A stretch of 61,612 bases of DNA from Rhodocyclaceae bacterium (lineage in GTDB: Bacteria; Pseudomonadota; Gammaproteobacteria; Burkholderiales; Rhodocyclaceae): contig JAUXOM010000084.1 of NCBI GenBank assembly GCA_030682175.1, positions 1-61,612 on the forward strand, read 5' to 3'. The notes below the pieces were generated by a model that was not told where the DNA came from, searched no databases, and was given only the letters and a program-made list of their open reading frames with translations. Numbering within the stretch: position 1 is the stretch's first letter; each line of letters starts with the position of its first letter. The translations under genes were made by a program, and so were the position numbers. Below, piece after piece: positions 1 through 61,612 of this stretch.

Positions 1-97
1 TCGGCGCCGCTCCGGGCTACGCCCTCCGCGTCACCAACAGCGCAAACAGGATCAACTACTTACCTGATCACCAATTTGCACAACTTGACGCACACAA

Positions 98-328
98 CTT
101 CTCGCCGCCGGGCCGCCCCAAGGCGAGGCGATACGCGGCGAAGCCGCAATCCGCGCCCAAATACGAACGGGGGCTCCCCGTAACAGACGAGCGCAGCGAC
201 AACAAGCGACACAGTCGCGCCGTTGCGGCGTAGGCTAATGCCGGCAAAGCCGGCGTTAAGCCGCGTAGCGGCGGCCGTAGGCAAAAACACAGTCACCTCC
301 CCGCGAGGGGAGGCTGGGAGGGGCGGGC
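98..328 (-). repeat. Family C repeat, copy C1, 3' of folB
   Basis: Read on the minus strand this element starts directly at the folB stop codon (TAG followed by GCCCGCCC). It runs through a terminator-like hairpin (CCTCCCC/GGGGAGG) followed by TGACTG, then a body with several short palindromes, and ends with the core hairpin at 101-127 (arms CTCGCC/GGCGAG around TTGGGGCGGCCCGGC). It is nearly identical in its central 100 bases to copy C2 in opposite orientation. The first 97 bases of the window hold no gene I can identify. Confidence 0.85.
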
Positions 329-679
329 CTATATTCTCGCTCTTTCGATCTGCACACCGACGCGCTTTACGCCGCGCGCGATGCCGACCTTGGCGATCGA
401 CACTTTCACCCACGGCGCGCGAAATTCGTCGAGCATGAGATTGATGAGGAACTCGCCCAGCGTTTCGAGCAGGTTGAAATGCCGCGCCGCGAGTTCGGCG
501 CGCACCCGCCCGATCACCACCGCGTAGTCGATGGTCTTGGCGATGTCGTCGTCCTGCGCCGCCTCGTCCGGCACGCCGAAGGTCAGCGTCAGGTCCAGGG
601 TCTGCGGCGCCGCCCGTTCGCGGTCGTAGATGCCGACATGCGCTTCGACGCGCATGTCCTCGATGAATATGAAGTCCAT
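329..679 (-). CDS. folB: Dihydroneopterin aldolase
   Basis: Folate biosynthesis enzyme that splits 7,8-dihydroneopterin to 6-hydroxymethyl-dihydropterin and glycolaldehyde in the cytoplasm. The 116-residue product has the family length, the N-terminal [12 protein letters not shown] signature and the C-terminal [20 protein letters not shown] segment that carries the conserved lysine. I start it at the ATG giving MDFIFIED; an upstream TTG would add five residues that fit the family less well. It is divergent from plsY, and almost all of the 115-base gap between them is a family B repeat. A family C repeat begins at its stop codon. Confidence 0.93.
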
Positions 680-692
680 AGTGTCGTCTCTC

Positions 693-775
693 AAGAAACA
701 CGAAGGGCCGCCCCGGGTGTTTCTTGGCCCCTTGAGGGGAGAAACGAGCGGAGCGAGGTTTTCGGGGTGGGCTCA
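693..775 (+). repeat. Family B repeat, copy B1, in the folB-plsY divergent promoter region
   Basis: An 83-base module: a 33-nt near-palindrome (arms AAGAAACAC/GTGTTTCTT around a GGGCCGCCCC-type centre), then a second palindrome GGCCCCTTGAGGGG, a short GAGCGGAGCGAG stretch and the tail TTTTCGGGGTGGGCTCA. The same order of parts occurs inside coaE and at the 5' end of the cobyric acid synthase gene. Here it fills nearly the entire space between the two divergent start codons, so any promoters for folB and plsY must lie in or overlap it. Confidence 0.85.
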
Positions 776-794
776 TTTACAATCCACGCATTCT

Positions 795-1430
795 ATGGAA
801 ACCTCTCTTCCCCTGCTCGCCTACCTCGCGCTCGGTTACCTGATCGGCTCGCTGCCGTTCGCGGTGATCGTTTCGAAGCTGTTCGGCCTGGCCGATCCGC
901 GCGGACACGGCTCGGGCAATCCCGGCGCTACCAACGTGCTCAGAACGGGCAACAAGTTCGCCGCGCTTTTAACGCTGCTGGGCGACGCCGCCAAGGGCTG
1001 GGTGGCGATGTGGCTGGTGGCAAAAGTCGGCGCTGGCGGGACGGCGCTCGCCGTGCCCGCCGCGTATATGGGTACGGCAGTTGCCTTTACCGGACTCGCC
1101 GCCTTCCTCGGTCACCTGTTCCCCGTCTTCCTGCGCTTCCGGGGCGGCAAGGGCGTCGCCACCGCCCTCGGCGTGCTGATCGGACTGGATGGCATGGTCG
1201 CCCTGATTGCGGTGCTCACCTGGGCCATTACCGCCGCCGTTTTCCGTTATTCCTCACTGGCCGCACTGGCCGCCGCCTGCGTTGCGCCGGGCGTGGCGTA
1301 TGCCCTGCATGGTCCGGATACGCTATTCCTGGTCATCGGCATCATGTGCCTGTTGCTGATCATGCGTCATCGGCCGAACATCCTGCGCCTCTTTGCCGGC
1401 ACCGAAAGTCGTATCGGCGGGAAGAAATAG
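795..1430 (+). CDS. plsY: Glycerol-3-phosphate acyltransferase PlsY
   Basis: Inner-membrane enzyme that transfers the acyl group of acyl-phosphate to glycerol-3-phosphate, the first step of phospholipid synthesis. The 211-residue protein is strongly hydrophobic with several membrane segments and carries the three family motifs: SGNPGATN near residues 40-47, [18 protein letters not shown] from about residue 106, and a C-terminal RHRPNI motif. ATG at 795 gives the usual [11 protein letters not shown]-type start. The loop between motifs 1 and 2 contains KVGAGGTA (residues 77-84), encoded by the short form of the family A repeat. The stop codon TAG runs straight into family C copy C2. Confidence 0.95.
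1023..1046 (+). repeat. Family A short module inside plsY
   Basis: This 24-base stretch matches the recurring core AAGTCGGCGCTGGCGGGACG plus its flanks. It is read in frame as KVGAGGTA in a loop of PlsY that varies in length in the family, between two membrane segments. The same bases occur at many other places in the window, several of them non-coding, so this is a repeat and not PlsY homology. Confidence 0.75.
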
Positions 1431-1790
1431 GCCCGCCCTCCCCCGGCCCCTCCCTCGCGGGAGGGGTGACTGTTTTTTGCCTACGGCCGCCGCCAAGCGG
1501 CTTAACGCCGGCTTTGCCGGCATTAGCCTACGCCGCAACGGCGCGACTACGTCGCTTGTTGTCGCTGCGCTCGTCTGTTACGGGGCGCTCCCGTACATGC
1601 ATGGGAGCGGGTTGCGGCTGGCGCCGCGTGACGTCTCGCCTTGGGGCGGCCCGGCGGCGAGACTGATGGGGTTGGCTTTCTCCCCTCGCCCCGTGCGGAA
1701 GGGGCCGGGGGAGAGGGGGAGCCATCAGAATGCCCTTATCCCGCAAGCGGGAGAAGGGCGGCCCGGCGGCAAGGCTGCTGTGGTGTTCGA
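1431..1790 (+). repeat. Family C repeat, copy C2 (longest copy), between plsY and tsaD
   Basis: The 361 bases between plsY and tsaD contain no gene. They hold the most complete family C copy. In order: GCCCGCCC at the stop codon; hairpin CCCCTCCC/GGGAGGGG followed by TGACTGTTTTTT, which looks like an intrinsic terminator; palindromes CGCCGGCTTTGCCGGC and GCCGCAACGGC; and the core hairpin at 1633-1663 (arms GTCTCGCC/GGCGAGAC). A second module follows (1666-1785, GTTGGCTTTCTCCCCTCGCC and CCCGCAAGCGGGAGAAGGG) that recurs only in copy C5b. It is an inverted copy of C1, so the two flank folB-plsY. Confidence 0.88.
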
Positions 1791-1791
1791 T

Positions 1792-2814
1792 TCAAAGTTC
1801 CTGTAGCGGCCAGCGCGGCCGCACGGCGAATCCGCCGGCGCGCTGCTGCTCCACCGCAGCGTAACCACCGGCCAACCAGCGCTGGGCAGCGGCAAATGCA
1901 ATCATCGCCCCGTTGTCGGTACATAACGCCAGCGCCGGGTAACAGACGCGCACTCCCTGACGCTTGCCGGCTTCATCCAGCCGTTGCCGCAACCGCCGGT
2001 TGGCGCCCACGCCACCGGCGACGACCAGTGTGGAAAGTCGGCGCTGGCGACACGCCGCCAGTGCCTTGGTCGCCAGCACCTCGGTGGCCGCTTCCTGAAA
2101 TTCGGCAGCCAGATCGGCCTGGTCCTGATGCGCCAGCGCAGACGCTCGTACCGCCGTCAATACGGCAGTCTTGAGGCCGGAAAAACTGAAGTTGAAATCG
2201 CCGCTGGCCAGCATCGGGCGCGGCAACTTGAAACGGCCCGCCACTCCGGCCTCGGCCAATTTTGCCAGCGCCGGTCCGCCCGGATAGCCGAGGCCGAGCA
2301 GTTGCGCCGTCTTGTCGAAGGCTTCACCGGCCGCGTCGTCGAGCGATTCGCCCATCAGCTCGTAAGCGCCCACTTGCTCAACGCACATGATCTGCGTGTG
2401 GCCGCCGGAGACCAGCAGGGCGATGAAGGGAAAGTGCGCCGGATCGTCGGCCAGCAACGGCGAAAGCAGATGGCCTTCAAGATGATGCACCGGCAGCGCC
2501 GGCACGCCGAGCGACATGGCCAGCCCTGCGCCAAAACTGGCGCCCGTCAGCAAGGCCCCGGCCAGCCCCGGCCCTGCCGTATAAGCCACCGCGCCAATGG
2601 CTTCCTTGCTGATGCCGGCCTCGGCCAGGACATGGGCGAGCAGCGGTGCCAGCCGTTTGATATGGTCGCGCGAGGCCAGCTCGGGCACCACGCCGCCATA
2701 TTCCTCGTGCATCGTCACCTGCGAATGGATGGCATGCGCCAGCAGGCCGCGCGCCGTGTCGTAGAGCGCAATCCCGGTTTCGTCGCAGGAGGTTTCGATG
2801 CCCAGCACAATCAT
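1792..2814 (-). CDS. tsaD: tRNA N6-adenosine threonylcarbamoyltransferase
   Basis: Catalytic subunit of the t6A complex, which transfers the threonylcarbamoyl group from TC-AMP to A37 of ANN-decoding tRNAs. The 340-residue protein has the ASKHA-fold start [14 protein letters not shown], the metal-binding HLEGH motif (residues 111-115), the SGGHT signature and a GGVGAN motif near the C-terminus. The open frame extends 24 codons upstream, but the ATG at 2814 gives the universal family N-terminus. It lies convergent with plsY, separated only by the family C repeat. Confidence 0.96.
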
Positions 2815-3077
2815 TTTCTTTGCATTTCCTGGCAAATAGATGCGGGGCGCCGGTGTCCAGGCGAGCACGCTCGGAAAGATTGCCACCCCGGTTGCCAGGG
2901 TGTCCCGGCATGATTTTAGCCGTTCGCCAGGAGATTCCAGCAGAAGGGAAGATTACGGTCCGGCCGCGCCATGCAAAGTAATTATTTTTCGCCGCACCAA
3001 GGGCGCGCATAATTTGTTTGCCCTGCCCGTGCCAGCGGCGCTAGGATGTCTCCCTGATCCTGTTCAGCCCGAGCACC

Positions 3078-6000
3078 GTGAACCGACTCCCGCTTTCCAG
3101 CCTGCAAGTCCGCCTGATTCTGGGCGTTACCCTGCTGGTTCTCGCCAGCCTCTGGGGCTTCGCACTGCTGCTGGAACGGCAACAAACGGCCCTGCTCAAA
3201 CAGTTGCTGAGCGAACAGCAGCGCGCGACCATCGACTATGTCGCCGCAGACATCGACCAGCGGCTGCACCGCCGCCTCGGCATCCTGGCGGAAGCCGCCA
3301 GCGTCGTCCCGCTCGAACAGCTCGACGATCCCGCCCGCCTTGAGGACATGCTGCGCGAGCGGCCGAACCTGCTCAGGCTCTTCGATGGCGGCATCATCAT
3401 CGTCAAACCCGACGGCGCGGGCGCCTTCGCCGACTATCCGCCCGTGCCGGGCCGGCGCGAGCATGGCTTCGAGCACTTCGCCGCGGTTGCCGATGTCATC
3501 CGCACCGGTCGGCCGGCGGTGGGCAAGCCCTTCATCGCGCCCCTGCTCGGCAAGCCGGTGCTTGGTTTTGCCATGCCGCTGCGCGACAAGGACGGCCGCC
3601 TGGCGGCGATACTCGCTGGCGTCAGTTCATTGCAGGCACCCGACCTGCTCGGCATCGTCAACCAGCAGCGCTATGGCAAGACCGGCGATCTCTTGGTGAT
3701 CGCTCCGCAGCACGGGATGGTGGTGATCGGCACCAATCCGGCCGACATGCTGCGCGCACTGCCGCCGCCGGGCGTGAATGTCATGGTCGACCGCTTTCGC
3801 GCCGGTGATGAGGGTTCGGGGGTCAGCATCAACCTCAAGGGCGTCGAGCAACTGGTGTCGGGGCGGCGCTTGTCGACGGTCGAAGGCTGGTTCGTCGTGG
3901 CGCGGCTGCCGACCGCGGAGGCCTTCGCGCCCATCGCGGCCTTGCGTCAGCTGGTGTTCGGCGGCGCCTTGGTGCTGTCGCTGCTGGTGGCGGCGCTGGC
4001 GACGCTGTGGGTGCGCCGCGCGCTGGCACCCTTGCAGGAGGCGACGAGGGCGCTCGACGCAATTTCCGCTGGCACGGCCCCGCTGCAAGCACTGCCGGTA
4101 GCGCGGCAGGACGAGGTCGGTCGCCTGGTGGAAAGCTTCAATCGCCTGCAGCAACGGCTGCTGCTACGCGAGACCGAGATGTCGCTGGCGCAGGAGCGCT
4201 TTGCCGTCGCCTTCCGCGCCAGCCCGATCGCCGCCTCGATCGGGCGCGCCGCCGATGGCCGGCTCATCGAGGTCAACGACAAGTGGCTGCGCGATTTCGG
4301 CTGGAGTCGGGCTGAGCTTATCGGCAAAACCGCGCTGGACATCGGCATCTGGCCGGACGCGGCGACACGCCAGGCCATGATCGAAGCGCTGCGCCGGACA
4401 GGCAGCATCTTCGATCACCTCACGCGCTGGCGGCGCAAAGACGGCATGCTGCGCGACGTCAGCATCTCCGCCGAGATCACTGAAGTGAACAGCGAGCCCT
4501 GCGTGCTGGCGTTCGCAACCGATGTGACCGAGCGGCTGCGGGTCGAGCGGGCGCTGGCCGAGAGCGAGGCGCGCAACCGCCGCATCGTCGAAACGGCCAA
4601 CGAAGGCATCTGGGTCATCGACCCGGACAGCCGCGTGAGCTTCGTGAACCAGCGCATGTCGGACATGCTGGGCTACGCTCAGGCAGAGATCCTCGGCCGG
4701 CGGGCGGAAGATTTTTTCTATGCGGAAGACCTCACCGCGCATCGCCAGCACATGGCGTTGCGCGCGAACGGCCTGGGCAGCAGCTACGAGAGACGCTTCA
4801 TGCGCCAGGACGGCAGCGAGTTATGGACGCAGGTGTCGGGTACTGCCATCATGAATCCGGATGGCAGCTTTGGCGGCGCCTTCGGCATGTTCACCGACAT
4901 CAGCCACCTCAAGGCGCAGCAGCGCCAACTCGAACACCTCGCCCACTATGACGCGCTGACCGGCATTCCCAACCGCGTGCTGCTGGCCGACCGCATGCAA
5001 CTGGCACTGGCCCAGGCGCGCCGCACCGAGCGACTGATGGCGGTCTGCTACGTCGATCTCGACGGCTTCAAGCCGATCAACGATGACTTCGGCCATGAGG
5101 CCGGCGACCGCCTGCTGGTGGAAATCGCCCAGCGCCTGCGCGAGGGCCTGCGCGGCGGCGATACCGTGGCGCGGCTGGGCGGCGACGAGTTCGTGCTGCT
5201 GCTGGGCATCGATCAACGCGAGGAGTGCGACACGGCGATGCGCCGGGTGCTCGATGCCATCGCCCGGCCGCTGACCGTGGCCGGCAGCCCGGTGACGATC
5301 TCGGCCAGCATCGGCTGACCCTCTTTCCGCTCGACGACGCCGATCCCGACACCCTGCTGCGCCATGCCGACCAGGCGATGTACGGTGCCAAGCAGGAAGG
5401 CCGCAACCGCTACCACTTATTCGATCCGCAGCGCGACCGCGCGGTGCGCGCCCACCGCCTGGCACAGGACCGCATTGCCGTGGCGCTCGCCGCAGAAGAA
5501 TTCGTGCTGCATTACCAGCCCAAGGTGAATATGCGCCAGGGCAGCGTGATCGGCGTCGAGGCGTTGATCCGCTGGCAGCATCCGCAGCGCGGCCTGCTGC
5601 CGCCGCTCGACTTCCTGCCGCTGATCGAGGACACCGACCTGATCGTGGCGGTCGGCGAATGGGTCATCGACGCCGCGCTGCGGCAGTGGCAGCTTTGGCA
5701 GGAGCAGGGCCTGGACCTGACGGTGAGCGTCAACATCGCCGCCCGCCACCTGTCGCGCGAAAACTTCGTGGCGCGCCTGGCCGAGTTGCTGCGCGCGCAT
5801 CCGGCAGTGCCGCCGCACCGCCTCGAACTGGAGGTGCTGGAGACGGCGGCGCTGGAGGACATCGGGCGCGTCGCCGCCATCATCGAGGAATGCCGCACGC
5901 TGGGCGTGTCCTTCGCCCTCGACGACTTCGGCACCGGCTATTCCTCGCTGACCTACATCAAGCGCCTGCCGGCGGAAACACTCAAGATCGACCAGTCATT

Positions 6001-6307
6001 CGTCCGCAACATGCTGCGCGATCCCGAGGACTGCGCCATCGTCGAGGGCGTCATCGGTCTCGCGCGGGTATTCCACCGGGCTGTCGTGGCCGAGGGCGTC
6101 GAGACCATCGAACACGGCGCGCTGCTGCTCCGCCTCGGTTGCGACATTGCCCAGGGCTACGGCATCGCGCGACCGATGCCGGCCGCCGCGCTGATCGACT
6201 GGGTGCGCAACTGGCGGCCCGATCCGGCCTGGGTGGCCAATGCCGGCCCGACCGGCTCCGGTGACGACCGGCCGCTGGCAATCGCCACGGCCGGGCAGCG
6301 CCGCTGA
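3078..6307 (+). pseudogene. Sensor-HAMP-PAS-PAS-GGDEF-EAL protein, frameshifted within GGDEF
   Basis: A c-di-GMP synthesis/degradation protein split over two frames. The first frame (GTG at 3078 to TGA at 5316-5318, 746 residues) has an N-terminal membrane segment, a periplasmic sensor, a second membrane segment near residue 290, a HAMP-like stretch, two PAS domains and a GGDEF domain with an intact GGDEF motif (residues 701-705). It stops right after TISASIG. The normal continuation (LTLFPLDDADPDTLLRHADQ) follows in the -1 frame and leads into a full EAL domain (EALIRW, DDFGTGYSSL, KIDQSFV) ending at 6307. Loss of one base at about 5315 explains this. No slippery heptamer is visible, so a true mutation or an assembly error is more likely than programmed frameshifting. 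Confidence 0.85.
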
Positions 6308-6366
6308 GTCGAGGAAGTCGCGGCCTGTCTCCGCGACAACGCCAGCGCACCGGAAACCGATCCCCG

Positions 6367-9171
6367 CTACTTTTCTGCCGCGCCAACGGAATTCAGGCTT
6401 CTCCCTGCCAGCGGCTGTTCCAGCATGGCCCGCGCCTGCTCCGCCGGAACGGCCGGACTGTAGAAATAACCCTGGATCGTGTCGCAATCCTTCTGGCGCA
6501 GGAAATCCAGTTGCGCCGCGGTCTCGACGCCTTCTGCGACAACAGCCAGCTTCAGGCTGTGCGACATGGCGATGATCGCGGTAGTGATCTCGGCGTCATG
6601 GTGGTCGGTCTCGATGTCCTTGATGAAACAGCGATCCACCTTGACGCTATCCAGCGGAAAGTTCTTGAGATAAAACAGCGAGGAATAGCCGGTGCCGAAA
6701 TCGTCAATGGAAAGCTTGATTCCGGCCATTTTCAATTCCTTCAGCCGCGTGACGGCTTCCTCCGCATTGGCTGCCAGAATGCTTTCCGTCAGTTCCAGTT
6801 CGAGGAACTGCGGCGCCAGTCCGGTGTCCTGCAGTACCTGCTTCACCTCGGCCGGCAGCGTCGGCCGCATGAATTGCGCATGGGCGATGTTTACCGCAAC
6901 CACGACCTTGGCCAAACCCGCTTGTTGCCAGGCCTGGTTCTGCCGGCAGGCCTCGCGCATGACCCAGTCGCCAATCGCGACGATCAGGCCGGTTTCTTCG
7001 GCGAGCGGCAGGAACTCCAGCGGCGGAATCATCCCCCGGCCGGGGTGATGCCAGCGAATCAAGGCCTCGAAGCCCGTCACCTCGCCCGTCCTGACAGACA
7101 CTTGCGGCTGATAATGAAGCACCAGTTCCCGGCGTTCCAGGGCGTGACGCAGATCGGCTTCGAGGCTGAAGCGTTCCTGGGTACGCTGATCGGTCTCCAT
7201 GCTGTAAAAGCCGTAATTGTTCTTGCCCTGGGTTTTCACCCGGTACATGGCCGAATCGGCCTTTTTCATCAGCACTTCCGGGGTCGTGCCATCTTCCGGA
7301 AACATGCTGATGCCGATACTCGTGCTCGCAAAAAATTCGGACTGGCCCAGGGTGAACGGTTTGTGGAAAACCTTGAGCAAACGGCTGGCCATCAGCTCTA
7401 CGGCATTGCTGTCCTTGATCTCGCTGGCGATGATGAGGAACTCGTCGCCACCCAGGCGTCCGACAACATCGCTGCCGCGCAAGCCCTCCTTCAAGCGCTC
7501 CGCCACTTCCCGCAACAGTCCGTCGCCGACATCATGACCGAGGGTGTCGTTCACAATCTTGAAGCGGTCGAGGTCCAGGAACATCACGGCCAGGGTTTGC
7601 CCGCCTTGTGCGGCAAATTCAAGTGCCGATTCCAAATAGTCGATCAGCATTATCCGGTTCGGCAAACCGGTCAGGGCATCATGGGTCGCCTGCCAGGACA
7701 TTTGCTGGCTAAGCTTGCGGGCGCTGCTGACATCATGGAAGACCAGGACGACGCCGGTGACCTGCCCGTTCTTATCCCGGATCGGCGCCGCCGATTCGTT
7801 GATGGCAATGTTCTCGCCGTTGCGGTTGGTGAATATCGTGTTTTCCTGGCGCATGAACGGCAAACCGTTGCCCAGGCACAGGAGCACCGGATTGGCGACC
7901 TCTTGCAGGGTCTTCTCATCGAAAATCTTGAACAAGTCGGTGATCGGCTTGCCGACGGCCTCCTGTTCCGACCACCCGCTCAGGTGCTCGGCAACCGGGT
8001 TCAGATAATCGATGACACCCTGTGCATCGGCGGTGATCACGCCATCGGCAATCGATTCCAGCGTCACTTGGGCACGGTCTTTTGCGGTAGCCAACTCCTG
8101 CGTTCTCAGTTCGACAAGTTGTTCGATCTCCTGATTGCGCCGCGTCAAGTCGTCGGCCCGTGCCTGGGTTGATCGGGCCAGGGACCACAGCAACCAGGTA
8201 AACAGCGAACCGGCAAGCAGCACCACGAACAGCAGCCGATAGTTGAGGTCTTCCCAGTGCAGGTACCGCTGATACTTGAAGACATAGTGCTGTTCGCCAA
8301 TCAACACGTCGCGCTCCCGCTTGAGCACCCCAAACAGCCAGGGGCCGTCCTTCACGCCGGTCGCCGCTTCGTAATTGAGCAGGCCAACCCGTTTGCCTGG
8401 ATCGAGTATCGGGCGGGCCGCTACCGCAACGGACACCCGATGATCTATCTTGTCCAGTGACAGGAGCTTTTGCGCATTCACCTTGATGGCGACGAAGCCG
8501 CTGATCAGCTTTCTGCGCTCCGCCACCGCATTCAGACTCGCTGTCGGCTTATCCGCATAAATTGCCCTGAACACCAGATACTCGTCAACTTGAGGCGCCT
8601 GGGTAGGTATGGCTGCCGTGGCAACTCCGCTGTCGATCGCCTGCTGGAGATAAACCTGCATTTCGGCTTGCTCGAAGAGGTCCAGGCCAAGTTGCTGTGA
8701 TGCCAAAGGCGAGAATGGTTCGAAATACACGATCGGGAAATAGCGCGGCCGACGTTCGGCCGGGACGTACTTGCCATCGCTGAACGTGTTGATGCTGAAG
8801 GTCGGGTAGCCTTCTTCGCGTTGGGTTTTTTCGAAGTAGTCCCGTTCATCGTCCGCAATGTAGGGCAGGTACATGACGGCCTTGATGAAGGAATAATTCG
8901 CCACGGTATCGCTGCCAATGACCTGGAATTCATCGGCACCCACGGCACTGGAAGCGTCGAACAGCATGCGCATGCCGTGCAGCACTTCGTCCGCCGCGGC
9001 AAGGCGCTGCACCAGGTTGTCCTTGATCGCGCCTATTTCAACTCCGAAGGCGGCCTCCTCATCCTGCAGCAGATTCATGAAGGCGAGGCTCGCGGCCGCG
9101 GCAGTGATCACGCAGCCCAGCGCGAGCGCTGCGCCCGTCAGCGAGAAGATGCCGGGCCGGCGCCAACGCAT
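6367..9171 (-). CDS. CHASE-PAS-GGDEF-EAL c-di-GMP regulator
   Basis: Membrane-bound protein of 934 residues. Membrane segments at about residues 7-30 and 320-340 enclose a periplasmic CHASE-type ligand-binding domain. A PAS domain, a GGDEF domain with intact LGGDEF and an EAL domain with EALIRWHHP, DDFGTGYSS and KVDRCF follow, so both diguanylate cyclase and phosphodiesterase activity are possible. The ATG at 9171 overlaps the TGA of the upstream binding-protein gene by one base (TGATG), which implies translational coupling. The pairing suggests that the periplasmic binding protein supplies the ligand signal; that is inference. It converges with the frameshifted GGDEF-EAL gene, leaving only 59 bases between them. 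Confidence 0.9.
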   Translation of the reverse strand: MRWRRPGIFSLTGAALALGCVITAAAASLAFMNLLQDEEAAFGVEIGAIKDNLVQRLAAADEVLHGMRMLFDASSAVGADEFQVIGSDTVANYSFIKAVMYLPYIADDERDYFEKTQREEGYPTFSINTFSDGKYVPAERRPRYFPIVYFEPFSPLASQQLGLDLFEQAEMQVYLQQAIDSGVATAAIPTQAPQVDEYLVFRAIYADKPTASLNAVAERRKLISGFVAIKVNAQKLLSLDKIDHRVSVAVAARPILDPGKRVGLLNYEAATGVKDGPWLFGVLKRERDVLIGEQHYVFKYQRYLHWEDLNYRLLFVVLLAGSLFTWLLWSLARSTQARADDLTRRNQEIEQLVELRTQELATAKDRAQVTLESIADGVITADAQGVIDYLNPVAEHLSGWSEQEAVGKPITDLFKIFDEKTLQEVANPVLLCLGNGLPFMRQENTIFTNRNGENIAINESAAPIRDKNGQVTGVVLVFHDVSSARKLSQQMSWQATHDALTGLPNRIMLIDYLESALEFAAQGGQTLAVMFLDLDRFKIVNDTLGHDVGDGLLREVAERLKEGLRGSDVVGRLGGDEFLIIASEIKDSNAVELMASRLLKVFHKPFTLGQSEFFASTSIGISMFPEDGTTPEVLMKKADSAMYRVKTQGKNNYGFYSMETDQRTQERFSLEADLRHALERRELVLHYQPQVSVRTGEVTGFEALIRWHHPGRGMIPPLEFLPLAEETGLIVAIGDWVMREACRQNQAWQQAGLAKVVVAVNIAHAQFMRPTLPAEVKQVLQDTGLAPQFLELELTESILAANAEEAVTRLKELKMAGIKLSIDDFGTGYSSLFYLKNFPLDSVKVDRCFIKDIETDHHDAEITTAIIAMSHSLKLAVVAEGVETAAQLDFLRQKDCDTIQGYFYSPAVPAEQARAMLEQPLAGRSLNSVGAAEK

Positions 9172-10187
9172 CAAGGCTGGCCCACTTTCACGGCGCCATG
9201 CACCAGACGGGGCGGCAGCTGGATTTTCGCCCTGGCCGCCAGATCCACATTGACATAGGTCTGCCAGCGGCGGTTTGCCACGATGGGCAGCGTGTCCGGC
9301 TTGATGCCACTCAGGACGCTTTGTGCCAGTTGCGCCGCCCATTCGCCCTGCTCCTCGGCGATCTTGGTCATGGCCAGCACGGCATAGGGTGCCATCCAGT
9401 CATAGTTGGTGACGACCAGCTTTTTCACGCTGGAAAACACACTTTGATGAGCGCTGGCACTGTTCCAGTCCATGATCCCCGCATTGGTTCCCAGCACGAC
9501 AAAATCGGCCTGCTGGGCGGCGGCAAAGGCCAACTGCCAGGCCGCCAGCGTCCTGACGAAAACCGGTGACAGTTCGATGTTGCCCTTGGCGTAGGCCTCG
9601 CGATTCTCCTCGAACTCCTTGTGCTGGGTCATCACGTCGGCCGCCAGGTAGATCCCCGTCCTGGCGGTGGGCAGGAGGCCGCGTATTTCCTTTACAAGTG
9701 ACTTGATCGGGGCGCTTTCGATCATCCCCGTCACGTTGGAATAAGGGTAGCCGTAATCCTTCACCGTCCAGTTGACGCCGCAAAAGACAAATGGAACTGC
9801 CGCATTCCTGAAATGGGGCATGATCAAATACAGCGATGCCGGGTCGTCGCAGGCGATGACCACGTCGGGACGCGTTTGCTCGATGAGTTGCCTGGCCTCG
9901 CGGGCCTTGCGCCGTGCGAATTCGGGCGATGTGTTGCGGTTGGTGTCCATATAGAACCGGGACAGTTCGCACTTCCCTTGCAAGCCCGCCTCCAGGCCCC
10001 GCTCAATGCCATCGTTCCACTCGTAGCCCTTGTGGTAGGAAGAGACATACAGGCACTTGGCGGCGCTGGCCTCCGACGCATAAACCAGACCGGTTGCCAG
10101 CACTGCAATCAGGCCGATGGCGCGGCGCCAGGTGGCGCTCGCCAGCTTGTTCCCATGCGGTACATGGGATGTACACCACTGGAACAT
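9171..10187 (-). CDS. Periplasmic ABC-type substrate-binding protein
   Basis: A 338-residue secreted protein of the ABC_sub_bind (TrpX-like) type with a signal peptide at residues 1-40 (hydrophobic run before ASEASA). The start at 10187 is fixed by a strong GGAGGT five bases upstream. The mature part contains the motifs typical of the family, such as YVSSYHKGYEWNDGI near its start, VVIACDDPASLYL and FVFCGVNW. No permease or ATPase gene lies nearby; the next gene, in the same transcript, is a CHASE-GGDEF-EAL protein. That arrangement points to sensing and not transport. The ligand is unknown. Confidence 0.8.
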   Translation of the reverse strand: MFQWCTSHVPHGNKLASATWRRAIGLIAVLATGLVYASEASAAKCLYVSSYHKGYEWNDGIERGLEAGLQGKCELSRFYMDTNRNTSPEFARRKAREARQLIEQTRPDVVIACDDPASLYLIMPHFRNAAVPFVFCGVNWTVKDYGYPYSNVTGMIESAPIKSLVKEIRGLLPTARTGIYLAADVMTQHKEFEENREAYAKGNIELSPVFVRTLAAWQLAFAAAQQADFVVLGTNAGIMDWNSASAHQSVFSSVKKLVVTNYDWMAPYAVLAMTKIAEEQGEWAAQLAQSVLSGIKPDTLPIVANRRWQTYVNVDLAARAKIQLPPRLVHGAVKVGQP

Positions 10188-10580
10188 GAATACCTCCGCG
10201 TCGGATGAACCTGTCAGACTGCGCAAGCAGGGGTGTCGCGCGCCTGACTCTAGTGCCCCGTCTCCAGCGCAAAAATTGCTCTGGCATTGGATCGTACCAT
10301 GTCGTCTATTGCATGCGCCGCAATGCGGCGGATCTGCCCAGGACAACCACGGCTTTCGGTGAAGACAACCGGCTTGCCGATCAGGCGCGGGGCACGGCTG
10401 AAACCAAAAGTCGGCGTGACCGAAGGGAATCCCCGTGGGACTGGTGGGACGAAGTGCCCCGCAGCGGGTATGAAATGCCCCGCAGCGGGTACGGCGTCGA
10501 TCGGCCCACCGCCAACGGAGGGACGGCGCTTAAACAAGGTTCGATGCTAAAGTGCGGGCTCTTTTTTAGCTGTTCTCCCC
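10188..10580. other. Divergent intergenic region upstream of ubiB
   Basis: This 393-base region separates the binding-protein gene from ubiB. Apart from the family D tandem hairpin (10443-10497) I see no gene, no clear RNA and no convincing promoter. Short reading frames here are shadows. Confidence 0.5.
10443..10497 (+). repeat. Family D repeat, copy D1, tandem hairpins
   Basis: Two tandem copies of a short palindromic unit, TGCCCCGCAGCGGGTA, joined by TGAAA, after GGTGGGACGAAG and ending in CGGCG. The same layout follows the short family A module at 43737-43801 and 53775-53841. In those copies the CCCCG...CGGGG arms are partly degenerate, so this is the best-kept copy. Confidence 0.75.
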
Positions 10581-12134
10581 GTGCGCCTTTTCCGTCTCGC
10601 CAAAATTGCCCGTGTCGGCCTCAGGTTCGGCCTTGACCGGCTGATTCTCGAACACGATCCCGAGGGCCGGCTGGCGTTGCCGCTCCGGCTGCTGGATGCG
10701 CTGTGCTTCTGGCGCACGATCACCGCGCCACGCGGGCAGCGCCTGCGCGAGGCGCTGGAGGCGCTGGGGCCGATCTTCGTCAAGTTCGGCCAGGTGCTAT
10801 CCACCCGGCGCGACCTGCTGCCCGCCGATCTGGCGGATGAACTGGCCCAGTTGCAGGACAACGTCCCGCCCTTCCCTTCCGACCAGGCCATTGCCGAAAT
10901 CGAGCGCAGCTTTGGCCGGCCGCTGGCGGAAATCTATGGCAGTTTCGAGCACACGCCGGTCGCTTCGGCCTCCGTCGCCCAAGTCCACTTTGCCACCCTG
11001 CCCGCGGAACATGGCGGGCACGCGGTCGCGGTCAAGGTGCTGCGGCCCGGCATCGCGCCGATCATTGCCCACGATCTGGCGCTGCTCGACACCTTTGCCG
11101 GCCTGCTCGAACGCTTCTGGTCGGATGGTCGGCGCCTCAAGCCGCGCGAGGTGGTGGCGGAATTTGCCAAGCACCTTCACGACGAGCTGGACCTCATGTG
11201 CGAGGCGGCCAACTGTTCGCAGTTGCGGCGCAACTTCACCGGCTCGAAACTGTTATTGATACCGGAAGTGCACTGGGATTTCTGCAGCCATACGGTGATG
11301 ACCATGGAGCGCATGCACGGCATCCCGATCAGCCAGATCGATCGCCTGCGCGAGGCCGGGGTCGATTTGCAGGCCTTGTCGCGCGCCGGGGTCGAGATCT
11401 TTTTCACCCAGGTCTTTCGCGACGGCATCTTCCATGCGGACATGCATCCGGGCAACATCCTGGTATCCACCGACCCGGCGAGTTTCGGCAGTTATATCGC
11501 GCTGGATTTCGGCATCGTCGGCACGCTCACCGAAACCGACAAGAATTACATGGCGATCAACTTTCTCGCCTTCTTCCAACGCGACTACAAACGCGTCGCC
11601 GAGTCGCACATCGAATCCGGCTGGGCCCCGCGCGCGACGCGCATCGATGAGCTCGAAGCCGCGGTGCGCACGGTCTGCGAGCCGATTTTCGACCGGCCGC
11701 TCAAGGAAATCTCCTTCGGCAAGGTACTGTTGCGCCTGTTCCAGACCTCGCGCCGCTTCAATGTTGAAATCCAGCCGCAGCTCGTCCTGCTGCAGAAAAC
11801 CCTGCTCAACATCGAGGGGCTGGGCCGCCAGCTCGATCCCGACCTCGACCTGTGGCAAACCGCCAAGCCGTTTCTCGAACGCTGGATGAGTGAAAAAGTC
11901 GGGCCGCGCGGCTTCATCAAACAGATGAAACGCGAGGGCCAGCAGTGGGCGACCCTGCTACCGCAACTGCCGCGTCTGGCGCACCAGGCGCTGACCCTGG
12001 TAACGCAACAGGACAGCGCCGCCACCGAGCTTGCCCGCCTGCGCGAGGAAACCGCCACCAGCCGCCGCCACGCCCGGCTGGCACTGGCACTGGCCGCCGC
12101 GGCGCTGCTACTGGCGGCGACACTGTACTTCTAA
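10581..12134 (+). CDS. ubiB: Ubiquinone biosynthesis protein kinase-like UbiB
   Basis: ABC1/ADCK/UbiB-family atypical kinase with ATPase activity, needed for ubiquinone synthesis and attached to the inner membrane. The 517-residue product has the KxGQ motif (KFGQ, residues 68-71), the Ala-rich nucleotide loop SASVAQVH, the catalytic HADMHPGN (from about residue 285) and the metal-binding LDFG (near 308). A C-terminal hydrophobic helix probably anchors it. The start is GTG, giving [14 protein letters not shown], typical for the family. Its last four bases overlap the convergent cysteine desulfurase gene. Confidence 0.95.
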
Positions 12135-13297
12135 GTCCCTCCGGCCGCGTTGCCGCCGGGCCCGCCTGCAGCAACGCGGCACGCAGCGACCAGTGCAGCA
12201 GCAGCGGTCTCGATGTGTTCCGCCGTGGTATCGCACCCCACCGAAAGCCGCACCGCCCCGCGCGCCCGCGCCGCGCCGCAGCCCATCGCCGCCAATACGC
12301 CGCTGACCGCGTCACCGTGCGAGTGACAGGCCGAACCGACCGAGGCAGAAACCTTGTCGCTGCAGACCGCCAGCAAGTCGCGGCCGGAAACTCCGGGGAA
12401 GGACACATGTAGCGTGTTGGGCAGGCGGCTGTCCGGATGGCCATTGAGTTGCAAGCCGGGGATGTTTGCCGTCAGACGACGCTGCAACACATCGCGCATC
12501 GCGGCCAGATGTACCGCGACTTGCGGCAGGCGCTCACGCGCCAGCCGCGCCGTCGCGCCAGCGCCGACTATCAGAGCCACGTTCTCGGTGCCGGGCCGCA
12601 GGCCGTGCTCCTGCCCGGCGCCAAACAGGATCGGCTGGAGCGGAGTGTCGCGTCTGACGTAAAGTGCGCCGATACCCTTGGGGCCGTAAAACTTGTGGAA
12701 GGCGAGCGTCAGCAGATCGACGCCCAGGGCAGTGACATCGAGCGGCAACTTGCCCGCCGCCTGTGCGGCGTCGGTGTGCATCAGGCTGCGGTTGGCGCGC
12801 GCCAGCGCGGCAATCTCCGCGATGGGTTGCAGCGTGCCGACCTCGTTGTTGGCGAGCATCACCGATACCAGCGCCGTATCTGGGCGCAGCGCAGCGGCCA
12901 CAGCGGCCACGGCAACGCGACCGGTGCCATCGACCGGCACGATCGACACGTCCCAGCCGAGTTCGCGCAGATGCAGCGCCGGCTGCATCACCGCCGGATG
13001 CTCGACAGCACTGACGACAACATGGCGCTTCCCGGGCAGTGCGCGCGCCACGCCCAGCATAGCCAGGTTGTTCGCCTCGGTGGCGTTGCCGGTGAAAACG
13101 ATTTCCTCCGCCTGCGCGCCGACCAGGGTGGCAACTTCGGCGCGTGCCTGCAGGACGGCCTGCGCCGCTCGCCGGCCATATACATGGGACGAGGACGGGT
13201 TGCCGAAATCCTCCTCCAGCCAATGCCGGATCACCACAGCCACTTCCGGGGCAACGGGTGTCGTCGCGTTGTAGTCGAGATAGATCGGCAGGCTCAT
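12131..13297 (-). CDS. Cysteine desulfurase, NifS/IscS class
   Basis: PLP enzyme that releases sulfur from cysteine as a protein persulfide plus alanine. Visible features in the 388-residue protein: the YLDYNATTP start, the PLP-binding lysine K202 in [17 protein letters not shown], and the catalytic C324 in [10 protein letters not shown]. It is translationally coupled to the trans-sulfuration enzyme upstream (ATGA overlap at 13294-13297). No iscU, iscA or other Fe-S scaffold gene is adjacent, so a role in sulfur mobilisation with its partner is more likely than being the housekeeping IscS. The Gly/Ala-rich C-terminus overlaps the end of ubiB. Confidence 0.9.
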
Positions 13298-14463
13298 GCC
13301 AACGCCTGGTCCAAGTCGGCGATCAGGTCGGCCGCGTCTTCGAGGCCGATCGACAGCCGCAGCATCGCGTTGGATATGCCGCGCCGCGCGCGTTCCTCCG
13401 GCGTCAGGCCGTGGTGCGTCGTGGTACAGGGCTGGGTGACCAGACTCTCGACGCCACCGAGGCTGGGTGCCAATGCGAATAGCTGCAGCCGGTCGGCAAC
13501 ACGCGTGGCATCTTCGCCACTACCCTTCACCTCGATGGTCAGCATGCCGCCGAAGCCGCGCATTTGTTTCTTTGCCAGCGCATGGCCGGGGAAGTCCGGC
13601 AGGCCTGGGTAGAGCACGCGGGCGATCCGCGGATGCCGCACCATCGCTTCGGCCACCGCCAGCGCCGTGGTGTTCTGCTGGCGCACGCGCACCGGCAGCG
13701 TGCGGATGCTGCGCGCAAGCAGTGCGGCGATTTCCGGCGCGATGGTCGTGCCAAAATTCTTGCGCCAGTTCCACACCGGCGCGAGCAGTTCCGCCGCGCC
13801 CATCAGCGCGCCGGCGGTGAGGTCCGAATGGCCGCCGAGATATTTGGTGCAGGAATGCACGACGAAATCCGCACCCAGCGCCAGCGGCAACTGGTTCACC
13901 GGCGAGGCGAAGGTATTGTCGACCGCGACACGCGCGCCGTGGGCGTGGGCCAGCTTGGCGATGGCGTGGATGTCAAGGATTTCCAGCGTCGGGTTGGTCG
14001 GCGTTTCGAAAAATACGAGTTCCGCACCCGCGGAGAGAATCGCGTCGAGACGGCCCATGTCGTCACCGAGCAGCAGGTGCGTCGGGATACCGAGCAGCGG
14101 CAACTGGCTGGCCAGCAGCTCCAGCGTGCCGCCGTAGGCATCACCCAGACAAACGATGCCCTTGCGCCCATGAGTGAGGAACAGCGCGGCTTCGGCCGCC
14201 ATGCCCGAGCAAAAAGCCCAGGCGGCCTCGGCGCCTTCGAGCGCGGCGAGCTTTTGTTCGAGACTGGCGATGGTCGGGTTGAGGCCATAGCGCGTGTATA
14301 GGCTGCCGGCCTTGCGGCCCTCCACGACGTCGAGCAGGTCGGCGGTAGTAGGGAACTTGAACGTCGTGGTGGTATAGATCGGCGTGTGCGGCGAGCCTTG
14401 CGCGTCGTCGAGTTCGCCGGCGTGTACGCAGCGGGTGGATAGTCCTTCGGCTGACTTGGTCAT
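13294..14463 (-). CDS. Trans-sulfuration family PLP enzyme (cystathionine gamma-lyase/synthase-like)
   Basis: Cys/Met metabolism enzyme of 389 residues. PLP lysine K207 lies in HSCTKYLGGHSD, and YTRYGLNPT, FCSGMAA and ESLVTQPCTTTH are family motifs. Members make or break cystathionine, or act on O-acyl-homoserine; the sequence alone does not decide which. ATG at 14463 follows TGGAGGT at good spacing. The gene is coupled by a 4-base overlap to a cysteine desulfurase. This suggests a unit that makes cysteine by reverse trans-sulfuration and then mobilises its sulfur. Confidence 0.88.
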   Translation of the reverse strand: MTKSAEGLSTRCVHAGELDDAQGSPHTPIYTTTTFKFPTTADLLDVVEGRKAGSLYTRYGLNPTIASLEQKLAALEGAEAAWAFCSGMAAEAALFLTHGRKGIVCLGDAYGGTLELLASQLPLLGIPTHLLLGDDMGRLDAILSAGAELVFFETPTNPTLEILDIHAIAKLAHAHGARVAVDNTFASPVNQLPLALGADFVVHSCTKYLGGHSDLTAGALMGAAELLAPVWNWRKNFGTTIAPEIAALLARSIRTLPVRVRQQNTTALAVAEAMVRHPRIARVLYPGLPDFPGHALAKKQMRGFGGMLTIEVKGSGEDATRVADRLQLFALAPSLGGVESLVTQPCTTTHHGLTPEERARRGISNAMLRLSIGLEDAADLIADLDQALA

Positions 14464-14509
14464 GATGATTACCTCCAGGTTACGCGGCGGCAAGCTCAAG
14501 CGGTGGCAC

Positions 14510-15622
14510 TCAAGCGTTAGCCGGCTTGATGACGCCAATGAACTTCAAATAAACGAATGTGAAGATCGCCCCGGCCAGGGCAATGCTCAGATACGAAAAA
14601 CCGAGCAACAGCAAGGACCGATAGTAGTTGACGTGGATGTAGATGGCCAACACTTCGAGGCCGACCAGCACACACACCAGGCCCCACTGGGCCGGATAGA
14701 ACGCCGGCTTGGGAAACTGGTGGCGGAACCAGTCCTTGAAGGCAATGCCGCAAAACGCGATCCAGAACAGCGACAGGGCGAACAGAATCACGACCGAGGC
14801 AAAGGCAATCGAGGTGATGTCGATACCCAGCCACTGCTGGGTATATTCCGCGATCTTGTAGATCGAAATGGCGAACAAGCAGTTGATCGGAACAACGATG
14901 AAATGCGCCGGCTGCAACGGTTCGGCGGGGCCGGTTCCGCTCATAATCTGCGCAACGATCAGGTACATCCCCTTGATACCGTAGAAGAACAGACCGATGC
15001 TGATCGCGCACAGCGTCAGGATGCTTCCCGCCATCGCGACCTGCTGATCGGTGGCGGTCATCGTCACCCCGGCCCCGGCCAGAGCGATCATGCCCCACGC
15101 AAAGACATCAAGCAGCCAGTTGTAATTGAAGGTCACGCTCTTCCCGTCGCGGAACAGCCAGGTCTTGCCAACGGACACGGAAACATAGACGAGGACAGCG
15201 AACAGCAGGGCATAGGGGTAGATCCCGTAACCAAGCAGCGCTGGCACCTTTGCCGAAAAGCCCGGGAAGAAAAACGCCACCGGCCCGAGCAGGACATTGA
15301 CCGTCATGCCCAGCGCGACAATGGGGGAAAAGATCCCCACGTTCATGCCGGGATCGGCCAGGAAGGTTCTCATGTCATCCCCGGACCGCGACCATTGCAG
15401 AAACTCCAGGGACATCTTGGCGATCAGGAAGAAGTGCAGCAGGCTGCTGACCAGCATCACCCCGACCAGGAACAGGGCGGCCGGATCCAGTGCGCCCGCC
15501 AGATCGTCAATGCTGATCAGCTTCCCGCTCTTGGGAAAGGTGAACTGCATCAGGACGAAAGGCATCAGGGCCAGCCCGCCCGAAGCCAGGGCGGACTGGA
15601 AGCGCAACGGACTGAACTTCAT
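14510..15622 (-). CDS. Polytopic inner-membrane protein next to DsrE (possibly TsoY-like)
   Basis: A 370-residue integral membrane protein with about ten hydrophobic segments, starting MKFSPLRFQSALASGGLALM. The start is two bases after the DsrE stop codon, so both are one transcript. It resembles the TsoY-type membrane proteins found near sulfur/selenium genes and, more loosely, TehA/TDT-like transporters. I am not certain of the family. Position between a trans-sulfuration operon and a DsrE protein, and divergence from an ArsR-rhodanese regulator, imply a role in handling or moving a sulfur (or selenium) compound. Confidence 0.65.
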   Translation of the reverse strand: MKFSPLRFQSALASGGLALMPFVLMQFTFPKSGKLISIDDLAGALDPAALFLVGVMLVSSLLHFFLIAKMSLEFLQWSRSGDDMRTFLADPGMNVGIFSPIVALGMTVNVLLGPVAFFFPGFSAKVPALLGYGIYPYALLFAVLVYVSVSVGKTWLFRDGKSVTFNYNWLLDVFAWGMIALAGAGVTMTATDQQVAMAGSILTLCAISIGLFFYGIKGMYLIVAQIMSGTGPAEPLQPAHFIVVPINCLFAISIYKIAEYTQQWLGIDITSIAFASVVILFALSLFWIAFCGIAFKDWFRHQFPKPAFYPAQWGLVCVLVGLEVLAIYIHVNYYRSLLLLGFSYLSIALAGAIFTFVYLKFIGVIKPANA

Positions 15623-15624
15623 CG

Positions 15625-15975
15625 TCAGAACACCAGCACCTTGTCGGCCCACTCGGTCCATTCGGTCAGGATGTCCATGGTGCCGCGCGTGGCGCCCCCG
15701 ACCAGGCGATCCTCGGCCATGCCGCGCGCGTCCATGCAGGTGCCGCAAACCGAAACCTCGCCCTTGCGCCGGATCACCGCGCCGAGCATGTCGCCGATGT
15801 TGTAGTAGCCCTGCGGCACCTTCTGGCCGGCGGCGGCGCAGGCGGCGGCGTCGCCCATCAGGAACATGCGCACCTCTGCCTGGCCCTCGAGCAGCTTGCG
15901 CGCCAGCCGCAGGGCGTTGTAGCTGCGCTCCGTGCCGTAGGGCGCGTCGTTGAGGATGAAAAGATATTTCGCCAT
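15625..15975 (-). CDS. DsrE/YchN-family sulfur-relay protein
   Basis: A 116-residue cytoplasmic DsrE-like protein. These small alpha/beta proteins carry sulfur as persulfide on a cysteine and usually form oligomers. Two candidate cysteines lie in the CGTCMDARG motif (C77 and C80), a third at C46. A good AAGGAG sits eight bases before the ATG at 15975. It is the first gene of a two-gene unit with the membrane protein downstream, and its promoter region carries the palindrome at 15993-16018. Confidence 0.88.
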   Translation of the reverse strand: MAKYLFILNDAPYGTERSYNALRLARKLLEGQAEVRMFLMGDAAACAAAGQKVPQGYYNIGDMLGAVIRRKGEVSVCGTCMDARGMAEDRLVGGATRGTMDILTEWTEWADKVLVF

Positions 15976-15992
15976 TTCGCATTTCTCCTTCT

Positions 15993-16018
15993 AATGATCT
16001 AAAGATTGTTAGATTATT
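15993..16018. promoter_or_regulatory. Palindromic operator, likely ArsR-type
   Basis: Imperfect inverted repeat AATGATCTAA-AGATTG-TTAGATTATT (10-6-10, 9 of 10 positions complementary) in the divergent region between the DsrE gene and the ArsR-rhodanese gene. Size and AT-rich arms fit an ArsR/SmtB-family operator. Its position would let the regulator control both directions. The assignment to this regulator is inference from location. Confidence 0.75.
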
Positions 16019-16068
16019 CTGAAGGAGTCGACGCCCCGCTGTCAAGAAAGATTTCAAAGCCGGATAAC

Positions 16069-16731
16069 ATGCGCACCATGAACGACACGCGAAGAACGAA
16101 GGACCTGCTCTACGAACAGGTCGCCCGCATCGGCAAGGCGGCCTGCAGCCCGAAGCGACTGGAACTCATTGAGCTGCTCTGCCAGGGCGAAAAGACCGTG
16201 GACATGCTGGCGCGGGAAGCGTCCATCAGCATGAAGCTCGCCAGCGCGCATCTGCGCGAACTGCGTACCGCGCACCTGGTTGAGACGGAAAAACAGGGCA
16301 AACACGTCATTTATCGCATCGCCAACCGCGCGGTGGCGGATTTCTGGGTGGCAATCCGCTCGCTGGCCGAGGATCGGCTTGTCGAACTGCGCCTCGCGCT
16401 CGAACAAATGGCCAGCCATCCTGGAGAGATGGCGCCGCAGGACCGCAACAGCCTCGTCAAGCTGGCGAAGAAAGGCGAGGTGGTCGTGCTCGACGTGCGC
16501 CCCACCAACGAATACGCCGCCGCGCATCTGCCCTTTGCGCGCTCGATGCCGCTGGAAGAATTGAAAAACCGGCTTGCGGAACTGCCTGTCGGCAAGACCA
16601 TCGTCGCCTACTGTCGCGGCCCGTATTGCCTGATGGCGCGTGATGCCGTGGAACTCCTGCGCCAACAGGGTTTCGACGCCCTGCGCCTGCCCGAGGGCGT
16701 GGCCGAGTGGGGTATCGCGCCGGTACGGTGA
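16069..16731 (+). CDS. ArsR-family regulator fused to rhodanese
   Basis: About 220 residues in two parts. An N-terminal winged helix of ArsR/SmtB type (RLELIELLCQGEKTVDML, then SISMKLASAHLRELRTAHLV as recognition helix) is followed by a C-terminal rhodanese domain (VVLDVRPTNEYAAAHLPFA) with an active-site loop YCRGPYC. Such fusions are thought to sense persulfide or sulfur transfer through the rhodanese cysteine. No metal-binding CxC is seen in the HTH part. The start is placed at ATG 16069; ATG 16078 is also possible, and a TTG at 16006 would begin inside the operator. It is divergent from the DsrE/membrane-protein pair. Confidence 0.88.
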   Translation: MRTMNDTRRTKDLLYEQVARIGKAACSPKRLELIELLCQGEKTVDMLAREASISMKLASAHLRELRTAHLVETEKQGKHVIYRIANRAVADFWVAIRSLAEDRLVELRLALEQMASHPGEMAPQDRNSLVKLAKKGEVVVLDVRPTNEYAAAHLPFARSMPLEELKNRLAELPVGKTIVAYCRGPYCLMARDAVELLRQQGFDALRLPEGVAEWGIAPVR

Positions 16732-16748
16732 ATTCTGGGTCGCAACCC

Positions 16749-16772
16749 GCCGACCCGCCAGCGCCGACTTTT
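16749..16772 (-). repeat. Family A short module in intergenic space
   Basis: A copy of the short module, read on the minus strand, in the 102-base gap between the ArsR-rhodanese gene and the radical SAM gene. It stands just after the stop codons of two convergent genes. No other feature is visible in the gap. Confidence 0.65.
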
Positions 16773-16833
16773 ACGTAGCCGGTATCCAGAAGAAAACCAC
16801 GAGGCCGTGCGGGAAGGTAGGGAGTCGCTGGGC

Positions 16834-17733
16834 TTATAGCCCGCGCGCCCACGCCGGCCTGAGCTTGACGCTTTCCGGCGCGGCAATGGCGCTGTGCACC
16901 TGGGCGAGCAGGCGCGCCTTGTCCGCCCCCAGCGTGCCCTTGAGGATCAGCCAGTTCGAGGCGTGGTCGCTGCGAAAAACCGTGCGTTCCAGATCCAGCC
17001 CGGACAGGAAGCACTCCATCTCGACGAACAGCTCATGCTGGGAGAGCGGCTCCCAGCCAGGAAACCCGGCGCGCAGACGCTCTTCTCCCTGCGGGAAGCT
17101 GACCACCAGCGTCGCCAGATATTCAGGCTGCGTGGCGTTGGCGAGGCGTGCGGAATTTTCGGCATGTTGCCGCCACATTGCGCGACCACCCAGGCCGTTG
17201 AGGATCATCACCGAGCGGGTGATGCCGGCCTCGCCCAGTTTCAGCAAAGCGTCCACGGTCGACACGCAGGTTTCACCTTTATTCACCCGCGCCAGCACCT
17301 CGTCGTCGCCGGATTCGGCGCCCACATAGGCGATCTTCAGTCCGGCATCGGCCAGTTCCTTGAGTTCGGCGACCGATTTCTTGCGCAAATTGCGCGGCAG
17401 GCAATAGCTGGAAACGCGGCGCACGCCGGGCAGGTGTTCGCGGATGGCCGTCAGCACATTCAGCAGACGGCGTGTCGGCAGCACCAGCGCATCGCCATCG
17501 GCGAGAAATATCCGCCGGATCTCGGTCCCGTGACGCTCGCCGCAGCGGCGGATGCTGTCCAGCACCTCTGCTTCGTCGCGCGCCCGGAACTTCTTCTGCG
17601 GCGCGGTATACATCTCGCAGAAGCTGCAGTGGTTCCACGAGCAGCCGTCGGTGACGGGCAGGATCAGCGACTCGGCTTCGCTCGGCGGGCGAAACACCGG
17701 CTCGATGTAGCGGATTGGAAAATCTGGGTACAT
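16834..17733 (-). CDS. Radical SAM protein with CX4CX2C cluster motif
   Basis: About 299 residues from MYPDFPIRYIEP. The 4Fe-4S/SAM motif is of the variant CX4CX2C form (CSWNHCSFCEMY), followed by a SAM-binding region with DGDALVLP and a later VGAESGDDEVL strand. It belongs to the COG1032-like radical SAM group; the substrate is unknown. I see no B12-binding domain. The start at 17733 has no strong ribosome site; a TTG at 17778 is an alternative. It is divergent from the AmpG-like permease and not obviously part of an operon. Confidence 0.8.
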   Translation of the reverse strand: MYPDFPIRYIEPVFRPPSEAESLILPVTDGCSWNHCSFCEMYTAPQKKFRARDEAEVLDSIRRCGERHGTEIRRIFLADGDALVLPTRRLLNVLTAIREHLPGVRRVSSYCLPRNLRKKSVAELKELADAGLKIAYVGAESGDDEVLARVNKGETCVSTVDALLKLGEAGITRSVMILNGLGGRAMWRQHAENSARLANATQPEYLATLVVSFPQGEERLRAGFPGWEPLSQHELFVEMECFLSGLDLERTVFRSDHASNWLILKGTLGADKARLLAQVHSAIAAPESVKLRPAWARGL

Positions 17734-17839
17734 GGGAAAAGGCGGTTTTCGACAGTCGTCATTATGGATCAACCGCAAACCGCGGTGCTAGCATGAGCGG
17801 CGGCGCTCCAACAGGCAGCCTTGAAGCCTTGACCGAATC

Positions 17840-19333
17840 ATGAACTCCCCTCTTTCCTCCGCACACCGCATCGCCGCCGTCCTGTTTCTCGGATTCGCCT
17901 CTGGCTTACCGCTGGCGCTGACCGGTCAGGCCATGCAGGCCTGGCTAACGGTAGACGGCGTCGATATCGCCACCATCGGCTTTCTGGGCCTGGTGGGCAT
18001 CCCCTACACTTTCAAGTTCCTCTGGGCACCGCTGATGGACCGCTTCGAGCCGCCGTTCCTCGGGCGGCGGCGCGGCTGGCTGGTGCTGACACAGCTGGCG
18101 CTGGCGGCGATGCTGTACCTGATGTCCGGCCTGTCGCCCGCTACCGAACAACTGCCGTTCGCGGCCGCGGCGGTGCTGGTGGCGTTCCTGTCGGCATCGC
18201 AGGACGTGGTGGTGGATGCCTACCGTACCGATGTACTGGAAGCCCGCGAGCGCGGCCTGGGCGCATCGATGTCGGTGTTCGGTTATCGCATTGCCATGAT
18301 CCTGTCCGGCGGCATCAGCCTGATCTGGGCTGATCAGTGGGGCAGCTGGGGGCAGGTATATCAGGTCATGGCGGCGATCTTCGTGGTCGCCGCCGTTGTA
18401 TCGCTGCTGACCCTGCCGCGCGTCGACAGCGCGCTGAAACCGCTGGCGTCGGCGCCCAGCCGTGAGCTGATCGGCTTCTTCGCCATGCTGGCGGGGGTGC
18501 TGGCCGGCGCCTTCGGTGCACGCTGGCTGCTGATCGGTCTGGGGCTCGATCCCCAGGACGCGAACAAATGGATTCAGTTGCTGTTCATCATGGCCAGCAT
18601 CGCCGCCGCACTGCCGCTGGGCTATTGGGCGGCGCGCCGCGCCGGCTTCGAGACGCTGAACCGCTCGTTCGACAGTTTCATGCTGCAACCCGGCGCCATC
18701 GCCTTCCTGGTTTTGATCGTGCTGTACAAGCTGGGTGACGCCTTCGCCGGGGTGCTGACCACGCCGTTCCTGATCAAGGGCATGGCCTTCTCGCAGGCGG
18801 AAGTCGGCATCGTCAACAAGATCATCGGCATCTGGCTGACCATCTTCGGCGCCCTCGCCGCTGGCGCCATCATGCTGCGCATCAGCCTGTACAAGGCCCT
18901 GCTCATCTTCGGCATTCTGCAATTGCTGTCAAATTTCGGCTTTTACGTGCTTGCCGTGCTCGGCAAGGGCGCCTGGGGCGGCTTCACGCTGCAGCCGTTC
19001 GATCTCGGCTTTGTCGCCATCACCACGCCGGCGGACATCGACTCCTTGCTGATGACGGTGATCGCCTTCGAGAACATCTCCGGCGGCATGGGCACGGCGG
19101 CTTTCGTCGCGCTGTTGATGAGCTTGTGCAACCAGCGTTTCTCGGCGACGCATTACGCCCTGCTGTCGGCGCTCGCGGCGGTCGGCCGCATCTACGTCAG
19201 CCCGCTCTCCGGCGTGCTGTCTGAATCGATTGGCTGGCCGGCCTTCTTCCTGTTCTCGGTGGTGGCGGCAGTGCCGGGAATCTGGATGGTGTGGCGCATG
19301 CGCGCGGCGATCAGCGGTTTGAACGGGAATTAA
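17840..19333 (+). CDS. ampG: AmpG-like muropeptide permease (MFS)
   Basis: Inner-membrane importer for anhydromuropeptides in cell-wall recycling. The 497-residue protein has about 12-14 hydrophobic segments. Family features seen include FLGFASGLPLALTGQAMQAW at the N-terminus, the YTFKFLWAPLMDR motif and SASQDVVVDAYRTD. Length agrees with AmpG. The ATG at 17840 follows a weak ribosome site. It stands alone; family C copy C3 starts two bases after its stop codon. Confidence 0.9.
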   Translation: MNSPLSSAHRIAAVLFLGFASGLPLALTGQAMQAWLTVDGVDIATIGFLGLVGIPYTFKFLWAPLMDRFEPPFLGRRRGWLVLTQLALAAMLYLMSGLSPATEQLPFAAAAVLVAFLSASQDVVVDAYRTDVLEARERGLGASMSVFGYRIAMILSGGISLIWADQWGSWGQVYQVMAAIFVVAAVVSLLTLPRVDSALKPLASAPSRELIGFFAMLAGVLAGAFGARWLLIGLGLDPQDANKWIQLLFIMASIAAALPLGYWAARRAGFETLNRSFDSFMLQPGAIAFLVLIVLYKLGDAFAGVLTTPFLIKGMAFSQAEVGIVNKIIGIWLTIFGALAAGAIMLRISLYKALLIFGILQLLSNFGFYVLAVLGKGAWGGFTLQPFDLGFVAITTPADIDSLLMTVIAFENISGGMGTAAFVALLMSLCNQRFSATHYALLSALAAVGRIYVSPLSGVLSESIGWPAFFLFSVVAAVPGIWMVWRMRAAISGLNGN

Positions 19334-19335
19334 AC

Positions 19336-19490
19336 GCCCGCCCCCCTTCGCCCCCCTCGCGGGGGGTTCTCAACGGCTCGCTACGCTCGTCTGTTACGGG
19401 GAGCCCCATTCGTGCTTGGGAGCGGATTGCGGCTGGCGCCGCGTGCCGCCTCGCCTTGGGGCGGCCCGGCGGCGAGGCTACAGGAGTGTG
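19336..19490 (+). repeat. Family C repeat, copy C3, 3' of ampG
   Basis: A short family C copy: GCCCGCCC two bases after the ampG stop, hairpin CCCCCCTCGCGGGGGG, CTCGTCTGTTACGGGGAGCC, and the core hairpin at 19448-19478 with arms GCCTCGCC/GGCGAGGC. The central palindromes of C1 and C2 are missing. The rest of the gap to corC, about 90 bases, shows nothing I can name. Confidence 0.82.
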
Positions 19491-19580
19491 GTGCTAACGA
19501 TCATTGCGGCAGACAGCACCCCTGATGATGCAAGCTGTCATTCCGAGCCTGCGCCGGTATGACGGAGGGCGCGTTTCACG

Positions 19581-20429
19581 TTAAGCTTTTTCCTGGGCCA
19601 GTATCAGGCTGCGTTGCGGATCGACCAGCAGGGTATGGACGCGCCGGCTGTCGGCCCGCAACACCTGCAGGTGCAGGCCGTCGACCACAACGACTTCATT
19701 GCGCTTGGGCAGCCGGCCGAGTTGGTGGATCACCAGGCCACCAACGGTATCGTAATCCTCGTCGGAGAAATTTGTGCCGAAAGCCTTGTTGAAATCCTCG
19801 ATTTCGGTGGCGGCCTTGACGCGGTAATGCCCCGCGTTATCGAGCACGATGTTGCCGGCGGCCTCGTCGAAATCGTATTCGTCCTCGATGTCGCCGACAA
19901 TTTGCTCCAGCACGTCCTCGATGGTGACGAGACCGGCGACGCCGCCGTATTCGTCAACCACGATGGCCATGTGATTGTGCGAGGCGCGAAACTCGCGCAA
20001 CAGCACGTTCAGGCGTTTCGATTCGGGGATGAAAACCGCCGGACGCAGGCTGTCGCGCAAATCAAACTCCTTGCCGGCAAAGTGGCGCAGCAGGTCTTTC
20101 GCCAGCAGGATGCCGATCACGTCGTCCCGGCTTTCCCCACATGCCGGGAAGCGCGAGTGCGCGGTTTCGAGCACGAAATCCACCAGCCTTTCCGGGGATT
20201 CGGCAACCGCGATGACATCCATCTGGGCACGCGGCACCATGATGTCGCGCACCTGCATTTCGGAAACGGCCAAGGCACCCTCGATGATCGAGAGGGCATC
20301 GGCATCCATCAGGTTGCGTTCGTGGGCGCTGCGCAGCAGTTGCAGCAGTTGTTCGCGGTCTTCAGGCTCTCTCAGCAAAAGCGATGAGAGCCGTTCAAGC
20401 AGTGTCGGGCGACTAGGGATTGGGTCCAT
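19581..20429 (-). CDS. corC: CorC/YbeX-type CBS-domain protein
   Basis: 282 residues: two CBS domains (VRDIMVPRAQMDVIAV and the following repeat ending VEDVLEQIVGDIEDEYD-like) and a C-terminal CorC/HlyC transporter-associated domain (VGGLVIHQLGRLP). The protein is linked to magnesium/cobalt efflux and, with YbeY, to ribosome and RNA quality control. It lies three bases downstream of ybeY in the usual ybeZ-ybeY-ybeX order, here broken between phoH and ybeY by family C copy C4. Confidence 0.93.
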   Translation of the reverse strand: MDPIPSRPTLLERLSSLLLREPEDREQLLQLLRSAHERNLMDADALSIIEGALAVSEMQVRDIMVPRAQMDVIAVAESPERLVDFVLETAHSRFPACGESRDDVIGILLAKDLLRHFAGKEFDLRDSLRPAVFIPESKRLNVLLREFRASHNHMAIVVDEYGGVAGLVTIEDVLEQIVGDIEDEYDFDEAAGNIVLDNAGHYRVKAATEIEDFNKAFGTNFSDEDYDTVGGLVIHQLGRLPKRNEVVVVDGLHLQVLRADSRRVHTLLVDPQRSLILAQEKA

Positions 20430-20432
20430 AAA

Positions 20433-20864
20433 TCAGCGGTAAGGATCGGGAATGGCGAATCGCGCCAGCACTACTCGCTCGCGCGCCTCCATTCGAGCGG
20501 CGTCTCGCTTGCCGGTCTCATGGTCGTATCCCTGTAGGTGAAGCATACCATGCACAACCAGATGCGCCAGGTGCGCCAAGAACGGCTTGCCCTGTTCCGC
20601 TGCCTCGCGCAGCACGACGGGCAGGCAGATCACCAGATCGCCGCTGACAAGCGGTGTGCTGGCATAGACAAACGACAGCACGTTGGTCGCATAATCCTTG
20701 CCGCGGTAGCTGCGATTCAGCGCCCGTCCTTCGTCAATATCGACAAACCGCAGGGTTGCCTGCACGGGCTGCTCCTGCGCGGCGCGCACCCAGCGACGCA
20801 ATTGCGGACGCGATGGCAGGCGCGCATCCTTGCAGGCATATTGCACTGACAAAGAAAGCTCCAT
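20433..20864 (-). CDS. ybeY: Endoribonuclease YbeY
   Basis: Zinc-dependent single-strand endoribonuclease for 16S rRNA 3'-end maturation and ribosome quality control. The 143-residue protein has the metal-binding motif HGMLHLQGYDH (H105, H109, H115) and RSYRGKDYATNVLSF. Start ATG at 20864. It is co-oriented with corC; phoH lies upstream in the same direction but is separated by a 370-base gap filled by a family C repeat with a terminator-like hairpin, so coupling with phoH may be weakened. Confidence 0.95.
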   Translation of the reverse strand: MELSLSVQYACKDARLPSRPQLRRWVRAAQEQPVQATLRFVDIDEGRALNRSYRGKDYATNVLSFVYASTPLVSGDLVICLPVVLREAAEQGKPFLAHLAHLVVHGMLHLQGYDHETGKRDAARMEARERVVLARFAIPDPYR

Positions 20865-20884
20865 CCCGAGACTCCGCTTAACGT

Positions 20885-21215
20885 GAAAGACACAGCGTTA
20901 GCGCAGGGCCGTCCCAAGCCAACGCGGCACGCGGCGCAGCCGCAATCCGCACACGCGCCGGAAAGAGCGCCCCGTAATACACGAGCGCCAGCGACAACAA
21001 GCGACGTAGTCGCGCAGTTGCGGTGCAGGCTAATGCCGGCAACGCCGGCGTTAAGCCGCGTAGCGGCGGCCGGAGGCAAAAACCAAAGACCCCCCGAGAG
21101 GGGGGCACAAGGCCACAGGCCGCAGGACGCTGCGCAGCAGCGGTCCCGAGCAAAGCGAGGGATGCGCCAACGGCGCACAAAGGGGGGCGGGCATATTTCA
21201 TGATCGGGGGCGCAG
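20885..21215 (-). repeat. Family C repeat, copy C4, between phoH and ybeY
   Basis: Read on the minus strand it starts about 37 bases after the phoH stop with GCCCGCCCCC. An extra module (CATCCCTCGCTTTGCTCGGG and CTGCTGCGCAGCG) follows, then hairpin CCCCCCTCTCGGGGGG followed by TCTTTGGTTTTTGCC, then palindromes CGCCGGCGTTGCCGGC. The core hairpin at 20895-20925 has arms GCGTTGGC/GCTAACGC, which pair with one G-U wobble although the sequence differs from every other copy. It fills the whole 368-base phoH-ybeY gap; no gene is present. Confidence 0.85.
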
Positions 21216-21232
21216 CCAACGCATCATGAAAG

Positions 21233-22213
21233 TCAGTTCCGGCCAACACCCGCTCCGTGGGCACTCGCCTTCTCCGCGACTTCCTTTTCATACGCCTCGA
21301 CGATGCGCGCCACCAGCGGATGACGCACCACGTCGCCGGCATCGAAATCTGTGAAAGCCAGCCCACGCACTTCGGCCAGAATGCGCCGCGCCTCGGTCAG
21401 GCCGGATTTCTGCCCCTTGGGCAAGTCCATCTGCGTGATGTCGCCGGTGATGACCGCCTTGGCGCCGATGCCGATGCGCGTCAAAAACATCTTCATTTGT
21501 TCGGGGGTGGTGTTCTGCGCCTCGTCGAGAATGATGAAAGCATGATTCAGCGTGCGCCCGCGCATGTAGGCCAGTGGTGCGACCTCGATGCTGCCCTGTT
21601 CGAACAGGCGCGTCACCTGGTCGAAGCCCATCAGGTCATAGAGCGCATCGTAAAGCGGGCGCAGGTAGGGGTCGACCTTCTGTGTCAGATCGCCCGGCAG
21701 GAAACCCAGCCGCTCGCCGGCCTCCACCGCCGGCCGGGTCAGCACGATGCGCTGGACATGGTCGCGCTCGTAGGCATCGACGGCGGCGGCAACGGCAAGG
21801 TAAGTCTTGCCGGTTCCGGCCGGACCGATGCCGAAGGTGATGTCGTGCTCCTGAATCTGGCGCAGATACTGCACCTGGTGGGGTGTGCGCCCGTGCAGGT
21901 CGGCTTTGCGCGTCAGCAGGCCGGCGGCGGGTTGCGCCACCCGCTTGTTGTTTCTCAGCTCGATCAGGCCAAGCTGAATGTCGTCGACAGACAAGGGCAC
22001 GATCGCCAGCGCGTAAAAGTGCTGCAAAGCCGCCGCCGCGAGCCGCGCCTGCGCCAGGGCGCCATCAATGCGGCAATGTTCGCCGCGGCGCGAAATCATC
22101 ACGTCGCAGGCCATCTCGATCTGGCGCAGATTTTCGTCGAGCGCGCCGCACAGGTTCGCCAGCCGGGCGTTGTCGAGCGGTTCGAGGACGACCGTGAGAC
22201 TTTTGTTTTTCAA
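21233..22213 (-). CDS. phoH: PhoH-like ATPase (YbeZ)
   Basis: About 326 residues with Walker A GPAGTGKT and the PhoH motifs RPAVEAGERLGFLPGD, ILDEAQNTTPEQMKMFLTR and TGDITQMDLP. It works with YbeY and CorC in RNA and ribosome metabolism. I place the start at the TTG at 22213 (MKNKSLTVVLEP). The frame runs on to 22291, but that extension is read through the CACAGAG-type inverted repeat and looks artificial. The true start needs testing. Confidence 0.92.
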   Translation of the reverse strand: MKNKSLTVVLEPLDNARLANLCGALDENLRQIEMACDVMISRRGEHCRIDGALAQARLAAAALQHFYALAIVPLSVDDIQLGLIELRNNKRVAQPAAGLLTRKADLHGRTPHQVQYLRQIQEHDITFGIGPAGTGKTYLAVAAAVDAYERDHVQRIVLTRPAVEAGERLGFLPGDLTQKVDPYLRPLYDALYDLMGFDQVTRLFEQGSIEVAPLAYMRGRTLNHAFIILDEAQNTTPEQMKMFLTRIGIGAKAVITGDITQMDLPKGQKSGLTEARRILAEVRGLAFTDFDAGDVVRHPLVARIVEAYEKEVAEKASAHGAGVGRN

Positions 22214-22230
22214 CCTAAAAACCCCGGTTC

Positions 22231-22362
22231 GCACCACAGAGAGCACAGAGGACGCGGAGAAACGGCGCAAGCATACAAAATTCAAACGCAACCAACGGGC
22301 GACATGCCCTTATTTCGAAACGCCTGGTTTTTTCTCCGTGATCACCGTGTCCTCCGTGGTGA
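22231..22362. repeat. Inverted repeat pair of the CACCACGGAGGACACGGAG type
   Basis: Left arm 22231-22262 and right arm 22328-22362 (TTTCTCCGTG, CCGTGTCCTCCGTGGTGA) are inverted, imperfect copies about 65 bases apart, upstream of phoH. From memory, sequences of this type occur between genes in many unrelated bacterial genomes. They could form a long hairpin in the phoH leader or mark the promoter region. The bases between the arms show no gene. Confidence 0.7.
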
Positions 22363-22425
22363 ACTGCTTCTTCCAGGTTCAAGTCGACCACTCCTCGTTA
22401 CCTGTGCGCCGGGCCCGTCATGCGG

Positions 22426-22770
22426 TCAGCGGTTTTCCGGCAGGCGCGCTTCGGCAGAGGAAAGAATCCAGACGCGGTGCACCGCTCCGGCAAAGTCCAG
22501 CTGATAGCGGACGCGCACGGATGTTTGCACCATGTTCGGGAAAATAATCATGTTGAGCTCGTTACGAATCTGCGCCCCCGGGGACAGCAGGTAGGTCTTC
22601 CCGTCAATGGTCACCTGCCCCTGCAAGATCGGCTGCATGACGCCAGTTTTCGACCCGTCCGGCAGAATGCGCACGATCCCGGCCGCCGGCTCCTCGGGTG
22701 CGGGCGTTAGCAAGCTCTGAGCGGCAGTGCTGATGACGGAACCAACGATGGCGGCGGTAATGGGGTCCAT
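22426..22770 (-). CDS. Small hypothetical protein with hydrophobic N-terminus
   Basis: 114 residues beginning MDPITAAIVGSVISTAAQSLL, one hydrophobic stretch that could be a membrane helix or an uncleaved signal, then a polar region rich in beta-type residues. I do not recognise a family. Codon use and composition look protein-like, and the gap between phoH and the UbiH-like gene has no better candidate. No strong ribosome site precedes 22770; the frame is open to 22803. It is divergent from the UbiH-like gene. Confidence 0.55.
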   Translation of the reverse strand: MDPITAAIVGSVISTAAQSLLTPAPEEPAAGIVRILPDGSKTGVMQPILQGQVTIDGKTYLLSPGAQIRNELNMIIFPNMVQTSVRVRYQLDFAGAVHRVWILSSAEARLPENR

Positions 22771-22865
22771 GGCAAGTGGAATGATAGTCCGATTTTCCGG
22801 CAAAACGGCAAATGTGATGCATCCGCGAACTTGTCAAGATAGCTGGCGAACGCGACAATGCGGGC

Positions 22866-24020
22866 ATGGATCACGATCTCATCATTGTTGGCGGCGGCCT
22901 GGCCGGTTTATCGCTGGCGGTGGCACTGCGCCGCAGCCGGCTCAAAGTGGCGGTGGTCGAGGCGCGCGCGCCCGTGCAGCCGGCTGGCTGGGATGCCCGC
23001 ATCTACGCGATCAGCCCGGCCAATGCCCGCTTCCTTGACAGCATCGGCATCTGGCAACACCTTGACGTCAGCCGCATTGCGCCGGTGCACAAGATGGCGG
23101 TGCATGGCGATGGCGGCGGCGCACTGGAGTTTTCCGCCTATGCCAGCGGGATCGGTGAACTGGCGTGGATCGTCGAGGGCGCAGTGCTGCATCGGGAACT
23201 GTGGGAGACCGCCAAGCGCCAGGGCAATCTCGACCTGCTCTGCCCGGCAACACCCGCCCGGCTGGACATCGGTGGCGAGGCGGCGGTACTTGAATTGGCC
23301 GACCGGCGCAGCCTGACGGCAAAGCTGGTGGTCGCGGCGGATGGCGCCGACTCGTGGACGCGAACCGCGGCGGGCATTGCCGTCGACTTCGCGCCCTATG
23401 ACCAGCTGGGCGTGGTTGCCAACTTCACCACCAGCCGGCCACATCACGGCACGGCCTGGCAATGGTTCCGCGCCGACGGCGTGCTGGCCTGGCTGCCACT
23501 GCCGGGCGCCATGATGTCGATGGTCTGGTCGACGCCGACGCCGCATGCCGAGGAACTGCTGGCGCTGGACAGCGCTGCCTTCTGTGAAAGAGTTGCCGCA
23601 GCCGGCAATGGGCAACTAGGCACGCTTGAGCTTGTCACCCCCCCGGCCGGCTTTCCCCTGCGCCTGATGCGCGCGCCGCGCACCGTCGCACACCGCCTGG
23701 CCTTGATTGGCGATGCGGCCCACACCATTCACCCGCTCTCGGGACATGGCATCAATCTCGGCTTTCAGGATGCCCGCAGCCTCGCCAAAATACTCACCGA
23801 CTGCCCGGAGCATGTCGATTGCGGCACTCTCCAGTGGCTGCGCCAGCATGAGCGCGCCCGGCGCGAGGAAGTGGTCGCGCTACAATCCGCCACCCATGGC
23901 CTGCAGCGATTGTTTGGCGCTCAGCAAACGCCCATTGCCGCCCTGCGCAATTTTGGGCTGAACTTCGTCGACCGCCTGCCAGTCATAAAGGACGCCTTGG
24001 TACGCTACGCCATGGGCTGA
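22866..24020 (+). CDS. UbiH/UbiF/Coq6-family FAD monooxygenase
   Basis: Flavin hydroxylase of ubiquinone ring modification, 384 residues. Seen: the dinucleotide-binding start DLIIVGGGLAGLSLAVALRR, the DG motif around VVAADGADSWTR, and the second FAD motif GDAAHTIHPLSGHGINLGFQD. Betaproteobacteria often use several or broad-specificity paralogues (UbiH, UbiF, UbiL, UbiM); I cannot tell which ring position this one hydroxylates. It is followed by dsbC after 52 bases, in the same direction, an arrangement common in betaproteobacteria. Confidence 0.9.
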   Translation: MDHDLIIVGGGLAGLSLAVALRRSRLKVAVVEARAPVQPAGWDARIYAISPANARFLDSIGIWQHLDVSRIAPVHKMAVHGDGGGALEFSAYASGIGELAWIVEGAVLHRELWETAKRQGNLDLLCPATPARLDIGGEAAVLELADRRSLTAKLVVAADGADSWTRTAAGIAVDFAPYDQLGVVANFTTSRPHHGTAWQWFRADGVLAWLPLPGAMMSMVWSTPTPHAEELLALDSAAFCERVAAAGNGQLGTLELVTPPAGFPLRLMRAPRTVAHRLALIGDAAHTIHPLSGHGINLGFQDARSLAKILTDCPEHVDCGTLQWLRQHERARREEVVALQSATHGLQRLFGAQQTPIAALRNFGLNFVDRLPVIKDALVRYAMG

Positions 24021-24072
24021 GTGTGCCTGCCCTCATTTGACCTAATTGCATTAATCCACTTCCGGAGCATTC

Positions 24073-24798
24073 ATGAAACTCAATTCCCGATTCACCCTCC
24101 TCAGCGGCCTGGCCGCACTTTTTTTGTCCCAGGCCGTGTTCGCCAGCGAGGCACAGGTCAAGAAGGGGGTTGAGGCCTTTCTGGGCAGCAATGGACCCAA
24201 GGTGGAGTCCGTGCGCAAAGCCGGCGCTCTGGGGCTTTACGAGGTGATGGTCGACGGCGAGCTGATCTACACCGACGAAAAGGTCACGCATCTCATTCTC
24301 GGCCAAATTATTGAAGCCCAGTCGCGCAAGAATCTCACCGAAGAGCGCAAGCAAAAGCTTTCGCAGATCAAGTTTTCCGACCTGCCGCTCGACATGGCCA
24401 TCAAACAGGTCAAGGGCAACGGCAAGCGCCTGTTGGCGACCTTCGAGGACCCCAATTGTTCCTACTGCAAGAAGCTGGCACAGGAGCTGCAAGGCTTGAA
24501 CAACGTCACGATCTACACCTTCGTCTACCCGATCCTGTCGCCGGATTCAAACGAAAAAGCCAAGAACATCTGGTGCGCCAGCGACCGCGTCAAGGCATGG
24601 AACGATTTCATGATCAACAACCAGGCGCCGGCCAGCAAGAATTGCAATCACCCCACCGAGAAGGTGGTTGCCCTGGGCCGCAAACTCAACATTCGCGGCA
24701 CGCCAACGATGTTCTTCGCTGACGGCAGTCGCGTGCCCGGCTACATGCCAGTGGCGACGCTGGAAAAGGCGCTCGACAAGGGCAGCGCTGAAAAATAG
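24073..24798 (+). CDS. dsbC: Thiol:disulfide interchange protein DsbC
   Basis: Periplasmic disulfide isomerase of 241 residues. Signal peptide at residues 1-24 (hydrophobic run ending VFASEA), an N-terminal dimerisation domain, then a thioredoxin fold with the active site C129-S-Y-C132 and the cis-proline in RGTPTMFF. Start ATG 24073 after a GGAG-like site. Its stop codon is followed within about 10 bases by family C copy C5a. Confidence 0.95.
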   Translation: MKLNSRFTLLSGLAALFLSQAVFASEAQVKKGVEAFLGSNGPKVESVRKAGALGLYEVMVDGELIYTDEKVTHLILGQIIEAQSRKNLTEERKQKLSQIKFSDLPLDMAIKQVKGNGKRLLATFEDPNCSYCKKLAQELQGLNNVTIYTFVYPILSPDSNEKAKNIWCASDRVKAWNDFMINNQAPASKNCNHPTEKVVALGRKLNIRGTPTMFFADGSRVPGYMPVATLEKALDKGSAEK

Positions 24799-25300
24799 CC
24801 AATTACGACCCACCCCCTCCCGACCTCCCCCTCGCGGGGGAGGTGACTGTTGCTCGCTGCGCTCGACTATCACGGGGAGCTTTGTTCTTGCATTTGTGCG
24901 GTTTGCGGCTGTCGCCGCGTATCGTCCCGGCTTGGGGCGGCCCTGCGCCGGGACTGCGGTGTGGCTGTCTTGTATTTTGAGTCGCGCTTGTAGAAAGTCG
25001 GCGCTGGCGAGACGGCGTTAAATCCGCCCCCGTCGCAGCCTTGCCGCCGGGCCGCCCTTCTCCCGCTTTGCGGGTGAAGGGCATTCTGTTGGCTCCCCCT
25101 CTCCCCCGTCCCCTCTCCCGCAAGGGGCGAGGGGAGAAAGCCAACCCCAGCAGTCTCGCCGCCGGGCCGCCCCAAGGCGAGACGGCACGCGCCGCCAGGC
25201 GCAATCCGCTCCCAAGTATGAACAGGGGGCTCCCCGTGATAGTCGAGCACAGCGAGCAACAGTCACCCCCTTCCAAGGAAGGGGGCTGGGGGGAAGGTTT
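24799..25300. repeat. Family C repeats C5a and C5b as an inverted pair, plus a family A module
   Basis: The 502 bases between dsbC and the convergent diguanylate cyclase gene hold no gene. C5a (about 24806-24960, plus) follows dsbC, with hairpin CCTCCCCC/GGGGGAGG, TGACTGTTGCTCGC and the core hairpin at 24924-24954 (arms GTCCCGGC/GCCGGGAC). C5b (about 25026-25298, minus) follows the cyclase gene, with hairpin CCCCCTTCC/GGAAGGGGG, TGACTGTTGCTCGC and the core hairpin at 25153-25183 (arms GTCTCGCC/GGCGAGAC), then the extra module shared with C2. Between them lies a short family A module at 24993-25017. Confidence 0.87.
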
Positions 25301-27166
25301 TCAATAGTGCGCGTTAACGTCCCACATGTCCGGGGTGAAGCGCACCACGCGGTTGCGGCCGCCCGCCTTGGCGGCATACAGCGCCACGTCGGCGAATTTG
25401 ACGATCTGCCAGAAGGTGTCCGAATCGCCGGGGAACTCGGCGACGCCGATCGAAATGGTTTTCTGCAGCATGCCCCCGGCGATGGGCACCTTGGTGGCCT
25501 CGACTTCGGCGCGGATCTTTTCGGCGACCTTCATTGCCGCGTCGCCGCTGGTGTCCATCAATGCCAGCAGGAACTCCTCGCCGCCGTAGCGCACGGCGAT
25601 ATCCGAGCTGCGTACGTTGCGCAACAGGACATCGGCCAGGGTCTTGAGCACCTTGTCACCGGCTTCGTGGCCATGCACGTCGTTGACCTGCTTGAAGAAG
25701 TCGAGGTCGAGCATCAGCACCGTGATTGTGCTCTTGCGCCGCTGGTTGCCCGCGACCAGGGTGCCGATGTACTCTTCAAGGAAGCGCCGGTTGTAGAGAC
25801 CGGTCATGGCATCGCGCAGGGAATTTTCGCGCAGATGCTCCATCAACCGCTTGGCTTCCAGCACCGGGCCGGCTTCGCGCAGATAGACGGCGACGAAGGG
25901 TGCCAGCAGGCGCGCCAGCGGGGCATGCTCGGCGGAAATGACCATCTGCACCACACAGCCGGCAGAGCCGGTCTGGGTGATCGGCAGACAGATGTGGGCA
26001 TCGCCGGCTGCGGCCGGTCGAAACATTGTGCACAATCCGGGGAATTCGACGGCATTCACTTCGTGGCCGGTACGGCGGGCGCGGCAGAAGGATGAGTCGA
26101 CCGTGATTTGCGGGTCGCAGTAGCGGCAGTTGGCGCCAACCTCGCCATCGACCAGGACGGGGGTCATACGGTTCTTGCTGGCGGCCACCTCGTAGATCGA
26201 AAACCGTTTGAAATCGTATTTCTGGCCCAGTACTTCGGCAATCCGCAGATAGATGTCGAGTTTGGTCTGATCCTCTTCAATGGCCTGCTTGAACTGTGAA
26301 ACCGTGACCAGGCTTTCGACCATCTCGGTGGTGAGTGACAACTGATTGCCGCCATCATCGATGTGATGGCCCATCAACTGGCTCACCCGGGTGCGAATGG
26401 TGCTCACCTCACGCTCGAGAAATTCCATCAGCCGATTGATGTTCCGGGCGATGTCGCCCAATTCGTCGTTGCTGCGCCGGTGAATGCGTCCGGAGAAATC
26501 GCCGCCCACCGCCTGCGCGGTGACGTCCTGCACGGCCTGCGCGGCTTCTGTCAGCGGATTCATCATGCGGCGCATGATCGCCAGGGCGGCCAGGGCGGCC
26601 AGCAACACCGCCAGGCTGACCAGGCCGACCGCGATGAGGCTCTGGCGGCGTTTCTCGGTCAGCGGCACATCAATCGCCACCACGCCCAGTACCGCGCCGC
26701 TCGCCACCGCATGGCATTGCAGGCAATTGGGCACGCCGTGATCATTGGCAATATAGGGAATCACCGCGCGGAAGATCAGATCGGTATTTTTGTCATCAAT
26801 ACCGAATCTTTCCTTGCCATCGGCCAGCACGGCTTCGATGTCCGCGCCGGAAAGACCGTCACTGCGCTCGCCGGCCAGGCCCGGCCCGAACTGCTTGATC
26901 ACCGCCGGGCCGCGCATCACCCGCACCGCGGCAACGCCTGGCACCGTGGCGAGCCGGGCGAGGAATTGCTGGCGCTTGTCGATGGTGCCGTGAATCATGC
27001 TTTCGGTGAGGCCGACCTTGATCGTCTCGGCCACCGAGCGCGCATGCATTTCGGCCGTATAGAGCGCAAAGTAACGGAAACCCAGCGCGGAAAAACCCGC
27101 CAGCACCATGACCAGCGCAGCTAGGCTAATGAGAAAAAAAACCTGGGTTTTGTCTTTGAGCTTCAT
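25301..27166 (-). CDS. Membrane diguanylate cyclase with c-heme-type sensor
   Basis: 621 residues. Membrane segments at about 8-30 and 175-195 enclose a periplasmic sensor of Tll0287/DUF3365 type with one CxxCH heme-binding motif (C148, C151, H152). A HAMP domain follows, then a GAF-like region with a cluster of cysteines (CRYCDPQ, SSFCRA, GLCTMF), and a GGDEF domain with an active YGGEEF motif. It probably converts a redox or gas signal into c-di-GMP. No EAL domain. The cysteine cluster could bind metal or act as a redox switch. It is convergent with dsbC across C5. Confidence 0.9.
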   Translation of the reverse strand: MKLKDKTQVFFLISLAALVMVLAGFSALGFRYFALYTAEMHARSVAETIKVGLTESMIHGTIDKRQQFLARLATVPGVAAVRVMRGPAVIKQFGPGLAGERSDGLSGADIEAVLADGKERFGIDDKNTDLIFRAVIPYIANDHGVPNCLQCHAVASGAVLGVVAIDVPLTEKRRQSLIAVGLVSLAVLLAALAALAIMRRMMNPLTEAAQAVQDVTAQAVGGDFSGRIHRRSNDELGDIARNINRLMEFLEREVSTIRTRVSQLMGHHIDDGGNQLSLTTEMVESLVTVSQFKQAIEEDQTKLDIYLRIAEVLGQKYDFKRFSIYEVAASKNRMTPVLVDGEVGANCRYCDPQITVDSSFCRARRTGHEVNAVEFPGLCTMFRPAAAGDAHICLPITQTGSAGCVVQMVISAEHAPLARLLAPFVAVYLREAGPVLEAKRLMEHLRENSLRDAMTGLYNRRFLEEYIGTLVAGNQRRKSTITVLMLDLDFFKQVNDVHGHEAGDKVLKTLADVLLRNVRSSDIAVRYGGEEFLLALMDTSGDAAMKVAEKIRAEVEATKVPIAGGMLQKTISIGVAEFPGDSDTFWQIVKFADVALYAAKAGGRNRVVRFTPDMWDVNAHY

Positions 27167-27283
27167 CGGTAACCTCTGAAGGCGCGCCGCTTAACCATTA
27201 ACCACACAGTGAGTGCGGAACTGTCTCATTCCACTTAAGGCGTGTAAACGCGGAGCACGGGGAGAAAAGCCCGGGTGTTGCGA

Positions 27284-28576
27284 TTACGGCGTATGGCCGC
27301 GCGGCAGCAGCACCCACATCATGCCGCGCTGCTTCATCTTGCCGGCCAGATTGCCGGCAGCGGTCCCGCTGCCCCAGTAAAAATCCGCGCGCACCGCGCC
27401 ACGGATGGCGCCGCCGGTGTCCTGCGCCAGCATCAGGCGCTTGAGTGCCTGTTCGCTGTTGGGTTGCGTGGTGGCGAGCCAGACCGGTGCACCCAGCGGA
27501 ACATGGCGCGGATCGACGGCAATCGAGCGTTCCGGCGTGAGCGGCACGCCGAGCGCACCGGGCGGCCCGCTGCCCGTCGCTGGCAATTCGCGGAAAAACA
27601 CCATGCTCGGATTGACGTTCAGCAGCTCATTGAGGCGACGCGGATTGGCCACCGCCCAGGCCTTGATGCCCTGCATCGAGGCCTCGTGGGCGCGCAGCTC
27701 GTTCTGGTCGATCAGCCAGCGACCGATCGAACGGTAGGGGTGGCCATTCTGGTCGGCGTAACCGATGCGCACGCGGCTGCCATCGTCGAGCGCCACCTGG
27801 CCCGAGCCCTGGATCTGCAGGAAGAAAAAGTCGAGCGGATCATCCGCCCACAGCAGGGCAGCATCGGCCCGCAGAATTTCCTGCGCATTCCAGTCGGCGC
27901 GATCAAGGTAGGGCACCAGCTTGCGGCCTTCGATGCGGCCACGCAGGCGCAGGTGTTTCAGCTCCGGATAGAGCGCATCGAGTTCAACCACGATCAGATC
28001 GTCCGGCGGGGCGAACACCGGCGTCAGGTAGGGCGCTTTTTTTGTGCGGCTGCCGCGGATCAGAGGCTCGTAATAACCGGTAACCAGGCCAGTCCGGCCG
28101 CCGTCCGGCTGGGTGAGCGCCCAGGGCTGGAATTGGCCCTCGAACCAGGCCCGCGCCGTCTCGCCAGCGCCGACTTTATTGGCCCCCCGCGCTCGCAAAC
28201 CCTGCTCGCTGCCCCCCCCAGGGGGAACATCGGCTTGGGGCGGCCCGGCGCCGATGTTTGCTTGCAGTGCCGACTCGCAGCTCGCACGCCAGAGCGGGCG
28301 CTTGGCTAGCGTTGCGCAGGATGCACGGAAGGCCTCGAAAGCCGGCAGCGGGTCATCACTCAGCCAGTCGGGCAGGTCGCTCCAGGCGGCGGGCTGCAGG
28401 GGCCTGACTTCGGGCTTGGCGGGCTCGACGCCCGGACAAACCGGGCAGGCGGCGCAGGGCGGGCAGGTCGTTGCGGTAGTGGCGATGGGCGCAGGTAACG
28501 GCGCGGGCAGGGCGGCACAGCCGGCCAGCATCACTGCCGCCAGGAAAGTCGCAAGGAATGTTGAAAACGTGGCCAT
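27284..28576 (-). CDS. mltA: Membrane-bound lytic murein transglycosylase A, with in-frame repeat insertion
   Basis: Outer-membrane lipoprotein that cleaves peptidoglycan to 1,6-anhydro ends. 430 residues from ATG 28576; the lipobox is LAGC with C20. The MltA domain (GLVTGYYEPLIRGSR, FFLQIQGSGQV) and the C-terminal 3D domain with its catalytic Asp (LAQDTGGAIRGAVRADFYWG) are intact. Residues about 106-140, between CESALQ and ARAWFEGQF, are encoded by a long family A repeat ([18 protein letters not shown]). The family normally has only a short linker there. The linker joins the N-terminal helix to the first MltA strand, so the enzyme is likely still active. Confidence 0.92.
   Translation of the reverse strand: MATFSTFLATFLAAVMLAGCAALPAPLPAPIATTATTCPPCAACPVCPGVEPAKPEVRPLQPAAWSDLPDWLSDDPLPAFEAFRASCATLAKRPLWRASCESALQANIGAGPPQADVPPGGGSEQGLRARGANKVGAGETARAWFEGQFQPWALTQPDGGRTGLVTGYYEPLIRGSRTKKAPYLTPVFAPPDDLIVVELDALYPELKHLRLRGRIEGRKLVPYLDRADWNAQEILRADAALLWADDPLDFFFLQIQGSGQVALDDGSRVRIGYADQNGHPYRSIGRWLIDQNELRAHEASMQGIKAWAVANPRRLNELLNVNPSMVFFRELPATGSGPPGALGVPLTPERSIAVDPRHVPLGAPVWLATTQPNSEQALKRLMLAQDTGGAIRGAVRADFYWGSGTAAGNLAGKMKQRGMMWVLLPRGHTP
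28154..28259 (-). repeat. Family A long module inside mltA
   Basis: About 105 bases (35 codons) read in frame in mltA. Read on the plus strand it contains the short module GCCGTCTCGCCAGCGCCGAC, then GGCCCCCCGCGCTCGCAA, a C-run/G-run hairpin, and the core hairpin at 28226-28258 with the longest arms of any copy, AACATCGGC/GCCGATGTT. These arms differ from the birA copies yet remain fully complementary. Confidence 0.85.
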
Positions 28577-28624
28577 GGTGAATCTGCTAAATTGAACGGT
28601 TATCAAGGAATGAAAGCTTAACCG

Positions 28625-29479
28625 ATGCAAGCCCTCGAAACACTGCTGGCACGACTCGAAAGTCTGGTCGGACGCGCCGAATCCCTCTTGCCGCAGCCCC
28701 CCACGCCACCCGACTGGCGCGCGGCAACCGCCTTCCGCTGGCGTGGCCGCCTGGAACCGGTGCGCCACCCCCATCGCATCCAGCTTGACGACCTGCTCGG
28801 GGTCGCCGACCAAAAGGCCGCCATCGAACGCAACACCCGCCAGTTCATCGCCGGTCGTCCCGCCAACAATGTGCTGCTCACCGGTGCGCGCGGCACCGGC
28901 AAGTCATCGCTGGTCAAGGGTGTCCTCGCCAAATTTGCCAAGCGTGGCCTGCGCCTCATCGAGGTCGACCGCAACGACCTCGTCAGCCTGCCGGAAATCA
29001 TCGATCTGATCGCCGACCGACCCGAGCGCTTCATCGTTTTCTGCGACGACCTTTCTTTTGAAGCCGCCGAACCCGGCTACAAGGCGCTGAAAAGCGCGCT
29101 CGACGGCTCCATCGCCGGCCCGCCCGAAAATCTGCTGATCTACGCCACCTCCAACCGGCGGCATCTGATGCCCGAGCGCATGGCGGAAAATCTCGAAACC
29201 ACGCACACGGCGGACGGCGAGATCCATCCCGGCGAAACCACCGAGGAGAAGATTTCCCTGTCGGAACGTTTCGGCCTGTGGCTGTCGTTCTATCCCTTCG
29301 ATCAGGAACACTATCTCGATATCTGCGCCCATTGGCTGCAGCGCTTCGGCGTGTCTGAAAAGTCGGCGCTGGCGGGACGGCAGGAAGCCCTGCAGTGGGC
29401 GCTGCAACGCGGCGGACGCTCCGGGCGCATCGCCTGGCAATTCGCCCGGGATTTTGCCGGACGGCAAAAGTGCAGCTGA
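28625..29479 (+). CDS. DUF815-family AAA ATPase
   Basis: 284 residues with Walker A GARGTGKSS, Walker B-like FIVFCDDLSF, and sensor-like YATSNRRHLMPERM, as in the DUF815 ATPases of proteobacteria, whose role is not established. Start ATG 28625; divergent from mltA with 48 bases between. Its end overlaps the Nudix-ThiE gene by 10 bases, a pairing seen often in betaproteobacteria. Bases 29360-29381 match the family A short module but are read in another frame (KSALAGRQ) than in the other genes. Confidence 0.88.
   Translation: MQALETLLARLESLVGRAESLLPQPPTPPDWRAATAFRWRGRLEPVRHPHRIQLDDLLGVADQKAAIERNTRQFIAGRPANNVLLTGARGTGKSSLVKGVLAKFAKRGLRLIEVDRNDLVSLPEIIDLIADRPERFIVFCDDLSFEAAEPGYKALKSALDGSIAGPPENLLIYATSNRRHLMPERMAENLETTHTADGEIHPGETTEEKISLSERFGLWLSFYPFDQEHYLDICAHWLQRFGVSEKSALAGRQEALQWALQRGGRSGRIAWQFARDFAGRQKCS
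29360..29381 (+). repeat. Family A short module match inside the DUF815 gene
   Basis: 22 bases identical to the short module core, here read as KSALAGRQ and not KVGAGGTA. The segment lies in a helix near the C-terminus, just before the conserved RGGRSGR motif. It may be an insertion or a chance match in a GC-rich gene. Confidence 0.5.
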
Positions 29480-30402
29480 CCGAAGTCGCCGCCGCCGTCA
29501 TCTTGCGCGCGGACGGGCACTATTTGCTTGGCCAACGCGCCCCTGGCAGCTTCTATCCCGGCTACTGGGAATTCCCCGGCGGCAAGGTCGAACCCGGCGA
29601 AACGCCCAAGGATGCCCTCATCCGCGAGCTCCACGAAGAACTCGAAATCGAGGTACTGGCCGCGACACCCTGGATCGTGCGCGAACATGTCTATGCACAC
29701 GCCCACGTGCGGCTGCATTTTTTCCGCGTCACGCAATGGCGCGGCGAATTCCATGATCATGTGCATGCCGCCCTGGCCTGGCAGGACCCGGCAGCGCCCA
29801 TTGCGTCGCCCATGTTGCCCGCCAACGGGCCGTTGCTCGCCGCCCTGCGGCTACCCGCTGTATACGGCATCACCCACGCCTGGCAGAGCGGTGTCGCGGC
29901 CCAGCTTGCGGCGCTTGATAGCGCGCTACGGGGGGGCTTGGGACTGGTGCAACTCCGTGAAACCGCGCTGCCCGAGGCGCAACGCAATGCATTTGTCGCC
30001 GCCGCCGTTAGTCTTTGTCATGCCAGCGACGCCCGCGTACTGGTCAATGGCGATGTCGCGCTGGCGATCGCCACGCAAGCCGATGGCGTGCATCTCACCG
30101 CCCGCCAGCTCATGGCGCTGCACGTCCGTCCGGCGCTGCCTTTGGTTGCCGCCTCCTGTCACAACCGCGCGGAACTGGCACGGGCCGCACGCCTCGGCCT
30201 CGATTTTGTCGTGCTCGGCCCCGTCCAGCCAACCGCCAGCCACCCGGACCAGCCGGGCATGGGCTGGCCCGCTTTCAGCGACTTGATTGCCGGCTATCCG
30301 CTACCGGTGTATGCCATCGGCGGGTTGGCCGGCGCCGACCTTGCCGCCGCACAAGGCTGTGGCGCTCATGGCATCGCGGCTATTCGCGCGGCTTGGAGTT
30401 AG
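29470..30402 (+). CDS. Nudix hydrolase fused to ThiE-like domain
   Basis: 310 residues from the GTG at 29470. The N-terminal half is a MutT-type Nudix domain with the box [22 protein letters not shown], expected to clean up 8-oxo-dGTP or a similar nucleotide. From about residue 130 a thiamine-phosphate synthase-like TIM barrel follows ([54 protein letters not shown]). The fusion is widespread in betaproteobacteria; the ThiE part probably does not replace the real ThiE. It overlaps the ATPase gene upstream by 10 bases and the convergent yacG by 23. Confidence 0.9.
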
Positions 30403-30580
30403 TGTCGGGAATGACGAACTCGTCGGGCGGCACGGCGGACGGCACGCGATAGCTGTCGCTCGCCCACGCGCCCAAATCGATCTGGCGACAACGCTCGGAA
30501 CAAAACGGGCGGAACTTGCTCTGTGGCCCCCAAGCCACCGCCTTCCCGCAGTGCGGGCAATTGACGCTACGAACGGCCAT
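30380..30580 (-). CDS. yacG: DNA gyrase inhibitor YacG
   Basis: Small zinc protein of 66 residues (67 if the GTG at 30583 is used). Four cysteines, CPHCGK and [15 protein letters not shown], form the zinc ribbon of the YacG family, which binds GyrB and inhibits gyrase. The ATG at 30580 overlaps the zapD stop by one base (TGATG). Last gene of the trpB2-SPOR-coaE-zapD-yacG line. Confidence 0.93.
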
Positions 30581-31335
30581 CACAAATTACAGAAGGTCAG
30601 ATCGAATTCGATATCCGCTTCCGACTGTTTCGGCCGCCCGCCAATGTCGGGAACGGTAAAGCGGACGTTCAGCGCATATTTGTTGGCGCTGATTTCAGGA
30701 ACGGCAGCATGGTCAGCCGACAAACGCAGGCGGACCAATTGTGCGGTGCGACCGGACAGCATCAGCTGGAATGCGCCATGCGCAGCGACCTGCCGTTCGG
30801 CCCGGCCGGACGAACGCAACAGGCGCAAGACAATGCCGAGGGCGGCGCGGATGGGCAGGAGCGGCTTGATCCAGCCGGTGACGTCCGCGCGCCGTTGCGC
30901 GGGATCGCGGTTGAGCCAGTAGTGATAGGAAGGCAGGTCGAACTCGCAGACGCCGCCAGGAATGCCGGCGCGATTCTTGATGCCCATCAGCCAGTCGTTC
31001 TCGCGCAGGTACTGCCCCGTTTTGCCCTGCATGGCCAGCAGCGCCGCGGAGCACTGTTCGATTTCATACAGCGCACCGGATAGCGCATCCTCCGAGATGT
31101 CCGGGTTGTTGCGAAAGGAGAGCAGGATCTGCCGCTGTCGTTCGAGTTCCTGCACCAGATCGAACTTGAGGTCGGCGCGCCCGGCAATCTCAAGGATCTC
31201 GAACAGGGTGACTATCGCGACATGATGCTCGTTGGGACCGTCGAGATCGGTGAAGTAAAGTATTTTCTCGAACAGGTCTTCAAGACGCAGCAAGGTGCGG
31301 ATGCGCTCGTTCAGCGGGTATTCGTAGGTGATCAC
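30580..31335 (-). CDS. zapD: Cell division protein ZapD
   Basis: 251-residue FtsZ-bundling protein (YacF family). Begins [22 protein letters not shown], a highly conserved start, and contains the characteristic WLNRDP and [20 protein letters not shown]-like segments of the beta domain. Cytoplasmic, at the division ring. Follows coaE after 87 bases and is coupled to yacG. A family member of normal length with nothing odd. Confidence 0.95.
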
Positions 31336-31422
31336 GCGCCGGCCCGGATGGAAACAGACATAATTTTGACTGATTTACCCACAAATCTCAAATTGATCTC
31401 AAGCGGAAAACACCCGTAATCA

Positions 31423-32169
31423 TCAGGCTAGCCGGTTCTCCTCACTGCCTGCTTCACGCCGCGCCAGTTGCCGATAGCGGGAATCAAGCGAGGCGACCTG
31501 TGCGCGCATGTGGTCCAGCTCCGCGTCGTTGCTGATGACGTCGTCGGCAACGGCCAGGCGCTCCTGCCGCGTCGCCTGTGCCGCCATGATTGCCTCGACA
31601 GCGCCGCGGGACAAGGCACTGCGTGCCATGGTGCGCTCAATCTGGGTCTCTTCCGGACAGTCGACGCTCGCCACGCGGTCCACCCACTCGCGGTAGCCTC
31701 CCGATTCAGCCAACAGTGGCACGACAAGGACGACATAGGGACAGTCGGCGTTGGCCTCAATTGAGCCCACCCCGGAATCGCCGCTACGCGGCGATTTCCC
31801 CTCAAGGGGCCAAGAAACACGCGGGGCGCCCCTTCGTGTTTCTTGCAAGCGGCGTATTTCTTCCGCGCAGGCAGCGCGGATCAGCGGATGCAGGATGGAT
31901 TCGAGGCGCGCCCGCTCGCGCGGATCGGCAAACACGCGCTGGCGCATGACGGCACGGTCGAGCGCGCCATCCGGGGTCAGCACCAGCGGGCCGAACGCGG
32001 CCCGGATGGGCTCGATGGCGGCGCCGCCGGCCGCGGTCAGCGCATGGGCAATGAGGTCGGTATCCACCACGGCGGCGCCCAGCGCGGCAAAGCAACGCGC
32101 GGCCTCGCTCTTGCCACTGCCGATGCCGCCGGTCAGGCCGACGATAAAGCCCCGCCGCGGAGCTTTCAT
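31423..32169 (-). CDS. coaE: Dephospho-CoA kinase, with in-frame repeat insertion
   Basis: Last enzyme of coenzyme A synthesis, phosphorylating the ribose 3'-OH of dephospho-CoA. 248 residues, longer than the usual 200-210. P-loop GGIGSGKS at residues 14-21, the DTD motif (VVDTDLIAH) and the CoA-domain VVPLLAESG are intact. Residues about 109-136, between RRLQ and the YVVLVVPLL strand, are encoded by a family B repeat (ETRRGAPRVSWPLEGK and onward). The insertion falls in the loop before a core strand. The start overlaps the SPOR gene stop (ATGA). Confidence 0.92.
   Translation of the reverse strand: MKAPRRGFIVGLTGGIGSGKSEAARCFAALGAAVVDTDLIAHALTAAGGAAIEPIRAAFGPLVLTPDGALDRAVMRQRVFADPRERARLESILHPLIRAACAEEIRRLQETRRGAPRVSWPLEGKSPRSGDSGVGSIEANADCPYVVLVVPLLAESGGYREWVDRVASVDCPEETQIERTMARSALSRGAVEAIMAAQATRQERLAVADDVISNDAELDHMRAQVASLDSRYRQLARREAGSEENRLA
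31762..31844 (-). repeat. Family B repeat, copy B2, in frame inside coaE
   Basis: 83 bases with the same parts as B1: arms AAGAAACAC/GTGTTTCTT around GGGGCGCCCC, then GGCCCCTTGAGGGG, a CGCCGC-TAC-GCGGCG hairpin and the TTCCGGGGTGGGCTCA tail. In the coaE reading frame it has no stop codon. It is the clearest proof that family B can sit inside an essential gene. Confidence 0.85.
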
Positions 32170-32804
32170 TGCGCAGGGCAGTCGGTGCGGCTGGCCCCGG
32201 CCAGGGGTGCCATCAGCTCGGGAAGTTTGCGCTCCAGTTCATCCGCCGGCGCGCGCAGCTCGACAATGAATTTTTCCGGGGCGATGTCACGCCTGGCGAG
32301 TTGCGCCGAGCGCACGCCCTTGCGCGTCACCGACTGCAAAAACTCCTCGGCCAGTGCCTGGCTGCGGAACACGCCAAGCGATACCGCGAAAGGTCCCAGC
32401 TCCGCATCCTCGATGATCTGCCCTTCCTTGACGCCCAGTTGGCGCAGTTCCGTCCGTTTTCTTTCCGCCACGGCCCGGCTGGACAACTGGGCGATGAGCA
32501 CCCAGTGGCCGCCCGCTTCACTATCCGGAAGCAGGGTAACCGTCCAGCCCGGCGTCTCGGCCATGTCACGCCGCTTGAAGGTATCGGCCTCGGCGGCGGA
32601 AAGTCCTTCAATGCGTTGACAGAGCAGCGCCACTGCCGGGGCGGCAGACGCCGCACCGGCAGGGAGAATGCGCAGCTTGCCCGGCTCGATCTGTTGTTGC
32701 AAACGCCCGGGCTCGCGCCCCGCATCCACCTCTCCCAGATAACCCTGACCCCAGGCAAACAGCACCAGGTTCGCCAGCACAAGCACCATCAATGCGAGGC
32801 GCAT
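32166..32804 (-). CDS. SPOR-domain membrane protein
   Basis: 212 residues with an N-terminal membrane helix (LALMVLVLANLVLFAWGQGYL), a Pro/Ala-rich linker and a C-terminal SPOR-like domain (GPFAVSLGVFRSQALAEEFL). SPOR domains bind denuded glycan at the division site, so a septal or envelope role is likely. Lies between trpB2 and coaE; ends in an ATGA overlap with coaE. A TTG at 32816 would overlap the trpB2 stop and is an alternative start. Confidence 0.85.
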   Translation of the reverse strand: MRLALMVLVLANLVLFAWGQGYLGEVDAGREPGRLQQQIEPGKLRILPAGAASAAPAVALLCQRIEGLSAAEADTFKRRDMAETPGWTVTLLPDSEAGGHWVLIAQLSSRAVAERKRTELRQLGVKEGQIIEDAELGPFAVSLGVFRSQALAEEFLQSVTRKGVRSAQLARRDIAPEKFIVELRAPADELERKLPELMAPLAGASRTDCPAQ

Positions 32805-32812
32805 GAAACCGC

Positions 32813-34177
32813 TCAACCGACCTTGGGCAGATGGGCCAGCGAAGCCTGGATCGCCTCGGCCGGATACTCGAAGTCTTCCAGCTTGCCGGCAAAGTAACTT
32901 TCATACGAGCTCATGTCGAAATGGCCATGGCCGGACAGGTTGAAGAGCAGGGTCTTCGGCTCACCGCTGGCCTTGCAGCGCAATGCCTCGTCGATGCAGG
33001 CGCGGATGCCGTGGGCCGATTCCGGCGCCGGGATGATGCCCTCGGCGCGGGCGAACATCACGCCAGCTTCGAAGGTGCCGAGTTGCGGCACCGCGATCGC
33101 CTCGATCAGCTTTTCATGGAACAACTGCGAAACCAGCGGGCTGTCGCCGTGATAACGCAGGCCGCCGGCATGGATGCCCGGCGGCATGAAGTCGTGGCCG
33201 AGGGTGTACATCTTCATCAGCGGCGTAAAACCCGTGGCATCGCCGTAGTCGTAGGCATACACACCCTTGGTCAGCGTCGGGCAGGAGGCCGGCTCGACCG
33301 CCACCATGCGAATCTTCTGCGCCCGCTTGTCGCCTGCCGCCACATCGCCGAGGAAGGGGAAGGTCACGCCGGCAAAGTTGCACCCGCCGCCGCAGGGCGC
33401 AAAGATCATGTCCGGATACTCACCGATCTTTGCGAACTGTTTCTTCACTTCCTGGCCGATGATGGTCTGGTGCAACAGCACATGATTGAGGACCGAACCC
33501 AGCGCATATTTGCTGCCGGGCGTTGACACCACATCCTCGATCGCCTCGGAAATGGCAATGCCGAGGCTGCCCTGGTTATCGGGATCCCGTTGCAGGATGT
33601 CGCGGCCGGTCTTGGTCTGGTTGCTCGGGCTGGCCAGCACTTCGCCGCCCCAGGTCTGCATCATCATGCGGCGATACGGCTTCTGGTCGTAGCTGACCTT
33701 GACCATATATACCCGCACCGGCAGGCCAAACATCTGGCCGGCGAGCGACAGCGATGAGCCCCACTGGCCGGCGCCAGTCTCCGTCACCAGTCGTTTGGTA
33801 CCGGCAATCTTGTTGAAATAAGCCTGCGGGACAGCCGAGTTGGGCTTGTGCGAACCGGCCGGGGATACGCCTTCGTACTTGTAGAAAATCTTGGCGGGCG
33901 TGCCGAGCATCTGTTCCAGTCGCTCGGCGCGACACAGCGGACTGGGGCGCCATAGCGCATAAATCTTGCGCACCTCGTCGGGAATGGGAATCCAGCGTTC
34001 GGCCGACATTTCCTGCTCGAGGATGGGGCCAGGGAAAATCGCCAGCATCTGCTCCGGGCCCACTGGCTTGCCGTCCGGCCCCAACGGCGGTGCCGGCGGA
34101 TTGCTCAGGTCGGCGGCAATGTTGTACCAATGTGTCGGAATTTCCGATTCGTCAAGAATGACGCGCGTCTGGCTCAT
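32813..34177 (-). CDS. trpB2: Tryptophan synthase beta-like protein TrpB2
   Basis: TrpB2-type PLP enzyme that joins indole and serine to tryptophan, acting without or apart from TrpA. 454 residues from ATG 34177, preceded by GGGGAGAGGG. PLP lysine K111 in AGSHKPNSA, ETGAGQWGSSLS, the phosphate-binding glycine loop CGGGCNF and the C-terminal LSGHGHFD are visible. It is longer than TrpB1, as expected for the type. It leads the SPOR-coaE-zapD-yacG series. Confidence 0.93.
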   Translation of the reverse strand: MSQTRVILDESEIPTHWYNIAADLSNPPAPPLGPDGKPVGPEQMLAIFPGPILEQEMSAERWIPIPDEVRKIYALWRPSPLCRAERLEQMLGTPAKIFYKYEGVSPAGSHKPNSAVPQAYFNKIAGTKRLVTETGAGQWGSSLSLAGQMFGLPVRVYMVKVSYDQKPYRRMMMQTWGGEVLASPSNQTKTGRDILQRDPDNQGSLGIAISEAIEDVVSTPGSKYALGSVLNHVLLHQTIIGQEVKKQFAKIGEYPDMIFAPCGGGCNFAGVTFPFLGDVAAGDKRAQKIRMVAVEPASCPTLTKGVYAYDYGDATGFTPLMKMYTLGHDFMPPGIHAGGLRYHGDSPLVSQLFHEKLIEAIAVPQLGTFEAGVMFARAEGIIPAPESAHGIRACIDEALRCKASGEPKTLLFNLSGHGHFDMSSYESYFAGKLEDFEYPAEAIQASLAHLPKVG

Positions 34178-34281
34178 GCTTCCCTCTCCCCTGTTTGATA
34201 TTGTTGAAAAACCGCAACCATACTGCAACGGCGCTCGCGGTCAAGCGGCGGCGCTCCTGAAATGGGTCATTGTCGCTGCAG

Positions 34282-35031
34282 TCATGACGCTTCCAGCGCT
34301 TCCAGCGCTTCATTCGCGGCAGATATCCGAGCCAGGCCGGTGAGCACGAGATTGTCGATGCGCGCGTGAGGCATGCTCAGGTGCGGGACGAGCGCATCCG
34401 CTCCGCCACCGGAAACCAGACAGCAAAAGTTTGTGCCGGCCACATCGTCAAAGGAGCAACGCGCCATGCGTTCGATGGCGCCGAGCGTGGCGAAAAGACA
34501 GCCGCTGACAATCGCGTCATCGGTATTCGTTGGCGACGTACTGTACCTGCCACGCGCTGCGGGTAAGCGCGCGGTATTGCGGGCCAGCGCCTGGTGCATC
34601 AGATCCAGGCCGGGGAGGATCAAGCCACCGCGGAACACACCATCCGCGCCAAGCACGTCGATGGTCGTCGCGGTGCCCGACATCACGACCAGCGCCGGAC
34701 CATCATACACAGACCGCGCGCCGATCAGTGCCGCCCAGCGGTCGGCACCGAGTTGCGCGGGATTGTCGTAACCATTGCCGACCCCGCCCGCCGCGGCGCT
34801 GCTGACAAACCAGTCAAGCGGCACGGACAGGCTCGCGGCCAAAGTCGCAATGCTGGCCGCCACCCCATCGCCGGCGACATTGCACGCCAGGATGCGGGAT
34901 GGCCGGGTCGGCAATGCGTCGATCAGTTGGCCGCTTCCGGCATGATCAAGGGCGCCGCTCCCGCGCCAGTCGCGACCATCCCACAGGCCCCATTTGAGCC
35001 GCGTATTACCGGCGTCCAGGCACAGGATCAT
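34282..35031 (-). CDS. coaX: Type III pantothenate kinase
   Basis: First step of coenzyme A synthesis. 249 residues starting MILCLDAGNTRLKWG (phosphate-binding motif), then GADRWAALIGA, the SGTATTIDVL motif and GGLILPGLDLM. Needs a monovalent cation and, unlike CoaA, is not feedback inhibited by CoA. Coupled to birA by an ATGA overlap, the usual birA-coaX pair in betaproteobacteria. Note that coaE, the last step, is 2.1 kb away in the same orientation. Confidence 0.94.
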   Translation of the reverse strand: MILCLDAGNTRLKWGLWDGRDWRGSGALDHAGSGQLIDALPTRPSRILACNVAGDGVAASIATLAASLSVPLDWFVSSAAAGGVGNGYDNPAQLGADRWAALIGARSVYDGPALVVMSGTATTIDVLGADGVFRGGLILPGLDLMHQALARNTARLPAARGRYSTSPTNTDDAIVSGCLFATLGAIERMARCSFDDVAGTNFCCLVSGGGADALVPHLSMPHARIDNLVLTGLARISAANEALEALEAS

Positions 35032-36038
35032 GCCGCACTCCGCAGCGACACCTCGCCGGACAGCACCCGCTCGATCTGACCGGACACTTCCAGCAGCAAC
35101 GCGCCATCGACATCCACGCCGCGACAGATGCCCATGCGCGGCGGCGCAAAATCCGCGAGCAGCCGGATCGGTTCGTCCGCGAAGGCATGGCGCGCCATCC
35201 AGGCGCTGCGCAGGTCGGCAAACCCGCTCGCCGCAAAACTTTCCAGCACCGCCAGCAACTCGACGAGGATTCCGGCCAGCAATTCGTTGGGGTCGCCACC
35301 ATGGTCCAGCGCCGCGCTTTGCGCCCGCAGATCGTCCGGCAGTGCGGCCGGCAGGCGTAAATTCAGGCCGATGCCGATCACGGCCACATGCGGTGCGCCA
35401 GACAACAACTCGACGAGGATGCCGCCCAGCTTGCGCCCGCCGAGCAGCAGATCGTTCGGCCATTTGAGTTGAATCGCCTCTCCAGAATTATTCTGCGTGC
35501 CGACCGACGCCGTCCCGCCAGCGCCGACTTTGTTGGCCCCCCACGCTCGCAATCCAGGCTCGCTGCCCCCCATGAAATCACCCGAAGCGGTGACGGGGGG
35601 GCTAGCGTCGGCTTGGGACGGCCCGGCGCCGACTTTGTTGGCCCCCCACGCTCGCAACCCCGGCTCGCTGCCCCCCACGGGGGGGCTGGCGTCGGCTTGG
35701 GACGGCCCGGCGCCGACTTTCTCCAGCGCCTCCGCCACCGCCAAGCCAACGGCCAGTGACAACCCGGCCGGCAAGGTACCCGGGGCGAAGCGCCAAAGCA
35801 GGGAAAAGGTCAGGCTGTCACCCGGGGCGGAAATCCACGCCCGGCCGCGCCGGCCGCGCCCGGCCGTCTGCGCCGCGGCGACGACCACCGCACCCGAGGG
35901 TGCGCCAGCCGCAGCGCGGGCAAGCAATACGCCATTCGTCGAAGCGCACTCGTTCAGCAGGTCGGCATCGAAGCGGCAAGCGTAATCGCCCAGGGCAAGC
36001 GATAACCCGGAAAGATTTAGCGAGAAGTCGGCTGACAT
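35028..36038 (-). CDS. birA: Biotin-[acetyl-CoA-carboxylase] ligase, with tandem in-frame repeat insertion
   Basis: Attaches biotin to the carboxylase carrier protein. 336 residues, against about 260-270 for related enzymes without an HTH domain. The biotinyl-AMP loop GRGRRGRAW and the KWPNDLLL motif are both intact, with the normal ECASTN start of the catalytic domain. Between them, residues about 107-176 are encoded by two tandem family A long modules, giving [18 protein letters not shown] twice. The insertion point (after AEALE, before QLKWPND) is a surface loop in the family, so activity is probably kept. No N-terminal DNA-binding domain. Start ATG 36038. Confidence 0.92.
   Translation of the reverse strand: MSADFSLNLSGLSLALGDYACRFDADLLNECASTNGVLLARAAAGAPSGAVVVAAAQTAGRGRRGRAWISAPGDSLTFSLLWRFAPGTLPAGLSLAVGLAVAEALEKVGAGPSQADASPPVGGSEPGLRAWGANKVGAGPSQADASPPVTASGDFMGGSEPGLRAWGANKVGAGGTASVGTQNNSGEAIQLKWPNDLLLGGRKLGGILVELLSGAPHVAVIGIGLNLRLPAALPDDLRAQSAALDHGGDPNELLAGILVELLAVLESFAASGFADLRSAWMARHAFADEPIRLLADFAPPRMGICRGVDVDGALLLEVSGQIERVLSGEVSLRSAA
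35508..35720 (-). repeat. Family A long module, tandem duplication inside birA
   Basis: A short module (35508-35531) opens the array. Unit 1 is 35521-35625 (105 bases) and unit 2 is 35626-35709 (84 bases), followed by a partial third start GCGCCGACTTT. The 21-base difference is an extra stretch in unit 1 that contains TCACCCGAAGCGGTGA, itself a small hairpin. Both lengths are multiples of three. Core hairpins lie at 35607-35633 and 35691-35717, with arms GTCGGC/GCCGAC. Confidence 0.88.
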
Positions 36039-36192
36039 GGCATGACTATACTTGAGGCGCATCTCCGCACTGCACACGCACTGCACAAAGTCTGTCAGGC
36101 ACCCCGTGCAGAACCAGAAACTTTCCTGCTCCGTCGTCTCCACTCCATCGGCGCCGACAATCGCCGGCCTCTGCTAGGCACACACGAAATGA

Positions 36193-36226
36193 AAGTGGGC
36201 TGGTGATGATCATCACCAGCCCACTT
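36193..36226 (-). terminator. Intrinsic terminator after the tRNA
   Basis: Perfect 34-base palindrome (half-site AAGTGGGCTGGTGATGA) ten bases after the tRNA CCA end, followed on the minus strand by TCATTTCG. It ends the rpoD-tRNA transcript. The stem is unusually long and perfect. Read from the other side it would also end transcripts coming from birA's upstream side. Confidence 0.8.
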
Positions 36227-36235
36227 GTTTCATGT

Positions 36236-36312
36236 TGGTGGGCCCGCTCGGACTTGAACCGAGGACCAAAGGATTATGAGTCCTCTGCTCTAACCAACTG
36301 AGCTACAGGCCC
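36236..36312 (-). tRNA. tRNA with CAU anticodon, probably tRNA-Ile2
   Basis: 77 bases including encoded CCA. Full cloverleaf: acceptor GGGCCTG/CGGGCCC (one G-U), D-arm GCTC/GAGC, anticodon arm GAGGA/TCCTT with loop CTCATAA, T-arm CTCGG/CCGAG. CAU anticodons belong to Met or to Ile2 with lysidine. Acceptor pairs C4-G69 and C5-G68, known determinants for TilS, favour tRNA-Ile2; it is not an initiator because G1-C72 is paired. It lies 41 bases after rpoD, as in related genomes. Confidence 0.93.
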
Positions 36313-36353
36313 GGAATCCACCGTGCTTATGGCTCACGGCGAAGAGACCGGTC

Positions 36354-38651
<2,298 letters not shown>

Positions 38652-38703
38652 GTGCGCTGGCTCGGATCGAATCACGGCGGAACCCGTAATTATACATATT
38701 TAA

Positions 38704-40437
38704 TCAAGCTCTTTTTTGTGCAAGCAGGCCTGTAAGCATCTGCCTTTCAGCAGTGGTCAGCGTTCCGGCGCGCGCCCTGGCATTCAACTCGTCAATCTGC
38801 CGGGAGAGCGCCCGGGCACGCAGGCGCTCCATGCTATCAATGAAGACATTTTCCTGCTCGCCCTCGTCGCCGGCATTTTCCTCGATCTGCCCGGACAGCA
38901 TGGCAATCACTTCCTCGTGCGGGCTGCCGCGGAAATACTCAATCATCAGGCCAAGGTTGCCGCCCGCCAATGCCGCATGGTCGATCGCCTCGGCGACAGC
39001 AGTCAGGGCTGCCCCCTCGGCATTGTCCTGCGCAATCAGGTCAAGCGGCAAACGGGCTGCCCGCTCAGGCCGGTGCAGTACGGCAATGAGAAGGGTGCGC
39101 TCCAGCGCGTTGGGTGCCGGCCGCAAGCGGTTGGGTGGTGGTGCGGCACGATAACGCGCCAGGGGCTTGAGTCCGCACTGGGCCTCGAGTTCGGCTTGCG
39201 ATAGCTGAGCGTGCCTGGCGATTTCCTTGGAGATTTGCACCCGCAGCACTGGCGCGGATATTTTCTGCAGCAAGGGCTTGGCGTCGCTGACCAGTTTGGC
39301 GCGTCCCTCGGCGGTCGATGTGTTGCAGTCCTGGATCAGCTTGCGTACAAAAAAATCGCTGAGGCGGGTGGCGTTTTGCGTCTGGTTTACAAATGCTTCC
39401 TTGCCATGCTCGCGGACGAATTCATCGGGATCCTGGGTGCCATCCAACTGGAGGATCTCGACACTCTTGCCGTCCACCAGGTGTTCCAGACTGATTTCCA
39501 TGGTACGCCGGGCGGCGCGGTCGCCGGCGCTGTCGCGATCGAAACAGAACACGACGCGGTCGGCGAGCCTTACCAGCCGCTGCACGTTGACACCGGTCGT
39601 CGCGGTGCCAAGGGTGGCAACAACGTTAACAATTCCGTTTTGCGCCAGGCCGACGACATCCATGTAGCCCTCGACGACAATGACCATGTTCTGCTGCTGG
39701 ATTTCCTTGCGCGCCTGTGGCAGGCCATAAAGTTCCTGGCCCTTGTGAAACAGCGGCGTTTCCGGTGAATTCAGGTACTTCGGCTCGCCCGGCCCGAGCA
39801 CCCGACCGCCGAAACCAATGACGTTGCCACGCTGATCCTGGATCGGGAACATCACGCGGTCGCGGAAGCGGTCATAACGCCGGCCCTGCTCGTTTTCGAT
39901 GACCAGTCCGCACTCGACCAGCGCCGGACTGTGATAGTCGTCGAATATTTGCTGCAGACCCTGCCAATCATCCGGCGCGAAACCCAGGCCGTAACGGGCG
40001 GCTATTTCGCCGGTCAGGCCGCGTCGCTTGAGATAGTCAATCGCCTTGGGGGACGCCTTAAGTTGGTCCTTGTAAAATTGCGCCGCGCGTGCCATGCGTT
40101 CGGTAAGTGGGGCCTGCTGGGCCTTTTGTTGCGAGTGAGCGCCAACCTCGCGCGGCACCGGCATACCAAGGCTGTTGGCGAGCTCCTCAACTGCCTCGAC
40201 AAAGCCGAGTCCGGCATATTGCATGACAAAACCGACGGCGCTGCCATGGGCGCCACAACCAAAGCAGTGAAAAAACTGTTTGGCCGGGCTGACGGTGAAG
40301 GATGGCGTCTTTTCCGAATGAAAAGGGCAGCAGGCCTGATAATTGGCACCTGCCTTCTTCAGCGGGACGTAGCGCTCGACGACGTCGACGATGTCAACGC
40401 GCGCAAGCAGTTCCTGAATGAAGCTGTCCGGGATCAT
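38704..40437 (-). CDS. dnaG: DNA primase
   Basis: Makes RNA primers at the replication fork. 577 residues: N-terminal CHC2 zinc finger (CPFHSEKTPSFTVSP then CFGCG), RNA-polymerase and TOPRIM domains (EGYMDVVGLAQNG, DRDSAGDRAARR), and a C-terminal DnaB-binding domain. Length is normal. Start ATG 40437; 52 bases separate it from rpoD. Confidence 0.97.
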   Translation of the reverse strand: MIPDSFIQELLARVDIVDVVERYVPLKKAGANYQACCPFHSEKTPSFTVSPAKQFFHCFGCGAHGSAVGFVMQYAGLGFVEAVEELANSLGMPVPREVGAHSQQKAQQAPLTERMARAAQFYKDQLKASPKAIDYLKRRGLTGEIAARYGLGFAPDDWQGLQQIFDDYHSPALVECGLVIENEQGRRYDRFRDRVMFPIQDQRGNVIGFGGRVLGPGEPKYLNSPETPLFHKGQELYGLPQARKEIQQQNMVIVVEGYMDVVGLAQNGIVNVVATLGTATTGVNVQRLVRLADRVVFCFDRDSAGDRAARRTMEISLEHLVDGKSVEILQLDGTQDPDEFVREHGKEAFVNQTQNATRLSDFFVRKLIQDCNTSTAEGRAKLVSDAKPLLQKISAPVLRVQISKEIARHAQLSQAELEAQCGLKPLARYRAAPPPNRLRPAPNALERTLLIAVLHRPERAARLPLDLIAQDNAEGAALTAVAEAIDHAALAGGNLGLMIEYFRGSPHEEVIAMLSGQIEENAGDEGEQENVFIDSMERLRARALSRQIDELNARARAGTLTTAERQMLTGLLAQKRA

Positions 40438-40474
40438 CGGCGCTCATTATCCACAAACGATGCGCCGCCGGCGG

Positions 40475-40918
40475 TCAGACCAACTTCGACTTGACCAGTT
40501 TCGAAATTTCGCCCATGTCGGCGCGTCCCGCGATCTGCGGCTTGACCAGCGCCATCACCTTGCCCATGTCTGCCGGGGATTTCGCGCCAGCAGTGGCGAC
40601 CGCCGCAGCGACGATGGCCTCAACCTCGGCGGCACTGAGCGCCTGCGGCATGTAAGCCGCAAGGACCTCAATCTCGAACTTTTCGACGTCGGCCAGATCC
40701 TGGCGCTTGGCGGCCTCGAACTGGGTGATCGAATCCTTGCGCTGCTTGAGCATCTTTTCCATGACGGCGACGACTGCCGCGTCGTCAAGTTCGCTGCGCT
40801 CATCCACCTCGCGCTGCTTGATGGCGGCCAGCAGCAGGCGGATGGCGCCAAGGCGGGCGGTTTCCTTCGCCTTCATGGCGAGTTTCATGTCTTCGATGAT
40901 GCGGGCTTTCAGCGACAT
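40475..40918 (-). CDS. GatB/YqeY domain protein
   Basis: 147 residues; a small helical protein related to the tail domain of the amidotransferase subunit GatB, of unsettled function, possibly tRNA-linked. Begins MSLKARIIEDMKLAMKAKE and ends in DMGKVMALVKPQIAGRADM, the tRNA-binding-like tail. ATG 40918 follows TGGAGA. A terminator-like hairpin separates it from rpsU. Confidence 0.95.
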   Translation of the reverse strand: MSLKARIIEDMKLAMKAKETARLGAIRLLLAAIKQREVDERSELDDAAVVAVMEKMLKQRKDSITQFEAAKRQDLADVEKFEIEVLAAYMPQALSAAEVEAIVAAAVATAGAKSPADMGKVMALVKPQIAGRADMGEISKLVKSKLV

Positions 40919-40940
40919 GTAATTCTCCAGAAATGACAAA

Positions 40941-40968
40941 ACCGCCCGCGGTGGTCACCGGGGGCGGT
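40941..40968 (-). terminator. Attenuating hairpin between rpsU and yqeY
   Basis: Minus-strand stem ACCGCCC/GGGCGGT followed by TTTGTCATTT. It stands just after rpsU in the macromolecular synthesis block, where partial termination is known to give more S21 than primase and sigma factor in related operons. The stem is 7 bp and the U-run is broken, so read-through is likely. Confidence 0.7.
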
Positions 40969-41018
40969 ATCGGTTGCTGGCGCCTGTCACTTGCTTTTGT
41001 GAGCAGGCCGCCAGGTAA

Positions 41019-41231
41019 TCAATACATCTTTGGCGGCAGCAGCTGGCTGCGAATGCGCTTGTGATGGCGCTTCACGGCGGCAGACAGCTTGCGCTTGCGC
41101 TCGGAGGTAGGCTTTTCGTAGAACTCGCGGGAGCGCAATTCAGTGAGCGTACCGGCCTTCTCGATGGTGCGCTTGAAGCGACGGATGGCAACCTCGAAAG
41201 GCTCATTTTCCTTGACACGAATACCGGGCAT
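41019..41231 (-). CDS. rpsU: 30S ribosomal protein S21
   Basis: 70 residues, [20 protein letters not shown] with a basic C-terminal tail ([10 protein letters not shown]). ATG 41231 preceded by AGGAAATTCGC. Takes part in translation initiation. First gene of the rpsU-yqeY-dnaG-rpoD block and directly downstream of a good sigma70 promoter. Confidence 0.98.
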
Positions 41232-41272
41232 GCGAATTTCCTGAATGGATGGGTTGATGCAGAAAGGGGCGC

Positions 41273-41300
41273 ATTCTAGCCGTTTCTTTTTGATTGTCAA
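41273..41300 (-). promoter_or_regulatory. Sigma70 promoter of the rpsU-rpoD block
   Basis: Minus strand TTGACA (41300-41295), 16-base AT-rich spacer, TAGAAT (41278-41273). The start point would be near 41266, about 35 bases before the rpsU ATG. It is the best consensus promoter I found in the window. Confidence 0.82.
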
Positions 41301-41350
41301 AGTAAACGTCCTTTTCTGCCTCGACTCCGCTCACACCCAAGGATCCTGCA

Positions 41351-42820
41351 TTGACTACAATGTGTTCGATGATAAAACCCGGCGCCAATGGTGTCAGCAC
41401 CAATTCTTCGCTGACCACCCGCGCAGATGATGAACTGCGGCGTCAGCGCGCGCGGCTGGATGCGGAAATTGCCACCCGCCAGGGTATCGAGCAGCGTCTG
41501 GGCCAGGTACAGTCAGCCTATGCGCGCTTTGTCCCACCGCAACTCCTTGAACTGCTGGGCAAGGAAAGCATTCTTGACGTTGACTGGGGCAACCAGGCCG
41601 AAAAGAAAATGACCATCCTGTTCTCCGATATTCGCGGCTTCGCCTCGATGTCGGAGCGCATGTCGCCGCAGCAATGTTTCGATTTCATCAACGCCTATTT
41701 GAGCTTCATGGAGCCAGTGGTGCTGGCGCATGGCGGCTTCATAGACAAATATATTGGCGACTCGGTCATGGCGTTGTTTCCGGCGCGCGGCGATGATGCC
41801 CTGCACGCGGCGATCGCCATGCTGGCAGAGCTTGACCATTTCAATGCCCAACGCTCCCTGCTGCTGACCGAACTACCCGCGGAGCATCCGGAACGACGTG
41901 CCGCTACCGAGGTCCGCATCGGCATCGGCATGAATTCCGGCTTATTGATGCTGGGCGTGATCGGCGGAGCCAGTCGCATGGAAGTAACGGTGATCAGCGA
42001 CGCGGTCAATCTTGCCTCGCGCGTCGAGACGCTGACCAAGACCTACCAGACTCCAATTCTGATCACCCAGCACACACTTAACAGCATCCGCAACTCCGCA
42101 GCCTTCTCGATCCGGTTTATCGATCGCGTGCGCGTCCGCGGCAAACATCTGGCCCAGTCGATCTACGAGGTCTTCGACGCCGATCCGGCACCGCTCAAGG
42201 CGGCCAAGCTGGCCAGTCGCGATACCTTCGAAGATGCGCTCGCCCACTACCACTTCCGCCACATGGATGATGCGCTGACATTATTCAGCGATTGTCTGGA
42301 ACGCAACCCTGGCGACACACCAGCGGCCGTTTATTGGCAGCGCTGCCGCCAGGCCAACCGCGCCCACACAGGCGAAGCCGGCGAAACCGACAGTGCCACG
42401 CAGTGGCGCCCGGAATACCTGCTCGGGCTGTCCGGGCTGGATGACATGCACCAGGCAATTTTCGGCCAGATCGTTGCTCTTTCGGAAGCCCTGCAACAGG
42501 ATTCTTCCAGCACTGCCGAGCATATGGTAGTCAAACTGGTCGAGTGGACGGCCGAGCATTTCGAGTCCGAGGAGCGGCTGATGGTGGCGCATGGCTACCC
42601 CCATTCACCGCTTGCCGAACACCGTCAGCAGCATGAAAAGTTTCGCGAATTTCTCGACACGCTCGCCGTGGAAATCCAGAACGGCAAAACTTCGCCGCTG
42701 CGCCTCGCATTTCGCTGTCAATTCCTCCTGCTGGATTGGTTTATCAGTCATATCAACATCACCGACCGCCACCTGGAGCGCTATCTGGCCGGACGCATAA
42801 CGCCTGACGCTTCCGCCTGA
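41351..42820 (+). CDS. Class III adenylate/guanylate cyclase fused to hemerythrin
   Basis: 489 residues. A short coiled coil (residues about 25-60) leads into a class III cyclase domain: MTILFSDIRGFASMSE with the first metal Asp, KYIGDSVMALFP with the second, and AVNLASRVE with the transition-state Arg. A linker follows, and from about residue 355 a bacteriohemerythrin domain with iron ligands in GLDDMHQAIF, EHFESEERLM, HRQQHEKF and SHINITD. This would make cAMP (or cGMP) synthesis depend on O2 or di-iron redox state. No membrane segment. TTG 41351 has AGGA seven bases upstream; ATG 41360 and 41369 are alternatives. Confidence 0.88.
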   Translation: MTTMCSMIKPGANGVSTNSSLTTRADDELRRQRARLDAEIATRQGIEQRLGQVQSAYARFVPPQLLELLGKESILDVDWGNQAEKKMTILFSDIRGFASMSERMSPQQCFDFINAYLSFMEPVVLAHGGFIDKYIGDSVMALFPARGDDALHAAIAMLAELDHFNAQRSLLLTELPAEHPERRAATEVRIGIGMNSGLLMLGVIGGASRMEVTVISDAVNLASRVETLTKTYQTPILITQHTLNSIRNSAAFSIRFIDRVRVRGKHLAQSIYEVFDADPAPLKAAKLASRDTFEDALAHYHFRHMDDALTLFSDCLERNPGDTPAAVYWQRCRQANRAHTGEAGETDSATQWRPEYLLGLSGLDDMHQAIFGQIVALSEALQQDSSSTAEHMVVKLVEWTAEHFESEERLMVAHGYPHSPLAEHRQQHEKFREFLDTLAVEIQNGKTSPLRLAFRCQFLLLDWFISHINITDRHLERYLAGRITPDASA

Positions 42821-42922
42821 ATGCGCAGGTTCGGGAGCTATCCGCGCTATCCAGGCCTGGAAACGTAAATCTTCAGCACGTCTGGCGCCAAAATGCTAAG
42901 CTAGCTTCCCCTTGTTTGAGGC

Positions 42923-43729
42923 ATGGGTAATCAAGCGCCCCACATCATGGATCGCATCAACGTCATCGAGCATCTGCAGGAGGTCATACAGGACCTTCAT
43001 GGCGCGCAAGTCGACCGCCAGTTGCAACGCCATGCGCCACGTGATCGCTTCGATCCGACGCGTACCGACGTTTCCCCGCGGATCCGGCGCGCCATCACCG
43101 AGCGCCTGCCGGTCGAGGCCATCGTGATGACGGCCGACATTCGCCGCTCCAGTTCGGTGATGAAGGAATCGATTGACATCCTGCAATTCGCCAACATCCT
43201 TGACGATTTTGTTGGTGAATTCCGCACCGTGCTGTGTTATCACAACGGCTGGTTCGACAAATTCACCGGCGACGGCTTCATTTGCTACTGGCTGGTCGAT
43301 GAAGGCTTTGCCACACAGATGGAAACCGTGCTGGCCTTCTCGGCCACCGTCATGGAAAGCTTCCGCAGCTATTACTACCCGGCCTTTCTTGCCAACCTGC
43401 GCAACATGCCGAGCGGCGTCGGCCTCTCCATCGGCATTGATGCCGGCCCATGCTATGTCGCGCCGGTGGCAGGCGATCTGACACTGGTCGGACTGCCGAT
43501 TGTCGGTGCCGTACGCATGGCCAATGCCGCACGCAAACCCTACGAACTACTCATGAATGCCTATCCGGGCAACCGCCTGACCGATGGTGCCAGCCGCAAC
43601 AGCGGCCAACTGGCGACCGATCTGCGCTACCAGGCCGCCCCGTGCTGCGTCCAGACCAAGGAATACCCCGAAGGGCAGGAAGCTTATTCCTTCAATTTCC
43701 TTAAAAACGGCAAGAATCTGTTCGCCTGA
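42923..43729 (+). CDS. Second class III cyclase-like protein
   Basis: 268 residues, soluble. The cyclase fold is recognisable from EAIVMTADIRRSSSVM (first metal Asp), WFDKFTGDGFICYW (second metal Asp) and GLSIGIDAGPCYV. The transition-state Asn/Arg region (PIVGAVRMANAARKPY) is divergent from the canonical NxxxR, so activity is uncertain. It follows the cyclase-hemerythrin gene by 102 bases in the same direction; the two may work together. Start ATG 42923; ATG 42947 is possible. Confidence 0.78.
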   Translation: MGNQAPHIMDRINVIEHLQEVIQDLHGAQVDRQLQRHAPRDRFDPTRTDVSPRIRRAITERLPVEAIVMTADIRRSSSVMKESIDILQFANILDDFVGEFRTVLCYHNGWFDKFTGDGFICYWLVDEGFATQMETVLAFSATVMESFRSYYYPAFLANLRNMPSGVGLSIGIDAGPCYVAPVAGDLTLVGLPIVGAVRMANAARKPYELLMNAYPGNRLTDGASRNSGQLATDLRYQAAPCCVQTKEYPEGQEAYSFNFLKNGKNLFA

Positions 43730-43736
43730 TTCCGGG

Positions 43737-43801
43737 AAGCCGGCGCTGGCGCGACGCAGTGCCCCCGCAGCGGGTATGGCATGCCCTGCATCGGTACGGC
43801 G
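43737..43801 (+). repeat. Family A short module joined to family D, copy D2
   Basis: AGCCGGCGCTGGCGCGACG followed by CAGTGCCCCCGCAGCGGGTA and a decayed second D unit (TGGCATGCCCTGCATCGGTA). It starts eight bases after the stop of the second cyclase gene. The remaining 147 bases to qor show only a ribosome site (GAGGAGAA). Confidence 0.7.
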
Positions 43802-43948
43802 AGCCAAGCAACGGTTGCGGCGCTCTCCGGCACGCCAGCAATATCTACGGCGCGCACCTGGGCATGCCAGGCTGACCTTGAATTTCTCCCGCAAGCAGGG
43901 TAGCTTGCTGCGCTGCGAATAATAAAATCAGCCAACGAGGAGAACAAC

Positions 43949-44923
43949 ATGAATCACGCAATCCGCATTTACGAAACCGGCGGGCCGGAAGTGCTGCGCT
44001 GGGAGGAAGTCAGTCTGGGCGAGTTGGCACCCAACGAGGCACGCGTCCGGCACGAGGCGGTCGGTCTCAACTTCATCGACATCTATTTCCGCAGCGGGCG
44101 CTATCCCCTGACCTTACCCAATGGCCTGGGCCTGGAAGGCGCGGGAGTGGTCGAGGCAATCGGCAGCGCCGTGACCGAAGTTCAGGTTGGCGACCGCGTG
44201 GCCTATGCCGGCGGCCCACCCGGCGCCTACTCCGAGGCGCGCAACATTCCCGCCGATCGACTGGTGCGCCTGCCGGATGCCATCGATTTCAAGCATGCTG
44301 CGGCAATGATGCTGCAGGGCATGACCGCACAATACCTGCTGCGGCGCACATTTCGTGTCCAAGCCAATGACACCATCCTGATCCAGGCGGCAGCCGGGGG
44401 CGTCGGCCTGATCGTCTGCCAGTGGGCCAAGGCTCTTGGTGCCAGGGTGATCGGCACGGTCGGCTCGGACGAAAAGGCGGCGCTGGCCAAGGCGCATGGT
44501 TGCGATTATCCGATCGTCTATACGCGCGAGGATTTTGTCGGGCGGGTCAAGGAGATTACCAGCGGCGAAGGCGTGCCGGTAGTGTATGACTCGGTCGGCG
44601 GCGACACCTTCATGAAATCGCTCGACTGCCTGCGCCCCTTGGGCATGATGGTCACCTTCGGCCAGTCGGCAGGGCCCGTGGCGCCCGTCGACACGCAGGA
44701 GTTGTCGAAACGTGGCTCGCTGTTCCTGACCCGGCCGTCACTGTTTACTTATGTGGCAAAGCGCGCGGATCTGTTGCATAGCGCACAGGAACTGTTCGAC
44801 ATGGTGGGAACCGGTCGAGTGAAGATCGCGGTCAATCAAAGCTATGCCCTGAAAGATGCGGCACAGGCACATATCGATCTCGCCGCACGCAAGACCACCG
44901 GCTCAACAATCTTGTTGCCGTGA
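43949..44923 (+). CDS. qor: NADPH:quinone oxidoreductase
   Basis: Zinc-free MDR-family oxidoreductase reducing quinones with NADPH. 324 residues; the GroES-like N-terminus (NFIDIYFRSGRYPL), NADPH-binding AAAGGVGLIVCQWAKALGA and YDSVGGDTFMKSL motifs fit QorA. ATG 43949 follows CGAGGAGAACAAC. No zinc ligands. Followed by a ParA-like gene after 27 bases. Confidence 0.93.
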   Translation: MNHAIRIYETGGPEVLRWEEVSLGELAPNEARVRHEAVGLNFIDIYFRSGRYPLTLPNGLGLEGAGVVEAIGSAVTEVQVGDRVAYAGGPPGAYSEARNIPADRLVRLPDAIDFKHAAAMMLQGMTAQYLLRRTFRVQANDTILIQAAAGGVGLIVCQWAKALGARVIGTVGSDEKAALAKAHGCDYPIVYTREDFVGRVKEITSGEGVPVVYDSVGGDTFMKSLDCLRPLGMMVTFGQSAGPVAPVDTQELSKRGSLFLTRPSLFTYVAKRADLLHSAQELFDMVGTGRVKIAVNQSYALKDAAQAHIDLAARKTTGSTILLP

Positions 44924-44950
44924 TGCCTTGACCCGCGGGAGGGGGTACGC

Positions 44951-45571
44951 TTGAAGATTTACATGATCGCCAACCCCAAGGGTGGTGTTGGCAAAAGTAC
45001 GCTGGCAACCAACCTGGCGGGCTGGCTGGCAAGCAACGGTCATCGTGTGATGCTGGGCGACATCGATCGCCAGCAGTCATCGCGTGAATGGCTGCAACTG
45101 CGCGCGCCGGCACTGCCATACATCGCGGCGTGGGACATCCAGCCTGGCCAGCCGGCCAGACCGCCGCGCGATGCAACCCATGTCGTGCTCGATACGCCGG
45201 CGGGGCTGCACGGCAAGAAACTGGCCAATGTCCTGAAGCTGGTGGATCGCATCATCGTGCCCTTGCAACCTTCACTGTTCGACATCCTGGCCACACGGCA
45301 CTTTCTGGACGAGCTGCTGGCCGAAAAGCTGGTGCGAAAACAGCATGTCGAGATTGCCATCGTCGGCATGCGCGTAGACGCACGCACGCGTGCCGCCGGC
45401 GAACTGGAGCGGTTTCTGGTGGGCTCCGGCCTGCCGGTGATCGCCCACCTGCGTGACACGCAAAACTATGTGCAAGCGGCGGCGCACGGCATGACCATCT
45501 TCGACCTCCCCGCCTCACGCGGTGCGCAGGACCAGGAGCAATGGGCGCCGATTCTGCGCTGGATCCAGTAA
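44951..45571 (+). CDS. ParA/MinD-family ATPase
   Basis: 206 residues. Deviant Walker A KGGVGKST (residues 10-17) with MKIYMIANPKGG at the start, and Walker B-like HVVLDTPAG. Short members of this type act in partitioning of plasmids, chemotaxis arrays or other cargo. No parB or other partner is adjacent, so the cargo is unknown. Start codon TTG 44951 after GGGAGGGGG. Confidence 0.85.
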   Translation: MKIYMIANPKGGVGKSTLATNLAGWLASNGHRVMLGDIDRQQSSREWLQLRAPALPYIAAWDIQPGQPARPPRDATHVVLDTPAGLHGKKLANVLKLVDRIIVPLQPSLFDILATRHFLDELLAEKLVRKQHVEIAIVGMRVDARTRAAGELERFLVGSGLPVIAHLRDTQNYVQAAAHGMTIFDLPASRGAQDQEQWAPILRWIQ

Positions 45572-45750
45572 ATCAGCACGCTTGCGCCTGAGGGAATCGG
45601 TCTCGCTGTAGTCGAGCATCGACAGGCAGTTTTCAGCAACTTGACAAAACCCTGGACGATCCCGGACTCGAAAGCCGTCAGCGCCACCGCACGCTGACAG
45701 TCCGCACTTCCAACTTTGCCTTGGCAATGCCGCACCATGCCAGGAGCAGG

Positions 45751-46545
45751 TCAAAGCAGGCCGTGCACCATTTTCGCGACCAGCAGCAAAATCACGCCGG
45801 CAAAGATCTTCTTCAGCGTCCCCACTGGCAGGTTGTGGGCGGCTTTTGCGCCCAATGGCGCGGTAAGCATGCTCATTGCCACACAGGCCGCCAGCGCCTG
45901 CAGATAGATGTAGCCGAAACTGCCGGCCGGCAGGTCGGTGACACGCAAACCTGCCAGCATATAACCTGCCGTACCGGCCACGGCGATGGGTAAGCCGATC
46001 GCCGCCGAAGTCCCGATGGCATGGTGCATCTTGATGTTGCACCAGGTCATGAATGGCACCGAGAGTGAGCCGCCGCCAATGGCGACCAGCGCCGAGATCA
46101 CCCCGATACCGCTTCCCACGGCGTACATGCCCAGCACGCCCGGCAACTGCCGCGACGGCTTGGGCTTGATGTTCGCCAGCATCTGGAAGGAAACATAACT
46201 CATGAAAACCGCAAAGAAGATCGCCAGTGGTCGCGTTGACATCACGCTGGCAATTTGCGCACCGGCAAAGGTGCCGAGCACAACGCCTGGCGTAATGATC
46301 TTGACGATTGGCCAGATCACCGCTCCATGGCGGTGATGGGCATACAGACTGGACAGCGAGGTGAAGATGATGGCCGCCATCGAGGTGCCAAGGGCAAGAT
46401 GCATCACATGCTCGGCCGGCATGCCCTGCGCGGCAAACATCAGCGCCAGCACCGGGACCATGACCGCGCCACCACCGACGCCCAGCAAACCGGCAAAGAA
46501 CCCTGCTACCGCGCCAAGCGCCAGATAGCCCACCAGCCAAATCAT
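45751..46545 (-). CDS. TSUP (TauE/SafE) family membrane protein
   Basis: 264 residues with seven to eight hydrophobic segments and the paired family motifs GLLGVGGGAVMVPVLAL and ALVAIGGGSLSVPFM. The family exports or imports sulfite, sulfoacetate or other organosulfur anions; the substrate here is unknown. ATG 46545 follows GGAGGT and overlaps the stop of the EVE gene (ATGA). The 180 bases between its end and the ParA-like gene show nothing I recognise. Confidence 0.88.
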   Translation of the reverse strand: MIWLVGYLALGAVAGFFAGLLGVGGGAVMVPVLALMFAAQGMPAEHVMHLALGTSMAAIIFTSLSSLYAHHRHGAVIWPIVKIITPGVVLGTFAGAQIASVMSTRPLAIFFAVFMSYVSFQMLANIKPKPSRQLPGVLGMYAVGSGIGVISALVAIGGGSLSVPFMTWCNIKMHHAIGTSAAIGLPIAVAGTAGYMLAGLRVTDLPAGSFGYIYLQALAACVAMSMLTAPLGAKAAHNLPVGTLKKIFAGVILLLVAKMVHGLL

Positions 46546-47006
46546 TTCAGCAACCTCCCAGTGATGAAGTGCCACTCCGCCGGATCGACCGGCGTGATCG
46601 ACAAACGGTTACCACGCTGCAGCGCGCGCATGTTGGTTAGTTCCGGACAGGACCGCAATTCACCAAGTTCAAACAGACGGGTCTTCCGCACAACGCGCAC
46701 ATCGACATTCATCCAGCGCGGATTCTCCGGGGTGGATTTCGGGTCGAAATAGGGACTTTGCGGATCGAACTGGGTACGGTCGGGATACGCGCATTTAGCC
46801 ACCTCGGCCAGCCCGGCAATGCCAGGCTGGGGACAGCTTGAATGATAAAAAAGCACGCCGTCACCGACCTGCATTTGGTCACGCATGAAATTGCGCGCCT
46901 GATAGTTGCGCACGCCCCACCAGTCCACGGTTTGTTTTGGCATGGCCAGCACATCGTCGATACCGACCACGGAAGGTTCGCTCTTCATCAGCCAGTAACG
47001 CATCAT
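46542..47006 (-). CDS. EVE-domain protein
   Basis: 154 residues beginning MMRYWLMKSEPSVVGIDDVL, with WWGVRNYQARNFMRD, VLFYHSSCPQPGIAGLAEV and NPRWMNVDVRVV. EVE is a PUA-like fold that binds modified bases in DNA or RNA; bacterial members are housekeeping or linked to modified-DNA restriction. Adjacent to a TSUP transporter with an ATGA overlap. Either of two ATGs (47006, 47003) may start it. Confidence 0.93.
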   Translation of the reverse strand: MMRYWLMKSEPSVVGIDDVLAMPKQTVDWWGVRNYQARNFMRDQMQVGDGVLFYHSSCPQPGIAGLAEVAKCAYPDRTQFDPQSPYFDPKSTPENPRWMNVDVRVVRKTRLFELGELRSCPELTNMRALQRGNRLSITPVDPAEWHFITGRLLK

Positions 47007-47331
47007 TCGCCAGTAATTGTTTTATCCAGGCAGCCATTCTACAGGCGGAGCCCGCGAAGTTAATCGGGCAGCCGCCTGAGCACGGCCGACAATTCCCTCG
47101 CACTAGCGGATTTCCGGCTCGGGCGCCAGCATCGCCCTGCAGGACGAATTTGAGGAGGACTAACGCCGGGTGCGCCTGGAGTTTGCCTTCAGGCGGGCAG
47201 AACTGGCCGGGATTTTTCGATTACGGCGATGCCGCGGCATTCCGGCAGGGCTAGGAACGCTTGGGGGAACAAAATGAAACAGATGAAAACGCCGCCCCTG
47301 CACCAGCCGAAAAGCCTGAACCACCCCGAAG
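47007..47331. other. Intergenic region with no recognised content
   Basis: 325 bases between the EVE gene and the EAL-HDOD gene, which is in the same orientation. No convincing frame, RNA or repeat. The AT content is slightly higher towards 47270-47300. It must hold the promoter of the EVE-TSUP pair. Confidence 0.45.
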
Positions 47332-48603
47332 CTAAGCAACCTCGGTTGCCAGTGTCTGTACCCAGGCAATTGATTCGGCCAGACAGCGATTCAGTGTTTC
47401 ATGATTGATGCGCCCGCCCAACTGCGTCAGGGCGCGTTCGACACCCCCCGGATCGTCGTTGTCGTAGCAGTCAGTGATATCCAGCAGCAGCCCCAGTTCG
47501 CCTTCCCGCGACAGCAAGGCGAGGCTCAATTGCGGGCCGAGGGCAATCTGTTCGATTATTGCGTTCATCGGCAGCCCCAGCGCCGCCGGCATCAGCGACA
47601 TCAAGCCACAGAGGAAGGCGGCCTCGGGCAAGGCGCGTTGATCAGGGTAACAACTGCGCGCCAGGCGCTCCATGAAATTGCCCTTGAACGCCGCCAGTTG
47701 CATCAGCGGATTACGCTCGATGCCGACGTGTTGTCCTTTGGGACGGCTATATAGCAGCAGTTGCATCCAACGCAGAATCTGGCGACGACCAAGCACGGTA
47801 ATCGCCTGGCGCACCGAAGTGACGCGCGTGCGCAAGCCCACCGCTGCGGAATTGGTGAGCCGCAGCAGGTTCACCGTGAGCCCGGCCTCGCTCTTGAAAA
47901 TCCGTTCGATTTCGTCGAGGTCGGCATCGGCGTTCAGGCGTTTGATGAGCCGAATCAACCCCTGGGTGGCGAGGTCGAGTTGCTTGCCCTCGACGACAGT
48001 CGGCTCGGCAAAATAGTAGCCCTGGAAGAAGTGGAAGCCGAGCGCCACCGCCCGATCGAAGTCGACATGGGTTTCCACGTGGCTGGCAATCGGCAATGGT
48101 CGAAAATCCGCCAATTGCGACAGCAGCGGTCGCAACACACCGTCAGGCAGGTTTTGCAGATTGAGCTTGGTGAACATGGCCTGCTTCAGCAGCGGTTCGA
48201 GCGCCGCGTCGACATGGGTCAGGTCATTGATGCAGAAGGTATAGCCGCGCTGACCCAGCGCTTGGCAGCGCGCCACCACGACCGGGTCGGCAGCCACGCT
48301 CGCCGGTAAATCAAACACCACCCCGTTGGCCGGCAAGAGTTCGATGGCATCCGAGCTGAGTGATACCGCATCGACGATGACAAAGACCTTGTTGGACCCC
48401 AGCGCACTGCTCAAACCAAGCTCGGCGAAGGCCTTGCAGATCACATCGGCAGTAGCCATGCCCGGCTGAACTTGTGCCGCGCGATTCTCACTCGAATCGC
48501 GAAACAGCAATTGATAGCCGACCAGTGCCTGTGTCGAATCGAGAATTGGCTGACGCCCGAGAAAGAGGCTCGTGAGCGCAGGGGCAGAAGGTTGAATGCT
48601 CAT
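47332..48603 (-). CDS. EAL-HDOD signalling protein with degenerate EAL
   Basis: 423 residues. The N-terminal part is EAL-like (SLFLGRQPILDSTQALVGYQLLF), but the catalytic EAL glutamate motif is replaced by LVGYQ and the metal-ligand motifs are lost, so it should not cut c-di-GMP. The C-terminal HDOD domain (IERIFKSEAGLTVNLLRLTN) lacks HD metal residues, as usual. Such YuxH-type proteins act through protein binding. It lies just downstream of the 6S RNA terminator. Confidence 0.88.
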   Translation of the reverse strand: MSIQPSAPALTSLFLGRQPILDSTQALVGYQLLFRDSSENRAAQVQPGMATADVICKAFAELGLSSALGSNKVFVIVDAVSLSSDAIELLPANGVVFDLPASVAADPVVVARCQALGQRGYTFCINDLTHVDAALEPLLKQAMFTKLNLQNLPDGVLRPLLSQLADFRPLPIASHVETHVDFDRAVALGFHFFQGYYFAEPTVVEGKQLDLATQGLIRLIKRLNADADLDEIERIFKSEAGLTVNLLRLTNSAAVGLRTRVTSVRQAITVLGRRQILRWMQLLLYSRPKGQHVGIERNPLMQLAAFKGNFMERLARSCYPDQRALPEAAFLCGLMSLMPAALGLPMNAIIEQIALGPQLSLALLSREGELGLLLDITDCYDNDDPGGVERALTQLGGRINHETLNRCLAESIAWVQTLATEVA

Positions 48604-48641
48604 GCCGGCATCCTACCAGCAGGAGGTCGCGAGATCAAAAA

Positions 48642-48673
48642 ACAACCGCTCCGGCAATTGCCGGAGCGGTTGT
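48642..48673 (-). terminator. Intrinsic terminator of 6S RNA
   Basis: Perfect 32-base palindrome (half ACAACCGCTCCGGCAA), followed on the minus strand by TTTTTTGATC. It lies directly after the 6S RNA. Confidence 0.88.
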
Positions 48674-48680
48674 ACCTTGC

Positions 48681-48866
48681 TGGGTTCCCCGCTTGTGCCG
48701 TTAGAGCCGGCATCCTGAACCTTGGTTCAGATGGGTCACGTTCCTGCCGCTTCAGGTGCACTCGACGTGGAGTGCTCACAACAGCGGCGTCCATGGGCGG
48801 CGACCGATGCAAATGCGTATTGGTTCAAGGAATGTATGGCCTTGACGAACACCGCAGGGAATTCCG
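48681..48866 (-). ncRNA. ssrS: 6S RNA
   Basis: About 185 bases downstream of zapA, its standard place. The closing stem pairs TTCCCTGC (48861-48854) with GCGGGGAA (48692-48685). Recognisable 6S elements follow: GTGTTCGTCAAGGCC, CCTTGAACCAATA on the 5' side of the central bubble, and TGAACCAAGGTTCAGG on the 3' side, which match the E. coli 6S motif TTGAACCAAGGGTTCAAGG. 6S RNA binds sigma70 RNA polymerase in stationary phase. The ends are estimates. Confidence 0.88.
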
Positions 48867-48927
48867 GGAGCCCGACTGACTACCAACTACTGCCTGCTGC
48901 GCCACCCGGATCAAACTGCCTGCAATG

Positions 48928-49266
48928 TCAGAACAATTCGTCCTGCCGGGCGAGCGCCTCATCCAGCCGCGCTTCAACGATTTTTATTCTACGCTGCAAG
49001 TCATCCGCGTCAACGGCTTTTTCGACCGGGGCAGAATCATGCACAACCGGGGTCACGCCGGATTTGCGCATGGCATTCAATTCATACGCAAGATTCAGGG
49101 CCGCCATTACCGCCAGGCGTTCGCCAGTACTGCGGGTGGTACGGGCAGCTTCGCCCATCCGGGCATCGAGCAATGCGGCCGCGGCACTAAGCGTATCGAA
49201 TTCTTCGGGCGCGCAGGCAACCCGGTATTCGCGTCCCTGCAGCTTGATGTCGAGGGTCGAACTCAT
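48928..49266 (-). CDS. zapA: Cell division protein ZapA
   Basis: 112 residues, MSSTLDIKLQGREYRVACAP start, then a coiled coil to the C-terminus. Promotes FtsZ-ring bundling. ATG 49266 is preceded by GGAGG at 49275-49271, which lies inside the 3' arm of a family A/C core hairpin (49270-49296). Order ZapB-like, zapA, 6S RNA is typical of the class. The ribosome site may therefore be masked. Confidence 0.94.
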   Translation of the reverse strand: MSSTLDIKLQGREYRVACAPEEFDTLSAAAALLDARMGEAARTTRSTGERLAVMAALNLAYELNAMRKSGVTPVVHDSAPVEKAVDADDLQRRIKIVEARLDEALARQDELF

Positions 49267-49269
49267 TCT

Positions 49270-49360
49270 GCCTCCGCCGGACCGCCCCAAGGAGGCTCAG
49301 TTACCAAATGAGGCCCCCCTGTGGGGGGCGGCGAGCTGAATTTGCGAGCGTGGGGGGCCA
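49270..49360 (-). repeat. Family A long module between the ZapB-like gene and zapA
   Basis: Read on the minus strand it begins TGGCCCCCCACGCTCGCAAA right at the stop codon of the ZapB-like gene, passes a GGCGGCGAGC/C-run hairpin, and ends in the core hairpin GCCTCC-TTGGGGCGGTCCGGC-GGAGGC (49296-49270). The arms here are different from all other copies but fully complementary, and one arm is the zapA Shine-Dalgarno. Confidence 0.85.
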
Positions 49361-49555
49361 TTATTCTGCCGGCAACCTGTCCATCAGACCTTCGAGCCGG
49401 GTACGCGCAGTGGCCATGCGCGCAGCGAGGTCCGCTTTTTCATTTTCGAGCGTATCGACCAGAGTCCGCAGCCGCTGATTTTCAGCGCGCAAAGAATCGC
49501 ACAGGGCTATGACCTGGGTCACCTTGTTTTCGAGTCCGCCAAACTCATCGTTCAT
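49361..49555 (-). CDS. ZapB-like / TIGR02449-type coiled-coil protein
   Basis: 64 residues, nearly all coiled coil (LENKVTQVIALCDSLRAENQ, LRTLVDTLENEKADL). Small proteins of this type stand upstream of zapA in many proteobacteria and are taken as division factors. Its TAA stop codon directly abuts the family A repeat; the natural gap to zapA has been replaced by or filled with the repeat. Start ATG 49555. Confidence 0.85.
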   Translation of the reverse strand: MNDEFGGLENKVTQVIALCDSLRAENQRLRTLVDTLENEKADLAARMATARTRLEGLMDRLPAE

Positions 49556-49667
49556 GGGCGCGAAGTTTGTTATAAAAACAATTACTGGTCAAGTAGTTCG
49601 GATGATTTGTGAAGGTATCACCGCAACAATGTGGATAAATCGCTGCAACATTTCGCCGCGCAGTCAA

Positions 49668-49701
49668 AAAGTCGGCGCTGGTGGAACGGCGCGCCTATAA
49701 T
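49668..49701 (+). promoter_or_regulatory. Family A short module overlapping the presumed btuB promoter
   Basis: The short module (49668-49690, AAAGTCGGCGCTGGTGGAAC and onward) is followed at once by TATAAT (49696-49701). The -35 position would lie within the repeat and has no TTGACA. The start point would be near 49708, about 35 bases before the riboswitch. Promoter status is inferred. Confidence 0.55.
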
Positions 49702-49740
49702 TCGACCGCTTTGTCCGTGGTGTCTGTCGGGTCATTTTTC

Positions 49741-49897
49741 TGGCCCACAGGTGAAACGGGAATGAGGTGAGCTTAATCGGCAAACCCTCGGCTGCCCCCG
49801 CAACGGTAAGGAAGTGCGGCTGCTCCAATCGAGCCACTGGGAGAAATCCCGGGAAGGCGGAGCAGCAAAACTTCCGAGCCCGGAGACCGGCCTCGGA
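49741..49897 (+). promoter_or_regulatory. Cobalamin riboswitch
   Basis: Conserved features in order: GTGAAACGGGAA near the 5' end, the core GCCCCCGCAACGGTAAGG (49793-49810), CACTGGGAGAAATCCCGGGAAGG, and the B12 box AGCCCGGAGACCGGCC (49877-49892). It lies 116 bases upstream of the btuB start codon, so adenosylcobalamin should shut off the receptor and likely the whole transport operon. The expression platform was not resolved. Confidence 0.95.
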
Positions 49898-50012
49898 CAA
49901 TCCAAACTTGCGCTGCGGGGGGCGGCGCGCCGGGGTTTTCCGTCGCGACTCTCCCTGGACGCTTTCCGTTACCACGGCCTGCGGGGACGCTGGCCGCTCT
50001 GGGAGTCAAGAC

Positions 50013-51947
50013 ATGCCAATCCGCTTTAAACGCGCCGGGCTGAGTACCGCGCTGAGTACCGCTATCGCCCTTGCTTTCAATCCAGTCCTTGCCAATGCCC
50101 CCGACGAAGCAGCCATCGTCGTCACTGCCACGCGTCTTCCCACCCCTGACGTATTGGCGCCCTACGCCTCGGAGGTGCATACCCGCCGCATGATCGAGCA
50201 ATCCGGCGCGGCTACCTTGCTTGACTATCTGGGCCAGAATACATCCGTGCAAGTGCTTCCAAGCTATGGCAACAAAGCTACGCCAAAGATCGATATGCGC
50301 GGCTACGGCATCGGCGATGGATATCAAAACATTGTCGTCAGCATCGACGGTCAGCGACTCAACAGTATCGACATGTCACCGCAACTCATGGGCGCGATCC
50401 CGCTGGCCGGCATCGATCGCATCGAGATCACCAAAGGCAGCGGTTCGGTGATGTTTGGCGATGGCGCCACCGCCGGCACGATCCAGATCTACACACGCCC
50501 GGTGCGGGGCATCAGCCTCAAGGGCTATACAGGAAGTCACAACAGCCTGGGCACAACCCTCGGCGTCGGGGCAGGCAACGACAGCCTGCAGTTCACCGCA
50601 AGCTATGACAAGAGCAGCAGCGACGGCGCCAGCAACCCCGACATCTCCGGACACAAGGCGACGGCAGATAGCGACGTTGCGCGCCTCGGCGTCACCGGCA
50701 GGCCCTCGCAGGATATTGCCCTAAAGCTGGACGCTTCCAGCACCCGCATGGAAACCCGCTATCCGGGCTCACTCACGCAGGCGCAATTCGACGCCGACCC
50801 CTCCCAGAACGGAGGGGGAACCTATACCTACCAGGAGTTCAAGTCCGACTATTTGCGCGGCGGCATCGAATACCGCATCACCGACCAACTAAAAATCATG
50901 GCAAGCCGCGGCGTTGAAGACAAGCGTTCGCGTTATGTCATCTCGGGATGGACCTCGGACTACGACTATATCAGCGACGAAGTAAGCGGCAGCTATAAGG
51001 ATGGGCGTATTGCCCTCACCGGCGGCTACCAGGGCTTCGACGGCACACGGATCGGCTCCTTCGACCGTACGACCAAGAAAAATTCGGCGTGGTTCGGACA
51101 AGGGCAGGTATATCTCGACCAGCTCACCCTTTCCCTCGGTATCCGCAGCGATGAGGTTTCCTACGCATATCGCCCAACTGCGGGAGCAAGCCTGCGGCAA
51201 TCGCATGGGCTCTATGGTTGGGACATCGGTGGCAACTATCGTATCAATGCCACCTTGACACTGTTCGCCAATCTGAACAGTGCCTTTCAAGCCCCCGACA
51301 TCGATCGTTTTTTCAGTAACGGCGCTTTCAACCAGTTCATCCAACCGGCCAAGGTTCACACACTCAACCTCGGCATCAACCATGTCACAGCCACCAACCG
51401 CCTCAAGGCCACCCTGTTCCGCGCCAACCTGAAGAACGAGATTTATTATTACTCGACAGGTATTTATGCGACTTCATACAACACCAACATCGACGCTTCC
51501 CACAAATACGGTCTCGAATTGCAAGATACCTGGCAGGCAACCGACCGTCTGTCGCTATCGGCCAACTATGCCTACACGCGAGCGATCATCGATCACGAGA
51601 ACGACGGCGGCAGCGCCTATGACGGCAAGGATCTTCCTGGCGTGCCCAGGAATGCAATCAATCTCGGAATGGGTTACCGGATCGATGACAGGTCGTCGAT
51701 CCGGGTCAGCCATGTCTGGCGCCAAGCCACGTGGGCCGCCAACGACTTCGACAATAACAATGTCCAGAAGCAGCGCGCCTATGCCTCTACTGACATGGCC
51801 TACCGTTTTCGCTACAAGGACCTGACGTTGTTTGCCGCAGTCGAAAACCTCTTCAGTCAACACAATGGCATCTGGGTGCGGGATAACGCGATTTACCCCG
51901 TGAACTTCAGCCGCAACTGGCGGCTTGGCCTGGAAGCCACGTTCTAA
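50013..51947 (+). CDS. btuB: TonB-dependent cobalamin receptor BtuB
   Basis: Outer-membrane importer for vitamin B12 and cobinamides. 644 residues; signal peptide about 1-25 (ALAFNPVLANA), TonB box AAIVVTATRLP, plug domain with DMRGYGIGDGYQNIVVSIDG, then a 22-strand barrel ending in the classic C-terminal Phe (RLGLEATF). ATG 50013 after GGGAG. Controlled by the riboswitch upstream. Heads a transport run with btuC and btuD. Confidence 0.93.
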   Translation: MPIRFKRAGLSTALSTAIALAFNPVLANAPDEAAIVVTATRLPTPDVLAPYASEVHTRRMIEQSGAATLLDYLGQNTSVQVLPSYGNKATPKIDMRGYGIGDGYQNIVVSIDGQRLNSIDMSPQLMGAIPLAGIDRIEITKGSGSVMFGDGATAGTIQIYTRPVRGISLKGYTGSHNSLGTTLGVGAGNDSLQFTASYDKSSSDGASNPDISGHKATADSDVARLGVTGRPSQDIALKLDASSTRMETRYPGSLTQAQFDADPSQNGGGTYTYQEFKSDYLRGGIEYRITDQLKIMASRGVEDKRSRYVISGWTSDYDYISDEVSGSYKDGRIALTGGYQGFDGTRIGSFDRTTKKNSAWFGQGQVYLDQLTLSLGIRSDEVSYAYRPTAGASLRQSHGLYGWDIGGNYRINATLTLFANLNSAFQAPDIDRFFSNGAFNQFIQPAKVHTLNLGINHVTATNRLKATLFRANLKNEIYYYSTGIYATSYNTNIDASHKYGLELQDTWQATDRLSLSANYAYTRAIIDHENDGGSAYDGKDLPGVPRNAINLGMGYRIDDRSSIRVSHVWRQATWAANDFDNNNVQKQRAYASTDMAYRFRYKDLTLFAAVENLFSQHNGIWVRDNAIYPVNFSRNWRLGLEATF

Positions 51948-51951
51948 TCCC

Positions 51952-52941
51952 ATGCCCACCCGCCGCCGCGCACTGCTGGTACTGACGCTTCTGCTGCTTC
52001 TCGCGGCGGCGAGCCTGGCGACGGCGCTGGCGGTGGGCAGCCTTGCGGTGCCGCTGAGCGAGGTGGCGGCTGCCCTCCTGGGCACGCAGGGCGCGGACAG
52101 CGGGACGCTGCCCGTTGTCCTCGATCTGCGCCTGCCCCGGGCGCTGGCCGGCTTCGCCTGCGGCGGGCTGCTGGCGCTGGCCGGTGCGCTGATGCAGGTG
52201 CTGCTGCGCAACCCGCTCGCCGATCCTTATGTGCTGGGCATTTCCGGCGGCGCCGGCGTCGGGGCGCTGTCAGCGATGCTGCTCGGCCTGGCCGGACTCG
52301 GCATCGCCGGCTTCTCCTTCGTCGGCGCGCTCGCCGCCATGCTGCTGGTCTTCGGCCTGGCGCACGGCGACGGCAGCTGGACGCAGACGCGCCTGCTGCT
52401 GACCGGCGTCGTCGTCGCGGCCGGCTGCGGCGCCGTGGTGGCCCTGATTCTCTCCCTCGCCCCGGAGCAGAGGATTCACGGCATGCTGTTCTGGCTGATG
52501 GGCGACCTGTCGCAGGCCGGCGAGGTCGCACCGGTGCTGGTCGTGCTGGTGCTGGCGCTGGCGGTCACCCTGCCCTTCGCGCGCGAACTCAACCTGCTGG
52601 CGCGCGGCGCCGAGCAGGCTTTGGCGCTGGGCGTGGCGGTGCCGACGCTGCGGCGGCTGATCTACTTTGTCGCGGCCCTCGCGACGGCCGCCGCCGTGAC
52701 GACAGCCGGCTCCATCGGCTTCATCGGCCTGATCGTGCCGCACCTCGTCAGGCTGGCCATCGGCAACGATCAACGGCTGCTGCTGCCGGCCGTCGTGCTG
52801 GCCGGCGGCAGCCTGCTGGTGCTGGCCGACACGCTGGCGCGCACCGTGGTTGCGCCCATCCAGTTACCGGTCGGTGTGCTCACCGCGCTGATCGGCGTGC
52901 CGGCATTCCTGTATCTGCTCGGCCGGGGCGCGAAAACGTGA
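51952..52941 (+). CDS. btuC: Cobalamin ABC transporter permease BtuC
   Basis: FecCD-type inner-membrane permease of 329 residues with about ten membrane helices. GGLLALAGALMQVLLRNPLADPYVLGISGGAGVGA is the family hallmark region and GLIVPHLVRL the coupling helix. It starts four bases after btuB and ends in a GTGA overlap with btuD. Confidence 0.92.
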   Translation: MPTRRRALLVLTLLLLLAAASLATALAVGSLAVPLSEVAAALLGTQGADSGTLPVVLDLRLPRALAGFACGGLLALAGALMQVLLRNPLADPYVLGISGGAGVGALSAMLLGLAGLGIAGFSFVGALAAMLLVFGLAHGDGSWTQTRLLLTGVVVAAGCGAVVALILSLAPEQRIHGMLFWLMGDLSQAGEVAPVLVVLVLALAVTLPFARELNLLARGAEQALALGVAVPTLRRLIYFVAALATAAAVTTAGSIGFIGLIVPHLVRLAIGNDQRLLLPAVVLAGGSLLVLADTLARTVVAPIQLPVGVLTALIGVPAFLYLLGRGAKT

Positions 52942-53708
52942 GCCTCGCCCTCCGCAATCTCACCGTCAGCATCGGCCCGCACCAGGTCTGCGCCGGACTC
53001 GATCTCGATCTTGCGCCGGGGTCGTGCCTCGCCATTCTGGGCAAGAACGGCGCCGGCAAATCGACGCTGCTCGCCACGCTGGCCGGCCTGCGGCCGCCCG
53101 ATGCGGGCCGCATCGCGCTCGCCGGACGGACCTACGCCGAACTCGGCCTGGCCGCCGCCGCGCGCCTGCGCGGCTGGCTCGGCCAGGAGCGCAACGATCC
53201 CTTCGCCAGCACGGTGCTCGACACCGTGCTCACCGGCCGCCATCCGCACCTCGGCCGCTGGGACTGGGAGGCGCCGGCCGACACCGCAATTGCCCGCGCG
53301 GCACTGGCCGCCATGGGCCTGGCCGGCATGGAGCAGCGCGAGATTCGCACGCTCTCCGGCGGCGAACGCCAGCGTGCCGCCCTGGCCACCCTGTTGGCGC
53401 AACAACCGCAACTCTATCTGCTCGACGAGCCGCTCGCCCACCTCGACCTCAATCACCAGATCGCCACACTCGAATTGTTCACGCGGCAGGCGCAAACCGA
53501 ACAGATCGCCGTCGCCATGGTGCTGCACGACCCGAATTTCGCGCTGCGCTTTTGCGACCGCGTCCTGCTGCTGTTCGGCGACGGCACGCACAGCACGGGC
53601 GCGGCGGCCGAGATACTCGACGCTGCCAGCCTGTCCCGCCTCTACGGCCACCCGCTGCGGCGCGTCGAGGCGCCGCATCTGCGACACCCCGTTTTTGTTC
53701 CGGAGTGA
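52938..53708 (+). CDS. btuD: Cobalamin ABC transporter ATPase BtuD
   Basis: 256 residues: Walker A GKNGAGKST, signature LSGGERQRAALATL, Walker B LYLLDEPLAHLD, H-loop HDPNF. Start GTG 52938, overlapping btuC by four bases. Energises import of B12 together with BtuC and BtuF. The next frame, three bases on, is the remnant of cobO. Confidence 0.93.
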   Translation: MSLALRNLTVSIGPHQVCAGLDLDLAPGSCLAILGKNGAGKSTLLATLAGLRPPDAGRIALAGRTYAELGLAAAARLRGWLGQERNDPFASTVLDTVLTGRHPHLGRWDWEAPADTAIARAALAAMGLAGMEQREIRTLSGGERQRAALATLLAQQPQLYLLDEPLAHLDLNHQIATLELFTRQAQTEQIAVAMVLHDPNFALRFCDRVLLLFGDGTHSTGAAAEILDAASLSRLYGHPLRRVEAPHLRHPVFVPE

Positions 53709-53711
53709 ACC

Positions 53712-53852
53712 ATGGACCATGACGACGAACGCCATCGCGCCCGCATGCAGCACAAGAAGGCGGTGGTGGAGCGGAAAGTCGGCGCTGGCGGGACGAAGTG
53801 CCCCGAAGCGGGTATGAAATGCCCCGTTTGGGGTACGGCGCCCGCCTATTGA
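53712..53852 (+). pseudogene. cobO: Truncated cob(I)alamin adenosyltransferase (cobO/btuR) 5' remnant
   Basis: The 46-codon frame starts MDHDDERHRARMQHKKAVVE, the usual N-terminus of CobO, in the usual place after btuD. It then passes into the family A short module (KVGAGGTK) and a family D tandem hairpin (CPEAGMKCPVWG), ending at TGA 53850-53852. The nucleotide-binding GNGKGKS motif and all the rest of about 180 residues are missing. The repeat stands exactly at the breakpoint. A full cobO must exist elsewhere if the pathway works; it is not in this window. Confidence 0.82.
53775..53841 (+). repeat. Family A short module joined to family D, copy D3
   Basis: AAAGTCGGCGCTGGCGGGAC, then GAAGTGCCCCGAAGCGGGTA and TGAAATGCCCCGTTTGGGGTA. 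The second hairpin has arms CCCC/GGGG with a changed loop. It forms the end of the cobO remnant and overlaps the end of btuF, which runs in from the other strand. Confidence 0.8.
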
Positions 53853-54721
53853 GCGCGCCGGCCGCGCGCCGTTTCGAGGTGTGCGCAGAGCTGCGCCGCA
53901 CCCTCGACGAGACGCGGCGTGTGGCGCTGGATCAGGTCGGGGGGAATGAAGAACAGGTTGTCGCGTTTCACGGCGGCCAGCGCGCGCCATTGGCGCCAGT
54001 CGTCGAGCCATTCGGGGCGCGCGGAATCCATGCCACTGGCGATGATGACCTCCGGATTGGCGGCGAGCACGGCCTCGACCGTCACCTTGGGCGCGAGCAG
54101 CTTCAGCTCGGCGAAAACATTCACCCCGCCGCACAGGCGTATCGCGTCGCTGATGACCTGCCCGCCGCCCACGGTCATCAGCGGCTGCCGCCAGATCTGA
54201 TAGAAGGTGCGCACCGTCGGCCGCGCACCGTATTTTTCCCGCAGCCCGCGCAGGCGATCGCGGAAATCTGCCGCGGCCGCGCGGGCGACCGCCTGGGTGC
54301 CGGCGAGTTCGCCGTAGCGTTCAAGATTGCTGGCCACGTCGTCGATGCGCTCGGGTTGCGCCAGAAAGACGGGAATGCCGAGGGAGCGCAGCTTGGCGAT
54401 GTTGGCCGGCGCATTGCCGCTGGCCCAGCCCACCGCGAGGTCCGGCTGCAGCGCGACGATGGTTTCGAGGTCCAGTTTCGAATAGCCGCCGACGCGCGGC
54501 AGCTGCTGCGCCGCCGGCGGAAAGTCGCTGTAATCGACGACACCGACGATGCGGGCGCCAGCACCGGCGGCGAACAATGTTTCGGTGACATGCGGCGCGA
54601 GGCTGACGATGCGGGAGGCCGGTGTTGCCAGGCGCACAGTGGCGCCGGTATCGTCCCGCACGACAATTTCCGCATGGACGGAAAAGCTCGCCAGGGCCAG
54701 AATCCAGGGCAGAGGGTTCAT
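53846..54721 (-). CDS. btuF: Periplasmic cobalamin-binding protein BtuF
   Basis: 291 residues; signal peptide 1-17 (LALASFSVHA), then a two-lobe helical-backbone binding fold with RIVSLAPHVTETLFAAGAG and YSKLDLETIVALQPDLAVGW. Delivers B12 to BtuCD. It lies on the opposite strand from btuBCD. Its first 26 bases are duplicated 858 bases upstream (see vapBC). The start lies 12 bases after the vapC stop. Its last seven bases overlap the end of the cobO remnant. Confidence 0.92.
   Translation of the reverse strand: MNPLPWILALASFSVHAEIVVRDDTGATVRLATPASRIVSLAPHVTETLFAAGAGARIVGVVDYSDFPPAAQQLPRVGGYSKLDLETIVALQPDLAVGWASGNAPANIAKLRSLGIPVFLAQPERIDDVASNLERYGELAGTQAVARAAAADFRDRLRGLREKYGARPTVRTFYQIWRQPLMTVGGGQVISDAIRLCGGVNVFAELKLLAPKVTVEAVLAANPEVIIASGMDSARPEWLDDWRQWRALAAVKRDNLFFIPPDLIQRHTPRLVEGAAQLCAHLETARGRRAQ
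54696..54721. repeat. Direct repeat (left copy) at the btuF start
   Basis: 26 bases spanning the first codons of btuF (MNPLPWILA). The second copy at 55554-55579 matches at 25 of 26 positions. The segment between the copies carries vapBC. Confidence 0.85.
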
Positions 54722-54733
54722 TCGGTCAGGCGA

Positions 54734-55159
54734 TCAAAACGCCACCAGCTTCAACTTCATCCGCTTGGCGTTCTTCGCCAGCACGTCGTCCAGCGTCGCC
54801 ATGCTCTTGGCCTTGGCGCCCAGCGCGGCCGCAAGGTGCAGCGCATCGCCGGCCCGCAGGCCGGATGCCGCATCCAGAGTCAGCACGGCCGCGCGATGAA
54901 ACGTCGCGGGTTCCATCGGCAGCAATTGCAGGTCGTTGGCGCAGAGGCGTTCGAACTGGCGCCATGCCGTTTGCGCCTCGGCCGCGTCGATCTGGCCAGT
55001 GCGCTGCTTGATGCTCAACACACTGGCGAACTCCGCGACACACCACATGGCGGACACCAGGTCATCGGTACAGGCGGCATACCAGCGCGACACGCCGGCG
55101 CTTTTCCCTTCCCGCGTGCAAAGTGCCACGAGTACGCTGGTATCGACATACACCGCCAT
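54734..55159 (-). CDS. vapC: VapC-type PIN-domain toxin
   Basis: 141 residues; PIN-domain ribonuclease. Acidic residues of the active site are seen in VYVDTSVLVAL, AEFASVLS, and LRAGDALHLAAAL. Expected to cut tRNA or rRNA when not bound by its antitoxin. Overlaps the antitoxin stop by one base (TGATG). Confidence 0.9.
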   Translation of the reverse strand: MAVYVDTSVLVALCTREGKSAGVSRWYAACTDDLVSAMWCVAEFASVLSIKQRTGQIDAAEAQTAWRQFERLCANDLQLLPMEPATFHRAAVLTLDAASGLRAGDALHLAAALGAKAKSMATLDDVLAKNAKRMKLKLVAF

Positions 55160-55404
55160 CAGTAGCGCGCTCCGCGCCGCAGCTCATCCATCACCGATGT
55201 CCCCAGCGGCATGGCGGCCCGCGCCTCGGCCAGTTCCTGCGCGAAGGATTTCCTGTCCCACCGGGCCGGACGAATGGCCAGCCCGCCATCGGCCGTCAAG
55301 CTGGTCTCCACGCTGTCGCCTTCCTTGATGCCCAGGCTGCGCACCACCTCGGCGGGAATGCGCAGGGCCAGGCTGTTGCCCCATCGGGCGATATGCAGGT
55401 TCAT
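55159..55404 (-). CDS. vapB: VapB-type AbrB/MazE antitoxin
   Basis: 81 residues: SpoVT/AbrB-fold DNA-binding start (ARWGNSLALRIPAEVVRSLG), then a toxin-binding C-terminal tail. It normally represses its own promoter, which should lie in 55405-55470; the run TTGATCTACATTGATGTAGATAC contains the palindrome ATCTACATTGATGTAGAT, a likely operator. Confidence 0.9.
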   Translation of the reverse strand: MNLHIARWGNSLALRIPAEVVRSLGIKEGDSVETSLTADGGLAIRPARWDRKSFAQELAEARAAMPLGTSVMDELRRGARY

Positions 55405-55419
55405 GGCGTTACCCCTGTT

Positions 55420-55437
55420 GATCTACATTGATGTAGA
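55420..55437. promoter_or_regulatory. Probable VapB operator
   Basis: Perfect 18-base palindrome-type site ATCTACATTGATGTAGAT (arms ATCTACAT/ATGTAGAT) just upstream of vapB. AbrB-type antitoxins bind such sites to repress their own operon. Assigned by position. Confidence 0.72.
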
Positions 55438-55501
55438 TACATTCTAGCCGCTCGTTCACCGCGCGCAAGCTCGACTTCCCTAAAAAGAGAGCACGGGGGC
55501 G

Positions 55502-55579
55502 CTACCCTGTTATTGGCCGACCAGTCTTCCATCTCCAAGAACTTCTTGTTCCAGCCAGAATCCAGGGCGGAGGGTTCAT
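55502..55579 (-). pseudogene. Duplicated btuF 5' end (right direct repeat 55554-55579)
   Basis: ATG at 55579 gives [10 protein letters not shown], copying the first nine codons of btuF, then 16 unrelated codons and a stop near 55502. The ATGA overlap with the stop of the decarboxylase gene looks like an original cobC-btuF junction. So this is the old btuF start, cut off when the vapBC segment entered. Confidence 0.75.
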
Positions 55580-56517
55580 GCAATCTCCTTCAGGCAAGCG
55601 GTCAGCCGTTGCCATTGCTCCGCGCTTTCCGGCAGCCCGAAACGCAATGCCCGTGGCTCGGTGAACGCGCGCACGAGGATGCCCTGCCGGGCGAGCGCCG
55701 CGAAAATTTCGGCGGCGCGCGGCGTGGCGATGGTTTGGAACAATGTGCAGCCGGTCGGCGCACCGAGACCCGACGCACGGAGCAGAGCGGTGAGACGCCG
55801 GCTGGCGGCACACAGGCGCTCGCGTTGCGCGGCCTGCCAGGCGCAATCGGCCAGCGCCAGACACGCGGCCCAGCGGGCGGGATGGCTGACGGCCCAGGGG
55901 CCGAGCGCTTCGCGCAACCGGTCCAGCAGTGCCGGCGCGCCAATGGCGCAACCAACGCGTGCGCCGGCGAGGCCGAAGAACTTGCCGAGCGAACGCAATA
56001 CGACGACATTGTCCAGGCCGCAATCCGCAAGCGACGCCAGCGGCTCGGCGTCGATGAAGGCTTCGTCCACGACCAGCAGCTTCACCCCGCGCGCGCGTTC
56101 GAGCAAGGCGGCGCGGGAGTGTGTTGCGCCGGTCGGGTTGTTCGGGTTGCAGAGCACGACGTAGTCCGCCGGCTCGTTCCAGCCGACGAGCGCATGGCCG
56201 CAGGCCTGCCAGGCGGCGGGATGTTCGTTGTAGAGCAAATCCGGCATGGCGACGCGGCCCGGCGGGAACAGGCGCGGCAGCCACTGGATCGCGGCTTGCG
56301 AACCGGGCAGCATGAGGAGGCGCGCGCAGCCGTAATACGTCTGCGCGGCGGCTTCGAGACCATCCTCTTCCTCGGGCAGGCGCTGCCAGACTGCGGTCGG
56401 CGTCCGCGGCAGCGGGTAGGACCAGGGCGCGATGCCGGTCGACAGGTCGAGCCAGTCGGCGCGCGGGATGCCGTAGCGCCGCGCTGCCTCCCCAAGCCGG
56501 CCGCCATGCTCAAGCAC
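55576..56517 (-). CDS. cobC: L-threonine-O-3-phosphate decarboxylase (CobC/CobD type)
   Basis: PLP aminotransferase-fold enzyme that makes the aminopropanol phosphate arm of cobalamin. 313 residues from GTG 56517. [29 protein letters not shown] is the family start, CNPNNPTGA binds PLP, and the lysine lies in [14 protein letters not shown]. Named cobC in aerobic-pathway and cobD in Salmonella nomenclature. Eight-base overlap with cbiB upstream. Next in line was btuF before the vapBC event. Confidence 0.9.
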
Positions 56518-57436
56518 GGGCGAAGCTCCACAGAACGAACAGCGCGAGCCACAACCATTGTCCGCGTACGACCAGCGTCACGGCGCGCGGAATGTCGGCG
56601 GCGCACGGCGCCGGTCCGCGGCCCAGGGCCGGCCGTTGCTCGTCCCGGCCGTGATAGATCGCCGTCCCGCCAACGCCGACTTTCAGCGCACCCGCGCCCG
56701 CGGCCATCACCGGACCGGCGTTCGGGCTGCTCCACGCACTGGCCTGCGCCCGCCAGCAGGCGAGGGCGTTTTGCGTGTTGCCCAAGAGCGCGTAGGTCAG
56801 CGCGGTGAGCCGTGCCGGAACATAGTTCAGCACGTCGTCGAGGCGCGCCGCCGCCCAGCCGAAATGGATGCGGCGCGCATCCTTGTAGCCCCACATCGCG
56901 TCGAGGGTGTTGGCCAGCCGGTAGAGCACGGCGCCGGCGCCGCCCGCGACGAAGAACCAGAACAGCGCGCCGAATACGGCGTCGTTGCCGTTTTCCAGCA
57001 CCGACTCGACGGTGGCCGTCGCCACGCCGGACGCGTCGAGCTGCGTAGTGTCGCGCGAGACAATGCGGCCGACCGCCGTGCGTGCCATTTCCAGGTTGGC
57101 GAGATCGCCCGCCGCCAGCGGCGTGGCGACGGCCCGCGCATGCTCGCCGAGGCTGCGGCCGCCCAGCGCCAGCCAGAGCAGCAGCGCGTCGAGCAGTGGA
57201 TGGGCAAACCAGGCCGCCAGCAAGACGCAGGGCACGACGATGACGCTCCATGCCGCGAGGCCGCGCAGCCGATTGCCGATGGCATGCCCCGGCGCGCCCG
57301 CCCGGAATACGCGCTCGGCGGCATCCGCCAGCCTGCCGAAGCCGACCAGCGGATGCCAGCGGCGCGGCTCGCCCAGCAGGCAGTCGAGCAGCACGCCGAC
57401 AAGTGCGGACGCGGCCGGGAACGGCAGAGGGGGCAT
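56510..57436 (-). CDS. cbiB: Adenosylcobinamide-phosphate synthase CbiB
   Basis: Inner-membrane enzyme joining the aminopropanol arm to adenosylcobyric acid. 308 residues with four or five membrane segments; [34 protein letters not shown] and [21 protein letters not shown] are family motifs. ATG 57436. The sequence KVGVGGTA (bases 56667-56690) matches the family A short module, but also fits the natural GALxxxLGGxAxYxG motif. Divergent from cobyric acid synthase. Confidence 0.9.
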
Positions 57437-57473
57437 GGGATAATTCGCGGATGAAAACACAGCGATTCTACCG

Positions 57474-59114
57474 GTGACGACAAGGGCAACTTTCAAGAAA
57501 CACGCCGGGGCGCCCCAAGTGTTTCTTGGCCCCCTGGGGGGAGAAAGTCGCGTAGCGGCTTTTTCGGGGGGGGCCTTAATGGTGCAAGGCTGCACCTCCG
57601 ACGCCGGCAAGAGCACGCTGGTCGCGGCGCTGTGCCGCATCCTGCACCGGCGGGGCGTGCGCGTCGCTCCGTTCAAGCCCCAGAACATGGCGCTCAACTC
57701 GGCCGTCACCGTGGATGGCGGCGAGATCGGCCGCGCCCAGGCGCTGCAGGCGCAGGCCGCCGGGCTGGCGCCGCGCATCGACTTCAATCCCGTGCTGCTC
57801 AAGCCCAACACCGACAAGCGCGCGCAAGTCATCATCCACGGCAAGGCCATCGCCGACCTGGATGCGCGCGCCTACCACGACTACAAGGCCACCGCGATGG
57901 CGGCGGTGCTCGAATCGTGGGCGCGGCTCACGGCCGAATTCGACTGCGTGATCGTCGAAGGCGCGGGCAGCCCGGCCGAGGTCAATCTGCGTGACCGCGA
58001 CATCGCCAACATGGGCTTCGCCGAGGCCGTCGACATCCCGGTGATCCTCATCGGCGACATCGACCGCGGCGGCGTGCTCGCCCATCTTTCCGGCACGCTC
58101 GACCTGCTGTCGCCCTCCGAACGGGCGCGCACGCAGGGCCTCGTCATCAACCGCTTTCGCGGCGACATCGGCCTCTTGCAGCCCGGTCTCGACTGGCTCG
58201 AAAAGCACACCGGCAAGCCGGTGCTGGGCACGCTGCCCTTCCTGCACGGTTTGTTCCTCGATGCCGAGGACGCGCTCGCCCATCATTCCGAACGCGGCGG
58301 CAAAACGAAACTCGTCGTCGCGGCGCCGGTGTTCCCGCGCATCTCGAACGCCAACGACCTCGACCCGCTGCGCCTGCACCCCGAGATCGACTTCCGCTGG
58401 ATCGGCCCCGGCCAGCCGCTGCCGCCGTGCGACCTGATCGTGCTGCCCGGCTCGAAGTCGGTGCAGGCCGATCTGAAGTGGCTGCGCGCGCAGGGGCATG
58501 AGGCGGCGATCCTGCGCCACCTGCGTTACGGCGGCAAGCTCATCGGCCTGTGCGGCGGCTTTCAGATGCTCGGCCGGGCGCTGCACGATCCGCTAGGTAT
58601 CGAAGGTCAAGGCGGCCCGGGGCTGGGGCTGCTCGATTGCGAAACGACGCTGGGAGCGGAAAAGCAGTTGAGGAACGTCAGTGGCTGGCTGAAAGTCGGC
58701 GCAGGGCCGTCCCAAGCCGACATCCCCCCTGTGGGGGGCAGCGAGCCGCCTTTGCGAGCGCGGGGGGCCAACAAAGTCGGCGCTGGCGGGACGGCGGACG
58801 CGTGCATGCAAGGCTACGAAATCCACATGGGCGTGACGCGCGGCCCGGCGCTGGATCGGCCCGCCGTCGTGCTGGATGACGGGCGCACCGACGGTGCGAT
58901 TTCTGACGACAACCAGATCCTCGGCAGCTATTGCCACGGCCTGTTCGACCATCCGCAGGCCTTCGCCGCCCTGCTTGCCTGGGCCGGCGCGAAGGACATC
59001 GCCACCGTGGACCTCGCCGCGCGGCGCGAAGCCGACCTCGACCGGCTGGCCGATGCGACCGAGGCCGCGCTGGGCGAAAGTCATTTGCGCGAGCTGCTGC
59101 CGCTCTCCGGATGA
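57474..59114 (+). CDS. cobQ: Cobyric acid synthase, with repeat-encoded leader and internal insertion
   Basis: Amidates peripheral carboxyls of adenosylcobyrinic acid a,c-diamide. Domains: an ATP-binding synthetase half ([35 protein letters not shown]) and a class I amidotransferase half ([10 protein letters not shown] with the Cys nucleophile, SYCHGLFDH with the His). GTG 57474 gives a 35-residue leader encoded by family B; ATG 57579 gives a core that starts [10 protein letters not shown], slightly short of the usual length. Residues about 407-441 come from a family A long module ([18 protein letters not shown]) just before YEIHMG. Both additions are in frame. Usual length is about 485-500; this frame gives 546. 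Confidence 0.9.
57495..57576 (+). repeat. Family B repeat, copy B3, between cbiB and cobyric acid synthase
   Basis: Same parts as B1 and B2: arms AAGAAACAC/GTGTTTCTT around GGGGCGCCCC, then GGCCCCCTGGGGGG, GTCGCGTAGCGGC and TTTTTCGGGGGGGGCCT. It fills most of the space between the cbiB start (57436) and the first internal ATG of the synthase (57579). It is in frame with that gene and has no stop codon. Confidence 0.84.
58690..58796 (+). repeat. Family A long module inside cobQ
   Basis: Core hairpin at 58695-58721 (arms GTCGGC/GCCGAC, minus-strand loop TTGGGACGGCCCTGC), C-run/G-run hairpin ATCCCCCCTGTGGGGGGCA, GCGAGCGCGGGGGGCCAACA, and a short module at 58773-58796. In frame; same peptide as in birA and mltA. 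Confidence 0.86.
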
Positions 59115-60868
59115 AGACGCGCATCGACTTCCCGCGCGCGGAAGGCGGACGCGAGCGCCTCGATTTTTCCGCACCGCGCGCGGTGCTGAGCGCCGCCACG
59201 CCGGACGAGGTGCCCGGCGTCCTCGCCGAGGCCGAACGGCAGGCGCGCGCCGGCCGCTGGGTCGCGGGCTGGGTCGCCTACGAGGCCGCGCCGGCCTTCG
59301 ATCCGGCGCTGCGCGTGCGCCCGTCCGCCGGTCCGCTGCCGCTCGCCGCCTTCGCGGTCTATGCCGCGCCCGACACCCCAGCCAAGATGGCGGCGGCGGA
59401 CGACGGAGAGTTTTCCTGCGGCCCCTGGCGCATGACCACGCCCCACGACCAGGCCCTCGGGGCCATCGCGGAACTGCGCCGCCGCATCGGCGCTGGCGAC
59501 TTCTACCAGGTCAACCTGACGACGCGCCTCGTCGCCGGCTTCGCCGGCAGCGGCGCCGCCCTCTTCGAAGCCCTGCGCACGGCCCAGCCCGCCGGCTACT
59601 GCATTCATTTACAGGATGTCGCCTGGGAAATCCTCTCGGTCTCGCCCGAGCTGTTCTTCGACTGGCGGCCGGACAGCGGCGTCCTGACAACGCGGCCGAT
59701 GAAGGGCACCGCGCCGCGCGGCGCCGATGCCGCAACGGACGCCGCCGCCGCGCAAGCCCTGCGCGCTTCCGCCAAGGAGCGCGCCGAGAACCTGATGATC
59801 GTCGACCTGCTGCGCAACGACCTCGCGCGCGTCGCCGCGCTCGGCACGGTGCGCGTGCCCGAACTGTTCGCTCTCGACGCGCTGCCGACCGCGTGGCAGA
59901 TGAGTTCCACCGTGCAATGCGCGACACGCCCCGGCACGTCACTCGCGGAGATTTTTCGCGCGCTGTTTCCCTGCGGCTCGGTCACCGGCGCACCCAAGGT
60001 CGCGGCCATGGCGGCCATCACCGCGCTGGAAGAGGCGCCGCGCGGCGCCTACTGCGGCGCCATCGGCCTGCTGCGGCCCGGCGGCCACGCGACATTCAAC
60101 GTCGGCATCCGCAGCGTCGTCATCGACCGCGCCGCCGGCAAGGCCGAATGCGGCGTCGGCAGCGGAATCGTCTTCGATTCCACGCCGGAAGACGAACTCG
60201 CCGAATGGCGCGTCAAGCGCCGCTTCCTGCTGCGCGCCACGGCGGGTTTCGAACTCCTCGAAACCCTGCGACTGGAAGACGGCGCCTACCCGGAACGGGC
60301 ACGCCATCTCGAGCGCATGGCGACGAGCTCCGCGTACTTCGGCTTCGCATTCGATCATGCGCGCGCGGCGGCGGCGCTCGACGAACTGGCCGGGCGGCAT
60401 CCGGCGGGTGCCTGGCGCGCGCGCCTGCTGTGCGACCGGGCGGGCGTACCGCGTGCGGCATGCCATCCGCTGGAACCGGCGCCGACGCTGGCCGCCGTCG
60501 TTCTGGCCGCCGGACCAATCGAAGGCGACACCGAATTTCTCCTGCACAAGACGACCGAACGCGCCGCCTACGCCGCCTGTGCGCCACCCGCCGGCATTTT
60601 CGACACGCTGCTCTGGAACGGACGCGGCGAGATCACCGAATTCACGCGCGGCAACGTCGTGGTGGAACTCGACGGCTGCCGCGTGACGCCGCCCGTGGCC
60701 TGTGGCCTCCTGCCGGGTGTGGGCCGCGCCATTCTGCTGGAGCGCGGCGCGGTCACGGAACGCGTGGTGCGGCGCGAGGATCTGCCGCGCGCCACCGGAC
60801 TCTGGTTCGTCAACAGCCTGCGCGGCTGCCTGCCCGTCCGTCTCGACGCCGGCGTTATGGCTGCTTGA
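59111..60868 (+). CDS. pabBC: Aminodeoxychorismate synthase component I fused to aminodeoxychorismate lyase
   Basis: 585-residue fusion for 4-aminobenzoate synthesis. Residues about 1-370 are PabB (chorismate binding: [41 protein letters not shown]-like VGSGIVFDS). From about 375 a PLP-dependent PabC lyase follows ([43 protein letters not shown]). Coupled to cobQ by ATGA. Supplies folate; the tie to the B12 island could be through folate-B12 metabolism, or simply position. Confidence 0.92.
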
Positions 60869-61367
60869 GGGGCAGTGCGAGCCCCGCCGCCACCAGCGTC
60901 ACCCGGTCGGCGAGCGCGGCGACGCGCTGGTTGAGCCGGCCCTGTTCGTCGCGGAAGCGCCGCGCCAGCGCGTTCTCCGGCACGATGCCCCAGCCGACTT
61001 CGTTGCTGACGAGGATGATCCGGCCCGGTAGCGCCGGCAGGGTTTCGAGCAACTTGGCGACTTCGCCGTCGCGCTCGGCGAACAACACGTTCGCCAGCCA
61101 CAGCGTCAGGCAATCGACCAGCAGGCAGGTGTCCGGCGCGGCTGCGCGGCGCAGCGCGGCGGCAAGCAACAGCGGTTCCTCGACGGTGCGCCAGCCAGCC
61201 GGTCGGCGCGCGCGGTGGTGGGCGATGCGCTCGTCCATTTCGGCGTCGCGCGCCTCGCCGGTGGCGAGGTAGGTCACGGCGCGGCCGCCGGCATGCGATT
61301 CCAGCGCCTGCCCTTCCGCGTAGGCGCTCTTGCCCGAGCGGGCACCGCCGATGACGAGTTCGATCAT
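60855..61367 (-). CDS. cobU: Adenosylcobinamide kinase / GTP guanylyltransferase
   Basis: Bifunctional step in nucleotide loop assembly: phosphorylates and guanylylates adenosylcobinamide. 170 residues; P-loop GGARSGKS (residues 7-14), YLATGEARDAEMDERIAHHR with the catalytic His, VDCLTLWLANVL, SNEVGWGIVPEN. Named cobP in the aerobic pathway. Convergent with pabBC and overlapping it by 14 bases. Confidence 0.95.
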   Translation of the reverse strand: MIELVIGGARSGKSAYAEGQALESHAGGRAVTYLATGEARDAEMDERIAHHRARRPAGWRTVEEPLLLAAALRRAAAPDTCLLVDCLTLWLANVLFAERDGEVAKLLETLPALPGRIILVSNEVGWGIVPENALARRFRDEQGRLNQRVAALADRVTLVAAGLALPLKQP

Positions 61368-61399
61368 GCCGGGAGTTTAGCGTGATAAATACAGCGTTT

Positions 61400-61492
61400 G
61401 CGCCGGGCCAATCCCACTCTCCCGGCCTCACACCCAGAGGGAGAGAGGAGGCAGATAGCTTCCCTCTCCCGCTTGCGGGAGAGCAACCGTGT
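61400..61492. repeat. Degenerate family C-like stretch next to IS110 end
   Basis: CTCCCGGCCTCACACCCAGA, GGGAGAGAGGAGG and CCCTCTCCCGCTTGCGGGAG resemble the second module of family C copies C2 and C5b. It lies between the cobU start and the truncated transposase; no core hairpin. Confidence 0.5.
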
Positions 61493-61498
61493 TCCAAG

Positions 61499-61612
61499 TC
61501 AAGCGGTTTTTGGTGTCCAAGGCGCATTATTTTTCAGCATGGCATTCATGATCGTCAGCAGTTTTCGCATGCACGCGACGATGACGACCTTGGCAGGTTT
61601 GCCGGCTTGCTT
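61499..61612 (-). mobile_element. IS110/IS1111-family transposase, C-terminal part (cut by window edge)
   Basis: The last 37 codons on the minus strand read KQAGKPAKVVIVACMRKLLT, then IMNAMLKNNAPW and TPKTA before TGA. The segment with ACMRKLLTI and NAMLK before a Trp is typical of the C-terminus of IS110-family DEDD transposases. The rest lies outside the window. It may be an intact insertion sequence. Confidence 0.85.

What the first reader, a model, noticed from the sequence alone, without database searches (positions are those of the whole stretch)
101..58721. A hairpin with fixed 15-nt core and covarying arms recurs 11 times
Seen directly: core TTGGGRCGGYCCKGC at 101-127, 1633-1663, 19448-19478, 20895-20925, 24924-24954, 25153-25183, 28226-28258, 35607-35633, 35691-35717, 49270-49296 and 58695-58721. 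The arms differ (for example GTCTCGCC/GGCGAGAC, GCCTCGCC/GGCGAGGC, GTCCCGGC/GCCGGGAC, AACATCGGC/GCCGATGTT, GCCTCC/GGAGGC, GCGTTGGC/GCTAACGC with one G-U), yet remain complementary. Compensatory change at so many sites means the folded form, in RNA or single-stranded DNA, is or was under selection, while the loop is held by sequence. It resembles REP/BIME-type elements in principle, but I know of no described family with this core.
Basis: seen in the sequence. Interest (0 to 1): 0.9.

Follow-up and report, generated by a model that had tools for sequence, protein, structure and literature searches.

The report
Mobile hairpin repeats with site-copied arms
The hairpins are the ends of short mobile DNA repeats, scattered in the hundreds through this bacterium and probably of a little-studied kind first seen in Bordetella, and their matching arms look copied from the DNA at the landing site rather than kept matching because an RNA must fold.

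Summary
All 11 cores are exact and the arms pair; I add a 12th site at 57504 (one mismatch) and 256 exact copies in the genome, reversed pattern 0. The core ends short mobile inserts: relatives carry empty sites and copy number runs from 0 to 256 within one family. The Bordetella form, in 74-78 bp tandem units, matches BRE, a repeat described in 2011 without mechanism.

Over 308 copies the arms pair, but G-T makes up 22% of the mismatched cells against 20% shuffled (range 18-22%) and is about as common as A-C (64, 57), so selection on an RNA strand is hardly visible. In the clearest case the 3' arm is host sequence inside a 13-bp target duplication, the 5' arm is its inverted copy, and 11 relatives lack the insert. 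I favour inverted copying in DNA during or after insertion.

Three window inserts lie in frame inside birA, mltA and a cobQ-like gene. REP tags and flanking RAYT genes were not found. No mobilising enzyme was found.

The parts
99..129 (-). hairpin, family I, arms pair over 6 bp; behind folB
1633..1663 (+). hairpin, family I, 8-bp arms; 210 nt behind the plsY-type stop codon
19448..19478 (+). hairpin, family I, 8-bp arms; 122 nt behind a transporter stop codon
19330..19575 (+). insert carrying the hairpin at 19456; absent from G208 and G209
20895..20925 (-). hairpin, family I, arms with one G-T; between phoH and ybeY
20874..21234 (-). insert between phoH and ybeY carrying the hairpin at 20903; absent from G201, G209, G211
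24924..24954 (+). hairpin, family I, 8-bp arms; 133 nt behind dsbC-type stop codon
25153..25183 (-). hairpin, family I, 8-bp arms; 125 nt behind a GGDEF gene
24789..25300 (.). region with two inverted family I copies; the G208 site lacks both
28226..28258 (+). hairpin, family III, 9-bp arms, antisense inside mltA
28168..28248 (+). 81-bp in-frame insert in mltA between two copies of a GCGCCGA-type target
35607..35633 (+). hairpin, family III, 6-bp arms, antisense inside birA
35691..35717 (+). hairpin, family III, second tandem copy inside birA
35521..35709 (+). 189-bp in-frame insert (two tandem units, 105 and 84 bp) in birA; G201 and G208 have GCGCCGACTTT once and no insert
49270..49296 (-). 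hairpin, family III; the 3' arm GGAGGC looks like the Shine-Dalgarno of zapA, ATG 9 nt behind the core
57494..57528 (-). 12th hairpin, family II type, core with one mismatch, 10-bp arms
58695..58721 (-). hairpin, family III, 6-bp arms, antisense inside a cobQ-like gene
58692..58772 (-). 81-bp in-frame stretch in the cobQ-like gene between two copies of the AAAGTCGGCGC target
   Evidence: no empty site was looked for here

Best explanation
The hairpins are the conserved right-hand ends of short non-autonomous mobile repeats, probably of the BRE class. Shown: the core lies near one end of inserts that relatives lack; in several family III insertions a short host target is duplicated, the 3' arm lies in that duplicate and the 5' arm is its inverted complement (target - body - inverted target - core - target). 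Inferred: the small self-pairing core (TTGGG/CCCGG around four bases) folds back in single-stranded DNA during insertion or later replication, and DNA synthesis switches template across it, copying one arm from the other. Each site so gets matching arms of its own, almost free of G-T, and two-sided changes need no selection on an RNA. Inserts survive where genes stay whole: between stop and start codons, in 3' untranslated regions, or in frame inside genes. Unknown: the enzyme that moves the element, and why family I is nearly always in sense orientation.
For: Empty sites at five window places and at further sites against G201. G201 insertion with a perfect 13-bp duplication GAGAGGCTAATAA and 5' arm GCCTCTC; 11 relatives lack the insert; that arm is found at 1 of 157 own and G201 copies, itself. 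Own insertion with GACATGA twice where G201 has it once, 5' arm with CATGTC. birA: GCGCCGACTTT once in relatives. For 20 family III sites outside the KVG motif, flank-to-arm similarity beats all 300 shuffles (5.62; 4.65, sd 0.29, max 5.55). G-T not clearly favoured and about equal to A-C. In eight own/G201 pairs the 8-bp arms differ at nine positions on both sides and at one on one side. Template switching is reported to create and maintain perfect stems (PMC8794818, passages).
Against: A broader test finds a single-site p of 0.05 or less at only 10 of 81 non-family-I sites, family II shows no clear duplication (16 sites, 4.78; 4.21, max 5.12), and family IV had too few sites to test. In family I the arms lie inside the insert. 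In G201 alone the G-T share is 0.28 (13 of 47), above its shuffled range. Two of the eight site pairs may be confounded by an inversion. Arms in f49 genomes pair less well (6.30 of 8; shuffled 4.75) and arrays L355 and L364 do not pair simply. In Bordetella no clear target duplication was seen by eye. Sense orientation of family I in 33 of 35 hints at transcription.
Confidence: 0.6

Rival explanations
1. Selection on a folded RNA: the hairpin acts in the mRNA (3' end stability, ribosome release, or hiding a Shine-Dalgarno) and its arms are kept paired by compensatory mutation.
For: Strong covariation; family I in sense orientation behind stop codons, 33 of 35, at clustered distances; GGAGG-type arms 6-12 nt before ATG at nine of 73 sites; G-T share above shuffles in G201 alone.
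Against: Pooled G-T 0.22 of mismatched cells, shuffled 0.20, and about equal to A-C; copy number 0 to 256 in one family; antisense copies inside genes; target-matched arms.
Confidence: 0.15
2. Guide pairing: the element's 5' arm recognises the target by base pairing before insertion, so 3' arm and 5' arm match because only matching targets are used (as guides do in IS200/IS605 elements, recalled).
For: Layout arm - hairpin - target; many copies share an arm and a target, such as GTCGGC and the KVG motif.
Against: In G201 the arm GCCTCTC exists at one of 157 copies, so no source with this guide is in the part seen (about a third of G201); duplications of 7-13 bp are not made by IS200/IS605 elements (recalled); Y1 transposases absent from 6 of 12 copy-rich genomes.
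Confidence: 0.12
3. Terminators: the repeats spread as transcription terminators or end up completing them.
For: Family I lies behind stop codons; at L325, L326, L330, L336, L342 and L343 of 20 Bordetella loci the 3' arm runs into an A-tract beside a terminator-like hairpin (by eye).
Against: Most own hairpins have no T-run behind them; copies inside genes and between same-strand genes.
Confidence: 0.05
4. REP/BIME elements moved by a RAYT transposase.
For: High-copy intergenic palindromes; Y1_Tnp genes exist in the own genome (3).
Against: No GTAG or CGTC tag: GTAG/CTAC near the stem at 6 and CGTC/GACG at 13 of 308 copies; Y1_Tnp absent from 6 of 12 copy-rich genomes; 1 of 12 Y1 loci has a core in reach, on one side only.
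Confidence: 0.03

Closest known systems
BRE, Beta-proteobacterial repeat element (Hot et al. 2011, PMC3110155; passages and section 14 seen)
   Same: Bordetella and Comamonadaceae hosts, 75-91 bp units, tandem arrays with variable number, mostly intergenic but some inside genes, high GC, presumed mobile.
   Different: The text read gives no hairpin, target duplication or arm rule; counts there reach 29 in a genome, here 256 cores; its letters stand in a figure and supplement that could not be read.
Rickettsia palindromic elements, RPE (passages of the review PMC10969869)
   Same: Short palindromic repeats inserted in frame inside unrelated genes.
   Different: Other phylum class; about 150 bp; sequence not compared here.
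REP/BIME elements with RAYT (PMC3733652, passages)
   Same: High-copy short stem-loops with complementary changes in the stems.
   Different: No GTAG or CGTC tag, no flanking RAYT; there G-T pairs in stems are reported as often seen, here they are not clearly favoured.
Template-switch (quasipalindrome) mutation (PMC8794818, passages)
   Same: Makes and repairs perfect inverted repeats across a short loop in one event.
   Different: In the passages seen it concerns RNA genes, not the ends of a mobile repeat.

Membership tests
BRE | units of 75-91 bp, in tandem arrays | tested here: met
   26 tandem units in Bordetella genomosp. 5: 74-78 bp, median 76; arrays of 2-5 there; 84 and 105 bp in the window
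BRE | occurs in Bordetella and Comamonadaceae | tested here: met
   core in 9 of 15 named genomes: six of nine Bordetella, two of two Achromobacter, one Acidovorax; not in Roseateles, Collimonas, Herbaspirillum or three Bordetella
BRE | high GC, 69.0% (63.7-78.9%) | tested here: met
   71.8% mean, 64.5-82.9% in 26 units
BRE | intergenic, some inside coding sequences | tested here: met
BRE | known locus beside lexA (B. pertussis group) | tested here: inconclusive
   0 of 80 lexA loci has a core; B. pertussis itself was not among the 80
BRE | published sequence | not testable with these tools
REP/RAYT | GTAG or CGTC tag at the stem | tested here: not met
   6 and 13 of 308 copies
REP/RAYT | RAYT gene flanked by the repeat | tested here: not met
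   0 of 12 Y1 loci flanked on both sides, 1 with one core; no Y1 in 6 of 12 copy-rich genomes
MITE | target-site duplication | tested here: met
   for family III; family II not clear
MITE | terminal inverted repeats shared with an autonomous transposon | not tested
   no transposon other than Y1_Tnp was sought
Rickettsia palindromic elements | in-frame insertion inside genes | tested here: met
   14 of 14 KVG-site copies with spacing divisible by 3, 11 of them in frames open over more than 200 codons
Rickettsia palindromic elements | sequence relation to RPE | not tested
   no RPE sequence was fetched
known structured RNA | match to an Rfam family | tested here: not met
   no match at the hairpins at gathering score; none up to E 1 in four element loci

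The most novel reading that the evidence does not exclude
The insertion reaction itself writes the arms: a mobile element whose conserved fold-back end copies about 6-9 bases of each new target into an inverted repeat beside it, so that every copy carries a hairpin tailored to its own site (target - body - inverted target - core - target). I know of no described element with this product (recall; no search of the literature for this layout was made beyond).
Probability: 0.3. Interest if true: 0.85.

Novelty: new variant of a known kind. Interest (0 to 1): 0.6.

Why it matters
Covariation in stems is the standard sign of a working RNA fold. This family shows strong covariation together with features that point to copying in DNA (G-T not clearly favoured, arms equal to host target), so it is a warning case for covariation screens and a natural test bed for template switching. 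If the arms are written at insertion, the insertion product is of a new kind. The work also gives the bare BRE repeat of 2011 an anatomy, a target pattern and a wider host range, and adds a Burkholderiales case of short mobile DNA that persists inside housekeeping genes by lying in frame.

Tried and rejected
REP/RAYT: rejected on tag and on Y1 loci. Rfam: three window matches at gathering score (cobalamin riboswitch, tRNA, 6S), none at the hairpins; none up to E 1 on four element loci. 'The 3' arm is always host sequence': rejected for family I, where the arms lie inside the insert, and not supported for family II. lexA adjacency as a proof of BRE: 0 of 80 loci. A first test of the KVG motif printed nothing and was rewritten. 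An earlier count said that at L083 2626 the KVG motif replaces native sequence of the same length; one search shows a 9-base difference there, so only W 56661 and G201 C25a 196953 are of equal length. Literature: Comamonadaceae with REP and hairpin, 0 papers; BRE phrase, 1 paper; core strings, 0 papers; a broad set of terms, 3 unrelated papers in the listing. A covariance model was not built, since exact core plus arm counts answered the question. Family labels come from regular expressions: 35 I, 16 III, 8 IV, 1 II, 18 unassigned of 78 own sites; 82 I, 35 III, 19 II, 3 IV, 24 unassigned of 163 own and G201 sites under other rules. Genes are from a home-made hexamer caller. The output was cut in the middle.
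Full report
Observation. The 11 cores are exact and at the stated places; with 2 mismatches allowed the window has 13 matches against a shuffled mean of 2.48. A 12th hairpin with one core mismatch lies at 57504-57518. On the 12 aligned sites pairing and covariation score exceed all 500 shuffles and every slid version; the number of pairs with two-sided changes (7) is reached by 9 of 500. The genome holds 256 exact cores (138 forward, 118 reverse) and none of the reversed pattern.

Distribution. In the family draw 119 of 199 genomes have an exact core, with counts up to 152 outside the own genome; five members of the genus in that draw have 9, 7, 0, 14 and 0 beside 256. In the order a 16-base version occurs in 53 of 399 genomes, patchily. 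In the class draw 5 of 274 match: the own genome, two of the same order, and 2 of the 271 others with one match each; single matches of the reversed control also occur there.

Anatomy. The core sits near the right end of longer inserts. Four loose families differ in body and arms. Family III, seen also in Bordetella and in f49 genomes, reads GCCCCC(A)CGCT - variable hairpin - GCTGCCCCCC - GGGGG - arm - core - arm. Family I has a longer body and its own arms, 20 distinct 8-mers in 76 copies. Pooled, the arms pair well over about 8 positions and fall to near the shuffled level at position 9, in own (76 copies), G201 (81), Bordetella genomosp. 5 (42) and others (79); in f49 (30) pairing is weaker, 6.30 of 8 against 4.75 shuffled. 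Families II and III taken alone pair on at position 9 (0.83 and 0.65).

Where it sits. Of 35 family I copies in the fetched part of the own genome 33 have the upstream gene on the same strand, 2 on the other. A same-strand stop codon within 420 nt was found for 44 of 73 sites of all families; family I distances cluster at 81-87 (4), 122-133 (16) and 195-214 nt (7), with one at 315. At nine of the 73 sites an ATG follows the core after 6-12 nt. In the window, inserts lie antisense and in frame in birA (189 bp, two units), mltA (81) and a cobQ-like gene (81). At 14 own and G201 copies in the KVG motif the copy-to-copy distance is 81, 84, 96 or 105, each divisible by 3, and 11 of the 14 lie in frames open over more than 200 codons; the cases are related, so this is not 14 independent events.

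Insertion and target copies. Empty sites are seen at five window places and at further sites against G201. The cleanest case lies in G201 at a conserved gene end: GAGAGGCTAATAA, body, GCCTCTC, core, GAGAGGCTAATAACATG. Eleven relatives, own included, lack the element and carry the related site; one of them, G207, seems to have the target twice without element. The arm GCCTCTC is found at 1 of 157 own and G201 copies, this one. At an own insertion G201 has GACATGA once and the filled site twice, with CATGTC in the 5' arm; G207 shares this insertion. In birA the relatives have GCGCCGACTTT once. For 20 family III sites outside the KVG motif the flank-to-arm similarity exceeds all 300 shuffles (5.62; 4.65, sd 0.29, max 5.55); for 16 family II sites it does not (4.78; 4.21, max 5.12). 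A looser test over 81 non-family-I sites gives p of 0.05 or less at 10 single sites. So the target copy is well shown in a few insertions and in family III as a group, not at each site.

RNA or DNA? Over arm positions 2-8 of 308 copies there are 1867 Watson-Crick, 64 G-T and 225 other cells of 2156. G-T makes up 0.22 of the mismatched cells, shuffled 0.20 (range 0.18-0.22), and G-T (64) is about as common as A-C (57), its counterpart on the other strand. In single sets the share is 0.22 (own), 0.28 (G201, above its range 0.17-0.25), 0.40 (Bordetella, shuffled 0.40), 0.23 (f49) and 0.17 (others). Selection on one RNA strand should favour G-U over A-C; here that is hardly seen. In eight own/G201 pairs the 8-bp arms differ at nine positions on both sides and at one on one side; two pairs may be confounded by an inversion. 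This fits copying of one arm from the other in DNA, a process known to create and maintain perfect stems (PMC8794818, passages). What a DNA-only view does not explain is the sense orientation of family I.

Known relatives. BRE (PMC3110155; passages and section 14) agrees in hosts, unit length, tandem arrays, places and GC content (69.0% there, 71.8% here). In named genomes the core is found in 9 of 15, six of the nine Bordetella among them. BRE letters could not be compared and no lexA locus of 80 carries a core, so membership is likely, not proved. REP/RAYT membership fails. Rickettsia palindromic elements work alike as to in-frame insertion (PMC10969869, passages).

Verdict. A real and abundant family of mobile repeats, probably the BRE class, with arms matched to the site. 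Whether arms are written at insertion or corrected later is open, and the enzyme is unknown.

Noticed in passing
window 1023, 16757, 29359, 49668, 53775, 56669 and elsewhere, both strands: A second high-copy motif, AAAGTCGGCGCTGGCG(G/A)GACGGCG: 192 exact 21-mers in the own genome, 0 to 260 in 19 genus members, reversed control 0. It lies in coding sequence in several frames and between genes; at W 56661 and G201 C25a 196953 it stands where the other genome has unrelated sequence of the same length, as an uptake-type motif would. Family III elements insert into it.
   Followed up: partly
L307 (G207), site aligned: The target of the G201 insertion seems doubled in G207 without any element, possibly an excision trace.
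   Followed up: no
own genome, for example L084 6510 and L075 12485: A further short repeat, TGCCCCGCAGCGGGTA (13 copies in 449 kb), often nested inside the KVG motif.
   Followed up: no
window 48682-48863 (-), 49701-49909 (+), 36239-36312 (-): 6S RNA, a cobalamin riboswitch ahead of a TonB-dependent receptor gene, and a tRNA.
   Followed up: no
L325, L326, L330, L336, L342, L343 (Bordetella genomosp. 5): The last 3' arm of the array runs into an A-tract beside a terminator-like hairpin, as if the element had landed in a terminator of the other strand (by eye).
   Followed up: no
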